A DNA stretch of 64,000 bases from contig OY759224.1 of the NCBI GenBank assembly GCA_963662175.1, forward strand, positions 28,219,489 to 28,283,488, written 5' to 3'. Both the position numbers and the translations under genes were made by a program. Shown here piece by piece: positions 1-64,000 of this stretch. Below the pieces are notes generated by a model. That model was not told the DNA's origin and searched no databases. It was given only the letters and a program-made list of their open reading frames with translations. Numbering within the stretch: position 1 is the stretch's first letter; the number at the start of each line of letters is the position of its first letter. This DNA comes from Aradus depressus. Lineage: Eukaryota; Arthropoda; Insecta; Hemiptera; Aradidae.

Positions 1-681
1 ACAAAACGTAATTGTACAAGTTTCTACTAAAGTACTGTTTTATCAAATAAAATTAGTTTTTTTTTATTTAAAAAAAATTTAATAAATACAGTTTAATATA
101 TTTAAAGATTTTTTTAAATTGTGATAACATTTAAGGGCCAAGGTTACAGGTGTTCATATCTTTTATAATTTTTTTTTTTTCATTTGTAAATTATCAGCTG
201 ATAATAGGTTAGTGTTTGGATGTCTGATAATGTCGTAATTAAAGAGTTTGTTGTTATTGCTGTTTAGTTTCCTACCGAACTAATACATTGCTTTTTTTTT
301 TTTTTTTTACTTTTCTGAAGAATATTATCTATTGTGAGTAAAAAATTTGTTTTCTAGTACAAAGTGACCTTCTACAATCAATTGCGTTGTTCGGCGGTTT
401 CTGGTAACCTCGAAAGATGATCTGAAGTAGTTCAGTTTAAGTTTTTCTCGTTCTTGTGTCTATTGTTCATTGTATTACGAAGTTTTTTTTTTTTATTTCT
501 TGTAATTCACTCTTTAAGTTTCAATTTTCATAAATTGTTCTATTAAAGGGTTAATTTTTTATGTTTTTGTTATATTATTGTGTGAAATAAATTGTTAACT
601 TGTCTAACTTTTCACTATGGACTAACCTAAATTTGTGGCCAAATCTATATTTGGGTTTTTTTTTTTAATTGAAAGAAGAAA
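1..681 (+). promoter_or_regulatory. Upstream region and probable 5'UTR of the OTUD7-like gene
   Basis: AT-rich sequence with long T tracts and no convincing exon on either strand. It lies directly upstream of the first ATG at 682 and so probably contains promoter and 5'UTR. I see no clear TATA or initiator signal. Inference from position only. Confidence 0.4.
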
Positions 682-3600
682 ATGATTGAAGATGAGGTAA
701 ATGGTAATGTTATTCAGAATTCACATTTAAATAAATTAAGTATGCCTTCCTCGTCTCCATTCCCTAATTCAGCTACTGTAACAACCACAAGATCCAGTGG
801 TTCTTCAGCGGAAAGTTTTCCATCTCCAGGACCCAAAAAGAAACCATCAGAGTACGAATGTAAGCCTTTTTTTAAATTAATTTCTATATGTAATTAAACA
901 AAATTATATTTTCCTTTTAATGTCATTTACTTTTTTTTTTTTGCTTTTTTCATAGGTAAGAAATTAAATCGAGGTATTTCCCGAGCTACAGACAATGTAA
1001 ATTTGGTCTCAATCGCTCGTACTGAGATACTTATGGACACATGTGATCAAGAATACTCCATTGACACTCCGACCCATACATTTGCGCTTCCAGATTTAAA
1101 TGCATTCACTGGTAAGAAAAAAAAAATATATATACATAAATTTTTTATGAAAAATAATTATTTTTAAAGTTAGAATTAAATGCATGTTTTTTATAAAAAT
1201 GCAAATAATTTTATTTGTTTTAAAGACAATTGTAAGTAATATAGAGACTGTCATTGAATTGTTTCTGTCTTGTTAATTTTTCAGTGTCGAAATTAAAATT
1301 AATCATTTTATCAGTCAGTGTGATTTGACCTTGACCTTAGCACGGTTATATTTAACTCATGTAAGGAATTTAATTATTGTTTTTAAATAAGTCCTAAATT
1401 GTTTACTACGCATTTAAAATCCCCTTCAAAAAAAATATAAATAAATAAGCGATACCTACGATTTTTTACAGAGATATTGTGAAATATTTACAAAAATATA
1501 AAGAAAAACGTACGTTTTTTAAAATATTATTTATTTCACAAAATATATGGGAGTATTTTCGATATGGCTACTTCAGCCATGACAAATACTATCTGGTAGT
1601 CCAACAGATTCACATTCCGAACTGTCTCTCTCCAGCCTGGGTCCCCCTGCCTCGTTCTTCTGTATAGCAGAGTATTCAGAAATTGGAGACATGAATAAAT
1701 ATTAGGCACGAAAGTTTATTTTTAATATATTCCATTTTTTTAAGACTATTGCGGCATTTGCCACAATATGTAACTAAAATTATTAAATTCTAACAAAATA
1801 AACTAATTATGGGTGAAATGATGTTTGTGCATTTAACAAATTGATTACTGTTGACAAGAAAATGCTAATAAAATAAAAATCAGAAACTTTTCCTATCTTT
1901 AAAATAACTAAATGAATTACAGTAAAGATATAAATTGAGATAACAAACATAAATAAATAAAATAATAATTTTTAATTGTACAAACATCATTTCATGTATA
2001 AATCAGCTTATCTTGTTAGAATTTAATAATTTTATCTTTAATTTTAGTTTTACCACTGATTCCTAAGTGTACATTCATGGGGATTAACAAGTTGAAATAT
2101 GAATCCTTTTCTCCCTGATATATTACAATGGTTCGCACTCAGCAAACTGACAGTTATTTTTAGGAAGAAGCACTCCATATGCCTTCTTCAGGGTCTGTAT
2201 TGATAATATCAGTAAGGTTGTATATGCTAGGTTTGATAAAAAATATGGTAAAACTAAATGTGATTAAACCAACAAAATAACATAATAACAACTCATGCCC
2301 AGCGAGTACCTGACATCGCACAGGCTCGGGACCATCGCTTATTTACATCAAACTAAAATATTATATCTAAACACAAACAATGATACCTAAATAAAATAAA
2401 TAAAAAATAAAATTTTTATAAATAATTAAACAAAAACAAATAATATAATATATCTAAACAAAAAAAACATCCTAGTTATAAAATAATATAAATTATAATA
2501 TTGAAACAAAAGAAAATATGGTGTCACACCTATACTAAATCTCCTACGTCATTAACAAATAGAATTATCCCACTATTCAAAATAAAATAGAAATATATTA
2601 TTAATATGGTTAAAGTTTGAAATCATTGTATATCCACTCACTTCAGTGTTATTTTTAACCAAATTTAACGATGGTATAATGCCGAAACCTGTAATGTCTG
2701 CGTACAATTTTGTGTAATAGACAGTATGTCCGTGTTTCTCTACTGAGATACTAATGTATTCTTATTCACTTTTCAGAGGAGTTTAAGAACTTCCTGGTGA
2801 AGGACCTAATCGCAGTCTCAACCCAAGTCTCTCTGGAGCAGGCAAATCGCCTCAACTGGTGGACCAACTGTTGTCAGAGACTCTGGCCTTTGTCCACCTC
2901 CGGCGATGGAAACTGTCTTCTTCATGCCGCCTCCTTAGGTATTGTAAAATGTATTTTGTTCTTTAGGATTTATTTTAGTCTTCGGGAAAGATGCATTGGA
3001 ATCCAGACCTTAAAATATCACTGTAGCCCATAGATTTTTTTTATTTGGGATGTGAAAAAACCTTGTGCACGCTGTCCTTCGGATTAGACGTTATGCGATG
3101 TTCCCGAGCCTGACCTTTACCTTAGGTGAATAATGATTTAGGGTCTACCTTACAGACAAAATTGAGGACTCCCATAGTAGAGTCGGGCTCATCTGGGGAT
3201 GTTCACCAGAGTGACAAAAAAGCGCTCGGGTAGTTGAAGCCCGGGCATGTGTCATAATAATTAACCAGGAGGAAGAAATATGGACGCAACTTCTTTGAAT
3301 TAACAAAATTGTACTATTAAAAATATAATTAACGATTGATATATGAATTTCTGATCTGCTTGATGAAAATTCTCATTTTCAAAAGTATATTCCAGAATAA
3401 ACCCACAACTATTTGTCAGTATTATTTTCCCAATCGTAAGTGGTATAGGGGAAGTTATGTATTGGGCAGAAATTGAGGAAAAGTGTTTGGAGACAAAGTG
3501 AAAACTTATTTGGTTAAAAATAATCTAAGCTGGGATTCACCGACTGATATTTTTGACGATATTGGACGGAACTCGATTATTGTTTCGTGTCTTGAAGCTT

Positions 3601-6600
3601 TATTTGGTGTACTGAACAGAATACAGTAGACTCTCCCTTATCCGGCGTTCTGTTAACCGGCGCGCTCCCTTATCCGGCGCTCACAAAATAATATTAAATT
3701 TGTTAAACTAAAATTAACATTCAATTATTAGATTATCAATTATATGGGCCACGTGTATTTACTAGCACATAATAATTCCGTAACTCACGAATATTTTATG
3801 TATTTTTATTGTACGTACATACATATGTACATTGTATTTATAATGAAGGGAACGCTAATACAATATTTTATTACTTCACTAATATCCTATAAATAAATTA
3901 TAATAAATACATAGTTGAAAAACAAACATTTATAAAAAATGTTTCCTAGAATAGAAAAACAAAGGTACCGTCCCGTCCGTGGCACAACAATATCGTCTTA
4001 TCGGGAAATGAACACTTAACTAGTAAAGTATGTACATATTAGTCAATTTAATAATTGTTATCAACAAAATACATACTTGTTTTATTCCTTAGCTCACCGA
4101 AAAACACTTTTTTTTAATGGTTTAATGGATATATTTTTTCACATTAATTGATGATTTCCGTTATCCGGCGTCACGTCGGTCCCGGCAACGCCGGATAAGG
4201 GAGAGTCTACTGTACTTCAAAACCAAACACGAGACGGAGCTACTAACATGGTCATAAATAAGTTTTGTGACCTTGTCGTAGTAATGCTGCTGCAAAAGTC
4301 TTGATGATCTTGATCACTTAAAAAAAAAATCTTCGGTGATTCACCGGCAATGTACTTCCCCAGAGCGAATTAATTAATTAACTTTCCGTTCCCCCTCCAT
4401 ACCAGTTGACCGTTTATGCTAATAATCAATAGTTGACTTACATAGGGGCATACTAAATTCATTACATCGGCACTTATTAGGGTTTTTGAATTGAGCCTAC
4501 TACCCTGAAACCCCCTTCCCTTCGGCTGAAAATTAGTAAGTGTCGTCCTTATGGGGTTTTGAATCTTATGAAAATTTCGTGTCGATACATTCATTCTATC
4601 GGCAATTATTAGAGTTTTTGTTTTGAACCACCTTTCTTATTCCTCCTTCCCTTTGATCGATTTGGCTGAAAATCTATAAGTGTAGTCCTTAGAGGATTCT
4701 GAATACACATGTAAAATTTCGTGTGGATACATTCATTCTATCGGGAGTTATAGTGTTCATAGAGAGAGTCAGTAGGTCGGAAAACATGAAATTCAGTTGA
4801 AATCTTCGCATCGAATTTCTGTCTAATTACATAAATTATATAATGATACCTGACATTTTTTGCAGAGATATTGTGAAACACTTAATAAAAAGTAAAGAAA
4901 AACGTGTTTAAAAAAAATATATATTGTCTCAGAAATATATTTATAATATGGGAGTACTATCGGTATTGGTACCATCTTCAGCCACGAACAAGTTGGTAGC
5001 AATACTGAAAGTACTCCCATATTATATATATATTTGTGAAATAGACTATTTTTTTTTTACTTTCTATAATTACAACTATTACAAACGTGCTTTAACGATA
5101 GATTTGAATAATTGAATGATTAATTATTGTTTGTTACTAGGAATGTGGGGTTTCCACGACCGACTGTTGACCCTTCGGAAGACTCTCCATGGATATCTGA
5201 CCCAGTCACCCCGAAGAGAGGCACTGTGGCGGCGATGGCGCAGACAACAGGATCTACTGAATGCCCAGGCAGGTCTCCACTATAGTGAGGTGGAATGGCG
5301 CCATGAGTGGAATGCTATAGTCAGTATGGCCTCCTCCGAGCCTCGACTGCGCAGGCTCAGTGTTCAGAGGTAAGTTCGTTATTACACTCATACAAATACC
5401 CACGTACTCTCCTTGTTTATAACATGTTTTTTATGATAAATTAAACTGTTGAGCGAGATCAAGACAAAGTTTAAATAGGCCATAACCGAAATTATGGCGA
5501 TTTAAGAAATGATACAACAATTAAGCTTTAAGCATAACTTTACTCGCCTCGGTGGAAAGGACAGGCATTCTAGCTCAGTAGGTAATCTGCCATTCTCACG
5601 ATACATTGTTAAAACCCAGGATCAGTTCGTTCAGTTAATCATTTCAATTATAGTTTATAGTTAGTTATTGTGGACTCATACCCGGGCTTTAACTACGAGG
5701 TCATATCGCCTACTACCAGAGCGCTCTTTCGTCACTCTGGTGGACATGAGCCCGACTCTACTGTGGGAGTCCTTAATTTTGCCTACTCTAAATTTTTATT
5801 CACCTAGGGCAACAGGGGTCTTTAACGAGTTACCTGACATCGTACAGGCTCTGGACCATCGCTTAACGTCCCATCCGAAGGACTGCCTGCTTAAGTTTTT
5901 TTTTTTATCTGGGAAAAATAAACTAAGGGCCTCGGTTGGATTTCGAACCCACGAACTTGAGCTCAGAAGGCAAGCACGCATACCACTGAGCTACCGGCGC
6001 TTTCTTTTCAATTATATAAAAATACATTACTAAGGTCGCCAACCCCTCGACTGCCCACTCTAACCACTCAACCTCTACAGCCCCTCGACCCTAAATACTT
6101 AACCTCTTAAGTCTCTTTAGAATGGTAACACCAACCACCATGCCAATATCTTCTAATTGTTATTAATTTAATTATTTACAATGTTACAAATGTTTTTCAT
6201 TTTTAGTTATTTTCTTATATTTGAATAGTTTTCGAAGATTGCTAAGTGTTTAATTTGTAATTTCTGAATGAGATTTTCGTCTTGTCCACTTATATCTAGC
6301 ATAGAAGATTTATGAGATTCTGCGTCAGTTTTTATATAAATTTTTGCTAGCATTTATTAATTTATTATTTTGCGTTTTAGTGAACCTGGAAGTGACAGTA
6401 CAACTGGAAATATCTACGAAAGTTTGGAAGAAATACACGTGTTGGCTCTTGCCCATGTACTAAAAAGGCCTATTATTGTTGTTGCTGATACAGTTCTTAA
6501 GGTAAGTCTATTTTAAATAGTTATTGTGATTCATGCCCGGGCTTTAACTATGAGGTCATATTGTTTTTTCATCACTCTGGTGGACATGAGCTAGACTTTA

Positions 6601-9049
6601 CTCTTGGAGTCCTAAATTTTGCCAACTCAGGTTTATTCACTTAGGGTTGGGATCTTTAGGGCCACGTCAGGGTCAAGCATGTTACATCTGAACTATTTCA
6701 TGTTCGTTTTGTTCTTTTTCGTTCTTTTCTTACTATCATAGCGCTTTTTTGTCGCTCCTGTGAACATGAGCGTCAACTGTGGGAGTCCTTTATTCCTTAA
6801 TTTTCTCTATCCTGGTTTAATTAGAATAGGGGTCTTCGACGAGTGACATCGGACAGTCTCGGGACCATTGCTTAATGTCCAATCCGAAGGACAAGGTTTT
6901 TTTGTAGCATAACTACATTTAGAAGGAGCCTTATTTTGTAGCACTTAATTACGTCAAGCCTGTATTGTTGACGGGGTATCTATTTTTTTTTTGCCTTATG
7001 TACGATGCACATTAGCCATGTCTCTTATAAAGGAGTTCTCTAGTTATTTTACAACACCAAAGGAGTTATATATACGAAATAATACTCACTTCCGGACGGG
7101 GTTCGAACCCGCAAAACCATGCGACCAAAGCCCTACGCTCTAGCCCGCACGGCCACCATGGCCCATTTCTGAGACTAAATAACGTCTCTTTGATAAACTC
7201 AAGAATACCGGTCTGAGCTGTTAGTTCCCATTTACACGTTCTTACATGAAAACAGGCGCCTGTTCTAAGCTCACAGGAGACAATGGAGCCCGTTTTGAGG
7301 ACCGAATTTCTCAGTAATGACTTCCTTAGTCCTGTCCTACTGAAAGATCATAACATATAAATGTACAGTCGACTTAATTCCACATATTACTCTGTTTCAG
7401 GACATGAACGGAGATGCTCTGGCCCCTATCCCCTTTGGCGGTATCTACCTCCCTCTGGAGTGTTCTTCAGAAGAGTGTCACAGGTCCCCACTTCTCCTTG
7501 CCTTTGATGGAGGACACTTCTCAGCTCTCGTCTCTATGGACTCACCTTATCCACCAGGTAAACTAGTTTGTCTGGAATGTTCTTCTTTTTCCAGGGTTTT
7601 CCTTGGTAAAATTAGAAATTTTAGTTACTTTAATTCTGGAAATTTTATGTATAATTGTATTTTGATAGCCTAAAGACGTGAAAAATCCTATACCCGTAAT
7701 TTGATAAGGATGTTTTTCTAGAAATCGGTGTTGAAATCTTCAGCATGAATTTGTTTTTTTTACAATTTTCATATTTATTGACAAACTTGAATTTTATAAT
7801 GTAATTTTTAGAGTTTATAACAAGTCGAATATGTAACATATTATAGTATACACACTATGGTAAACCTGGTTATATTCGGCGAAAATGACAAGGGCACTTC
7901 ATTACCGATTAACCGAAGTAATGATGGGGCGGGTACCACAGAGAAGCAAAACCACGGTTTATCCAAAGGCTAAGGTTTTTCAATAGAACGGTCTATTTTC
8001 ATAAAGATTTATTTTTAAAATAATTTTTATGTAACATTTTGTAAAAAGATATTCTTTAAATCTTATAATTTCATCAGTATTTTGAAGAAGAAATAAAAAA
8101 AATTAATTCATATTTTTGAAAAATTGGGGAATAATTTGCTATGGATGCTTACAAAATTGAGCATTAGTTAAATTAAGGTAGTTAGTTTTTTTAGGCTTTA
8201 CGAGTTAATATCGTCGCTCTGGTGGACATGAGCCTCTACTGTGGGAGTCCTACATTTTGCCTACTGAGATTTTGTTACTCTAGGATAAGGGACTATCGCA
8301 CAGTCTTTGACTGCGTGTTGAAGGTTTTTTCACTTCCCATATAAAAAACCTAAGGGCCTCGGCCTGGTTTCGATCCCGCGATCTTCAGCTAAGTAGGTTA
8401 GCATGCTCCCTCTGGGCTTCCGGCTCCCTCAACGCGTTAATCAACAGTTGTGGAGGTGTCCCGTCACCAAATTCGCTAGATTTTTTCCTCTATGTATTGA
8501 AACATCTCTATTCCATTTCATATTTCTTCCCTTCTTCATTATTATCTATTATACTTAGTGCATTTGTGTAGGACTGTCTAGTGCCATCCCCGTGACAGAC
8601 ATGGCCGGGGACTTGCTCCCTCTGCAGTTCTCTGTGGATCCTGGCAGTAATGGCAATTTCACGGAAGGGCTCGACCTTTCACAGGAACAGAACATCGATC
8701 TCCTCCACAGATATCTTGATTTGATACGTGTCGCACCTAATGTAAGTATCATTATTTATATTTATATCTATCTATTTCTGTTCGAACATGAGGAATACTA
8801 GAGTTTAGCACACAATTATGATTTTTGAAAAATCGCCTCCACATTTCTACCTTTTTCTTAACCCGATTTTTCTGCTTAAAAAACTTGATTGATCTTCCTT
8901 TTTTGGAACTATTTTTGTGTAAATTTTCAAAAATAATGAGCGTTTAGAAGTTAATTTATCGGCATTTAATGACCTTAGACGAAGGTTTTATAGCCCAAAT
9001 TAAAGAAAACTATAGTTATATAGTTTTCTATAGGTATATAGTATGGGTC

Positions 9050-9092
<43 letters not shown>

Positions 9093-9251
9093 AACTATAT
9101 ATATACATATGTATATATTTCTTTAGTTTGAGCTATAAAACGTTTGTCTAAGGTCGATGTGTATATATATATATATATACATAATATAAACTATATATAT
9201 ACATATGTATATATTTCTTTAGTTTGAGCTATAAAACGTTCGTCTAAGGTC

Positions 9252-9313
<62 letters not shown>

Positions 9314-12300
9314 GACAAAAAATGGAAAAATCGAGAGCATAGCGCGAAATTAGGTTTCTAACAAATGTTTCCGCCTTCTTTCCTCCTCCGTCTGATGGTC
9401 CAAATTTTCTGGCTAATGAATTATTTTTGTTCAAATTTGAATAAACGTTCGGAAGTTATTAAGCGGAGTACCTTCAGGCAGGTTAGTTACATTATCAGTC
9501 CGGTTAGTATTTTACGGTTACATTATTTTAGAAATAAGTTGAAATTTGCAATGATATTGATGCAGGTGGCTCTTTATTAGTATAGATTTTAAGAAAATAT
9601 GATAGTTTCCGTAGGCCTTACCGACCGGGTGAGCGCATAATGTGATGTCTTATAGTATCAGTTGAAACTATAGGGTTCTTTTCGGGGTTTTGTATACAAA
9701 CTTTCGTGAGAATGTGACAAAATGAGAGATATAACTCTCAGTTTAATATACACAAAAACTCTGAAACACCTGAGAACCAAAGGTGTAAGTAAGTTCTTCA
9801 GCCTGGGTCATTTTGAAGTATATCACATTGCAAACATGAAAACATCCAATATTTTTTCTTGAAATTTAAATTTTTGGTGCTTGACCTATTTGGGATATAC
9901 CACATTTCTAGGGTGTCGGTAGCTCAGTGGTATGCGTTCTTGCTTACTGAGCTAAAGATAGCGGGTTCGTAACCCGGCCGAGGTTCGTAGTTTATTTTAT
10001 CTGGGAGGTAAAATGAACTTAAGCACGCCGTCCTTCGCATGGGACGTTAAGCGATGGTCCCGAGCCTGTACGATGTCAGATACTAGTTAAAGACCCCTAC
10101 CCTAGGTTAATAAAAATTTAGGGTACGCAAAATGTAGGACTCTCATAGTAGAGTCGGGCTCATGACCAATAGATTGACGAAAGAGCGCTCTGGTAGTAGG
10201 CGATATGACCTCATAGTTGAAGTCCGGACATGAGTCATAATAATTAACTATACCACTACTATAACTAAAAATTCTAACTGTATATTCTTTGTTATTCCTT
10301 AGATTCCAACACCAGAAGAGGGCAAAAATGGCCTTCTAGGGAGCATTGGTAAATCAGTTGGGCAGAAGTTGCGGCTGAAACTGTCCCGAAGCAATTCACA
10401 AAGGCAGACCAAAACATTGCTCTCCGCAGTTCTGCACACCGACAAACGGCCTGAGTACCACGAAGTCATGATCAAGAACTACCTGGAGACGGCTAAACAG
10501 AGGTTTCAAATTCAACAGGAAAAAAATATGGTAATGATATTTACTCTAGCACATTTTCTATTCATATTTTTAGGCGTTCGGAGTTTTGAAGACCATAAGA
10601 GAAACCCTTTTAAGAAATTTATGAGGTCAGTCTGTCGCCTAATCATGTCTTGCAAGGGTCAGAACTTGCTGGCTTCTCCAATAACATTTAAAAAAATATA
10701 AAATAAATTTTTTTTTGGACATTTTGTCCTATTTGTATTGTCAAGAAACTACCTAAAGGGGCGCCGGTAGCTCAGAAGCTTACTGAGCTCAAGAACGTGG
10801 CTTTGAAACCCTTGAGCACTCCGTCCTTTGGATGGGACATAAGGCGATGGTTCCAAGCCTGTACGATGTCAGGTACTCGTTAAAGACCCCGTTATCCCAT
10901 GTGAACAAAAATCGGAGTCGGGCTCATGTCCACAAAAGGGACTCTGGTAATAGGCGATATGACCTCGCATTTAAAGCCCCGGAACTTTTCAATATTATAC
11001 ATTTCTGTAATATTTTAATTATTTATATGTATCGTCATATGTATTTGTGTTATGTTGGTCTTCTTCAATGTTTGGACATCTTTGGAAATACTAATTTTAT
11101 AAAATATTTTTCACAACGTAAATAATTAAATTAATGACAATTAGAAGAAGATATAGGCACCCTGAAACATAAAAACCAGGCTAGTGTTGCCAAAAAAACA
11201 ATATAAAAGAAGAAATACTGTTCGTTGCTAACTTTTTGTTTTTGTAGTCGGTAAATGAAAAATTAAAATAATGAAAAACCATTTCTTGTGTATAATTTAA
11301 AAAAAAAAATGAGTCTACGTTTACAAAAGTAAAAAGTCATTGCTTTACATTTTTTATTTGACTAAAGAGTACAGATAGATCCAAATACCGTGCTACTTTA
11401 CGTTTTGCGGCTTAAACAGAAGAAACAGTTACGGGAAAAAGTATAATTCGGCTAAGACAAAATAACGGAAAAATCTCTCCCTTGTCTTTTACAAAAATGT
11501 CTAAGAAACAATATTTGTAGCACAAGAAAAAGTTCGAAGTTAGTTATATAATACTTTGTTATAAATAATAACAACCTAATAACCAGTAACGATATCAAGT
11601 TTTGAACTGATTACAGGTCTACTTTGTGAAAATTCATATTGTGAAGAATAAAGAATACACACACACACACACACACACATTACTTGTCAATATTTTCGCT
11701 ATATTGGTCAAAATTACACGACTATAGTTTCGCCTGTGACAACAGTAACTAGTTACTGTTGTCACATTGCCTAAATTATGACCTTGTTTGTGTTGCCTTG
11801 TGTTTAGTTCAGCAGAACTCTTGGTTTAGTTCACTTGATAATGCCGTAAGAGGCGAAACTATAGTCGTGTAATTTTGACCAGTATAATGAAAATATTGAC
11901 AAGTAGTGTGTGTATTCTTTTATCCTTCATAGTAACGATATTTTTATTTAATTTATTTTTCTCTCTAAAATTAAATAACTGAAGATGTCCTAATAGTGAA
12001 ATAGACTGACGATATGATTCCTACAATTGTACTATAATTTCTTCCTTAGGCCGTTCTCCCATTGAGTTAACTCTATATTTGAGGTTCAATGAAAGCTGAG
12101 TGTCTAGAGGGGCTGGCTATTGAACTGAGAAGTTCAAACTCTCTCTTTACTCGTGTCTCATTATTTAATAATTGAACGGATCGATCGGGTTGTCTCAGTG
12201 GAGGAACGGCCTAAGTTTATGTATTTTTTTTTTTGCAATTTCACATCCTGCTCGAAATTTTTAATAGTAAGCATGAGTTCTTGTGCATGTCTTTAGTTTT

Positions 12301-13648
12301 GATTTATTATATTTTTTGAGTTTACGTAGAAACCTTGCGTGCGATATTTTCTTCTTTACCATGATTTTTGTTATTTTTTATTCAACTAATTTACTAATAA
12401 TCTCGAAAAAAAAAAACGATTGGACTCATATTTGACTTACACAGTGACTTCTGAATCCTCATGCTCAATTTTGTATACTCAATACTGTAAACTCACAGTT
12501 CATGGGATATTGAGCACCCCTCATATGAAATATATGGAAGTACTTTCGGTATTGCTACCTATTTTCAGCCACGATTTAACAAATACCGTATTAATTTTTG
12601 GGTTCAGGGATGAGAAAACTTTAAATTTAGGGGAAACTCGACAATAAGAGTTATCGTTTCATGAGAAGATCAAAAAATGTTGACGAGCACGCCGCCCTTC
12701 GGATGGGACTTAACTGATGGTCCCGAGCCTGTGCGATGTCAGGTACTTGTTAAAGACCAACTCCCTAGGTGAATAAACCTAAGTAGGAAACGTTTAGGAC
12801 TCAGTAGAGTAGAGTAGGGCTCATGTTCACCAGAGCGACAAAACAGCGCTCTGGTGATAGGCGATATGACCTTGTAGTTAAAGTCCGGGCATGAGTCACA
12901 ATAACTAACTAACGTTCTCCTACGATCATGTCATAGAATACACTTTGTCATATCGTTTCTAATTTTGTAAAGTAGTTTACTTTTCCGCGCGTTGCTATGG
13001 GCAACGTGCAGAAAAGTACTTTATCGCATGCTAATGAATTATATTTATTAAAAAATTATATGGTACCAGTGCTACTTTTTTTTAAAATGTTACAATAAAA
13101 GTGCTACTTTCCGCACTGGTTCACAAATAACTATGTTCGTCAATTTATGCCCTGCACTGATTCTTAGTTTCGACAATGCTTTTTGTAGATTTCTTGTAGC
13201 ACTACCGTATATTTCAGATATTAATTTGCACTTTAATGCTTTTTTTATCTTTTTTTTTTTCTTGTAAATATTTTATAATTTCTTGCTCACTAACTGATTG
13301 CACTTGGCCCTGGGTTGGTTTGGGAAACTCTCTCTACAAACCAAGGGTGGGGTCTGACGACAGGTGGTGCCGGTGTCAACTGATGAAGGACTCCGATATG
13401 GGGCTGGCAACTCCCAGTTCTACACGGAGGCGGACTCAGCCACCCACGCCCGAGTTAGTCAACTTCAACCTGTTCGAGCCTACAATGGACACGATCCGAC
13501 CACACTCTATCTCTCCAACTCGACATTCTATCATGTGATGAACGCCACACCTTGTCGAGGACCTGATTGCACTTTTTACGGTAATCCCAACACTGACAAC
13601 TACTGCTCCAAATGTTATCAAAATATGCTTGAAAATTCTTGTAAGTAA
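682..13648 (+). CDS. OTUD7B: OTU domain deubiquitinase, Cezanne/OTUD7 type, 9 exons
   Basis: Exons: 682-859, 956-1111, 2777-2938, 5141-5369, 6381-6501, 7401-7557, 8572-8741, 10303-10530, 13364-13648. All junctions are GT-AG and phases close, giving 561 aa. The family cleaves ubiquitin chains (Lys11-linked in human Cezanne). The OTU domain spans about residues 105-400: the nucleophile Cys158 sits in [13 protein letters not shown] (exon 3), the catalytic His321 in [11 protein letters not shown] (exon 6), and [11 protein letters not shown] and [14 protein letters not shown] are family hallmarks. Exon 9 encodes an A20-type finger, C-x4-C-x11-C-x2-C at residues 531-551. Start chosen as the first ATG in frame with exon 2. 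The protein is shorter than human OTUD7B (843 aa) and lacks an obvious N-terminal UBA-like region. The stop at 13646 overlaps a donor-like GTAAGTAA, so a further 3' exon is possible. Exon 9 has a weak polypyrimidine tract. Confidence 0.93.
1467..1600 (-). mobile_element. Single-arm hammerhead relic (family A)
   Basis: Contains ACAGAGATATTGTGAAATAT and, on the - strand, GGCTGAAGTAGCCATATCGA: a core with small deletions. OTUD7 intron 2. Confidence 0.5.
3058..3265 (+). mobile_element. tRNA-derived SINE, 5'-truncated and diverged
   Basis: Body and tail motifs: GTCCTTCGGATTAGACGTTA, GAGTCGGGCTCATC and CCCGGGCATGTGTCATAATA. It lies in OTUD7 intron 3. A 50-bp inverted scrap of the same family lies at 2294-2345. 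Confidence 0.7.
3624..4212. mobile_element. pogo/Tigger-like MITE with TA target duplication
   Basis: The 589-bp element begins CAGTAGACTCTCCCTTATCC and ends with the inverse of the same sequence, flanked by TA on both sides. The inner repeats CTTATCCGGCG are typical of Tigger/pogo DNA transposons. No transposase ORF. It lies in intron 3 of the OTUD7-like gene. Confidence 0.88.
4338..4856 (+). mobile_element. MITE of the ACTTCCCCAGC family
   Basis: It starts with the family signature GTGATTCACCGGCAATGTAC followed by TTCCCCAG, and contains the pyrimidine-rich core (CCCCCTTCCCTTCGGCTGAA) and the GAAATTCAGTTGAAA-type 3' part. Many relatives occur in the window. Confidence 0.65.
4857..5075. mobile_element. 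Inverted-repeat hammerhead element (family A), decayed
   Basis: Arms meet near 4985. On the - strand 4947-4985 reads CTGAAGATGGTACCAATACC then GATA, so the GAA box is mutated. The right arm lacks the CTGAAGA box. OTUD7 intron 3. Confidence 0.65.
5656..6002 (-). mobile_element. tRNA-derived SINE, full length, inverted
   Basis: The complement of the family runs from ATAGTTAGTTATTGTGGACT to ACCACTGAGCTACCGGCGC, with both pol III boxes recognisable on the - strand. It lies in OTUD7 intron 4. Confidence 0.85.
6523..6900 (-). mobile_element. Two tandem, inverted SINE body fragments
   Basis: Both 6523-6665 and 6735-6900 begin with the inverted tail and body (for example GACATGAGCTAGACTTTACT and GAACATGAGCG) and lack the tRNA-like head. 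OTUD7 intron 5. Confidence 0.65.
6950..7165 (-). mobile_element. Second tRNA-like SINE family (inverted)
   Basis: On the - strand the head reads GGGCCATGGTGGCCGTGCGG and carries a B box GGGTTCGAACCCCG. The acceptor arms do not pair, so this is not a functional tRNA. The tail runs into an A-rich stretch at about 6980. Its head differs from the common SINE in this window. OTUD7 intron 5. Confidence 0.6.
8208..8440 (-). mobile_element. tRNA-derived SINE, inverted, internally deleted
   Basis: Inverted motifs GGTGGACATGAGCCTCTACT, GTGGGAGTCCTACATTTTGC and the head complement GGGCCTCGGCCTGGTTTCGA. OTUD7 intron 6. Confidence 0.75.
9040..9312. repeat. TA microsatellites in a tandem ~95-bp duplication
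   Basis: A unit containing ATATTTCTTTAGTTTGAGCT and ATAAAACGTTTGTCTAAGGT, ending in a TA run, occurs twice (about 9085-9165 and 9181-9257) with a partial copy before it at 8975-9060. The final TA run reaches 9310. OTUD7 intron 7. Confidence 0.8.
9909..10246 (+). mobile_element. tRNA-derived SINE, older copy
   Basis: The head GTCGGTAGCTCAGTGGTATG and B box GGGTTCGTAACCC are present, and the body is complete to GACATGAGTCATAATAATTA. It lies in OTUD7 intron 7, sense orientation. Confidence 0.85.
10757..10985 (+). mobile_element. tRNA-derived SINE with internal deletions
   Basis: It begins GGGGCGCCGGTAGCTCAGAA and lacks part of the tRNA-like head. The body includes GATGGGACATAAGGCGATGG. It lies in OTUD7 intron 8. 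Confidence 0.8.
11656..11679. repeat. CA microsatellite
   Basis: Twelve AC units, within the left arm of the family D element; the right arm has only a short version. Confidence 0.95.
11736..11765. repeat. Perfect 30-nt palindrome
   Basis: GTGACAACAGTAACT is followed directly by its exact reverse complement with no spacer. It sits inside the family D hammerhead element. Confidence 0.9.
11832..11869 (+). ncRNA. Hammerhead variant with U3/A8 core and intact stems (family D)
   Basis: Stem I CAC (11832-11834), core TTGATAA (11835-11841), unpaired T, stem II GCC-GTAAGA-GGC, GAA (11855-11857), stem III ACTATAGT (8-nt palindrome), H17 = C (11866), stem I GTG. Three stem I pairs form. C3 and G8 are replaced by the pairing combination U and A. 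Sense to the OTUD7-like transcript. Confidence 0.65.
12533..12573 (-). ncRNA. Hammerhead-like relic (family A)
   Basis: On the - strand: CTGAAAA box (G8 changed), GGTAGCAATACC stem II, GAA, AGTACT, then TCCAT. The stem structures are intact, the core is not. OTUD7 intron 8. A shorter relic of the same family is at 45291-45325 (+). Confidence 0.5.
12676..12911 (+). mobile_element. tRNA-derived SINE, 5'-truncated
   Basis: Body and tail only, from GCACGCCGCCCTTCGGATGG to CATGAGTCACAATAACTAAC. It lies in OTUD7 intron 8. Confidence 0.8.
12969..13025. repeat. Small inverted repeat (MITE-like)
   Basis: TTTACTTTTCCGCGCGTTGC and GGCAACGTGCAGAAAAGTAC form a hairpin around TATG. A second pair, CCAGTGCTACTTT and AAAGTGCTAC...GCACTGG, lies at 13068-13122. 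OTUD7 intron 8. Confidence 0.65.
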
Positions 13649-13688
13649 ACTAACTCTTTATGATTTAACTAACATTATATACATACAT

Positions 13689-13734
<46 letters not shown>
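13689..13734. repeat. TA microsatellite
   Basis: An uninterrupted TA run just 3' of the OTUD7-like stop codon. Confidence 0.95.
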
Positions 13735-13736
<2 letters not shown>

Positions 13737-13908
13737 TTGTGTATAGTATTTATTTAATGAAAGAGACACACTTCTTTGCTGTTGAGAAACATTATCCATA
13801 CATCAGACGTCTTCTGTAAATAGACTTGGTAGATCAGATAATATTGGATATAATGTATTTCTGGAAATGAAAGCTTCTCAGGGAAAACCTTTTTTTCTTT
13901 CCCTGAGG

Positions 13909-14535
13909 ACGAGGCCCTTAGGTTTTTTCATCTGGGAAAATGAAAAAAACCTTGAACACGCCGACCTTCGGATGGGACTTGAAACGATGGTCTCGAGCCT
14001 GTACAATGTCAGGTACTCGAAGACTACCCTAGTTGATTAAATATTTAGGTTAGGCAAAATTATAGTCGTGTCCGACGAAAGAGCGCTCTGGTAGTAGACG
14101 ATATGAACTAGTTGTTAAAGCCCGGGCATGAGTCACAATAACTAAGCTTCTGGGTACATTTCTTAATATTATATTATAATATAAACAAAGGCCTGGCAGT
14201 TACTAAAAATGCTCATGTTAGTGTGACACATGCCCGAGCTAGTTCATATCGCCTACAACCAAATCGCATTTTCGTCGCTTTGATGGACATTAGCTCGACT
14301 CAATATGACACTCTTAAATTTTGCCTACCCAGGTTTAGTTATCTAGGGTAGGAGTCTTTTACGAGTAGCTAACATCGTACGGAACATCGCTTAACGTCCA
14401 ATCCGTAGGTCAGCATGCTCAAGTCTTCGGCTGGGTTTAAAATTTTGAAATAATCATTTTGGGGAGGCGCTGTATAGATGTTCTACACAAATCAGTCCTT
14501 TCTTACAATCATCATTTATTTGAAAAAGGTTCTTA
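13909..14535. repeat. Composite repeat: SINE body (+) facing SINE body (-)
   Basis: Positions 13909-14146 are a forward SINE body and tail, 14217-14430 an inverted one, separated by about 70 bp. A shared 3' piece follows (GGGGAGGCGCTGTATAGATG). The whole arrangement recurs at 37645-38217, so it moves or duplicates as a unit. Confidence 0.75.
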
Positions 14536-14825
14536 TGAACAAATATATATATATTAAGTGCATAACCTCGCCACTTATGAAATTCATTCAAAATTAACAA
14601 AAACTGTTTATCGTTCGTATCGATAAACCTGATATGAAATGATTTTTCCTTGTGGAATCAGAAACATCAGATATGACAGTCAAGTAATTACTTTAGTTTT
14701 TGTGAAGGAATTTGTTTTCTTTTTCAAGGAGAAACATTTTGTGTTCATTTGTTTAATGAATTACATGAGCAGCAAAATTATACAATGATCACTTATTTTG
14801 AAGTTAAAACCTTGATAATAATAAT

Positions 14826-15052
14826 CTCCAAGGTCTCTTACTCAAAAAGATATAGTTTCTAATCTCTTGGCAAGTTACCAGGTACAATCTAAGGTGGCTT
14901 TTGCGATGTTGAAGAATGATGAAGCTATCCTTGATGCATTGAACTGTCGAATTGAAAACGTTGTCTCAAAAATGCAAGTCCATCGCTTCTCGTATCAACT
15001 TTTATTCTTTATTATCCCCGAATGGACGATATATCTGTCCAAGGAAAAGTGA
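14826..15052 (+). other. Unidentified open frame in intergenic repeats
   Basis: An open frame of about 75 codons reads TQKDIVSNLLASYQVQSKVA and FAMLKNDEAILDALNCRIEN with no stop. Its composition looks coding-like and unlike its surroundings. I do not recognise it; it may be a remnant of a mobile-element protein. No splice context supports joining it to OTUD7. Confidence 0.25.
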
Positions 15053-15465
15053 AGTTTTTTAGGCAATAACGAAAATAAATATTCAGGAATCTACTATTGA
15101 CGTCGCCAAGCTATATCCTAGTTGTATTTTCTATAAGTCTATTTGCAGATACATTAGAAGAAGCGTTCTCCTCCTTCTTCCTATTATCCTGAAGATATGT
15201 TGGGTAAGGTCAGTTCCCAGATCGGTCTCTTTAACAGTCCAGCCACTCTCCACTGGATGATTTAGTCTGCCACGAAATTAAGTCGTGCACATTTATGAAA
15301 ATACTTCCCTGTGCGTCAAAACTTCACCTGGTAGATTTAGATTGAACCCAAAAACCACAAAAAGTATTCAGTTTTCCCCATTATAGAATTCTGTATCCAA
15401 CTTGGCAGAATATCGACAATTATATTTTTATCATATTTAGCGACTACAGATAAGTAAAAGGACAT

Positions 15466-15670
15466 TGTCTTCCTACTGTTTTATTTTTGACCAGTACCCG
15501 TTTTGAAAGCAACAGCGTCATCATCATTAGTAGCACATCCCAACTGTACAGCATAGAGGCTAAAGGAGAACTGGCTCGAAGATTTTAGCTACGACGCTGT
15601 ACAGGTGGCGCTGTTGCGTTGAAAACAGGTTCTGGACAAAAATAAAACATTTCTATGAGAAATCTCATCT
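15466..15670. mobile_element. Decayed family B hammerhead inverted repeat
   Basis: Both arms keep GACGCTGTTGC-like stem II remnants and the outer ACTGTTTTATTTTTGACCAG; the GAA and CTGATGA boxes are mutated. Intergenic. Confidence 0.55.
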
Positions 15671-16624
15671 CACAACATATTATCATAAGAAACCAGAAAG
15701 GAAGGTCATAAAAAATAAATAAATATTTATTTTTCTCTACAGAAGTGTGCCTTTTTCTATATTTCGTTACCGTATGTCTTTTATGACCCCCTCAGTTGGT
15801 GTCATAAAACTTCATACTTATTGTATTCTAGTGTGAAAATTAATTGTATTATTATATTTATTAATTTCCATTCGTGTCTTATTGTATTGTTCAGAAGCCT
15901 TACTAATAATTTCCTTTTATTTTATTATTTTTCTGTAATTATAAACAATTTTATGAAGAGATTATTATTGCCCTTAATCTTAAAACTGTCGCCGAGATAC
16001 AATATAAAATTTAACTATATATTATTTTTTTAATTCCTTGTTTCAAAATAAACACTTTTTCAACATAAATAATCTTTTAAATGTTGATTTTGTTGATATT
16101 TATTTATTTTTTAATATATTCGAAGTACAAATGCGCTTATATCTAGTGCTGGTGCTCACTTTGAAGCATGGATTGAAAACTTTGGCCTAAATGCCCCCCT
16201 CCAAAATATATATACATATATATATATATATTATTTTCTTAGTAGATTACTATTATTTTAAGATTGTTTTATTAAGTCTATCGATTTATTATTTTTTTCT
16301 CCAATTGTAATGTAAACTTCCTTTTGCTCTTTTAAAGTAAAATTGGTGAATTAAATTTAACAAACGATATAAGTGTCAGAGTACGGTTTGTACTCTAGAA
16401 TTCTCGGTTTGGTAGTTTTTCTAACAATACACATATTGAAAGATAGAAAACTTCTGAACTACTGTCTATAATGGTCTTGATTTTCTGAAAGATCTTATTG
16501 GAAATTAGGACATTTTTGCATATATGCAAAAAATTTTGTTTTACTTAAAAAAAAAAATGCTGTTATATATTGTTCGAACGGGAAGCATGTCGAGCTCTTT
16601 TTTTTCTAAAAATAGTTGGAATTT

Positions 16625-16677
16625 AAGGCAAAAAATAAGAAAACATTTCGGCAAAAAATAAGAAAACATTTCGGCAA
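16625..16677. repeat. Short tandem duplication (25-bp unit, two copies)
   Basis: GGCAAAAAATAAGAAAACAT followed by TTTC is repeated exactly twice. Confidence 0.8.
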
Positions 16678-16857
16678 AATAAACGTATTTCTTTATATAC
16701 AATAATATTCAATCCTCGTCAAAAGAAGGAAAACTATTACTTCCCGAGAAAGAGGTTAAAAAAAATGATTTTATACAAAAAAAAAAGTTTTCTCTTTCGA
16801 AAAATTTTCAGTCTGAATTCCATTATTCATGTGCGCCGTGGTTTCAAAATGAAGAAA

Positions 16858-17290
16858 AAGTAACTTAGTGATAAATCACGAGCAACTTTTTCTGCACGAT
16901 TTAATCAGTTGTGTTTTCGCTCTCTCTCCAAAACTAATTGAACGTTGTGAGTTAAAAATCAGTAGTTTACTTACATAGGGGATTCTGAATTCTTATACCA
17001 AATTGTGCATTGATACTTTCATTACATCGGCAATTATTAGGGTTTTCGAATCAAGTCCTCCCTCCTCTGAACCCCTTTCCCTTCGGATTATTCCTCGGAA
17101 AATTATATACGTGTTATCGCAGTTATTGATGTTTTTGCGTTGTTTCTCTTTATCTCTTCCTTCCCTTGGTCCGATTTCGAGTTGATACATTCATTTTTGA
17201 AATCAGAGAAAAACATGAAAATTCCGATGTCAACTCAACGAATTTCTGACAGATTCCATAACTTTCCCTATATTTAATATGGGGAAGTAA
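16858..17290 (+). mobile_element. Degenerate MITE of the ACTTCCCCAGC family
   Basis: It shares TTACATAGGGG, the TCATTACATCGGCAATTATT motif and the 3' end CATAACTTTCCCTATA ... GGGGAAGT with other copies. It lies in the intergenic region between OTUD7 and HINFP. Confidence 0.6.
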
Positions 17291-17966
17291 AAATGATCCT
17301 ACAAGAGAAATAATCCATCGGTTAAAAGTGAGCCAGGAATTGAAAATATGGCCTTAGCCAAAATATCGATGTTATTAATTTTGAAAAAACTATTTACGCC
17401 CTCTTTAACTCGGGGTGCTTTCGATTGTCAATATTGCTGCTAGGGTTGTATACTTTACCGGACTATGATTTCTGCTGTGAGAGAACTACGATGACCGGTT
17501 TACGCCTTGACTCTCCGGTTGCCACATTTCATATCCCAGAAGACCCACCTATATGTATAAAAAAAACATTTGTTTCCGCTTTATATTTGCTTGATATCAA
17601 TTAATGCAAAAGAAATTATTTATTAGGCTTACTGTAAAAACGTCATTAAAAATTTAATATTGAAAATTGTATAGTTTTTAAGTGTTGTGAAATGTTTGAC
17701 TACTCCAAAATATAGTCGCTAAATAAATAGTTATAAGTGTATTAATAATTAATAACATATTACTGTTTAAATAACAGTTGAAGATAATATTGTAACATTT
17801 CTGTTTTATGTTGCTTTTTTTTCTTAAAACGTATATTAGTGACAGAAATGAAATGGTAAAAGCAGTGAAACTTAATAACAGATTTTTTTTTTAGACATAG
17901 AACTAAGTTTTCCCCCCCGCTCGGGTAGTGGTAACATCAGGAGCACGGATGCTACGGAAACATGTC

Positions 17967-18256
17967 ACACTTGACTATGAGGTCATATCGCCTACTACCA
18001 GAGTGTTCTTTTGTCACTCTGGTGGACATGAGCCCGACTCTACTGTGGGAGTCTTAAATTTTGTCTAAATCATTATTCACCTAGGGTAGGGGTCATTAAC
18101 GAGGACCTGACATCATACAGGCTCGGGATCGCTTAATGTCCCATCCGAAGGATATTTTTCATCTCCCAGATAAAAAACCTAAGGGCTTCAGGCGGGTTTC
18201 GAACCCGCGATCTTGAGCTCTGTAGAGAAGCACGTTACTTCTGAGCTACGTGCACC
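17967..18256 (-). mobile_element. tRNA-derived SINE, inverted
   Basis: Inverted family body with the head complement GCGGGTTTCGAACCCGCGAT and GAGCTACGTGCACCCTC at the right end. Intergenic between OTUD7 and HINFP. Confidence 0.8.
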
Positions 18257-18330
18257 CTCTGTATATTTGAAACTAATAATCGTAAAGTTTTAAATAATGC
18301 ATCATTAGATATGATACTTAACATTTCTTT

Positions 18331-18565
18331 TGCAGAGATATCGTGAAACACTTAATAAAAAGTAAAGAAAAAACGTATGTTTTTAAAAAAATATTGTCTA
18401 TTTCATGAAATATAATATGGGAGTAGTTTCGATATTGCTACCATCTTCAGCTACGATAAATGTAGCAATACCGAAAATACTCCCATATTATATATATTTT
18501 GTGAAATAGACAATATTTTTTAAAAAACATACGTTTTTTTCTTTACTTATCTATCATTAGTGTTT
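18331..18565. mobile_element. Inverted-repeat hammerhead element (family A)
   Basis: Arms 18331-18454 and 18458-18565 share AAAAAATATTGTCTATTTCA and ATAATATGGGAGTA-type sequence in inverse orientation. The left arm keeps a hammerhead core; the right arm has lost CTGAAGA. Confidence 0.75.
18418..18453 (-). ncRNA. Hammerhead motif, canonical core, damaged stems (family A)
   Basis: On the - strand: CTGAAGA, unpaired T, stem II GGTA-GCAA-TATC (one G-U pair), GAA, ACTACT (stem III no longer self-complementary), H17 = C. Stem I has one mismatch in three pairs. Confidence 0.6.
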
Positions 18566-19744
18566 CAAGGTTGATAAATAGTGAATAAATAATAATAATG
18601 TCACGTACAACATTCATTTACAATAAACCGAAATGTTTTGTCAATTGGCACTTAACAATTTTTAAAACAAATCCGCAAAAAAAAAAAAAAAAAAAAGAAG
18701 CTTTAGTTTGTTAAATTGTTACAATGAAGCAATATTGTTATACATTTCACATATTTTGTTATTTGTTGTAAGATTTAATATAAGGGGCGGTTCAGCTGAT
18801 GAAGAATGACATTTGGACAAAAATATAAAAAAACAAATATATATATTTTTTTGAATTTTGCTAAATGTCTCTATTAATAAAACTCATCAAAAATTCCGAA
18901 AATTATTATATATTATTTTTTACCTTCAATTCGATGAGTTGTGAACGAGATACTTACTAAAATGTGAAAAAATAAAATTCTTCTTCTTATTTTAGTCCTC
19001 AAGTATGAGCTGAATCATCGTGTTATATTGTATAGCTTAAACATTTCTTCTCCATGTATTAAAGTTGGTTCATTTTATTAATTTTTATTTTATTGTAATT
19101 CTTGTTAAAATAATAATAATAATAGGTGATGAACTTGCCTTGTATATACCTATAAATAAGATATATTTACAGTTATGGCATTTTTTGCTATTCTATGTTG
19201 TGCCAACTTTATTTTTTTTTGCAAAATGATAGTGCTGTTAACTGATTGATTTTTTTGGAGTGAGACAAATTATATACTTATGTAATATATTATAGTCTAA
19301 TATTAAAGGTAAATAATTGAAAATTATATTCCTACATTTTTTTTTTCTCCTCTTGGCCTGATGTTATATTCCTACATTTTTGTTATAAGTTTACCATTAA
19401 ACAAAAAATAAATTACTGATTTTGTGAATTAATATTAAAATTTAAGTTGAGAGTTCCTCCCTTCCTGAGGTCTCTCCCCCAGTAAAACATGCGATGAGTT
19501 TACCGCTTACCAAGAAGTAGAATATCCGCTATATTCTGGCCATTTTTTTTTTTTTTTAATTTTTCAAATAATAATTAAAGTACCATTGCATTATTAATTG
19601 ACAAAAAATTTCTTTGGTAATTTAAATTGTCTTGCTCTTAATTAATTTCTGAGTTGTACACATTTACAATGTTCTGTGATTAGTACTACTGATACCTACG
19701 TAAATTTTAATTCTGCTGTTTATTCAATTAATGTTAGATTGATA

Positions 19745-19920
19745 CTTAACATTTTTTGCAGAGATATTGTGAAACAATAAAAAAAAAAAATTATGGTTTA
19801 AAAAAATATATCTATTTCACAAAATATATGGGAATATTTTCGGTATTGCTACCATCTATTTCCCAAAAGACAACATTTTTTTTTAAATCATACATTTTTC
19901 TTTATGTTTTATTGTAACAT
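19745..19920. mobile_element. Inverted-repeat hammerhead element (family A), core partly deleted
   Basis: Keeps the outer arms and GATGGTAGCAATACCGAAAA on the - strand, but the CTGA part and most of the second arm are gone. Confidence 0.55.
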
Positions 19921-20654
19921 TAATTATTATAATTATTGATTATGATAATAACAATAACCAAGATATACTCACTTATTAAGATTCTTCACAATTCCTATTA
20001 AATTTTTTAATATATTTATAACGTATTAAATAATTTAATAATAAACTCCTCAAGGAGAATCATTAAAATTATTTTTCAATTAAGTCCTTGGATTGTTTTT
20101 AAATATATTTTTAAAAAATCAATTGAAAAATAAAATGTATATTAAAAATCTTTATTTAAAATATTTAATGAAGTTTTAAACAATTAAATTCATAAAAGTG
20201 ATTAACAATAGAGACATGGTTGTATGTTATTTGAAGATTTGTTAAATTTATTATATAAAATAATTTCTAAACCGTATTTTCCTAAATGTAAAATTCAATA
20301 TGTGGCTACTATTTTTCTACTTATTTATTGCTAATCTCAACATTAATAACAGTCAATGTTGCTTTGTAGTATTATGTTACAAAATACAACTAATTTTGAA
20401 TGTTATATATTTATTGTTTGTGAAAAATATAAATAATAATATTTATTTATCATTTATGAAATCATTAAACCATTGAAGACTTATCATTGAATGTACATTC
20501 ATTAAACAACTGAGAAGTTAAAACTAAACTTATAATAAACGTTATGAACAATATAATTTAAATATTGTTTTATATTTTATATACATTCTTTTTTATTTTT
20601 CCCCTTACAACATTGAATACGTAACATTTCTTGTGAAGATTAAGTCGTCAGTGA

Positions 20655-21000
20655 ATCATCAGCTATGTACTTCCCCAGCAAGAATTAATTATGTTTTCAC
20701 TCAACCTGCAAAGCATATAGACCGTTTAGGCCAATCCTCATATTAAATTTTGTGTCAAAACATTGATTACAACGGCAGTTATTATGAGTTTTTGTGTTTA
20801 GCTTCCCCTTCTCTTTGGCCGATTTGACTGAAAATCAATAGGACCACCCCCCCTTGGAGGGTTCTAGATACACATATAAAATTTCGTGTAGATACATTTA
20901 TTATTTCGGGAGTTATAGCGAGTTCACAGACACACCGATATAATTTTTTTTTTTTTTTTTGTAATCAGAAGATCTATACTTCGTAAAGCTGAGGAAATAA
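20655..21000 (+). mobile_element. MITE of the ACTTCCCCAGC family
   Basis: It begins GTGAATCATCAGCTATGTAC and TTCCCCAGC, continues through the CGGCAGTTATTA core and stops in a T-rich stretch at 20945-20960. Confidence 0.6.
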
Positions 21001-21074
21001 AAGTGTTTCTCGTTTTTAATAATTTATTTATATATTATTATTATATATTATATATATTATAATTTATTTTAATA

Positions 21075-21530
21075 ATTTATTGACAAGGAAGTGAAAGTTT
21101 TGAAAGGGCCGGAACTCAAAGCACTGCAAGGGCAGCAATAAGCAGTTGGTTGACCAGGAAACACATTCTAGAGAGGTGACCCTAAGGAAAGACATTCAAA
21201 ACTCTTTGTTATGGACCACTCAGAGAAAAGGAACCGAGAGCTCCTGAATATGAGCAGAATGGATCTAAGAGCTATGACAGAGCTGATTACAGGACACTGT
21301 CAAATGAACAAACACCTACACAATATGGGCATCGCTAGAAGCCCTCTGTGCAGGAAGTTTGACCCCGGTTCATTTACTAACAATGTAAAATTTTAGAATG
21401 CAAGAGGTTCTACTGCTTCAAGTCTGCCATAACGGAAACGAGACAGGCTTTGGAGAGAGTCGCAGGCTTGGACTTTTTAATAAAGTGCTGTGGTAGGGAC
21501 CAACACACACAAGGCACACAATAGGCCAAC
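21075..21530 (+). pseudogene. LINE 3' ORF fragment
   Basis: MDLRAMTELITGHCQMNKHL and NMGIARSPLCRKF are the C-terminal motif of reverse-transcriptase polyproteins of Jockey/Loa-like elements, followed after a frame break by a FYCFKSAITETRQAL-like tail. Intergenic, between OTUD7 and HINFP. Confidence 0.65.
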
Positions 21531-21571
21531 TCTGGCCGTGGCGATATCACCAGCCCTCATATTATTAAACA

Positions 21572-21938
21572 AAGTGTGAATCACCGGCAATGTACCTCCC
21601 CAGATTGAATTAACTAACTTTTCGCATCCCCTCCAAAACCATTCGACTTACACAGAGGCTTCTAAATCCTCATACTAAATTTTGTATCGATAAATTATTT
21701 ACATCGGCAGTTATTTGGGTTATGAGTTGAGCCTTCTGCCCTAACCTAAAAGTGTCATCCTTATGAGATACAGAATTTACATATAAAATATTCACTCTAT
21801 CCGGGGTTATCGTGTTCACAGATATACTTTCTTTTTTTAAATTTTTGAAAACGGGGGGTCAGAAGACATGAAATTCCGTTGAAAACTCAGCATGGAATTT
21901 ATAACCACTTACATAACTTCCCCTATACGAATAGCTGG
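21572..21938 (+). mobile_element. Near-complete MITE of the ACTTCCCCAGC family
   Basis: This copy shows both ends: GAATCACCGGCAATGTACCT with CCCCAG at the left and AGCTGGGGAAGT at the right, so the termini are inverted copies of ACTTCCCCAGC. Length about 370 bp, no ORF. It is the best reference copy in the window. Confidence 0.75.
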
Positions 21939-22327
21939 GGAAGTCAAATTCTCTTTTAATAATAATAATTTAATTGTTTACATTTTTTTGAAATATAAGT
22001 ACAGGATATAAGGAGTTTTGGATAAATTCTACCTCAAAGTTTATGAAAAAATTTTAATGTGTAAAATAACTATTACAAACATTGAAAAATGACAATTATT
22101 TGTATCTTCTTCGGCCACGAAGTCTTCAGTAAGCTTTGCGCTTTCTAAAGGTAAGCTCTGTGGAAGGAGCTCCACTAAAATAAATATTTTAAAAGCTGAA
22201 CACATTATTTTGTTTTCATATAAAATTTGCCTTTCCAACCTATTCCAGGCAACTTTCTCGCACTGAGTTACAAATACAAAAATAAAATCACTACGTTTGT
22301 TTCTTTCCTTAGTGTAACATGAAACTT

Positions 22328-25300
22328 TTATGATCCAACAGCTATAACTTCTGCGTCGGACGGAGCCGCCATAGAATCGTCCGCCAGAACTGTACATGAA
22401 GAAATTATCTGTCCTTTGTCACCCAGCACGTCAATGGTAACTGTTTTCTCCGACTGGATCTGAACTGATTGTGTCGAAATTTTTTCTGATATATCCAGAT
22501 CCTAAAACAAATTTTTTTTTCATATTAATATAATAGTTTCTGATTTGGTTTTTAATTTATAATAAAAATATTCAAAAGAATGAGATAAAACAAATACAAT
22601 TATCTTGGAAGAAAATGTATTGTAGGCAACCAAGCCTACGATAATAACTAAATTTCCATATAAAAAGGATGTAAATACTGGATGGGTAGAGTAGACCCGA
22701 AACGTCTATAATAATAATAAATATAATAATATTTATTTCCGTTACACCATAACATGGTAATTGGATACGTAACACAATTGTCTACAGCAAAATATATGAT
22801 AATATAATGATGAAAAATAATTATAAAAATAAAATAGATGAATATAAAATGCTTAATATTAATAAATACAATAGATAATATTTATATTAAATTTTTAAAT
22901 ATAAATGTATTATATATTTATTCACGACAATATTTCGGGCACAGAGAGATTAAGTGCATAATCGGGTAAAAAAATGATATTTCTGATCAGGAAAAAAGTT
23001 GTACAGGTCCTAGCCAGTGCTAGTGGCAAATCATTTATTTATACCATTTTGGTGACATGAACAAGTAACTTAAAATATCAATAGTGACTTTGAACTAACG
23101 AAACCCCGTCAAATGTGACTAAATCATTAATCAACATTAAATAATTTACACCAAAACAAACAGAAATAATATATTTAAACAGAAAACCATAAACAATATT
23201 AACTAATTATAAACGTATTTCACTCAGGGGATATTGTTTTCTGTTTAAATTTAATATTTCAGTTTGTTTTCATGTAGATTACTTAATGTTAATTATTGGT
23301 TTAGTCACAATTATGTCATGTCATATTCATATCTACATACATTAACGCAGTAATATATTTTATATATGTCAATACAGGATCTGAAGAAGACACACTCTGT
23401 GCAGAAAGCTTGCCAAAAATTCCATAAGTCCGTTTTATTCGACCACAAGCCTCATCTCTCCTCCTTATTACATCCTTGGTCAATCCTTCCTTAGTTGATT
23501 ACAAAAGATCTAGTTGGGAGCGTAGAATGGTGCAATGGCATAGGGTCACAAGAACTGAATAATTATTAAGATGTTCATACGTACCATTTTTTGACTTGGG
23601 TCATCTACATCTTCCTCTGAACCGGACTATATAGAGAAAAAATAAATAAATGAATAAAATAAAATAATTGATAGTTTCATTAAATGTTTGTAAAGTTTAC
23701 CATACCTGTTGCACGTTGACCCCGGCGATTTCAGAAACGTCAAGACTTTCCAAACGAACCGTCTGAAGCCGATAAAACCCATCATCTTCTAATATATATT
23801 GAAATCTTGAAAATCCAGGCGGCTTTTTAAGGTTATGCGCAGAAGACAGATGTTTTGTCAGGTATGCACCTCTAGAACACTTCTTCTCACAGAGATGACA
23901 CGCAAAGACAGGCCCCTTCTTTCCATAAACATGAATCTAAAAAAAAACAATTACAAATTCATTCAGTGTTTAATTAGGGCTTGTAAATTAAATTGTTGCA
24001 AACTGTACAGACTAGAGACCCAGCCTGCTCGCTTCGCTCGCCAACCCCGGCTGACAACCCTTACGCGAAACTGAATTGTAAAGATCTAATTAATTCCCAG
24101 CCCCATTTGACGAATCTTATGGCGCCTTACTTTCATTCAGGCTATTAAAACGTTTCATATCTGAGAAACGCTAAACCGTTTTTGGAAAGGACAAGGATGA
24201 ATATTTTCGCATTAAACCAATGTCATTGAGATTCGACTTCAGTTTTATTTTCTATCCCAATGTGTAAAAAAATATTTAAAAAAAAAAAAAAAAAATTAAA
24301 AAGGGGTGGAGAGCAGGAAGGGCTTAAAGGGGAGGCTTCGGGGGAGGGGCTTGGCCTTATAAACATTTGAGCTCCAACTCCAAGTCTCTAGCTGTAATAG
24401 AGGCCGAGATCCCTACACAGGCTCTGATGAAACCTGTAGACCTTAGAAACGGCATACCCGATTTCCCCACCAAACATAGCTAAGAACCATCTCGCAAATA
24501 CCAGTTTTTGAAACAAAAAAAAATTCTTTGAAATCGGTTAAGCCGTCTTGGAGCTACGATGCCACATACACGGACAAAGGCTTCAAATCATAACACCCCT
24601 CCTTTTATGCCGGGAGTTAAAAAGGGGCCATATTAAAGACTTTATATCCAATTTTATTTTATTTACATATTTATTCACATCAGCATTTTGTCAGACACAA
24701 AAATATGAATTGTAGGAAAAATATATTAATTTTTTTCCTTAATACACAGCCAACACAATCTCTATGCGTTTACTTAAGGATAACAATAAGAAGAAAACTA
24801 AATGAATAGAAAATAAATTGAAAAGAAAACCTAATTGAGAAGCATGATGGGAAAACAATTTTGGTTGTCTAGAAATTAATTTGGATATTGGATAGGGAAC
24901 TATGAATTTTGCTAAATACTTCAACATTAAATCTTCCTATGAGAGTTTCACAGCTGAAGGGACGCGACGTGAAGATAAACATCGTTTGGAAAACAACGTT
25001 AGACAAGGAAGCAGAACTTGGAGCTTTCTGTCACTATGATCCTAAACCGGGAACAATGCATGGACAATCCTATCCAGGTAGAGTCCACAATGTTCACGGT
25101 TTCAGCGCATTCTATAAATGCACCTCGCCACAGTTTCTGACAGCCTGGGAACTAAGGATTATTTGTCCCAGGTCCTCCCTCTTACACACGCTCTACGCTC
25201 CCTGTAAGCTATCTTACATCCTATTGTAGCATCCTCAGTGGGGACTCTCTTGGTACATATATCCGCCTCTTCGAATTACTTACTCATAATATATAATAGT

Positions 25301-28300
25301 TCATGAAGTTAGTTCACACTAAATAAAGGCTGAGGTATCCCAGACAAGAATGTGTTCATTTCGACCATCAAAATGGGTCACTTTATGAACATACCACAAA
25401 ACTTAAATGTGATCTATTCAAATAAAATTATTATTAGCTTACCATTTCATAATGCAAATTCATTGCGTTTTGCGAATGAGAGGTGAATTTACAATTAGTA
25501 TCGTAACATTCCAACAGAGATTTATTTCGAGAGCAACAGTGGGTCTGCAGGTCAGATTTCGATTTACATCTGCAACCATTAAACCTTTGTAACTGAAAAA
25601 TCTAAATAAATGATAATTTTATAAAACATAATAAACTAAAATATACTAAGAAAAAAATACATTATTCTGACTTTTACAACCCCATCTGTACCAAATATAG
25701 ATGAAGTTACTCTAAGCAAAATATTATTGAAGAGGAAACTAGGACTGTTGGAAGGAAATATGGATAGCTGAGAAGAGGTTACCTGTATTCGCAGGAGGAG
25801 CACTTGAAAGGTCTGCTTTCTAAATGCTTGTAGCGGATGTGTCTACAGAGTGCAGCTGGTCGGATGCATGTCATCTCACAGAAGGGACACTGGTAATGGT
25901 TGATGTGCTGACGCATATGTTCCTTCAGCATCCTCTCCGTTGGGTGCAGTGTATGACAATGGTCACACTGGAATTTATGTTCTGAAAATTTTAATTTAAT
26001 TAAAGAACAGATTTACTTGCGCAAAGAAGAAAAGCAAGGAGACAGACATATATATTCTGAAAAATGTTGGTTGTTGACTTTTTTTTTCTTTGAAGAGTTC
26101 TGATTTAATTGTATGTCTTTCTGAATCCGAAGCTGAAATAGGTATTGTTCCATCAACTGAAGCCGTTTAAACAAGACGGGCAAATATTGGCCCAAGGTTC
26201 GAAATTAGGCAGTGTAACTCATTGTTTGCCAAACAATGTTTTTTCTACACATAGAAGTGCAAATAATTGGCCTAGACAAATATTGGTGAGGTCTAAGTTC
26301 CTATCCGATAGGAAGGCGTGCTCAAGGTATCTTACTACCCAGATGAAAAACCTACGGGCCTCGGCCTGGTTTCGAACCTACTTCGCACGCAAACTCTGAG
26401 CTACCGTTCACCTCGATTGTATATGCTTGTTGAAGCCATCCTCATCTCTTCTTTGTGTTAACATTTCATCATCCTCTGTTTTCTACGTCTGAGCTACCGG
26501 TGACCTCAGTACCCTTAAAGAATTATTACATTGAACTCTCAATAAATATTTATACGTTTTTCTGTTTATTTATTTTTCTGATGATATCTCTCAACTAACA
26601 GGTATTTGAGGTTTGGGAACACAATGTAGCTGTTGCTACAACCTCTTTGATTGACCAAATATCTTCACGTACCCTGATTATTGACACTAATTGAGGCCTC
26701 TCCTGCCCATTGCTTTCACAGACGTTGGTTATTTTCTCATTGTTCAAAAATAGTGAAATAGCCATAATAAGGAAATCGTGTTTTGTATTCGGGAACATTA
26801 TTTGATGAATAGCTTTCATTTTAATTTTTTTTTGGCGGATTTCGTCTAGATTCCAAGGAGAGGCCAGTACATTGCAGATACTCCAAGGTCTATACAGCCA
26901 CTATACTGTGGCGTCCTATCTTCACATAGAGACTCATTTGCTGAGTTTTCGGACGGAAGTGTATACTCCCAATTTTGTCTACTTTACCTACAATTGTCGG
27001 TACATATTTACATTATTGGCAAATAATTTTCGATGAATGAATAATTGTTTATATACTTGCGCAAAACTATGTTGGTGAACTATATTGAAATGTTCATTAA
27101 AAATATATAGTTAACCAGATTCTGACGCAAGCCCAGAGAGTAGCCCTTTTAAGAGCTACAAGGGCCTATCGAACTGTCTCTACGGCTGCGCTACAGGTAC
27201 TAGCGGGAGCCGCCCCCCTTGACTTGATCTTGGATGGGGCTGTCGCTTCGCATTTCTGTACACGCAACATGCCCTTAGGAGCAGATATTGATGAGCCCTT
27301 ACGTCTAGCCCTAGAGGAAGAGATGCGCGGACAGTCCACCAGTGCGCTGCAAGGACATCGTCCAGAATTGGATTGTGGAAAAATGGCAACAACGTTGGTC
27401 ACGATGCTGGCCGAACGACGTACGCATACTTCCCGGACGTCCGGGTACGCCTTGACTCAACATGGGTACAGCCTAATCACTGAACGTCTCAAATATTATT
27501 AGGTCATGGTGATTTCAACTCCAAGCTGTTCTTCTTTCACAGGAAGAACACCCCGAACTGTTCGTGCGGCGGTATCGAGACTGCAGAACATGTGGTCCTT
27601 GGATGTCCGCTGTACGACCAAGCTAGGGTGGAGTTGATTCATGGGACAAGATCGTATTTGGGACTGGATCTACGGCAGATGGTGACGGAAACAGACTACC
27701 CGATGTTCTGCCGATTCGTCGGCTCCTGGCGGGAGCAGAAACAGGCAATGTAAGGTAAAAAAAAAAGTTAACCAGTTTCATTTTATGAATAGTATTAAAC
27801 AGAATATTTATTTATGTATTTATATATATAAATTTATACTTTCTTTAAGTACCGAATATATATTTATTTTTTTTTTATTATCAGGAGATATTTACATAAG
27901 GGATCATGATGTAAAAATAAATTGTAGACTATTAAAAGAGAAAATACAAAAATCTTACCAGCATAAACGGATCTTACCTTCGAATGGTTTTTGTCTCTGA
28001 CAATGATCCGAAAATTTAGTTTTATTCGAAAAAGAGTAACCACAGTTGGGACAAGCAATAAATTTCTCTTTGGTGTGTGTTCTCATATGTTCAACTAATT
28101 TAGCTTTTTTCTGAAATGAGGATTCACACTCTAAAAAAAAGAAAGAAATTAAACAGGAATGACATAATACCAAGTATGCTCTATACATTTTTTTTTTAAG
28201 AAATTAAACAGGAATGACATAATACCAAGTATGCTCTATACATTTTTTTTTTTAATGTTGATTGAACTTAAGGATCATCTGTTAGTTGTGATTCAAGCCA

Positions 28301-30002
28301 ACCCTACCCTAAATTTTTATTCAGTGTCGTCCTTATGGGGTTTTGAATTCCCATATGAAATTTTGTGTCCGATACATTATAACGGCAGTTATTACGAGTT
28401 TTTTTTTAGTTAAGCCTCCCCTCTAATCCCTCCCTTCCTTTTGGTCGATCTGGCTGAAAATCGATAGGTGTGGGGTTTTGGTCACACATATAAGACTTCG
28501 TGTCGATACATTCATTCTAGAGGGAGTTATCGTGTTCACAGACACACTTTTTTTTCCCATATGTGGGAATATAGAGGTCGGAAAACATGAAATTCAGTTA
28601 AAAACTCCGCATCGAATTTTTGACCGATTACATAACTTCCCCTATACTTCGTATGTAAAAGTTCCTCTAGGCTTTCTAGGAAACATAAAAAACAGACAGC
28701 GAGAAATTTTTATTATTATTTTTTTTTTACTTAAACTTAACGGTGCTTAATCCATTTAGAGCACCTAGTTATTAAAGGCCTTTAGAAGCTTAAGCGGTTT
28801 AAGTACCTGTCTTTTCAGACCATCTGGATATATTTCACTTGTACTTATCTGTTGTACGCCCTACTAGGAGGCTTCATTGTCCTTAAAGGCTCACCTCTTT
28901 AAAACTATAGGCCATCAGGTGATTAAAGACATTTAAGCCCCTATATGCTATCTGATTATTAAAGACATTTAAGTCCCTATAGGCCATCTGTTATTAATGA
29001 CATAAATCAACAAAAGGAAAACGTGTACCAAGCACACTATTATTAAGTGAAACTTCCAAGTTTAAAAAACAAGCAATAATCCTTTTGGAATTAAGTAGAA
29101 GCAAGATTTAACATCAAAAGTCCTGGATATTAATATGATAATAATGTTTATTACATATAATCATTCAATACAAAGTAAGAAACGATGTTTTTTGACTGAA
29201 CTATCTACTATAGATAAGTACCAACCTACCTTTCCACTTACACCTGTACAAGTCTGCAGTCGAGAGATATTTAATATGGTAGCAGACATGATCAATATGC
29301 TCCTGAATACCAGAACTGTTATTTCCACATAACTCCCATAGGCAGATGTATCTAATATCCGAAGGAAATGAATTTGATACATCTTCTGACATCATACATG
29401 GCTAAAAAATAATATTTTTAATATTATATAATTTCTGAAAATTCCTTACACAAATAATTACATAAAATAAACTCAATAAAATCGTCTAAAATATAAACTT
29501 ACAGGTAAATTTGCCTCTTGAATAACATGAGCACCTAGGGCTTTCAGTCCTGTGAGGTAACCATGATATTTAACATGCCGAGTAAATTCATATGCATCGC
29601 AGCTCGCGAAAGAACACTCACCCCAATCACACTTATAGGTCGCTAAAAAAATAAAACATAATTATGAACTATGAAGGCAAGAAAAACTGAAAACATTAGT
29701 AGAATAATAATGAAACCTTCAATGTCTGTCTCTAAATGCATGTTGACAAGTAAAGATACGTGTTTACTACAGTGTTCATAGAATTTGTATCTGCATTTCA
29801 TTTCCAAATAACAATCACTCCATCCACATTTTATCAACAAATTTTCACTAGTTTTTTTCCCAATTTTGATGATTTTCTTCTTCGCACGGACTACGTCATT
29901 GTCACTAGACGTTTTTAAATAGATTTCTGACATATTTCCAGAACAATTATTATTTAAGAGAATTAATTCCAAAGAACAAGGACAAAAATTTTCTTCTAGG
30001 TC
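22328..30002 (-). CDS. HINFP: Histone H4 transcription factor (HINFP), C2H2 zinc-finger protein, 9 exons
   Basis: Exons in transcript order: 30002-29717, 29642-29503, 29401-29230, 28130-27978, 25981-25783, 25569-25443, 23936-23706, 23626-23585, 22501-22328 (stop TAA). Phases close, giving 507 codons before the stop. In mammals HINFP binds the histone H4 promoter and drives its S-phase expression in the nucleus. Ten C2H2-like fingers are visible; the first four are C-x4-C type. Diagnostic matches include CESSFQKKAKLVEHMRTHT, the degenerate finger ending in a Gln rather than His, HINHYQCPFCEMTC, and the post-finger segment RFQYILEDDGFYRLQTVRLE. The acidic C-terminus ends AEVIAVGS. The first exon here opens with an acceptor-like TTTTTAG and the first Met is codon 24, so translation may start there (484 aa) or in an unseen upstream exon. 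The donor of the first exon is GTTTCA, weak but required by phase. Confidence 0.93.
22675..22709 (+). ncRNA. Hammerhead-like motif lacking two core nucleotides (family I)
   Basis: Stem I ATA (22675-22677), CTG then GA (the A6 and N7 positions are missing), T, stem II GGGT-AGAGTAG-ACCC, GAA (22699-22701), stem III ACGT, H17 = C, stem I TAT. All stems pair. Antisense in the last HINFP intron. Confidence 0.5.
23100..23320. mobile_element. Inverted-repeat element, MITE-like
   Basis: Arms about 23118-23200 and 23235-23308 share ACAAACAGAAATAATATATT and GACTAAATCATTAATCAACA in inverse orientation. No ribozyme core seen. HINFP intron, just beside the family J motif. Confidence 0.65.
23381..23414 (+). 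ncRNA. Hammerhead-like motif with CACA stem II (family J)
   Basis: Core CTGAAGA (23381-23387), spacer AGA, stem II CACA-CTC-TGTG, spacer CA, GAA, stem III AGCT, H17 = T. The spacers beside stem II suggest the original closing pairs have mutated. HINFP intron, antisense. Confidence 0.45.
24300..24625. repeat. Dispersed repeat shared with 52170-52440
   Basis: GGCCTTATAAACATTTGAGC, CTAGCTGTAATAGAGGCCGA, CTAAGAACCATCTCGCAAAT and a 3' TTTATGCCGGGAGTTAAAAA are shared. This resembles the inverted 3' part of an RTE-like LINE, but I see no ORF. HINFP intron. Confidence 0.6.
24935..25229 (+). other. Unidentified open frame in a HINFP intron
   Basis: The frame contains QLKGRDVKINIVWKTTLDKE, AELGAFCHYDPKPGTMHGQS and VHNVHGFSAFYKC, with balanced codon use. 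I cannot assign a family. Probably an insertion remnant, antisense to HINFP. Confidence 0.25.
26300..26417 (-). mobile_element. tRNA-derived SINE head fragment, inverted
   Basis: Only the tRNA-like head and the first body part remain: GGGCCTCGGCCTGGTTTCGA and CTGAGCTACCGTTCACC. HINFP intron. Confidence 0.65.
27115..27753 (+). pseudogene. LINE ORF2 C-terminal fragment (R1/Jockey-like), frameshifted
   Basis: The first frame runs to a stop at 27502, with TQAQRVALLRATRAYRTVST and ASHFCTRNMPLGADIDE. The second, about 27500-27753, contains NCSCGGIETAEHVVLGCPLY, the C-terminal zinc-knuckle-like motif (C-x-C-x7-H-x4-C) of R1/Jockey-type non-LTR elements. HINFP intron, antisense to the gene. Confidence 0.75.
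28141..28256. repeat. Tandem duplication of about 57 bp next to a HINFP splice acceptor
   Basis: The segment AGAAATTAAACAGGAATGAC through CTCTATACATTTTTTTTTT occurs twice in direct succession, starting about 10 bp upstream of the acceptor of the 28130-27978 exon. Confidence 0.85.
28318..28665 (+). mobile_element. MITE of the ACTTCCCCAGC family
   Basis: It carries TGTCGTCCTTATGGGGTTTT, ATTATAACGGCAGTTATTA and the 3' CATAACTTCCCCTATAC of the family. It lies in the HINFP intron upstream of the 28130-27978 exon. Confidence 0.65.
28895..29005. repeat. Short minisatellite, about 37-bp unit, three diverged copies
   Basis: Units contain TATAGGCCATCAGGTGATTA or TATAGGCCATCTGTTATTAA and AAGACATTTAAG. 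HINFP intron. Confidence 0.65.
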
Positions 30003-30941
30003 CTAAAAATGGTGGGAATTATTTTTAAAAAACATCAAAATAACCTATCTGTAATTATTGAAAACTATCGATATCCATATCGATTACATATATAGTCCAC
30101 TATTGACTTCTGTCAGTTTATCCAAGTTGCTATAGATAAGGACAACGTTGAACATGGATATCTGTACCAAAAAAACACAATTTTTGACTCCTTCCCTATA
30201 CCAAGAAATGACACACTCTTCTGAACGCTCCTCCCCGTAACATGAAAAAATATAATTGTATAAAATGTAATATTTGACTTTTAGAATACTGCAAAAGTTC
30301 AAAAAAATAATTCAAATTGATAAAGTACACATTAAAAAATAAATATTGTTCTGATTATAAAATGAAATAGGAGTTTTATGTACCCATTGTAAATAATGTT
30401 TTGACTACTGAATATCTGTTATTTATTATAATTCTGTTTTTCGTCTTCCAAAAGCCATGTGATTATGGGAATCTGCCGCTGTAAATAGAGATAACTTCGT
30501 CTCATTCTGAATAATTAATTTTCCATTTCTTCCATATTTTGTTAATGTTTTCATATTTTCTTAGTTTTAGCAACTTTGGCCACTATCGATGACGATTGCA
30601 TTAAAACATAAACTTAAGATTGCATTATTGATATGGTCCTAGCCCTATTTATCTCTCGTATTTAAATAAAAGCTGTACTTCAGAAGTAGCTACCATTACT
30701 TTAATATCATTGCTCATGAGCAGTCTAATTTTTAAGTCTGACTCTATTGATGAAGTTCACTATTGAAGGAAGTTTGTGCGAGCGTTTTTGAACGAAGGCA
30801 ACACTGATGAAAAAATATCAGCTGTGTGAATGTAGGCAACAGTGCCGATAATATCAGCTGTGAACATTTAATGAAAGTGATCAGGTCAGGATTTAGAAAT
30901 GTCTTTTTAAGTGTTGACCAGAAAAACAATATATTTTCAAA
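30003..30941. promoter_or_regulatory. Divergent intergenic region between HINFP and NDUFB2
   Basis: About 0.94 kb separates the first recognised HINFP exon (- strand) from the NDUFB2 start codon (+ strand). Head-to-head spacing this short suggests a shared promoter or a HINFP 5'UTR exon. The region is AT-rich and I find no firm core promoter element. An ORF at 30084-30302 on the - strand shows no zinc-finger character and I do not accept it as an exon. Confidence 0.45.
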
Positions 30942-33113
30942 ATGTCGTTGACCAGAAGCTTAGGGCTCTGTCGAAAAGTCGACCTCTTTCTCCGTAAGCC
31001 TGTTAGCGGATGCAATCTCCAACAATCAAGAAATAGCGGAGGATTGTAATTATATTTTTCATTGGAAGTAATTTATGAAGTTAACTGAAAACCAAAAAAA
31101 ACATCATAATTAATTTTGTGATTTGTCTATTTCAGGTATTCCTACCGATGCGCTAGTTATCCTCCTCCAAAAATAAATGTATTTGGAGCAAATTTATTAA
31201 CTGGTATTATGTGGTGGTGGGTTTTGTGGCACGTCTGGCATGAGCCTGGACATCTAGTGGTGAGTTATCTCTTGATATTTTTTTCCTAAAAATTAATTCT
31301 TTTTTGTTTTTTTGTAATAATTGAGATAAATTTTCGTCCCGAGGACCTACCACTGGGGGTGGCCTTCCTCTCAAAGGCAACATATCTATAATGCTGGTTG
31401 TATCTTTATAAATAGACAACAATAAAAAAAGGATGATAAAGAGACAACTTTACAAAAAATAAATAATAATAAGTATATGAAAATTAATCTGGTGATATAT
31501 TATTTTACTGAAATTACTCGCATACAACTAACAAATTAAATTTTGTAATGATTGCAATCATTAGAAGAGCAGTGTACAATCTAATATGAGAGGTGAAGAC
31601 ATTCTCTCAGTAGCCAGAATTTAGGACTCCCAGAGTAGAAACTGGCTCATGTCCACCCGAGCGATGACAGAGCGCTTTGGTAGAAGGCGATGTGACCTCG
31701 GAGTTCCCATAAACGTAGCTCCGCAAATTCTTCCGTGAAACGTTATATTCAAAAATCTTCAAAAACCTTTTTGGAGTATAATAAATTATATATTTCAAAA
31801 ATGTGTTTTCTAATAAAATAGTTTATTATTGTACAGGACAATATTTAAAATAAAATGAGTATTCAAACGTTATGTTTAACAAACTTGAGAAATTACTATA
31901 ATCACTTCCCCAGCTATATAGAAAGTATATGGGAAGTTATGTAATCAGTAAAAAATCGATGCCGAGTTTTCAACTGAATTTCATATTTTCCAACCTCTAG
32001 ATACCAAATATCAAGACAAAATGTTGGTCTGTCTGTGAACACGATAACTTGCGATAGAATGAATGTATCAACATGAAATTTTATATGTGATGAACATATA
32101 AAACAAAATGAAGCGGAGATTAGGAGACACGTTTAACATAAAAACTCTTTATATTTGCCGATACAAATGAATGTATTGACACACAATTTCATATGTGAAT
32201 TCAAAATCCCGTAAGGACAACACTTACTAGGTGTGCAATACATCTTGCTGTTTGCAAAAACTGAGCTGAGTCAGGCATATCTGTATAAAAAAACTCAGTT
32301 AATGTTTTAATAATTATCAGTAACTTCTCACCTTGTATGTTCTTTATGAATATATTAATACTTTAAATAGATTTCAATTGAATTCAATGGATTTTTTCTA
32401 GCCTTTTTGTAGACAACAACAAATGAATATTTTTATCGAAAAAAAGTCGAAGTTTGTACGTTAGACACTGAAAAAAACTGCTCAAAAAAAGTGATGTCCG
32501 ATGGTAAACCGAAAAGGGCTTCACCCGGATTTTTACATTTGAAATAGAAAAATTCTATTTTGCGCGAGAATTTTGTCTCTCAATTGATTTCAATGGAGAT
32601 TTCGTTTTTCGGTGATTATTCCTCCGTGTTATGATCGATTTCAGATTTTTTTAGCAGTAAACCATCGTCACCATGTCCACTACCATCGTGGCAAATTTCA
32701 ATGTGATCGGTAAAGGGGTTTAGGAGGAGTACGAGTACAACGAAATACATGAGTCGCCTAAGAAAGAGCTTCGTAAACTCAGCTCAATTAATTTTCAGCT
32801 GAATCGGCAGAAGGGAAAGTGGGCTCAACACAAAAAAAAATATAATGAATATATCGACATGAAATTTCATATATAAAGTCAAAACCCAATGAGGACATAA
32901 CCTGTCGTTTTGTCAGCCGGGAGCGAACTCTCCATCCTTCACACAGTAAACAATGACATTACCTTTCGGTATATCGGCGCCACAATTTAATAATCAATAA
33001 TGTATTATTTTAACGAATTATTACTTTGTTTCTAGGGAGACTTTCCTTATCCTGATCCGTCCAAATGGACCGATGAAGAACTGGGGATTCCACCAGACGA
33101 TGCGGCCTGCTGA
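30942..33113 (+). CDS. NDUFB2: NADH dehydrogenase 1 beta subcomplex subunit 2, complete, 3 exons
   Basis: Exons 30942-31045, 31136-31259 and 33036-33113 (stop TGA 33111) join in phase to give 101 aa. NDUFB2 is an accessory subunit in the membrane arm of mitochondrial complex I. The first ~35 residues are rich in Arg, Leu and Ser with no acidic cluster, as expected of a mitochondrial targeting presequence. Exon 2 encodes the single membrane helix GIMWWWVLWHVWHEPGH, and exon 3 the conserved C-terminus FPYPDPSKWTDEELGIPPDD, nearly identical to animal homologues. Each splice site is GT-AG. Exon 1 ends two bases into a Leu codon completed by exon 2. The second intron (about 1.8 kb) holds a SINE fragment and MITE sequence. 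Possible polyadenylation signal AATAAA near 33306. Confidence 0.97.
31614..31706 (+). mobile_element. tRNA-derived SINE 3' fragment
   Basis: About 90 bp of body/tail: TTTAGGACTCCCAGAGTAGA and GAGCGCTTTGGTAGAAGGCG. NDUFB2 intron 2. Confidence 0.65.
31897..32255 (-). mobile_element. MITE of the ACTTCCCCAGC family, reverse orientation
   Basis: It opens TCACTTCCCCAGCTATATAG and GGGAAGTTATGTAATC and then runs as the complement of the family core. It lies in intron 2 of NDUFB2. Confidence 0.65.
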
Positions 33114-33574
33114 TTTGCATGATTTATAGAAATATTTATGGAAGACCTCATAGTTGAAATATAATATATTTTCTCTTTCATTTTTTAAACAAATTTGTTT
33201 ATTTTGTTTTGAAATATTTTTGAGTTTCCAAACTTTTTAGTCCTTATATACTCAAGTTTCATTGAGAATTTTAATTGTTAATAGATGAGAGACTATTTAT
33301 TAATAATAAATGTATCTCTGTTGATACCATCCGAAAAAAACTTGAGAAAAAGGTTTGTTAATATTTGTGGCGATCAATAATATCTGTTCAATAGACAATG
33401 TGTATTATTTATTTATGAAAACACTTTCTTTGTTCTAAGCAGGATAGAAAGGAAGATATTTGTTAAAAATAAATAATAAAATCACCAAATAGTCCTGAAA
33501 CAAATAGATTTTTTTAAATAAATTTTTATAGTTTTTAAAGAGAAAGGTCGGTGAAACTCTCATAATGTCCCCAG

Positions 33575-33785
33575 GACGAATTGATCAATTACCCTTTCTC
33601 TCTCCCTCCAAACACATTCGAGCTCGAAACTAACAGTTGACTTCTGAAGCATCTGAATCATCATATTAAATTTTATGTCCATACATTCAATACAGTAGCA
33701 GTTATTAGTGTTATGAATTGAGCCAAATTCTGATCCCTTTATTCCCTTTTCGGCCGATTCTGCGGAAAATTAATAGATATTTATT
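33575..33785 (+). mobile_element. MITE fragment of the ACTTCCCCAGC family
   Basis: The left half only: TGTCCCCAGGACGAATTGAT, then the AACAGTTGACTT and CAGTAGCAGTTATTAG motifs and the Tyr/Pro-like pyrimidine core. It ends at TTTATTTTATT repeats. Confidence 0.5.
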
Positions 33786-34004
33786 TTATTTTTTATTTTA
33801 TTTATTTGTTACTACATTGAAGCCTATTAAGGCTTATTGTAGAGAGTTGGGGTACAATTTGAATATACATTTTATGTAATAATAAAGTAAGAATTTCACA
33901 CTTAATAAATTTCTAAATATTAAAATATAAATGCGGAAAATTAAAAGATATCTACGAATAGATAATTAAAATACAAAATTTCTTTGTCAAACATCACTAT
34001 ATAT

Positions 34005-34043
34005 TCTCAACTAGTTTCGCCGTGTTGAGGCATTATCAAGTCA
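34005..34043 (-). ncRNA. Hammerhead variant with U3/A8 core (family E, - arm)
   Basis: Mirror copy of the 34066 motif: TTGATAA, T, GCC/GGC stem II with a different loop, GAA, ACTAGT, H17 = T. Loop divergence with stem conservation argues for past structural selection or gene conversion of the stems. Confidence 0.55.
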
Positions 34044-34065
34044 CTTATAAATGATGATTATAAGT

Positions 34066-34101
34066 GACTTGATAATGCCTTAATACGGCGAAACTAGTTG
34101 A
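34066..34101 (+). ncRNA. Hammerhead variant with U3/A8 core (family E, + arm)
   Basis: Core TTGATAA (34069-34075), unpaired T, stem II GCC-TTAATAC-GGC, GAA (34090-34092), stem III ACTAGT, H17 = T. Relative to the consensus, C3 is U and G8 is A, a paired change. Stem I is weak (one pair). Confidence 0.55.
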
Positions 34102-34151
34102 GTATTTGAGAAATATAGTGAGGAATTTCTTGGAGGTTGTGAGCTGTATTT

Positions 34152-34392
34152 AATGAAAGACACAGAGTTGTTGTCCACTCACAAGTTTTATTAGCATAGC
34201 CAGCTTTCGGTCCTATAAGACCCTCAGTGCTAACACTTTACAAAGGTAGTGGTCTCCACTAGAGTGGCAATCAGAAACTGGTGGAGACCACTACCTTTTT
34301 AAAGTGTTAGCACTGAAGATGGTCTTATAGGACCGAAAGCTGGCTATGCTGCAAATAAAACTTGTGAGTGGACAACAACTCTGTGTCTTTCA
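34152..34392. mobile_element. Inverted-repeat hammerhead element (family F, GGTC stem II)
   Basis: The arms share GAAAGACACAGAGTTGTTGT and CCACTCACAAGTTTTAT, and converge on a smaller hairpin (AGGTAGTGGTCTCCACTAGA and its inverse). The + strand arm has an intact ribozyme core; the - strand arm has a 3-nt core deletion. Confidence 0.78.
34308..34351 (+). ncRNA. Hammerhead ribozyme motif, canonical core (family F)
   Basis: Stem I TAGCA, core CTGAAGA (34313-34319), unpaired T, stem II GGTC with loop TTATAG and GACC, GAA (34335-34337), stem III AGC-TG-GCT, H17 = A (34346), stem I TGCTG. Stem I forms four Watson-Crick pairs plus one G-U. Stem III is a true tiny hairpin here (three pairs, two-base loop), so single-molecule cleavage is possible. 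Confidence 0.85.
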
Positions 34393-34499
34393 ATATATAG
34401 TGAAGTTTGACAAAGAAATTGTGTATTTTAATTATCTATTCCTAGAATGGAGCTTCACAAATCAAATCTGGAAACCATAAATTAATAGATATCTACGTT

Positions 34500-34746
34500 G
34501 TGAAAAAATTTTGAGCAACGACGTCCTTTCTTCAGAAGGGACGTTAAGCGATGGTCCCGAGCTAGTACGATGTCAGGTACGCGTTAAAGACCCCCTGCCC
34601 TAGGTGATGAAAAATTTAGAGTTGGCAAAATTTAGGACTACCACAGTGGAGTCGGGCTCATGTCCACTAGAGTGACGAAAGAGCGCTCTGGTAGTAGGCG
34701 ATATGGTCTCGTAATTAAAAACCGGACATGAGTTACGATAACTATT
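34500..34746 (+). mobile_element. tRNA-derived SINE, 5'-truncated
   Basis: Body and tail from CAACGACGTCCTTTCTTCAG to GGACATGAGTTACGATAACT. Intergenic, between NDUFB2 and LYST. Confidence 0.75.
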
Positions 34747-35686
34747 TCTAAAGGAATCAGGTTTTTAATAAATCATTACATTTATTGAAACATACATATA
34801 TATTTATTTAAATACTGCTAAAAAAACATAATATATGTACAACAAATACTTATGGCTAAAGAGTTTTTGAGATCAGGAACTTTTTTTACTTATAAAATTC
34901 CAAGGAATATCACATAAAATTGCATTATAAATGCTTTCCTTCAAAAATATTCTAATATAATAATTTTTCTCCATCTTAAACTTTTTTAAATATATATAAT
35001 TTCAGTATTGTGTTTTTACAAAATAATAGAATTTATTACAAAAAGGTAACTTAAACAATTATATTTAACATATTAATGACAAAAAGCTAATGAAAAAAAA
35101 GAAATTAAATACTGTTAAAATAAATAATTTTGTAAAAGGAACCAAATTTTAAAGAGAAAAAAAATATTGAAATGCGAATTATTAAACTCTGCAGGAACTA
35201 AAGTTAATATATTAACAATGACATAAATAATAACAAAAATATATTTAAACATTTAGAATCTTTCAACCTCAGTATACGTTTTTATTTATTTTTTATTAGG
35301 TGTTTCATAATATATCTACAAAAAAAAGTTAAGTATCACTTCACTTTTTTTTTTTTTTAGAACAATTGGCTAAATTTAAAAAATAATAAGTTCAATGGAC
35401 ATTTATTGTTTTAATTTTACAATCAGAAGTAAACTGTCGTAACGTCTGAAAGCTATACGTTATGGGAAAAGTTTATTGAATGAATTTTTCTGACTATGAC
35501 AACAATTTCGAGTTTCTTTTAAATATTTTACAAAACAAATTTAAGTATTTCTGTTGTATTAAAACATGGTTGTTAATAAGTAAACTTTTCAGAAAAAAAA
35601 AAAAAAAAAGATAAATAATAAAAAAAAGCCAAATTACATTTTAATAGAAATAAAAGACGTTGTCTTCCTACTGTTTTATTTTATAC

Positions 35687-35728
35687 CAGAACCGGTTTTC
35701 GACGCAACAGCGTCATCATCAGTGGTTC
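35687..35728 (-). ncRNA. Hammerhead ribozyme motif, canonical core (family B)
   Basis: On the - strand: stem I ACCA, core CTGATGA, unpaired T, stem II GACGC-TGTT-GCGTC (5 pairs), GAA, self-complementary stem III AACCGGTT, H17 = C, stem I TGGT. Every conserved position is canonical and both open-end stem I strands pair (ACCA with TGGT). This is one of the best motifs in the window. Confidence 0.85.
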
Positions 35729-35780
35729 ATCCCACCCACACAGCACAGCGGTTGGAAGATAACTGGCGAGTGGAAGATAA

Positions 35781-35818
35781 CTGATGATGACGCTGTTGCG
35801 TCGAAAACCGGTTCTGGT
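35781..35818 (+). ncRNA. Hammerhead motif, canonical core, stem I lost (family B)
   Basis: CTGATGA (35781-35787), T, GACGC-TGTT-GCGTC, GAA, AACCGGTT, C, TGGT. The sequence before the core is GATAA instead of ACCA, so stem I pairs poorly. Confidence 0.65.
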
Positions 35819-36675
35819 ATAAAATAAAACAGTGGGAAGCCAACGTCTTTTATTTCTATTAGAAATCTCGTCCCACAACATCTTACTATCACATATGAAA
35901 TTACATTTTCTGAAGTTACGTTAATTTACTTCTGATGGCACAATTTATCGTATAATAAATAAATATACGTTATTCGAGAGATTGAACAATTTAATGATGA
36001 TTTATACTATATATTAATTTTTTGTATAAATTAAGTTCCTTTCATATTGAAGAATCCACCTTTCGAACACGAGCATTACGGATATATAAAATATACATGA
36101 ACATAATATTTCATAAAATATATATATGTACATATAAATGATGATGCCAAAAACTATAGAAAAACACAATATTTGCATTTTTCTAAATGAAACTATTAAA
36201 ATGCGAGGTACAGAAGAGACTGCACTGCTCTTATACCCTTTCCAAGTAAATGCAAATACTTGGTTTTACATGGATGCGAGTTCTTCAACTTGGTGATATT
36301 ATATATGAATAACATTACATTCATCTGTTGCGATGTAATTTTTAGAAAAAATTCCCTGTATTTTAAACTAAATCGACATTAATTTAAAAAATTTAATACT
36401 CAAGTTCTCTCTTCGTATGACAAATATATATCAAATATTATAGACCGATTATTTTATTGTATTATTTTTTTCTTAATTTCGTTTTATTTAAAAATATATA
36501 TATATATATATAATTTAATATTTAAAAAAACATATATCTTTCAAACTTCTTAATAACAATTATAGTTTTTAAAAGTATTCCTTGTTCTGAAGAGAATATA
36601 AAAAATATTTAAATGAATATACCTTTTAATATATAAAAATAAGGTCTTAAAAATATATTTTAAAAAAAGCTAATA

Positions 36676-39600
36676 TTAAAGCAAAGAAGTAAGATTAAGG
36701 AAGCGTGGCATTTTGGATGTAAGTTTAAGGTTGGAGCCTTGCCAGACCACAACCTGGCCCTGGCTGGTCGAGGCGTAGAGGTGCTGAGCGTCCTGCGAGT
36801 AAGTCAAACTGAAACGAAAATAGATAGCCATTAGGAAATATGTATCGATATATATCGGGTCGATACGATCATTCTATCGGCAGGTTCACACAGACAGATT
36901 TTTATTTTTTCATTTTCGGAATCAGGGGGTCGAAAAACATGAAATTTCGTTGAACCTTTAGATATAATGAACGTATCAACATGAAATTTTGTATGTGTAT
37001 CCAGAACCATCTAAGGACAACATCTATTGATTTTCAATGAAAACTGACATTATTGCAGAGATATTGTGAAATAATTCAAATGAACTTGAAGAAATAAAAC
37101 TTGTTTATTTATGATATTGTCTAATTTCACCAACTATATTTACATGGGGGTACTTTCGGTATTTCTACCATCCTCAGCCAAAAGCATAAGAGATAAGACT
37201 TATCTCTTATGCTTTTGGCTGAGGATGGTAGAAATACCGAAAGTACTCCCATGTAAATATAGTTGGTGAAATTAGACAATATCATAAATAAACAAGTTTT
37301 ATTTCTTTCAAGTTCATATTGATTTTTAGCCAAATCGGCCAAAGGGAGGGGGATTAGGGGAGAGGCTCGACACAAATACCGTAATAATTGGCAATGTAGG
37401 GCACCGATAACTTAGAGGCTAAGTAGACTAGAGTATTGTCTAGTATATTGGACAGAATTTCTTAAAATCAAACAAAGCAGCTTAAAGAAGATCATAAAGT
37501 GTATGATCTAATGCGGTAAAAAAAAAAAAAAACTATTATACAATAAGAGCAACACAGGGTCATGAAATTAAAATAAGGGAGGGGGAGGGGAGAGCACTCC
37601 CTATCTCGAGACCCACTTTGAGGTATGAAATTAGTAAACAATAAAGGGCAAGGCCCTTAGGTTGTTTTATCTCGGAGGTGAAGAAACCTTGAGAACGCCG
37701 ACCTTCCAATGGGACGTTAAGCGATGGTCCTGAGCCTGTACGATGTCAGGTACAAGTTAAAGACTACAGAGAGCTCTGATAGTAGGCGATATGATCCCGT
37801 AGTTAAAGCTTGGACATGAACCACAAAAACTAAGCTTCTGGGTACATTTGTAATATTAAATTATAATATAAACAAATGCCTGGATACGATAAAAATGCTC
37901 ATGTTAGTGTGACTCATGCCCGGGCTAGTTCATATAGCCTACTACCAGATCGCTCTTTCGTCGCTTTGATGGACATTAGCTCGACTCAATATGAAATTCC
38001 TAAATTTTGCCTACCCAGGTTTAGTTATCTAGGGTAGGAGTCTTACGAGTAGCTAACATCGTATGGAACATCGCTTAACGTCCAATCCGAAGGACGACAT
38101 GCTCAAGTCCTCGACTGGGTTTAAAATTTTGAAATAATCATTTTGGGGAGGGGCTGTATAGATGCTCTACACAAATCAGTCCTTTCTTACAATCATCATT
38201 TATTTGAAAAAGGTTCTCATGAAATTCGTTCATTCTGAATTGTTCATAAAAATATTTAATATGAGGCGCTTCCGACCAAAAGGGCGAACTCAACAATTGC
38301 GAGTTTTAAGAAAATCTCAATTAAAGATTTTTAACCAAGGGCGAACTCAAACGGGCGACCCCGTAGTTAAACCTTGGACATGAACCACAAAAACTAACTA
38401 ACTGCCAATGTATCGACACAAAATTTAGTAAGATTCAGAAGTCCCTATAAAAGTTATAGATGTTTATCCCAAACTCGATTGGAGAGCAAACAATTGATTA
38501 ATACGTGCTGGGGAAGTACCCTATCAATGATTCACCGACGACTTTCTTAAGACCTCTTCTCATAGTGTTTCGAAATGATTTTAGAATCTTCAATACAAAC
38601 CGGGAAATTATTCTCATGTGTATTAAACTAATTTTAAGATGTTATAACATGGAGTAGACAACAAATGTGGTCTTTTATGTTCACTTTACTGTTGTGAACC
38701 TAAGTAGAGATATCAAACAGAGGTAACCTATAATGGATCAGTTAATTTGGGCCAATACAGTAGATTCCTTTTCGAACAAGCTCACTTCAAACAGGACACA
38801 TTAAATGTATTTTTGAAATGATTTGAAAAAAAAATTCAATGAAAATGATATCAAATAACATGGAATAATGAAGTATCGAAACGAAATTACCTTATGATCG
38901 GTTGATTAATTCCGTGAGCTGTGATTTTCTTAACAAACGTCAGATCCCAAGTGCTCCACAGTCTGGAAAACATTAAAAGAAAGGTCATTTTTCATAAATA
39001 ATTTTATGAATTAATAACAATTAAAATGCTCTACACTTATCTCATTTATTGAGCTGAGTTTACGAAGCTCTTTCTTAGGCGACTCATGTGTAAACCCCTT
39101 TACCGATCACATTGAACATAAATTGAAAAATTGTAAAGCTGTGATAAATATATTATATATAAATTCAGAATTTCTTTATACAAAATAATTCTCATTTTAA
39201 ATATTTAATATACAAAATGAGGCCATGGGGACACACTTCAAACGGCCCATTCTTGAGTTATACACAGAGCTAGATAAGTATAAACAAAGAGACAAATGAA
39301 TAATTTATAAAATAAATAATTTATAAATGTTGTTATTTAAGTTTGTTGAGCGCGGTAAGACCTTTAGAATGTCACTATTAACTTTATATATCTCTTGAGA
39401 ATGAGGAGGCAAGAACTGTAAACGAAGGGTCTTCCGAATGGGTTTTTTAAATTATTTTATCATGAAAATAAGACATCAGGTAATTATAATTAAAGATTGT
39501 TTGTTATCAATCCTCAATTATTTTAATTGCTTGTTATTTGGATGAAAGTGGGGAAGGGGAACTCACCCAACAGATCCGTCAGTGAGTCCAGCGGCTATGA

Positions 39601-42600
39601 CGTTGACCGACTTGCCCTCAGGGGCTGGAGAAAAGGTGAGTGACGTGATCCTCTCTCTGGAGAAGGCCATGCCGACCGGACTAGCATTGACAGAGTACAA
39701 TCGGAGCCAGGATCCTTGTCCGTGCGGACAGTCTCCACCAGTCGCTAGATCCCCCAGTGTCTCAGAGATGGAGACCAAAGTTATCTGAAATATCCATACA
39801 TATATACATATACCTCAAGAATTTCTGAATTCCCTCAATCCATCAGGATTTCCACCCCATTTCTTAGAACTAAAAGTTGGAACTATAATGGTACTAGATA
39901 TCAAATCGATGCGTAACTACATTATTGAGACCACTGTCACTACAGATCCAGCCATGGGGATGGTTGCTTCTATACCCCGTATTCCTATGATTCCTACAGA
40001 CTTGCTATTCCAATACAAACGTTTCCAATTCCCAAATAAGCTACCTTATGCAATAACAATAAATAAATCATAAGGGCAAACATTTAAATATGTAGGAATT
40101 GATTTTCGATCAGATTGTTTTTCACATGACCAACTGTACTCGTATGGTCTTTCACGGTCAGGGAATTCAGAAAATCTATATTTATTAATTACAAATGAGA
40201 GACAAATTACAAAAAAGTTATATACCCTGAAGTTTTAGAACAAATATTTTTCTTAATATCATACAGGTTAGGTTAGGTTTTATGAGTCATGCCCTATATA
40301 TCGCCATATCGACATATCGCCTACTACCAGAGCGCTCTTTCGTCACTCTGGTGGACATGAGCCCGACTCTACTGTGGGAGTCCTAAATTTTTATTCACCT
40401 AGGGAAGGGTTCTTTAACGAGACATGACATCATACAGGCTCGAGACCATCGCTTAACGTCCCATCCGAAGGACGGCATGCTTAAGTTTATTTAATCTCCC
40501 AGATAAAATAAACTAAGGGCCTCGGTCGGGTTTCGAACCCACGTTCTTGAGCTCAGAAGACAAGCACGCATACCACTGAGCTACCGGCGCCCTCTTATAA
40601 ATAATATAAACAGCTGAATACAAAAAAAAATTCTGTACTATTCAAAACACGGGCGTAGCCGTTTTCGGGGGATGCTAGTACATATATATAATAATGATAG
40701 ACTGTGTGTGTATGTAAGTTGTGGCTAAGTCAAAATAGAAAAGATAGATTATAATTTTAAAAAATCTGAGCAAATCCCAACTCTTCCAGTTTCATAACAA
40801 GCTTCCCCCTCTCCTGCGTACTGCATTAGACTCCGATTTGTTTTTATCACAGTTTGTTTGATGTTTTCTATTTTCTAAAAATGAGACTATGAGAGGACAA
40901 GTACGCTATTTTAATATTAAAAAAAAATATATAATAATGTAAATAAAAAAATTAAAACATCTATATTGTCCAATTCCACAGTGTACCAGTTTCGAGCAAC
41001 TTTTAACAGATCAAGCCGATAATGTAAAGGTTACTGTTGAACGTTATGCTGGCGATGGCGTAAGCCGAAACCAGTACACTTTTGTATATATTTATGTGGA
41101 ATTAAACAATATGCAAGTCAAACTAATTCATTGTTCACTGTGAACCCAATGCATTGGATTTCATCTTTGCCTCCTTCTATAAATGTATGAGCAAATTAAA
41201 GATGTCTTTATAGAAAATGTTTCTTTCAGTGAATAAACGATTGTAAAGTTGTTATTGTACGCGTTCATTGCAACTAAACAGTTTATGCGTTCTAAAATCA
41301 TTTTCTTTGCTCTACTCGACTTAGTCGATAGTCTGCGATAGGAATGCGTTCAGTTCCAGTTTTACTTCAGGTTTATTTTACACAAATATTTATAATGGGA
41401 CACTCTTGAGACTTGAACAGACAGACTCACCTGCTGGTGGTTAGACTCCGGCTGAGGCAGAGATCTGATGAAGTGGAGTGTGTTCATGTCCCAGAGATGG
41501 CCGGCTCCATCCTCGGAGACTGACACCGCCAGAGAGAAGCCCCGGGACAAGGCGAGCCCAGTGATTGGGGACAGATGTCCTGTGAGCACAGCCGGCTCTT
41601 CGCTCACCTCCAGCCCAGATCCGCAACCGTCAAATTTGTATCTGAAATATTAATTTAAATTTCAATCATACTTTTGAGAGACTGAATAAAAAAAGTACCT
41701 TTTAATTTGAGCCATGTTTGAAAATAACAATTTTACCATTTTAAAAGCCCCACAATTCGAACAAAAAATATAGCTAAAAAACATTAAATTAATATTCTGA
41801 TAGTTTTTGTTTGGTTTAACGTGCTTGCATACTCTCAACTAGGGCAGAATTGAGCTCTCTGCACTTTTCTAACTCTAAACTGCGCTCTGTTGCAACACCG
41901 GGCCTTAACTACATGGTCATGTCGCCTACTACCAGAGCGCTCTTTCGTAGCTCTGGTAGCAGAGCGCTCTTTCGTAGCTCTGGTAGACATGAGCCCGACT
42001 CTACTATCAAAGACCTAAATTTTTATACACATCGTACCGGCTCGGAAGCATCGCTAAACATCCCGTCTGAAGAACAGCGTGCTGAAGGTGTTTTCACTTC
42101 CCAGATTAAAAACGTAAGGGGCTCGGCCAAAGTTATACTCGCTGAAGAGGAAAAATAAAACAATTACTTCTGGGTTGTGTAAGGAGATTCTCAATTTATA
42201 TATATATTTATCACAGCTATACATTTAAAAAATAATATTTTGATTGAGAGAAAATGTTAACATTAAGAACAAATAAATAATAGATACTGATAATGGGAGG
42301 ATTTCTGTTTGTATTGTAATTACTACGGTATAAAAACCAAAAAATAAATGGGAGAAATGTAGCTGGGATAAATATATTATAGTTAGTTATTATGACTCAT
42401 GCCCGGGCTTTAACTACGAGGTCATATCTCCTACTACCAGAGTACTAATGAGTCGCTGTGGTGGACATGAGCCTGACTCTACTGTGGGAGTTTATTCAGC
42501 TAGGATAGGATTCTTCAACGAGTAACAGACATTGTGCAAGCCATCGCTGCCAAGAACGGCATGCTCAAGATTTTTTTTGTTTCCCAAATGAAAAACCTCA

Positions 42601-45600
42601 AGGCTTCGACCGGGTTACAAAACTTCGATCTTGAGCTCCCTCTAAATATATTATATATAAATCTATAATTAAAAAGAACATACGTGTAAACGAGTATCTT
42701 TCCAGAGAGATATGCAATCCAGAGTTGACCAGAGTCAGGCACTGAGGTGCAGAGAGCTATAGTATCCCCAGACACATCAGCTATAGCGGGGAAGGGAACC
42801 TGTTCTTTCTTCAGCTTGGCTCGGATCACCCCGTCGCCATGGCCCCAGGAGATCAGCGCTGCTCCTACAAACAAAACAGTAGAAAGTTAATAAAATAAAT
42901 GGAACACCATCATGGTGAAAACTTCAACTTGAGCAACAAAGTTATATATAATCTTTACTAATATGATCGGGGTCGAAACCTGGCCGAGGCCTTTAGATTC
43001 TATTTTCCTTCTATGACCTTGAGTTATTCTTCGTACGGGACGTTAAGAGATGGTCCCGAGCCTTTGCGATGTCAGGAACTCGTAAAAAACTAAATTTAGA
43101 ACTCCCACTTAGAATCAAAGTCATGTCCACCGCATTAGTAATTACAACATAGTAATTACAAAATACTCATATTTTTATTGTTATTTTAGATTATTTATGT
43201 TTTGGATAAATATTAATCGAAATCATATTTTTGTCTCTTTTTAATAAAGCATTCCTTTATAGGCAATTATTTTCTTATTTTGACCTCCTGAATATATCGT
43301 CGGTGATAGTACAAGACCGCGTAAGAGCAGTTTGTAAATCCCTCGTAACAGCTTTTTCACGATTTTACAGGACGAAGAAAAAAGGTAATATGTTGATCAT
43401 TTGAATGTACTTTTCCGACTGAACTTGTTTGCTACTTCTTTAGGGCTACTTTCTTAAGTATGACATAAATTTACCAATAGCTTGTTTAGATTCTGTATAA
43501 GGTCATTTATTCGTTGCAATACCGCGTATGTGACTATAATACCAAAACTCCGTAATATCAAGACCGCGGAACTACATCTTAAACTGAAATTATCAAATGA
43601 TTTAACCTCCTAAGGCCCAGAGTCCCATAGAAAGGATATAAGGGTAATTTTAATATAAACTCTCCATATCACTTAGGCATAGTAATAATATTAAAAATAC
43701 GATAAACACAATGTACATACTTGATAACTATTCAGGACAAAATAATTATATTTGGGAGCACGCACTAACCGTGTTGCGACTTGTTCTAGAATAACGGATT
43801 TGCTGGCAACTTCAGGTCTGTGACTGGTACGCGGTACTGTTTCAATAGCGAAAACGAATTTCTCTATTGAATATTTTAAATCGCGTGAAATCTAATATAA
43901 GCGAATCAGCGTTAGGAATCTGTTGGCGCGATATTTCAATTTTGCGACTTTTGCTTTTAGGCGGTCTTGAACTATCACTGACGATATTCCTCTTTGTACT
44001 GGGTATACATAATGTTTCAATATACATTTATATTATCTAAATAAAACTGTAAGAGATGTTGTCTGTACATCAAGTATTACTTCCCCAGCAATACGATGTA
44101 TAGGGGAAGTAATGTAATCGGGTCAGAAATTCAAGAGTTTTCAACGGAATTGCACCTCTAGATTCCAAATATGAAAAAAAAAAATGTATGTGTCTCTGTG
44201 AACAAGATAACTCCCGATAGAATGAATCTAAAGAGACTAAATTTAATATGTGTGACCAGAACCCCACAAGGTCAACACCTATCGATTTTCAGCTAAATCG
44301 ACCAGAGGAGGGATTAGGGGGAGCCTCAACACAAAAACTCATTAACTGCCGTTGTAATGTATTCAACGACACAACATTTAGTATGAGGCTTTAGAAGCCC
44401 CATGTGTAAGTCAAATGTTGAATATTAGCGAAAAGGGGGAGGCTTTGACCGCACTGATGGTAAGAGCGGAAGAGAGATGCGCCATTCTTCTCAACATAGG
44501 CTACATATACACCGTGTACGTACAATTGCTATTTAAAACTATATTGCTATTTATTACTATATTATAGTAATAATAATATAAATATAAATGAACCTAGAAC
44601 GGAGGTTCCACTGAGTGTGGTACTCCCGGCCAAGGTGGACTCCTTGTTGTAGGAGAGAAGGAGAGCGGTGGAGGGGGCCAGTCCGAACACATCGTTGGAG
44701 GCCAGGGCTACCAGTGTGGAGATGGGTGTGTTGTGGACCCCCTGCCAGATGACAGAGGGGGGCCCGTCCCCAGGCGAGCCAACGTAGTGGCCCCAGGAGA
44801 GCCCCTTCACATCTGAAACAGGGAGAGTCGGATGTCACATTAGGCAAACTTCAGAAGCAAAAAAATGCAAATGTCAAAAAATTTATTAATAAATATATCC
44901 AAAAAAACATTTTTTTTTAAAATGTAAAAGGGTTTAAAGTATTCTATCAAAAATAAAAAATAATATACAGTAGACTCTCCCTTATCCGGCGTTCTGTTAA
45001 CCGGCGCGCTCCCTTATCCGGCGCTCGCAAAATAATATCAAATTTGTTGAACTAAAATTAACATTCAATTATTAGATTATCAATTATATGAGCCATGTGT
45101 TTTTACGAGCACATAATAAATCCGTAACTCACGAGTCTTTTATGTATTTTTATTGTACATACATATGTATATTGTATTTATAATGAAGGGAACGCTAATA
45201 CAATATTTTATTACTTCACTTAATTAAACGCAGATTTCAAAATATCTTTTTAATGCTTGGATAAATATGGGCTAAAAAACAGCGAAACAAGCATGAATAC
45301 CGAAAGTACTCCCATATGGACGGTGTTCTGCGTATTTGTGTTAAACCATAAAAAATCGGATTTTGAGTTATGCAGGCAGTCGTCTTGTAAAATCATTAAG
45401 CTTCAATATGTGTTAATAAACGCAAAAATGTGTTAAGAAATTGAAACGTTTTGCGATATGGGATCATGAACAGACTGATTCGCAAAATTACTTATTATTA
45501 TTATTATTACATTCACTTAACTCCATTTAAAATGAATAAGTATTAAATTGAACTTAAAAAAAATAATTTTTACACTCTCAGAAGTTATTAGATTTCAAAC

Positions 45601-48600
45601 TTATTAATATATATTCATTAGTTTTGCTACTATATCGATATTTAACCAAAAATCTTAAAACTTAAATATCTCGAAATGAACTTTTTGTGGGTTAACACAT
45701 AAGCAGAACATCGTCCATACATATTGAGAACAATATTTAAAAAAAAAATACATTTTCTTTATTTTTACTCCTAAAGATACTTTCGGTTCCCTCCCATTAA
45801 GTTTTTACACTGTCGTCAATCCTCCACTAACTCAAACTTGAAGTAATAGACCCCATTCTACTGCGCCAAAGTAGATAATTTCCTCGGCAACCAAAATACA
45901 GACATACAAGGTTATATAAGGACACCACCTCCTGTATACATACTAGGTATGACCTGCGGCACAGTCTTCTTGGGCTCCATTGACTGAACCACAACGGGAT
46001 GAGGTGCTCTGAAGAGCTGTTTGGGCATCTGACCATACATTCGGACCATGGTCTGCCAGGCCTCTCTCAGTAGAGGATCTGTTATAGACTCAGGATCGAA
46101 TCCATAGTATGTGGCAGGATGAAAGACATTGATAGACTCCACAGCCGCCTTCCCCACCTGTTTGTAGCCGAAGACTAGGTCTATCCAGTGGGGAAGGTAC
46201 TCACGGACATGGTCCGACTCTAACGCTTGTCTGAAAAAATACATGTCATATATAGTACGTTTCAAATTTTCGTTTTTTTGGCCACATCACACATATAAAT
46301 AGAGTATATAAGGAAAATATATAAATAAATATAAATAAAAGACAATATAAGGAAATACTAATGACCATGGGTCTACGAAAATTACATAAGATGCTAGGGG
46401 ATGACAACTATCCGCAATGAAATCAAGTCGCCTCATCGAAATAATTTAATCATTTGTACGGTGTCAAAAATCTAAGCCATTGAACGTCGACAAATAAAAT
46501 TATTCTACTCTATGTAAATATATAATTTTTTTATAGTATCAAGTTAATTTAATATACCTTACTTATGTAATATTTCAATATTGGTAATTGAGGCAATCAA
46601 GGTTTTATATTTTAAACAATATTTTCTTTGTTTCATTTCAGACGTTTCGACGCTCTAGTCATTATCACTTCTAAATACAGAATGATATATAAAATTACTA
46701 TTCCAATCATGTATTATATACAATTTTCAATTTCACCTTTACATCTTCGATTTATTAGAATATTATTAGATTATTTACAGCTATGACTTCCTCGTCCTCA
46801 TGGAAGAGGAGGGGGGGGGGGGGGGGGGGGCGATGCACTTTAAATGAAATGACAAAAGAGTACAAGAATCACCCTCTATTCTACAGTTGACTTACATAGG
46901 GGCTCCTAAATCTTCATATTAAATTTTTTGTCGATAAATTCATTACGTTATTAGGGTTTTTGAATTGAGGACCCCTCATTGGTTACGTCCTCATTGGGTT
47001 TAGAAAAAATTTAGTATGAGGTTTCAGAAGCCTCTATATAAGTCAACTATTAATTATTTACCCAAACAATTGATTGGTTTTAAAAAAGGAGAGCGAGAGA
47101 GCAAAAACTTTATTGATTAATTCGTTTTGGATATGTATTGATTTTTTTTCAATTGACAAAAGTTAATTAAGTTGTATAATAGTGTAATACATACCTGTGG
47201 ATAAGAATAAAAAGTCGAGAGTTGAGAGCCCAAGGGGGAAGAATGATGTCATTAACAGGCTCGCCATTTTGTCTAGTGCCAAAATCAAAATCTTCCGAAT
47301 TACAGAGAAATTCAGGAAGTGTGAAAAACTCTGGAATCATTTCTTTGACGTCAGTCGCTGACTCTGAACTGGTCAGTCGCCAAGTGGTATGGAGAGAGTG
47401 GAAAGTTCGATCCGGCCAGTCGAAGTTTTTATCCTAAAAACATTTTTAAAAAACAAAATTTAATACCTTTATGGTGGGAGGGAGGAGTCGGTTGTTTGTC
47501 TGTCAGTCTGTCGCAGCCTCATTGCGAACCGTTTAACGTACTTGAAATTTTGATGAGAGATGCGTCTTGCGAATCCGCAGACAATGCTAAAGTAAAATTT
47601 AGGGGAAGTGGAAGACAAAGAGTTTTAGCGGTTATTAGAATGAAAGTCAAAAAAACATTGTTTTTAATATATAAATGTATTTTGGATATCAAATGAAAAC
47701 TGGCAAAGAACTGATTCTAAATATGTATAATTTTATATAATAATATATCATTACAGCATCACTTCTCCTGTCTATTTTTTGTCTTCTCAAGAAATAGCAA
47801 TTATAATATATAATATAAGGAATAGTTAACATGAAGAACAGATGTATTGTAGACATCTTATAGACACAAAAAAATGGGAGAAGTGTTGTAATAATATATT
47901 ATGTATGAATTAAAAATTTCCTTACACAATCTAAAATATATATTTTTGCTTTATCGAGTTTTGAGAAAAACTGCCTAAAATGTATGTATATTGGAGCGTA
48001 CATGGAGAGAAAGACCACATGCAGGCAGTCGAAGATGTTTCTGAGAAGGGAGTCCAGAGTTCTGAAAGACGGGATCCTGAACCTCAAAAGGAACGAGCTT
48101 CGGCAACTAACTGGAGTTCTCACAGAACAGGGTCCGTTCAATAGAAACATACACACTGTGATAGTCAAGGACAGTCCTACCTGCGATAGTTGTGGGGAAG
48201 AAGACAAAACGGCGGCACACTTCCTGGGCATCTGCTCGGGATATGCGCGAATGAGATTCCGCATCTTTGGTGGGGATGCAATTGCAGAGGAGGACTTTAG
48301 AAGATTGGACTATGAGACCATTCTCAGGTTCATTAAGAAAACTGGGAGACTGAGCACTTCATGAAGGGCTTGGTTCAGGTAGTATAAGTATAAACATACA
48401 GTTAATATAATAAGGGGGAAGCCCAGCGCTTCCAGGGAAGGGATAAGAGACCTGGATGCTTAGGTCCCTAGATGTAAAACACCAGCCCACCATATATATA
48501 TATATATATATATATCCCCTTGCATTTCTTCTGAATCTGCTAAACCAAAAAATTTCGATATATATATATATTATCTATTGATATATAAGCCAGAGGTTCA

Positions 48601-51600
48601 AATTACTATGAACAATAATCATAATGAGGGTACCACATATTAAAGACAGAAAAGATTTTAGTTTCAAAAAATTCTGTACACCATGAAGGATACTTTGAAG
48701 TTTAAGTACATAAATATTACATAGAAAAACTTTGCTAAAGTATAACTCGATTTTTTTTTTAATATGCCCCGAAGTGTCTTTATTGCAAAAAATTTGTTCG
48801 TCTGTTTGTCAACACGATTCTGGTCAAACTAGGCTATTACATGGATCGAAACAAAATTATGGTAGGATGTTCGACATCCTATGTAGAAAGACTCCTATTG
48901 TTTTGGGACAAAATAGTCGCAGGCGCAGAATAAAAATAAAATAAAACGGTATACTTTTCATAACAATTTCTTTCAAATTTGTAATTCAAACAAAAATAAA
49001 ATTTCAAAAATAAAACTATAATATACCTGATAGCTGAGGAACATCTTGGTGAAGGGTGGGAGTCTTACAAGAAAATGGAGAACCACCCCCGAGTTGGAGT
49101 AGTGGGAACAGTAGTGGTAAGGTTCTTGGTTGTAGGATATCTCATTTGTGGCGTCCGTCTTCAGATACTAGAAAAAAAATATATATGAAAATTAATAAAT
49201 TGTAATTTTACCTTTTCAATTTAATTTTCAAATTGTTTAGTTAGTTATTGTGACTCGTTCGGTCATATCGCCTACTACCAGAGCGCTCTTTCATCGCTCT
49301 GAAAATGAGCCCAACTCTACTCTGGGAGTCCTAAATTTTGTCTATCATAAACTTTTATTCACCTAGGGTAGGGTTCATTAACGAGTAACTGACATCGTAC
49401 AGCCTCGAGACCAACGCTGTTCGGCGAGCTAATATTTTTTTTTTCACTTCCAAAATAAAAAAACCTAAGAGCCTCATTCAAATTTCGAACCCGCGATCTT
49501 GAACTCAGTAAGCAAGCATAGTATCTCTAACTACGGGCACCCTCTTCAAATTGTTATACTTATATATGTTCTTTGACATGCCTTATTTCCAAAACATGCA
49601 AAAAATAGTTTACGGGCTGAAATATTTTTTTTTCTCATTTTGACTTGTTTATATGTTTCTGAATAGTTATTGTGACTCGTTCGCACTGGCGATATGACCT
49701 TGTAGTTTATCGCCTACTACCAGAGCGCTCTTTCGTCGCTCTGAACATACGCCCGACTCTATTAGGGGAGTCTTAAATTTTGCCTACCGTAAACTTTTAT
49801 TTATTTACAGTAGGGTTCTTTAACGAGTACCTCACATCGTACAGTCTCCAGACCAACGCCTTATATCCAAAACATGCAATAAAAAGGGAGTTTACTGGCT
49901 GAAATGTTTTTTTTTATTTTGACTTGTTTATATGTTCCTGAATAATTAGTTATTGCGATTCATGTCCGAGCTACCAGACTACTACTACCAGAGCGCTCTT
50001 TCGTCACTCTGGTGGACATGAGCTCGATTCTACTCCTAAATTTTGCCTTACTATGTTTATTCACCTTGAGTAGGGTGTCTTCAATGAGTATCTGATATCG
50101 TACAGGCTCGAGACCATCACTCAATGTCCCATCCGTGCTCAAGGTTTTTTTACACCCCAAATAAAAAATCTAAAGCGAGTTTCGAACCAGTCAGTAAGCA
50201 AGAGGCTTCTGAGATTAATATTTTGAATATTTCTTTTTAACGTTTTGTCTTCTTATTTTGACTTGCTAAAAAAATACGTTCCTGAAGTTTGGTCTAACGT
50301 ATTTATTATATAACTAACATAGTGTAACAATAAGTATTACTTACGTTATAATTATTGATATAATGCTGTTCATTTTTCCTTTCTTGAATGGCCATCGGTT
50401 TCATTAAGTTCCTGGGAACATAATAAAATTAAATAAAACAATTATAGAAAAGGCAAAATAAAAGTTAGGGAAAATAGTATTTATTTATTGGAAAGATTTC
50501 AGTTATATTTAGGGAAAATTCATGTAGTCAGAAAGATATTACATGAATACTCAAACAAAAAATAAATAAAACAAACTTCTTTTTTGAAATATTGTCTATT
50601 CCACTAAAGATATTTATAAAAATAAAACTACCGGTTTCGGCCTCACACTAGGTCTAGTTATGAACTATTATTTTGACTTGTTAGTTATGAACTATTATTT
50701 TGACAGTTCATAACTAGACCTGACGATGGTGTAAGGCCGAAACCGGTAATTTTATTTTTATAAATATCTTTAGTGGAATAGACAATATTTCAAAAAATAA
50801 GTTTGTTTCATTTATTTATTACAAATTCCACAATATGTCCGCGTTCCTCAACTTAGAAGTACTCAAACAAAAGTCAATATTTCCACTACATTGGACAGAT
50901 TATACGAATCGAATCTTAGTATAGGAAGAAATACCGTCCTATTTGTGAGAGGGATAGACAGATGGAGTATAAGAGGTCCAACAGAGAACTGTACACAAGA
51001 GTCCGAACTTAGTGGCCTCAGGAAGGAGGAGTTTGTAAGAGCAGAAGAGTATATGGCGGAAGGATGTGTGTTAGGAAGACCTTAGGGTGAGACTAGCGAA
51101 GGAATGTCGACCGGTTTCCGAGATACATGCCGAAAACCATCTTGAAATGTAGTTTTGAAACACATATTTTCAGACGTTTCCTTGATTTACTCGAAAACGG
51201 TTAGTCCTATCGAGAAATGGATTCTTACAAAAATTGTTCCTTATAAAATTTCCAATCGTTAATAACTCCTCAAATTTGAGGTAGGATCAATAGACAAAAG
51301 TTATAGCGCCCCGAAAAATGTAAACTTTAAGAAATATAATTTTGAAATCGTAACTTATGCAACGAACTTTAAAATATGGTTTTGTATTGGTAGTTTTTTT
51401 TGAAAAATTAAGAAAAATATGTGTGACATGACCATTACAGGATTTTATACCAACAACGCTTACAGATCATTCTCTCTCCCCCTCCCCTTCTCAAAATCAT
51501 TTCATTTTGTCTCTTTGTACAGCGCATCTTGAGAGTAGACATTCTTATACCCAGTAATGCCAGTATGAAATAATTTTGTGAAGGGGGAAGAGAGTGATGT

Positions 51601-53219
51601 GTAAGCGTGGTTGGTATAAAAAAGTCCTATAATGGCCACACAATTTTTATTTTTTCTTGATTAGATGAGTAATGTTTGAGTACCTATATGAGGTCGGGTC
51701 ATCTAGATCGAGCGATTGACTAGTATAGTCGGCCAGTATGAAGGGGAGTACAGGATACTGCATCAAATCGTTGTAGGACCGTCCTGAGAGAGTGTTCAGC
51801 ACGCCCAGGTACTGCCAGTTGGTGAGATGGCCTTCTCTCCACAATTCCACTGCATCCACCAGAGGTTCGCTGGCCACTCGGTTGCAAAGTTCGCAGTCGA
51901 GCAGCGCTCCCATGAACGCATCACGTTCCTTGGACAAAAAAATAAGTAACTCAAAAATGACAAGTCTATTGCAAAATAGAAGTATCCTATAGTCAAAGAA
52001 AACAAGAGGTTAGACAGGGAAAACTTTACAAGAAATAATAGATAATCAAGAAATAATTCCACCTCAAAAATCAATAGACGTTTTGGCCATTGGTTGGCAT
52101 AAATGCAGTGAAATATTTTAAAATAAATAATAATTAGATATATTAAAAATCATTAAATTTAAAACTTAAAAAACCTTGGCCTTATAAACATTTGAGCTCG
52201 AACTCCAAGTCTCTAGCTGTAATAGAGGCCGAGATCCCTATACAGACTCTGATGAAACCTGAACATCTTGGAAATGGCATACCCGATTTCCACCAAACGT
52301 GGCTAAGAACCATCTCGCAAATACAAAAAAAAAACGCTTTGAAGAACCATCTCGCAAATACCAGCTTTTGAAACAAAAAAAACGATTTGAAATCGGTTCA
52401 GCCGCCAGTCACTCCTCCTTTTTCGTCGGGGGTTAAAAACATTATTAATATATAACTCTCTCAAAAAATGGAATATATTTGAAAAGAAAATTGAAAAAGA
52501 ATATACATAGAGTACAAAAGGCTTCTTTCAGCTCAAGATGAAACATTAACAGTGAGACGAAACTTCTCGCAACAAAATAAAGTGTAAGATTCAAAGTCTT
52601 AGTTACCTTCGTGGTCTCAAATGCCATAAAAAATGTCTTCCCATTAAGTAGAAATATCTCTAAAGCTCGCTCCTGAAGCTCGAACCGCCGTCGATGTAAC
52701 TCTTTAATTTGGTCGAACAGCCATTCCTGCAAAATATGTAAAATAGAAATAAATAGAATACACAGTTAGAAGGAACGTATAGGTAAGAATGTGTATCGAA
52801 AGGGAAATTGGGTCACGATATCGATATGTGGTAATTTCGAGTTAGTTATTGTGACTCATACCCGGGCATTAACTACAAGGTTGTATCGCCTACTACCAGA
52901 GAGCTCTTTCGTCGCTCTAGTGTATATGAGCCCGACTGTACTATGGGAGTCCTAAATTTCGCCTACCCTAAATTTTCTATTCTTTTAGAATAGGGGTTAT
53001 TAACGAGAACGTGACATTGGCTCAAGACGGACCATCGCTTAACGTCCCATGTAAATGAGACGCCATGCTCAAAGTTCGTATACTTAGCAGGCAAACGAAC
53101 TAAGGGCCTCGGCCGGGTTCTGAACCCGCGATCTTGAGCACAGTGAGCAAGCATGCTACCTCTGAGGTACCGTGGCCCTCTTTGATTATGTTCTCTCATT
53201 TTATTAGAAAGTGAATAAC

Positions 53220-53286
<67 letters not shown>

Positions 53287-53290
53287 TATA

Positions 53291-53326
<36 letters not shown>

Positions 53327-56300
53327 TTAGAAATTGCAGTTTCGAGAGAAATTAGTAGTTGGCAGAGAGGAGAATGATAAGATGGCGTATTAATTTTAAA
53401 TGAGAGGGCGCCGGTAGCTCAGTGGTATGCGTGCTTGACTTCTGAGCTCAAGGTCGTGGGTTCGTAACCCGACCGAGGCCCTTAGTTTATTTTATCTGGG
53501 AGGTAAAATAAACTTAAGCACGCCGTCCTTCGGATGGGACGTTAAGCGATGGTCCCGAGCCTATACGATGTCAGGTACTCGTTAAAGATCCCTACCCTAG
53601 ATGAATAAAAATTTAGGGTAGGCAAAATTTAGGACTCCCACAGTAGAGTCGGGCTCATGTCCACCAGAGTGACGAAAGAGCGCTCTGGTAGTAGGCGATA
53701 TGACCTCGTTGTTAAAGCCCGGGCATGAGTCATAAAACCTAACCTAAATTTTAAATGATTTATATTATGTGAAAATATCTTCTGTTAAAACACAGAAAAA
53801 AATAAATACTGTAATATCAATATAGTAAATTTCGATATTATTGGTATATCTAGTGTCTGTCCGCATCTCTATACTACGGTAATAACTACCTTAGTATTAT
53901 CTCCGGAGCTGGGTACAAAGTAGAGGGAGCATCCTCCAATGAGCAGCTCGCCAGGATCCTCCCTGTCCGGTGTAATCACACTCGCCTTGCACATATGTCG
54001 GATCTTAGCGTTCGTGTGGAGTCGGTCGATCAGAACTGCACTTGTGGAGATGGCACCCTCAAAAAGGAAGCTTAGCACCTCTTTCTTTACCCGCACTGTA
54101 ATGTAAAGCATAAACGTAAGATAGTTTGGGACACTGTAGACTTGTGGTTTTCAAATTGGGAAGCACGCCTCCCCAGGAAAGATGTGAATTGTCTCTCAAT
54201 TATAAATTGTTTTATGTGTATTATACGAACACACAATTCAAGAGATTCGCAGGGACGAGACCTTTACATAGATATTTTATACACAGACGGGTGACGATAA
54301 TTGATTGGACATTTTCGTAAACTAGACAATATAAATGTTAAACAAAGACTTGTACAAGAGCCCGGACCTGATGAAGCAGGGGCTGGGGCATTTACAGAGG
54401 ATGGAGTCAGACAGGATACTGGAGGGACACCCGGGAGGACAAAGAAGAAGAGGTAGACCCCGCTTACGTTGGCTGGAGACCTCAGAACGTTGGATGTGAG
54501 AAGATACGAGACGGGAGGGCGAGGATAGAGAAGAATGGAGGCCGAGGATCTACAAGGACCGTAGCGCCAGGGAAATTAAGTAAATGTTAAGTTCTTTGTT
54601 TTTATTTATTTTATAAGCTTTCCATTATATCGACACAGACCGCAAAAATGTATTCAAATAGTTCTATAAGATGCCAGCACATGTCACTGTAAGCTACAGA
54701 CAGCTGCGAAAGTTTGCCAACAGACTTCATGGCATGTCAGAACCATTATCAAACTTGTTGTTCACAGTTTAATTTAAGTAAAATGTCAAGAGGCTGGATG
54801 GCCAATCCTTCGTATTTATCATAACTTTGATGGGAGCCAGGGCAATTTGAAGCTTTTAAATATAGACATTATTTTTCCATAAAATTGTTTCATTGCTTGT
54901 GTTTGTGTTCAATATGCATTTTTTAGTCTCAAGGTCTTAAAAAAATGCACTCACACTGAAGTTAGTGCGAGAATCAACGGGAAGTGTGTAGGAGAGGAAA
55001 GCAAAACGTTTAAGAACCACTGCTATGGTCGTGTTCCCTCTGAGGATCTAACCAGGTCGCGCTACGCACGAAATTAACGTTTCCTTGTGATATGGGATAA
55101 ACCTTTTCGAAAATTGTGACAATATGGTGCTATTTATAGCCAAAAGAGCCATTAGTTAGTGTAAATCTTCTTTAGAATAAAGTAACATTAACATGAGAAC
55201 TTGCATCTACTGTTCAAATGTACCATTACTGCACCCATTACATATAAAGATAGTTGATCTGGTACATACCTCGACTGGAACTATTTCTGAAATACTTGTT
55301 ATCCAGGTCCAAATGGCATCTCCTTAGTCGGTTCCTCACTCTGGCGGGACCTTCTGTCGGATCAAGCTCCCAAGAACTAGAACAATAATAAACTAAAATT
55401 ACTTTTGGGTTGTGTAATGAGATTCTAAATTTGTATATAATACTCGTATATTTATCACAACTACATTTGTCAATTTATTTTTTGTTTATACAGACGATTC
55501 GGGAAGCCTTCCGTGGCTTCCTTCAAATCCTCTCTGTTCCAATTCCTCTTCCATATACAATACTCTCCCTCCGATTATCCTTTCATTCCCCTTCCTTTGT
55601 ATTTTCTTACATTTACTATCAATTCTTACTATCTCTGCTGTATTTAGTTTATTTATTCAATTCATTTTAGTATTGCATCTAATTAATATTATTTCAAACC
55701 GTCTGGACATCCTCATCTTTTTAATGCATCTATTTTTCGTCTTTGTATTATATATCTATTTTCCATTTAGTTAAAGTGTTAATGTAAATATTTATCTATT
55801 TTTTTTTCATCTATTTATATGTATACTAGCAGTAATACCCCATGTTGCCCGGGGAACTTTGACTTTTTCTCCTAATATCTCTCATTCGAATCGTATTCAA
55901 TTCTTCAACAGTACATTCATGATGTTATATTTTTCAATTATTTAATTGAAATAAGGCTTATAGTCCTTCAACGGCAGACACTCCAGCTAGTATCTGCTTT
56001 GCAGCGGCGGATACCCCACCTATTAAGTGTTTAGAACCCCTGGGCACTACAGCTAGCAGGGCAAAACAGCTAATACGTACTTACGCAGGCTGGGTACCAC
56101 AGCTATTACGTAGTTAGGAACGCCGGTAGCTCAGTGGTATGCGTGCTTGACTTCTGAGCTCAAGGTCGTGGGTTCGTAGCCCGACCGAGGCCCTTAGTTT
56201 ATTTTATCTGGGAGGTAAAATAAACTTAAGCACGCCGTCCTTCGGATGGGACGTTAAGCGATGGTCCCGAGCCTGTACGATGTCAGGTACTCGTTAAAGA

Positions 56301-59300
56301 CCCCTACCCTAGATGAATAAAAATTTAGGGTAGGCAAAATTTAGGACTCCCACAGTAGAGTCGGGCTCATGTCCACCAGAGTGACGAAAGAGCGCTCTGG
56401 TAGTAGGCGATATGACCTCGTAGTTAAAGCCCGGGCATGAGTCATAAAACCTAACCTAAGTTAGGAACGCAGTGTACCACAGCTAGTACGTAGTTAAGAA
56501 CGCTGGGTACCACAGCTAGTACGTGGTTAGGAACACTGGGAACCTTAGCTAGTATGTGCCTTGCAATTGATCAATTCTCTTCGTTTTCATCTATTTATTA
56601 TTGTACGCTACTCTCCACAGTAGCACCAATTTAAGTTTTATTGTTTTGTTTATTTTTCTTTTTAGAGCTAACTGATATTTTATTTTATTGTTCCTTTCTC
56701 TTTGACTTTCATGTATTTATTCTTAGGGGACTTCGATCCCAGAAAAAATTTATTTTCATTTCATCAGCAGAATCTATAATTTCTTTGTTCAAAATCTTCT
56801 TCTTACAGAACATATTTATTTAGCTATGGTAAATATATTACGTATAAATTAAAATGTTATTAAAAAAAATAAAGTAGTTTCTTAATCAACCTCCCTTCTT
56901 TTTTAAACCATGTTGTTAGTGGTTACCAGTTTTTTTTTCTTATTGGTTACTGTTATGGGTGTGCCTAAAACCTCCTAAATACCAAGATTTGGTAAAAATC
57001 ATCGAAATCGATTCAGGGATTTCCAAGATAATCGCGGACATGGCCCACATAATACAAGACAGAAAACCTTTTTTCTTTAAGTGACAGAATAAACTGAAGG
57101 ATAAATAGCTGCGAAAAGAAAAATATACTTTATTCTTGAAAATATTCATCAATGAATTGCTATAATTGTTTATTTGTCAGAATTGAGGAGTGTGCACTGA
57201 AAATCCCCTTTGATAAAAAATGAGAAGCCCTTATTTTTGCTAACAAATTATGTCTGTATGGTTAGAAGTTGTGTAGAGGAAGGGCTACTCGACACAAGGT
57301 AATACAGGTGACTGCGTAAGGGACAAAATTGTTATTTAGTGAATATGCCAAGAAAATAAATGTGAGTCAATATTTAATATTCAAGATTCTTTGGCGACCC
57401 TAAAGAAGCGATGCCAACGGCAAGATTGGCGAACCAGTTTTCCTTACTTAGGGTATGCCTGAGGGAAGTGCCAGACGGCCCCCTGGTGAGACAGAGAAGC
57501 CACCACCTCTCTCCATTTGAAGGCAGCCTGTACCTTGGTACCAAACCCATTCTTGATACTCTCCATCAGCAGTTTCCTCTGGTGGCTCTGGTTGGCTTCC
57601 ACCTCTTTGGTCACACCCATAGCTCGCTCGGCAACCTCCTTCACCAGTCCCTCGTATCGGTACACCACTCTGAAATCATTAAACGTTAATAACAATGGAA
57701 ACTCGAGGAATGAGAGTAACATAAATGAAAAATTATTTTAAGCTTTAATATACAAAATTAGCGAACATTTTTCTCAATAATTCAGATTTTGACAAAGAGA
57801 TCAACTTCAATTGTGGTTGAAACAAAACTTTTTTGAAAGTGCTCTTTGGGCAACTAAAGAAAAAGTCTTTAATTATACTTTTTTTTTAGGTTTTCCTATG
57901 TCTCCAGTGTTTAAATGCAGATACAACTCTAACTTTTAAAGTGAAGATTATTAAATATTTTGCAAGAAGCCAGCTTATAGGCAGGGCAGCATCATTTGAA
58001 GACACAGTAAGGAGTGGCTGACAAGTCCAACAGTTGAAGAGACATAGTCAGACAAATTTTTAATTTTTATTTTCTGGCATAGACGAGCCTTTATGATAGT
58101 TTCTGAGAGTCAAAAACGTTTTGATCTTTAATTTCAAAATTTCCTTCAGATCTTTACGTCCCTTGAATCCTTGACACATGAAACTTATAAGAATGTTAAA
58201 AATTACAGAACTCAAGAACTACAAATCCGATTTTTAAGAAACTTCGTATATAAGTTCGGTTTGGCATGTAGATGGTCCCATTTAAAAGGGTGGTTAACCA
58301 GCAATGATTTTTGGAAAACTACTTTTCTGAAATGGATATTTTATCACAAAATTTGCATTGACAAAAACTTTTTCTCTCAACAGAAAACAGGTAATGAAAT
58401 CAATACTATTTTAATAACTCAAATGATAAAAAAACTAACTTATGTATTTGGGTGAGGTGTTGTGAGCGCCAGGATTCCCGTACCAGAGCGGCCTCAGCCG
58501 CTGCCTCCACAGCCGCCTCCTTAGCTTCTGTCTCTCCAGTGACCACCCCCAGCACGTAGCCATTACACCATTCCTCCAGTTTGGCTCCGAACTCGTCCAG
58601 GGCATGGCGGTCCCTTGGATCGCAAGAGTCTCCAAAACGAAGCTCCCATAGGTAGTGGGCCAGAGTCTTCTCCAACTGCAACACAATATAAGATTATAAT
58701 ATCTACTGTACGTAAACGTGAGAATCAGAGGTTCACAATTTTTCTTTCGATCTTGGACCAAGCCAGAAATTGAGGACAAAATTAATCATTTGAATAGTTT
58801 AGTGTACATATACAAATTGTACCCTTCACGTGAACGAGGAGTTGGTCTATCATTCATAGATCAATGAAGAATATTGTTATCTTAATAGTCTCTCCTCTAA
58901 GAACAATAACCTAACAAGTAAATATATTTATGAGCAACATAAATAATAATAGTAAAAAGATAAGATGAGATATAAATGATAAATATAATAGAAAAGAGGG
59001 CGCCGGTAGCTCAGTGGTATGCGTACTTGTCTTCTGAGCTCAAGAACGTGGGTTCGAAACCCGACCGAGGCCCTTAGTTTATTTTATCTGGGAGGTAAAA
59101 TAAACTTAAGCACGCCGTCCTTCGGATGGAACGTTAAGCGATGGTCCCGAGCCTGTACGATGTCAGATACTCGTTAAAGACCCCTACCCTAGGTGAATAA
59201 AAATTTAGGACTCCCAGAGTAGAGTCGGGCTCATGTCCACCAGAGTGACGAAAGAGCGCTCTGTTACAAGGCGATATGACCTCGTAGTTAAAGCCCGGGC

Positions 59301-62300
59301 ATGAGTCATAAAACCTAACCTAACCTATAATAGAAAAAAATAGTCGATGAATCACCGGCAATGTACTTCCCTAGTATGAATTAATCAATTACATTTTCGC
59401 TCCAACTCCAAAACCAATCAACCGTTTGGGTTAAAAAAATATTGACTTACTTAAGGGCATCTAAATACCCATACTAGGCTTTTTCAGTCAAGCCTTCCTC
59501 CTCTGATATCCATATTCTTGGGCCGATTTCGCGGAAAATTAATAGCTGTCGTCCTTATGGGGTTTTGAATGTAAATATAAAATATCATGTCGTTAGATGT
59601 ATTACAACGGCATTTATTAGAGATTTATACCTCCCAGATTCGGTATCGGTTTGCTAAGCTAGGAGAAATTGGAAAAGTAGGGAACATGGCTAATCTGAAG
59701 AGGGAGGTAACCTGGATAAGAAAGGAGTTGTGGTTGTCCTGAGGGAAGAGTCGCAAAGATCAGACATTGAATTTAAATTGGATAAACAAATGATGATAAA
59801 AAAAAGTTATAATAATTAGTTAGCCTATAAGGCTTTTCGTGGACACTAAAAACATTGTAATGAAAAATACTTATGAAACAAAAATTTAAACAATCACGAA
59901 TATTAGATAAAGTTACCTGAGTAGAGCTGATTATAAATGTGAGTACATCTTTAGATCTTGGTTCGTTCAGAATGGAGTAAATTGTAAACATTTTCAAATT
60001 TCTGCTATGTCTTGGCGAGAGAAGCCACAAGAACATTTGAGCACCAAGACCTCTAAAAGTATAAAAGACAATTTTAAAAACATTATAATTAAATACAGCA
60101 CATAATTTCAAAGAAAAATGTTTCATTTCCTTTGAACCAAATATATTTTTTTGGAAACTTCTCGACACATGAATTTTCTGTTTTAAAGAATAAAAACTTA
60201 AATTATTATTAATTAAACATGATTTTACCTGAGAATATCTCTATTTGCGTAAACTACGTTTGACCAGGAGGTTTTAGTTGAGAGTGATTTTCGCTCAATG
60301 ACTGTAACTAAAGACTGTAGAAGATAGTTCCAAACTTCTCTCACAAAATCAACAACTTTCATCATTTGAGAGCTTAGGACAACCTCATTTTCATTGACTG
60401 GCTCTGAAAAAATAAACAAAACATTTAATAATAATTAAAAAATAAAAATGTCGCCAAGCTTGTCCTCAAGTTACCATTAACAATGTTCAAATTCCTTCCT
60501 CTAACCAAGGACGCTATCCCTACTTTTTACCTGGACAGTAGACTAACATGGAACTCACATACAAGACTTAAACAACAGAAACTGAATCGACGTTACGGAC
60601 TACTCTGACAACAAACTAATAATATATATATATATATATATATATTGATTAACAGAGTCAACAGTATCTTTTCAATGGAGAAGGAATTCGAGGTTCTGTC
60701 GTGTAAATGAAAACTCAATATTTGGCCAACGTTTCGGAAACTATTTATTTCCATCTTCAGGGCAATGCAATGACTTGAGTGGATGTGTGTGGTGAAGGTG
60801 TTGAGAGTTTGTGTGCACACCTTGAAGGAGGAAATAAATAGTTTCCGAAACGTTGGCCGAATATTGAGTTTTCACTTACACGACAGAACCTCGAATTCCT
60901 TCTACATATATATATTATTTAAAAAATAATTATCTTATTAGTAGCGATGGTATAAATGCTGTCTTACCAGTATAAACCACAAAGTCTGTTGCTTTACAAA
61001 TAACGAACTTGAATCTCTCGATAAGGTCATTTTTGGACAGTTTTCCAAGAGTATTCAAACTTGATGAACTAGAAGATGGCTGGTGGTCCATGTCGTCACT
61101 ACTCAACGATATAACTGCCAAAACAAACAAATAAGATAAGTATAATTTATAATTGTAAATATATTTTGAAAGCTTTCATAAAATATAACATAATGTTTTC
61201 TATCTTCCTAGCGCAAGAGCACACTTTAGAAATTATATTTTTGCGGCAACCCTTTAGAATTATTATTGTTATTTGTATTTATAAATTGTTTTTCAAAAAA
61301 GCGACTCAACATGAGAATTGTATTAGTTTAAAAAAAAAATAATGGTTCGCCATCAGTAAACTTGTCTTAGTTTCTAACTAAATCTGTAGACGGCGTTATG
61401 CCGAAACCGGTATTATATATATAAAACTTTCGTGGAATAGACAATATTTTTAAGAAAATAATTTTTTTTTTATTAACGTATGATGGAAATTGCCATTTTA
61501 AGAAAAGGCAGTAAGGGGGTTATCTTTTCGCAATTATTACGCACAGAATTACTTATTTTCTTTTTGGATTGTGTAAGGAGATTCATAAATCATATATAAT
61601 ATATTAATACAAGTTATAGAGATCGAAATTATGCTGCCATATCAATTTTCTAACTATTTACGAAGAAAGAACGCTAGTCTAGGCTGTTCTATGGCATTAT
61701 AAAAACCCAGGCCGGCATAGCGACTCACACACTCTCACTTTTGTACAAGGACACTCACTATCTTGTATTCAATTTTCATTGTGGGTCTATTATATTATAG
61801 TTTATTAATTGTATCTAGTTATTTCACTTATATCTGCCAAGCCGTGGCTGGACCCCGATTTTAAGTACAATATATATTTATCTGTTTCTCTTGTGTCTCT
61901 TTTATTACGATACCACTACCCCTCATTAGATATTCACTTCCACTGCGTATGCCCTAGAGATAATAATCCTAATTAACTGGTTATAATGTTAATAAGGTGG
62001 TAGCAGTCTATATCTGTAATAATAAACTGGTAACAGCGTGGTTATCGTAATAAATTGGTAACAGTCCGTGGTAATATACAGCATCATTTCTCCCATTTAT
62101 TTTTGGCCTTCTCAAAAAAATAGCAATTACAAACATTTCTGGAAGCACTTCCGTCATCAGTATCTATAATACATGTTACTTAACATTTTTTGCAGAGATA
62201 TTGTGGAACACTTAATAAAAAATATAAAGAAAAACGTATGTTTTTTTAAAATATTGTCTATTTCACAAAATATATGGGAGTACTTTTGATATCGCTACAA

Positions 62301-62825
62301 TGTTCAGCCACGACTTAGTAAATACTGAGGCTATCAACGCTCAGCATTTGTTATGTCCTGGCTGAACATGTAGCCCCATATATTTTATCTATTTTGTGAC
62401 ATAGACAATATTTTTTAAAAACTATTTCTTCAGTCAATCAAAACCTTCCTTTTATATAACATATTTATTGAGTTGACTTCTATATTTAAACACTTAGCTA
62501 AACCTTTTCAAGACTTGGTGTTTAAATATAAAAGTCGACTCAATAATTGCCATTTTACGATTGTAAATGCCATTTTTTTTAATAATCTTTAATAATATAT
62601 TATATTACTTCTGAATTATAATTTTCCTGAAAGCGTACCAGATGAGAAGAAAGAAGGCCGCGAAGTGTGAGCGTTGATAGCCTCAGTGATGGCTTTGATG
62701 GCAGATCGGAGCAGACAGCACTGTGCCAGTTTGAGGGCCTCACAGCAGGCAGCACTAGGACTGCAACCAGTCGTCACCTCTAGACCGTGACAGAATTCCA
62801 ACTGGAGGATCACTTCACCAAGGAC
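36676..62825 (-). CDS. LYST: Lysosomal-trafficking regulator (LYST/mauve), C-terminal 20 exons, 5' partial
   Basis: Exons in transcript order: 62825-62639, 61114-60968, 60403-60229, 60052-59917, 58675-58440, 57669-57448, 55376-55270, 54095-53890, 52726-52607, 51928-51684, 50411-50345, 49167-49027, 47433-47195, 46230-45944, 44812-44594, 42864-42684, 41641-41431, 39784-39567, 38962-38891, 36808-36676. They sum to 3,549 nt, 1,182 aa plus stop, with every phase closing. LYST is a giant cytosolic BEACH protein controlling size and fusion of lysosome-related organelles; its loss causes Chediak-Higashi syndrome. Order here: helical region, PH-like domain, BEACH domain, WD40 repeats. [20 protein letters not shown] and [17 protein letters not shown] place it with LYST rather than NBEA, LRBA or WDFY3. 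Animal LYST proteins are usually above 3,000 residues, so most of the N-terminus lies beyond 64000. The donor of the 44812-44594 exon is GTTCAT. A 3' end near an AATAAA on the - strand around 36455 is plausible. Confidence 0.96.
36850..37030 (-). mobile_element. Rearranged MITE fragment of the ACTTCCCCAGC family
   Basis: It contains GTCGAAAAACATGAAATTTC and the motif ATGAACGTATCAACATGAAA with TTTTGTATGTG, in mixed order relative to the reference copy. It lies in the last LYST intron. Confidence 0.4.
37145..37180 (-). ncRNA. Hammerhead ribozyme motif, canonical core with a stem III mismatch (family A)
   Basis: Left-arm partner of the 37216 motif, read on the - strand, sense to LYST. Core CTGAGGA, the four-pair stem II and GAA are identical. 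Stem III reads AGTACC instead of AGTACT, which breaks its closing pair. Confidence 0.7.
37216..37251 (+). ncRNA. Hammerhead ribozyme motif, canonical core (family A, GGTA stem II)
   Basis: Stem I strand TGG (37216-37218), core CTGAGGA (37219-37225), unpaired T, stem II GGTA-GAAA-TACC (37227-37238), GAA (37239-37241), self-complementary stem III AGTACT (37242-37247), H17 = C at 37248, then stem I strand CCA. All core nucleotides fit the CUGANGA...GAAA...UH consensus. With a 6-nt palindrome as stem III it would probably cleave as a dimer, as reported for Penelope-associated hammerheads. It sits in the right arm of a near-perfect inverted repeat and is antisense to LYST. Confidence 0.82.
37645..38217. 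repeat. Second copy of the composite SINE(+)/SINE(-) repeat
   Basis: It repeats 13909-14535 in the same order, including the linker AAACAAATGCCTGGATACGA and the tail ACACAAATCAGTCCTTTCTT. It lies in the last LYST intron. Confidence 0.75.
38400..38545 (-). mobile_element. MITE fragment of the ACTTCCCCAGC family
   Basis: It ends GTGCTGGGGAAGTACCCTAT and CAATGATTCACCGACGAC, the inverse of the family's left end. It lies in the last LYST intron. Confidence 0.6.
40264..40594 (-). mobile_element. tRNA-derived SINE, nearly full length, inverted
   Basis: It opens with the inverted tail GGTTAGGTTAGGTTTTATGA and closes with CACTGAGCTACCGGCGCCCT. Both pol III boxes are intact on the - strand. LYST intron, sense to the gene. 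Confidence 0.88.
40965..41115 (+). mobile_element. Family C hammerhead inverted repeat, decayed
   Basis: Outer ends ATTGTCCAATTCCACA and TGTGGAATTAAACAAT are inverted. The + strand core at 41049 is CTGGCGA (A6 changed), with stem II GGC-GTAA-GCC, GAA and ACCAGT. LYST intron. Confidence 0.6.
41889..42128 (-). mobile_element. tRNA-derived SINE, inverted, with an internal 27-bp duplication
   Basis: The segment AGAGCGCTCTTTCGTAGCTC is repeated twice in tandem at 41933-41985. Left and right portions belong to the inverted family. LYST intron. Confidence 0.7.
42384..42640 (-). mobile_element. tRNA-derived SINE, inverted, degraded
   Basis: Inverted tail TAGTTAGTTATTATGACTCA and body through TTCGATCTTGAGCTCCCTC. 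LYST intron just downstream of the 42864-42684 exon. Confidence 0.7.
42975..43135 (+). mobile_element. tRNA-derived SINE fragment
   Basis: Motifs GGTCGAAACCTGGCCGAGGC and GGGACGTTAAGAGATGGTCC with the 5' head and the tail missing. LYST intron. Confidence 0.6.
44076..44455 (-). mobile_element. MITE of the ACTTCCCCAGC family, reverse orientation
   Basis: It begins TTACTTCCCCAGCAATACGA and AGGGGAAGTAATGTAATCGG and continues through the inverted core. It lies in the LYST intron between the 44812-44594 and 42864-42684 exons. Confidence 0.65.
44968..45222 (+). mobile_element. Truncated copy of the pogo/Tigger-like MITE
   Basis: It matches the first about 250 bp of the 3624-4212 element almost base for base, including CAGTAGACTCTCCCTTATCC, then breaks off abruptly after TTATTACTTCACT. 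It lies in a LYST intron. Confidence 0.85.
46632..46670 (-). ncRNA. Decayed hammerhead-like motif (family H)
   Basis: On the - strand: TGATAAT box, stem II GAC-TAGAGC-GTC, GAA, stem III ACGT, H17 = C. Position 3 is G, so the 3-8 pair is lost and activity is unlikely. LYST intron. Confidence 0.4.
46811..46830 (+). repeat. Run of 20 guanines
   Basis: A homopolymer G tract in an otherwise AT-rich LYST intron; on the transcribed (-) strand it is a C run. Confidence 0.95.
46880..47075 (+). mobile_element. MITE fragment pair of the ACTTCCCCAGC family
   Basis: A forward fragment (GTTGACTTACATAGGGGC) is followed by an inverted one (TTTAGTATGAGGTTTCAGAA), suggesting a head-to-head deletion derivative. 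Confidence 0.45.
47980..48520 (+). pseudogene. LINE 3' end: ORF2 C-terminus, 3'UTR and TA tail
   Basis: An ORF ending at 48364 holds [20 protein letters not shown] and [18 protein letters not shown], the same C-terminal motif class. It is followed by a 3'UTR-like stretch (GGGGGAAGCCCAGCGCTTCC) and a TA-repeat tail at 48493-48516. It lies antisense in a LYST intron. Confidence 0.7.
49236..49545 (-). mobile_element. tRNA-derived SINE, inverted
   Basis: From TTAGTTAGTTATTGTGACTC to ACTACGGGCACCCTC, full length but diverged. LYST intron. Confidence 0.75.
49660..50215 (-). mobile_element. Two further inverted SINE copies in a row
   Basis: 49660-49860 lacks the head; 49945-50215 extends to a degraded head. 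With the copy at 49236 this makes three inverted copies in about 1 kb, separated by a repeated spacer (GGCTGAAATGTTTTTTTTT-like near 49620 and 49900), which suggests local tandem duplication of SINE plus spacer. Confidence 0.65.
50590..50815. mobile_element. Inverted-repeat hammerhead element (family C)
   Basis: Arms share TATTGTCTATTCCACTAAAG and TATTTATAAAAATAAAACTA in inverse orientation, with an extra duplication of GTTATGAACTATTATTTTGA in the middle. LYST intron. Confidence 0.75.
50716..50753 (+). ncRNA. Hammerhead motif, canonical core (family C)
   Basis: Stem I AGAC (50716-50719), core CTGACGA (50720-50726), unpaired T, stem II GGT/GCC-like with one G-U, GAA (50739-50741), stem III ACCGGT (palindrome), H17 = A. 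In the opposite arm the downstream strand is GTTT, which pairs fully with AGAC; in this arm it has mutated to ATTT. Confidence 0.65.
51418..51640. mobile_element. Inverted-repeat element, MITE-like
   Basis: Arms of about 70 bp share GTGTGACATGACCATTACAG, TTTTATACCAACAACGCTTA and a CTCTCTCCCCC stretch in inverse orientation around a 75-bp loop. It ends about 45 bp from the 51928-51684 LYST exon. Confidence 0.7.
52170..52440. repeat. Second copy of the 24300 repeat
   Basis: Same order of motifs, with an internal duplication of AACCATCTCGCAAATAC. LYST intron. Confidence 0.6.
52842..53180 (-). mobile_element. tRNA-derived SINE, full length, inverted
   Basis: From GAGTTAGTTATTGTGACTCA to GAGGTACCGTGGCCCTCTT, including the head complement GGCCGGGTTCTGAACCCGCG. 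LYST intron, about 230 bp from a forward copy at 53405. Confidence 0.8.
53221..53324. repeat. TA microsatellite
   Basis: Two long TA runs separated by TAAATATATAATAAA. LYST intron. Confidence 0.95.
53405..53748 (+). mobile_element. tRNA-derived SINE, full length, with target duplication
   Basis: The tRNA-like head carries a pol III A box (TAGCTCAGTGG) and B box (GGTTCGTAACC). The body includes GGGACGTTAAGCGATGGTCC, and the tail ends ATAAAACCTAACCTAA. A 12-bp target duplication AATTTTAAATGA flanks it (53393-53404 and 53748-53759). It lies in a LYST intron, antisense to the gene. Confidence 0.9.
54340..54590 (+). pseudogene. LINE ORF C-terminal fragment
   Basis: Contains [20 protein letters not shown] and [14 protein letters not shown], then [20 protein letters not shown]: the common RRRGRPRxRWL...W tail of insect non-LTR ORF2 proteins. 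An in-frame stop interrupts it. LYST intron, antisense. Confidence 0.7.
56060..56570. repeat. Minisatellite (~36-bp unit) split by a SINE
   Basis: Units such as GCTGGGTACCACAGCTAGTA with CGTAGTTAGGAACGC occur before (56090-56125) and after (56460-56565) the SINE at 56119. About four units in all. LYST intron. Confidence 0.75.
56119..56460 (+). mobile_element. tRNA-derived SINE, full length, with target duplication
   Basis: Almost identical to the 53405 copy. It is inserted into a minisatellite unit and flanked by GTTAGGAACGC on both sides, an 11-bp target duplication. Confidence 0.9.
58996..59327 (+). mobile_element. tRNA-derived SINE, full length, with target duplication
   Basis: Same family, with intact A and B boxes. 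Flanked by TATAATAGAAAA (58984-58995 and 59326-59337). It has a short internal deletion near 59210. Confidence 0.9.
59345..59635 (+). mobile_element. MITE of the ACTTCCCCAGC family, 3' truncated
   Basis: It begins GATGAATCACCGGCAATGTA and CTTCCCTAG, and holds CTGTCGTCCTTATGGGGTTT. It is cut off before the right end. It lies in a LYST intron. Confidence 0.6.
60679..60904. mobile_element. Inverted-repeat hammerhead element (family G, GGAAA stem II)
   Basis: Arms 60679-60752 and 60830-60904 share AAGGAATTCGAGGTTCTGTC and GGCCAACGTTTCGGAAACTA in inverse orientation. LYST intron between the 61114-60968 and 60403-60229 exons. Confidence 0.8.
60725..60763 (-). ncRNA. Hammerhead ribozyme motif, canonical core, sense to LYST (family G)
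   Basis: On the - strand: stem I GCC, core CTGAAGA, unpaired T, stem II GGAAA-TAAATAG-TTTCC (5 pairs), GAA, self-complementary stem III ACGT, H17 = T, stem I GGC. All core positions canonical. It is transcribed in the sense direction inside a LYST intron. The opposite arm has a mutated core. Confidence 0.82.
61384..61460 (+). mobile_element. Family C single-arm hammerhead relic
   Basis: CTGTAGA box (A6 changed to U), stem II GGC-GTTAT-GCC, GAA, ACCGGT, H17 = A, then the shared outer arm CGTGGAATAGACAATATTTT. LYST intron. A weaker relic of this family lies at 2668-2705 (+). Confidence 0.55.
62171..62425. mobile_element. Inverted-repeat hammerhead element (family A), decayed
   Basis: Same outer sequence (TTTTGCAGAGATATTGTGGA, TATTGTCTATTTCACAAAAT) and inverted arms. 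The core has decayed to CTGAACA, with CAAA in place of GAAA. It lies just downstream of the first LYST exon in the window. Confidence 0.65.
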
Positions 62826-62917
62826 CTGCGCAACACAACAGAATAAGGACATTAACAGATATGTCATATTGACGAGATAGAAGACGAGAAACTCAAAACT
62901 CCGCATGTTTTAATTAA

Positions 62918-63803
62918 CCTTCAACTATCGAAGGGAAAAATGTATACACTATTGCGATGTGGGGTTCGCGGGACCCCAGCTTTGTTTTTCGGTTAAAGCA
63001 AACAACTTACTTAAACTCACAATTTGAAATTAATTTTAATGAGCTAAACATAACTTATACGGGATGAGAAAACTATTAATTCACATAAAAATTATACGAG
63101 ATGAATTTCTTTTTGAGGATTTTAATAAAGTAACACTCAATAAAACGTATTTTGTATTAATAAAGGTACTCATTACAATCAGAGATAATGTTTAAAATAA
63201 TGACAACACTTATAAATCACATTATCATCACGAAATTGGCATAAAAATAGAGAAAAGAAAAAATAAAACTGAATAAAATCTATATCTAATAAAACTCTCA
63301 TGAATAAATTAAAATTTTTGCAGAAACTAATTGAACAGCTTGGCATACATTGCAATCAGGTTCATCTGAGTCGCTACTATGTTCGCAGCTCGCATCATGT
63401 TCACAAAATTTTCGCTATCTTCAATATCCGATATTGTGCAATTTTCCTCGCTCCTGTCTTTCAATTTCCTGTAATATCCGTTCGGCAAAGTCTGGATAAT
63501 CAATTATAAAATTCATCACGATTGTGAGACATTGTAAATTGTTGCTAAAAGACGTAAAAAAAACTGTGTAACGTTTATCTCGATGTGGGGTCTAACAGAC
63601 CCCAAGTAGGTACTACATTTCAACGAAATCGCCTCCTTGAACAACGCTAGGAGACTAAGACTGCATAGATGTCTCAGGGACAATTAATAATAAAAAATCA
63701 GAAGATAAGGTAACCAAAATGCAAAAAACCACCTAACAACAGCATTTTGAAAACTGCTCAGGTTTAGACCCCCTTTTTTAAACCCCACCTCGATAGTTAA
63801 AGG
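62918..63803. mobile_element. piggyBac-like element, internally decayed
   Basis: Ends CCTTCAACTATCGA and the inverse of CCTTTAACTATCGA are flanked by TTAA on the left and TCAA on the right, i.e. a TTAA target with one mutation. Subterminal palindromes GATGTGGGGTTCGCGGGACC and GATGTGGGGTCTAACAGACC lie at both sides. Length 886 bp. It is in the LYST intron upstream of the first exon seen. Confidence 0.7.
63340..63532 (-). pseudogene. N-terminal remnant of a piggyBac-type transposase
   Basis: From an ATG at 63532 on the - strand, shifting frames give PDFAERILQEIERQE, ENCTISDIEDSENF and CEHSSDSDEPDC. The acidic/serine-rich SDIEDSE and SSDSDEPDC style is typical of piggyBac N-termini. Several frameshifts and no catalytic domain; not functional. 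Confidence 0.5.
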
Positions 63804-64000
63804 TCAACAGAAGCAGTTCATCTAGAGGGTACTGAAAAATATAGATATACTCATACTAATAAGGCGTAGATATACTAATAAAGTATATATATATACTAAC
63901 AAGGTAAAAATATACTAATAAGGCATATATATATATACTAATAAGGCACAGATATAATACTAATAAAGGCATGGACATAATACTAAACATGGACATAGAA

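Follow-up and report, generated by a model that had tools for sequence, protein, structure and literature searches.

Eight hairpins built on one catalytic plan lie in the window, the 64-kb stretch of Aradus depressus DNA analysed here (Table 1). By their boxes and stems I-III they are type I hammerheads with a short stem III, and are predicted to be ribozymes. The core was sought as CTGANGA, a spare base, stem II, GAA, a palindromic A..T stem III and H17, with any stem I. Six cores were found: 34313, 35781, 37219 and 50720 on the plus strand, and 60760 and 35722 on the minus strand. All six lie inside hairpins named in a preliminary description of this DNA. Sixty dinucleotide shuffles gave a mean of 0.13 cores (maximum 2), and the true box order ranked first among 540 box permutations on the real sequence, the runner-up yielding 2 cores; the shared hammerhead plan proposed in that description is therefore real. 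A stricter scan of the window found 2 cores, against 0.02 in shuffles. Stem I reaches at least 3 bp in four of the six (1 bp at 35781, none at 50720). With stem III left free, YTGANRA boxes and a stem I of at least 3 bp select six window sites: stem III is palindromic in five, and the sixth (16811, minus strand) is low-complexity sequence.

A covariance search had been suggested as a check. With Rfam models only, the window gave no match at the gathering score, and 37 matches at E <= 10, none of them a hammerhead. The boxes and stems are present, yet these are not standard hammerheads by the Rfam library. (MicroRNA matches at E <= 10 were set aside, as they look like generic long-hairpin matches.)

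The preliminary description had listed ten sites. The elements at 11.7, 18.3, 34.0, 34.2, 35.7, 37.1, 50.6 and 60.7 kb stand; those at 22.7 and 23.4 kb scored in no structural scan of the window, and no core was seen in an inverted repeat at 23111-23312. Its eight inverted-repeat elements were likewise found, with a core or relic in at least one arm rather than a core in each (at 18.3 kb, the inverted repeat with its core relic was judged by eye). Its nine or more unrelated families shrink to about five sequence groups. One family comprises the copies at 1.5, 4.9, 12.5, 18.3, 19.8, 37.1 and 62.2 kb (69-91% over 32-227 nt), with the 50.6-kb element as distant kin (76-78% over 63-70 nt); the 11.7- and 34.0-kb elements are 78% alike over 59 nt. 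Those at 34.2, 35.7 and 60.7 kb matched none of the other elements in mutual comparison. The statement that no sequence is shared outside the boxes is thus incorrect in part.

Table 1. Coordinates of hairpins, hammerhead cores and associated features in the window
Feature	Position	Strand	Remarks
35.7-kb hairpin	35643..35897		leader copies paired head to head, tail at right end only; copies in genome
Target-site duplication, 35.7-kb hairpin, left	35631..35642	+	AAATTACATTTT
Target-site duplication, 35.7-kb hairpin, right	35898..35909	+	AAATTACATTTT
Intact hammerhead, 35.7 kb	35685..35726	-	stem I 4 bp, stem II GACGC/GCGTC, stem III AACCGGTT, H17 = C
Second core, 35.7 kb	35780..35815	+	junction removes 5' side; stem I 1 bp; right arm from M43
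Tail, 35.7 kb	35862..35897	+	between two inferred reverse-transcription start sites; meaning as in the available part of PMC11167929
60.7-kb hairpin	60646..60907		tail = left end, 60646-60676
Hammerhead, 60.7 kb	60725..60763	-	stem I 3 bp, stem III ACGT, H17 = T
34.0-kb hairpin	33951..34484		interrupted by nested 34.2 element; tail at right end 34439-34484, past 34.2 insert
Variant hammerhead, 34.0 kb	34068..34100	+	TTGATAA (U3, A8), stem III ACTAGT
Variant hammerhead, 34.0 kb left arm	34008..34040	-	same TTGATAA type as right-arm core
34.2-kb hairpin	34122..34392		inside right arm of 34.0; left end longer, tail-like; limits by eye
Hammerhead, 34.2 kb	34308..34351	+	stem I 5 bp, stem III AGCTGGCT, H17 = A
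37.1-kb hairpin	37036..37320		family of 18.3, 4.9, 62.2 kb; left end longer; limits approximate
Hammerhead, 37.1 kb	37216..37251	+	stem I 3 bp, stem III AGTACT, H17 = C
50.6-kb hairpin	50557..50820		sole core 50720 (+), without stem I
11.7-kb hairpin	11673..11913		variant core TTGATAA at 11835 (+), stem III ACTATAGT
18.3-kb hairpin	18304..18567		core (-) decayed
Relic hairpin, 18.3/37.1 family	4831..5057
Relic hairpin, 18.3/37.1 family	62173..62420

Other features of the window include repeats of about 350 bp, roughly 77-91% alike and on both strands (5642-6017, 9910-10252, 53405-53758, 56121-56455, 58983-59336 and others); a 260-bp stretch present twice at 94% identity (3621-3880 and 44965-45220); exon-sized BEACH-domain pieces on the minus strand (45915-46286 and 51650-52009); and an exon-sized A20 zinc finger piece on the plus strand (13358-13645).

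A window scan with all 16 base pairs at core positions 3 and 8 returned C-G six times, U-A three times, and C-A, G-A and G-G once each; the remaining 11 combinations had no match. The U-A matches are the 34.0- and 11.7-kb elements. That these two cores are decayed was considered and rejected: across 21 copies of the 34.0 family, 41/41 arms that were located read TTGATAA, which is therefore that family's own core. (Most copies have stem I ACTC/GAGT, with stem III ACTAGT.) In the genome, the variant stem type with Y at position 3 and R at position 8 has 3141 matches, against none for the reversed pattern; among the first 100 matches listed, seven read TTGATGA and the rest TTGATAA. The claim of strict covariation is limited, because the related TTGATGA group has a U3-G8 wobble and because members share descent. 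Variant-core pairs within 6 kb of each other, again among the first 100 listed, are head to head 26 times (8 of these in one repeated segment), tail to tail never, and on the same strand 5 times. One tandem array has the variant core downstream of a 452-aa open reading frame (ORF) of the type found in Penelope-like retrotransposons (PLEs). According to the available part of PMC11167929, C3 and G8 are interdependent in the hammerhead of a lizard element; our literature searches, with partial coverage of the key hammerhead papers, returned no report of a natural U3-A8 hammerhead. The replacement of the C3-G8 core pair by U3-A8 provides a natural family of predicted hammerheads to assay.

Two further observations concern such sites. 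A lone hammerhead-like site on the minus strand of the window (46668) has G at position 3, A at position 8 and stem III ACGT. At G000:C1 221919-705079, inverted variant-core pairs recur eight times at intervals of 65-76 kb, a pattern that suggests either a tandem duplication of large size or a repeat in the assembly.

Copies of the hairpin families in the genome

The 35.7-kb query gave 1606 first-look candidates in the 698-Mb genome. The best 40 were scored, all near full length, and 30 loci of scored copies were aligned as a whole-hairpin sample. Their outer ends are fixed, and two arms of one sequence enclose a differing centre. Arms were measured on a reference, M, which is one real arm of 161 nt (from L008) with the core at 44, the cut after 77 and the tail from 125. 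Each of the 30 loci is a head-to-head pair bearing a single tail; the long arm ends at M158-161 and the short arm at M122-131 in 30/30, and a target duplication of at least 10 bp is present in 29/30.

So that hairpins would not be selected for being hairpins, the query for a blind sample was limited to 84 nt immediately downstream of the cut site, with the tail arm given and the rest free. It yielded 940 candidates; the best 40 were scored, all identical at 84/84 positions, so part of the family is young. Thirty of these 40 loci were read. Head-to-head hairpins make up 27 of them, the second arm ending at M122-131 in 27/27, with a duplication of at least 10 bp in 24. The other three (L038, L051 and L060) are unspliced PLE copies and were left out of the hairpin counts. 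One place occurs in both samples (L005 = L043), and the pooled set holds 56 distinct hairpins. The counts come from best-scored copies, some of which arose by later duplication. A single end carries the tail in 56/56, and most insertions in both samples are flanked by 10-16 bp target duplications. One arm thus stops at an outer 3' point, the other at an inner one; the two points are about 37 nt apart, and the hammerhead lies between them and the 5' end, where 66 of the 112 arms start at M1-M5.

Head-to-head order and the one-sided tail also hold for three further families. Exactly one tail was found in 19/21 members of the 60.7 family (20 genome copies plus the window copy; L065 has no tail and L081 a weak second one), in 20/20 genome copies of the 34.0 family, and, by eye, in 12/12 hairpins of the 34.2 family. 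The tails of these families differ; the plan is common to all. Family counts cover the best-scored copies, 12 to 56 per family, and copies with common flanks (L079 and L080; L137, L140, L141, L146 and L155) are not independent. A crude search for target duplications in the 34.0 family gave at least 10 nt in 13/20, unevenly. Six 34.2-family places chosen for partial matches (L168-L173) are mostly single arms.

Penelope-like copies and their leader

The three non-hairpin loci of the blind sample lead to the source. Two of them (L051 and L038, read more widely as L061 and L062) run through an unspliced intron and beyond the leader start. The third (L060, read as L063) is broken off within the intron and stands head to head with an ORF-bearing copy, in which the PLE ORF adjoins the same hammerhead. 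Its open piece of 300 aa has 110 relatives among 5.8 billion proteins: most have PF26215, many have a reverse transcriptase (RT) or GIY-YIG domain, and eight have PF26215, RT and GIY-YIG together; the named ones are mainly from insects. Pfam found no domain in the piece itself at 0.001, and its GIY-YIG match fell under the cut-off (E 0.013). The PLE protein has at least 132 matches in the genome, most of them in two families, about 97% and 46% identical, whose ORFs reach 868 and 859 aa, with tandem spacings of 2969 and 2819 bp. Of neighbouring ORF matches up to 8 kb apart, 15 stand head to head, 0 tail to tail and 11 on the same strand; three of these 11 are probably fragments of a single copy. 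The pair L099/L100, which is head to head and ORF-bearing, was read by eye: a tail is present at just one end, and 12 bp are repeated in the flanks.

Past the ORF, PLE copies continue with a leader exon, GTAAGT, an intron of about 90 nt, TAG and the hammerhead exon, followed by the tail or the inner end. The hairpin arms are this leader minus its GT-AG intron: 57 hairpin entries gave 94 spliced matches, no unspliced match, and none extending upstream of the leader start. Donor and acceptor are both present in 17/20 ORF-side stretches, the other three having no leader or core match, and in 17/20 of a second set, where two have no acceptor match and one has neither. Two spliced leader forms differ by one G, and PLE donors with and without the extra G both exist: the longer form predicted +1 G donors, and 6/19 donors in the second set are of this kind. 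(An extra junction C was considered as a copied mRNA cap and rejected; PLE DNA has G before CCAG in 42/46 matches.) In the 35.7 family, then, each arm is a copy of the PLE leader with its intron removed at GT-AG; its 5' end is sharp, and its 3' end falls at either of two fixed points. The arms join by their 5' ends, and the junction varies. The leader start, the splicing event and the template strand are deduced from DNA. Splicing tracks the 5' end, as expected if short inserts derive from transcripts beginning at the leader start and long ones from read-through RNA.

Splicing is shown for the 35.7 family only; the 34.0-family leader, read by eye, is about 20 nt with no apparent intron to lose. 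The source of the 34.0 family contains the 452-aa ORF, 45-47% identical to PLE-type proteins. Among the 35.7, 34.0, 60.7, 34.2, 37.1 and 50.6 families, a PLE source has been traced for the first two.

Two neighbours of Penelope copies may be recorded here. A tandem array with a unit of about 45 nt lies directly outside one copy (L087, G000:C7:1905050-1905800, from about position 340), and L061 carries a LINE ORF whose relatives reach at most 50% identity among the 120 matches listed.

Origin of the hairpins

The hairpins are very probably short insertions made by PLEs of the same genome. In the mechanism that we propose, the PLE protein would nick both target strands and prime reverse transcription from each. 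Synthesis would start internally on two spliced mRNAs, or on one mRNA used twice; each cDNA would extend toward the 5' end, and the two cDNA ends would be joined within the insert. Two passes over the template are needed, because the arms cover overlapping parts of it and stop at two fixed points. If each strand primed its own start, on separate leader RNAs, the outcome would be head-to-head order, one tail, a short duplication and a variable centre. A transcript starting at the element's own start would give a copy of no more than roughly 160 nt, because reverse transcription starts near the mRNA 5' end, and hence a great number of small ribozyme hairpins; the ORF-bearing copies that keep the intron would derive from RNA reading through from a tandem copy upstream.

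The lizard system offers biochemical precedent. In the available part of PMC11167929, each strand is nicked and extended by the purified PLE protein, which initiates at two internal sites; the tail corresponds to the sequence that separates them. That part describes no start-site difference between strands in vitro, so the lizard work gives no reason to expect that each arm strictly uses one site. It also states that core mutants did not lower insertion. In the inserts read here the ribozyme is part of the copied leader, and there is no sign of cleaved RNA as template.

A more speculative extension, which we think doubtful, is that the self-complementary stem III pairs two Penelope RNAs for one dimeric reverse transcriptase, the hairpin being a fossil of the RNA dimer. 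If so, there would be one RNA per nicked strand, with differing start sites, and the ribozyme would be kept for template pairing and timed cleavage rather than for template processing. Retention for pairing would explain why the core pair is maintained even as U3-A8.

The preliminary description had instead envisaged self-copying snap-back ribozyme elements, each hairpin being transcribed and inserted whole. This we consider improbable. The hairpins are very many, and some centres recur: L068 and L078, among the 19 of 20 readable centres of the 60.7 family, share an identical non-palindromic centre with different flanks and tails on opposite ends, and four junction classes of the 35.7 family, other than complete-to-complete, recur at two or three loci each (9 of 56 loci in all). 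Short-homology joining could give some of these; whole-hairpin copying could too. However, a self-copying unit should have the same centre across copies, and the 56 copies of the 35.7 family fall into 48 junction classes. Their centres resolve into two copies of the leader, in most cases with one or both shortened: both arms are complete in 12 hairpins, the tail arm is cut back in 25, the other arm in 17, and both in 2. Moreover, L015, L027 and L028 have a common junction with the tail on either side, which plain unit copying does not give. Since the outer ends are fixed and the centre varies, snap-back copying is not supported as the main route.

Self-priming, in which cDNA folds back and copies itself, or alternatively an antisense RNA template, was proposed in PMC3846280 (as far as its available text goes) and would suit the palindromic junctions and head-to-head order. 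It seems quite improbable here. The leader arms show sense GT-AG splicing; fold-back cDNA should put a tail on both arms, and only one has it; and the 5'-cut-back arm is sometimes the tail arm and sometimes the other (the 25 and 17 of 56 above), which does not follow from fold-back of tail cDNA alone.

Metazoan retrozymes, non-autonomous direct-repeat elements that spread via circular RNA, likewise have type I hammerheads, no ORF and high copy number (PMC7761336, available part). They are a very improbable source: the repeats here are inverted rather than direct, the arms cross the cut site and 0/112 begin at M78, the first base after it, and it is the PLE leader that makes up the sequence. 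DNA transposons of the fold-back or MITE-like kind that have the motif in their inverted repeats by chance would account for inverted ends and target duplications, and can practically be dismissed in view of the unequal ends (one tail), the variable centre, the spliced leader and the PLE source.

Relation to known elements

Insertion by a PLE, as preferred here, resembles the twin priming of LINEs, in which both target strands prime cDNA and an inversion results; it differs in that the arms overlap on the template. Minimal type I hammerheads dispersed in animal genomes were reportedly described by Cervera and de la Pena in 2014 and by Lunse et al. in 2017. The accessible text of PMC7761336 gives such hammerheads a tiny stem III or none and thousands of mostly non-coding copies, thought to cleave as dimers, and calls the role of these dispersed small ribozymes a mystery. 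The hairpins share the small stem III and the many copies; in contrast, their origin is traced to leader insertions in one family, and a U3-A8 core is seen. Insertion of Penelope leaders is a candidate explanation for how animal genomes came to hold thousands of scattered small hammerheads. The retrozymes of PMC7229834 and PMC7761336 are, in the portions available, also small, non-coding and equipped with a type I hammerhead, but consist of direct repeats with circular RNA rather than inverted pairs of uncut leader.

The preliminary description rightly recognised hammerheads with a short stem III, of the Penelope type, set head to head in hairpins of several families. It took the layout to be undescribed; Penelope hammerheads, terminal repeats set head to head, and the tail have all been published. 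The available parts of PMC3846280 and PMC11167929 report inverted Penelope terminal repeats head to head, with palindromic junctions and a tail on one. Literature searches found no earlier report of the spliced-leader origin, the strict asymmetry or the U3-A8 core.

The closest known systems are elements of the Penelope/Poseidon type with pLTRs: PAc of Anolis (PMC11167929) and the Adineta families (PMC3846280). As described in the available parts of these papers, they share with the elements studied here a PLE ORF in tandem units; a terminal repeat containing a hammerhead close to where the ORF begins; a head-to-head inverted terminal repeat with a tail at one end and short target duplications; and an internal start of reverse transcription. 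They differ in two respects: the copies read here are mostly leader hairpins that lack an ORF and were built from spliced leader, and in 56/56 loci of one family each arm uses a different one of the two 3' end points. The available text of PMC3846280 left open whether the template is sense or antisense, whether self-priming occurs, and how introns are kept. For the family tested, the present results suggest that the short inserts were templated by spliced sense leaders and the ORF-bearing ones by intron-bearing read-through RNA.
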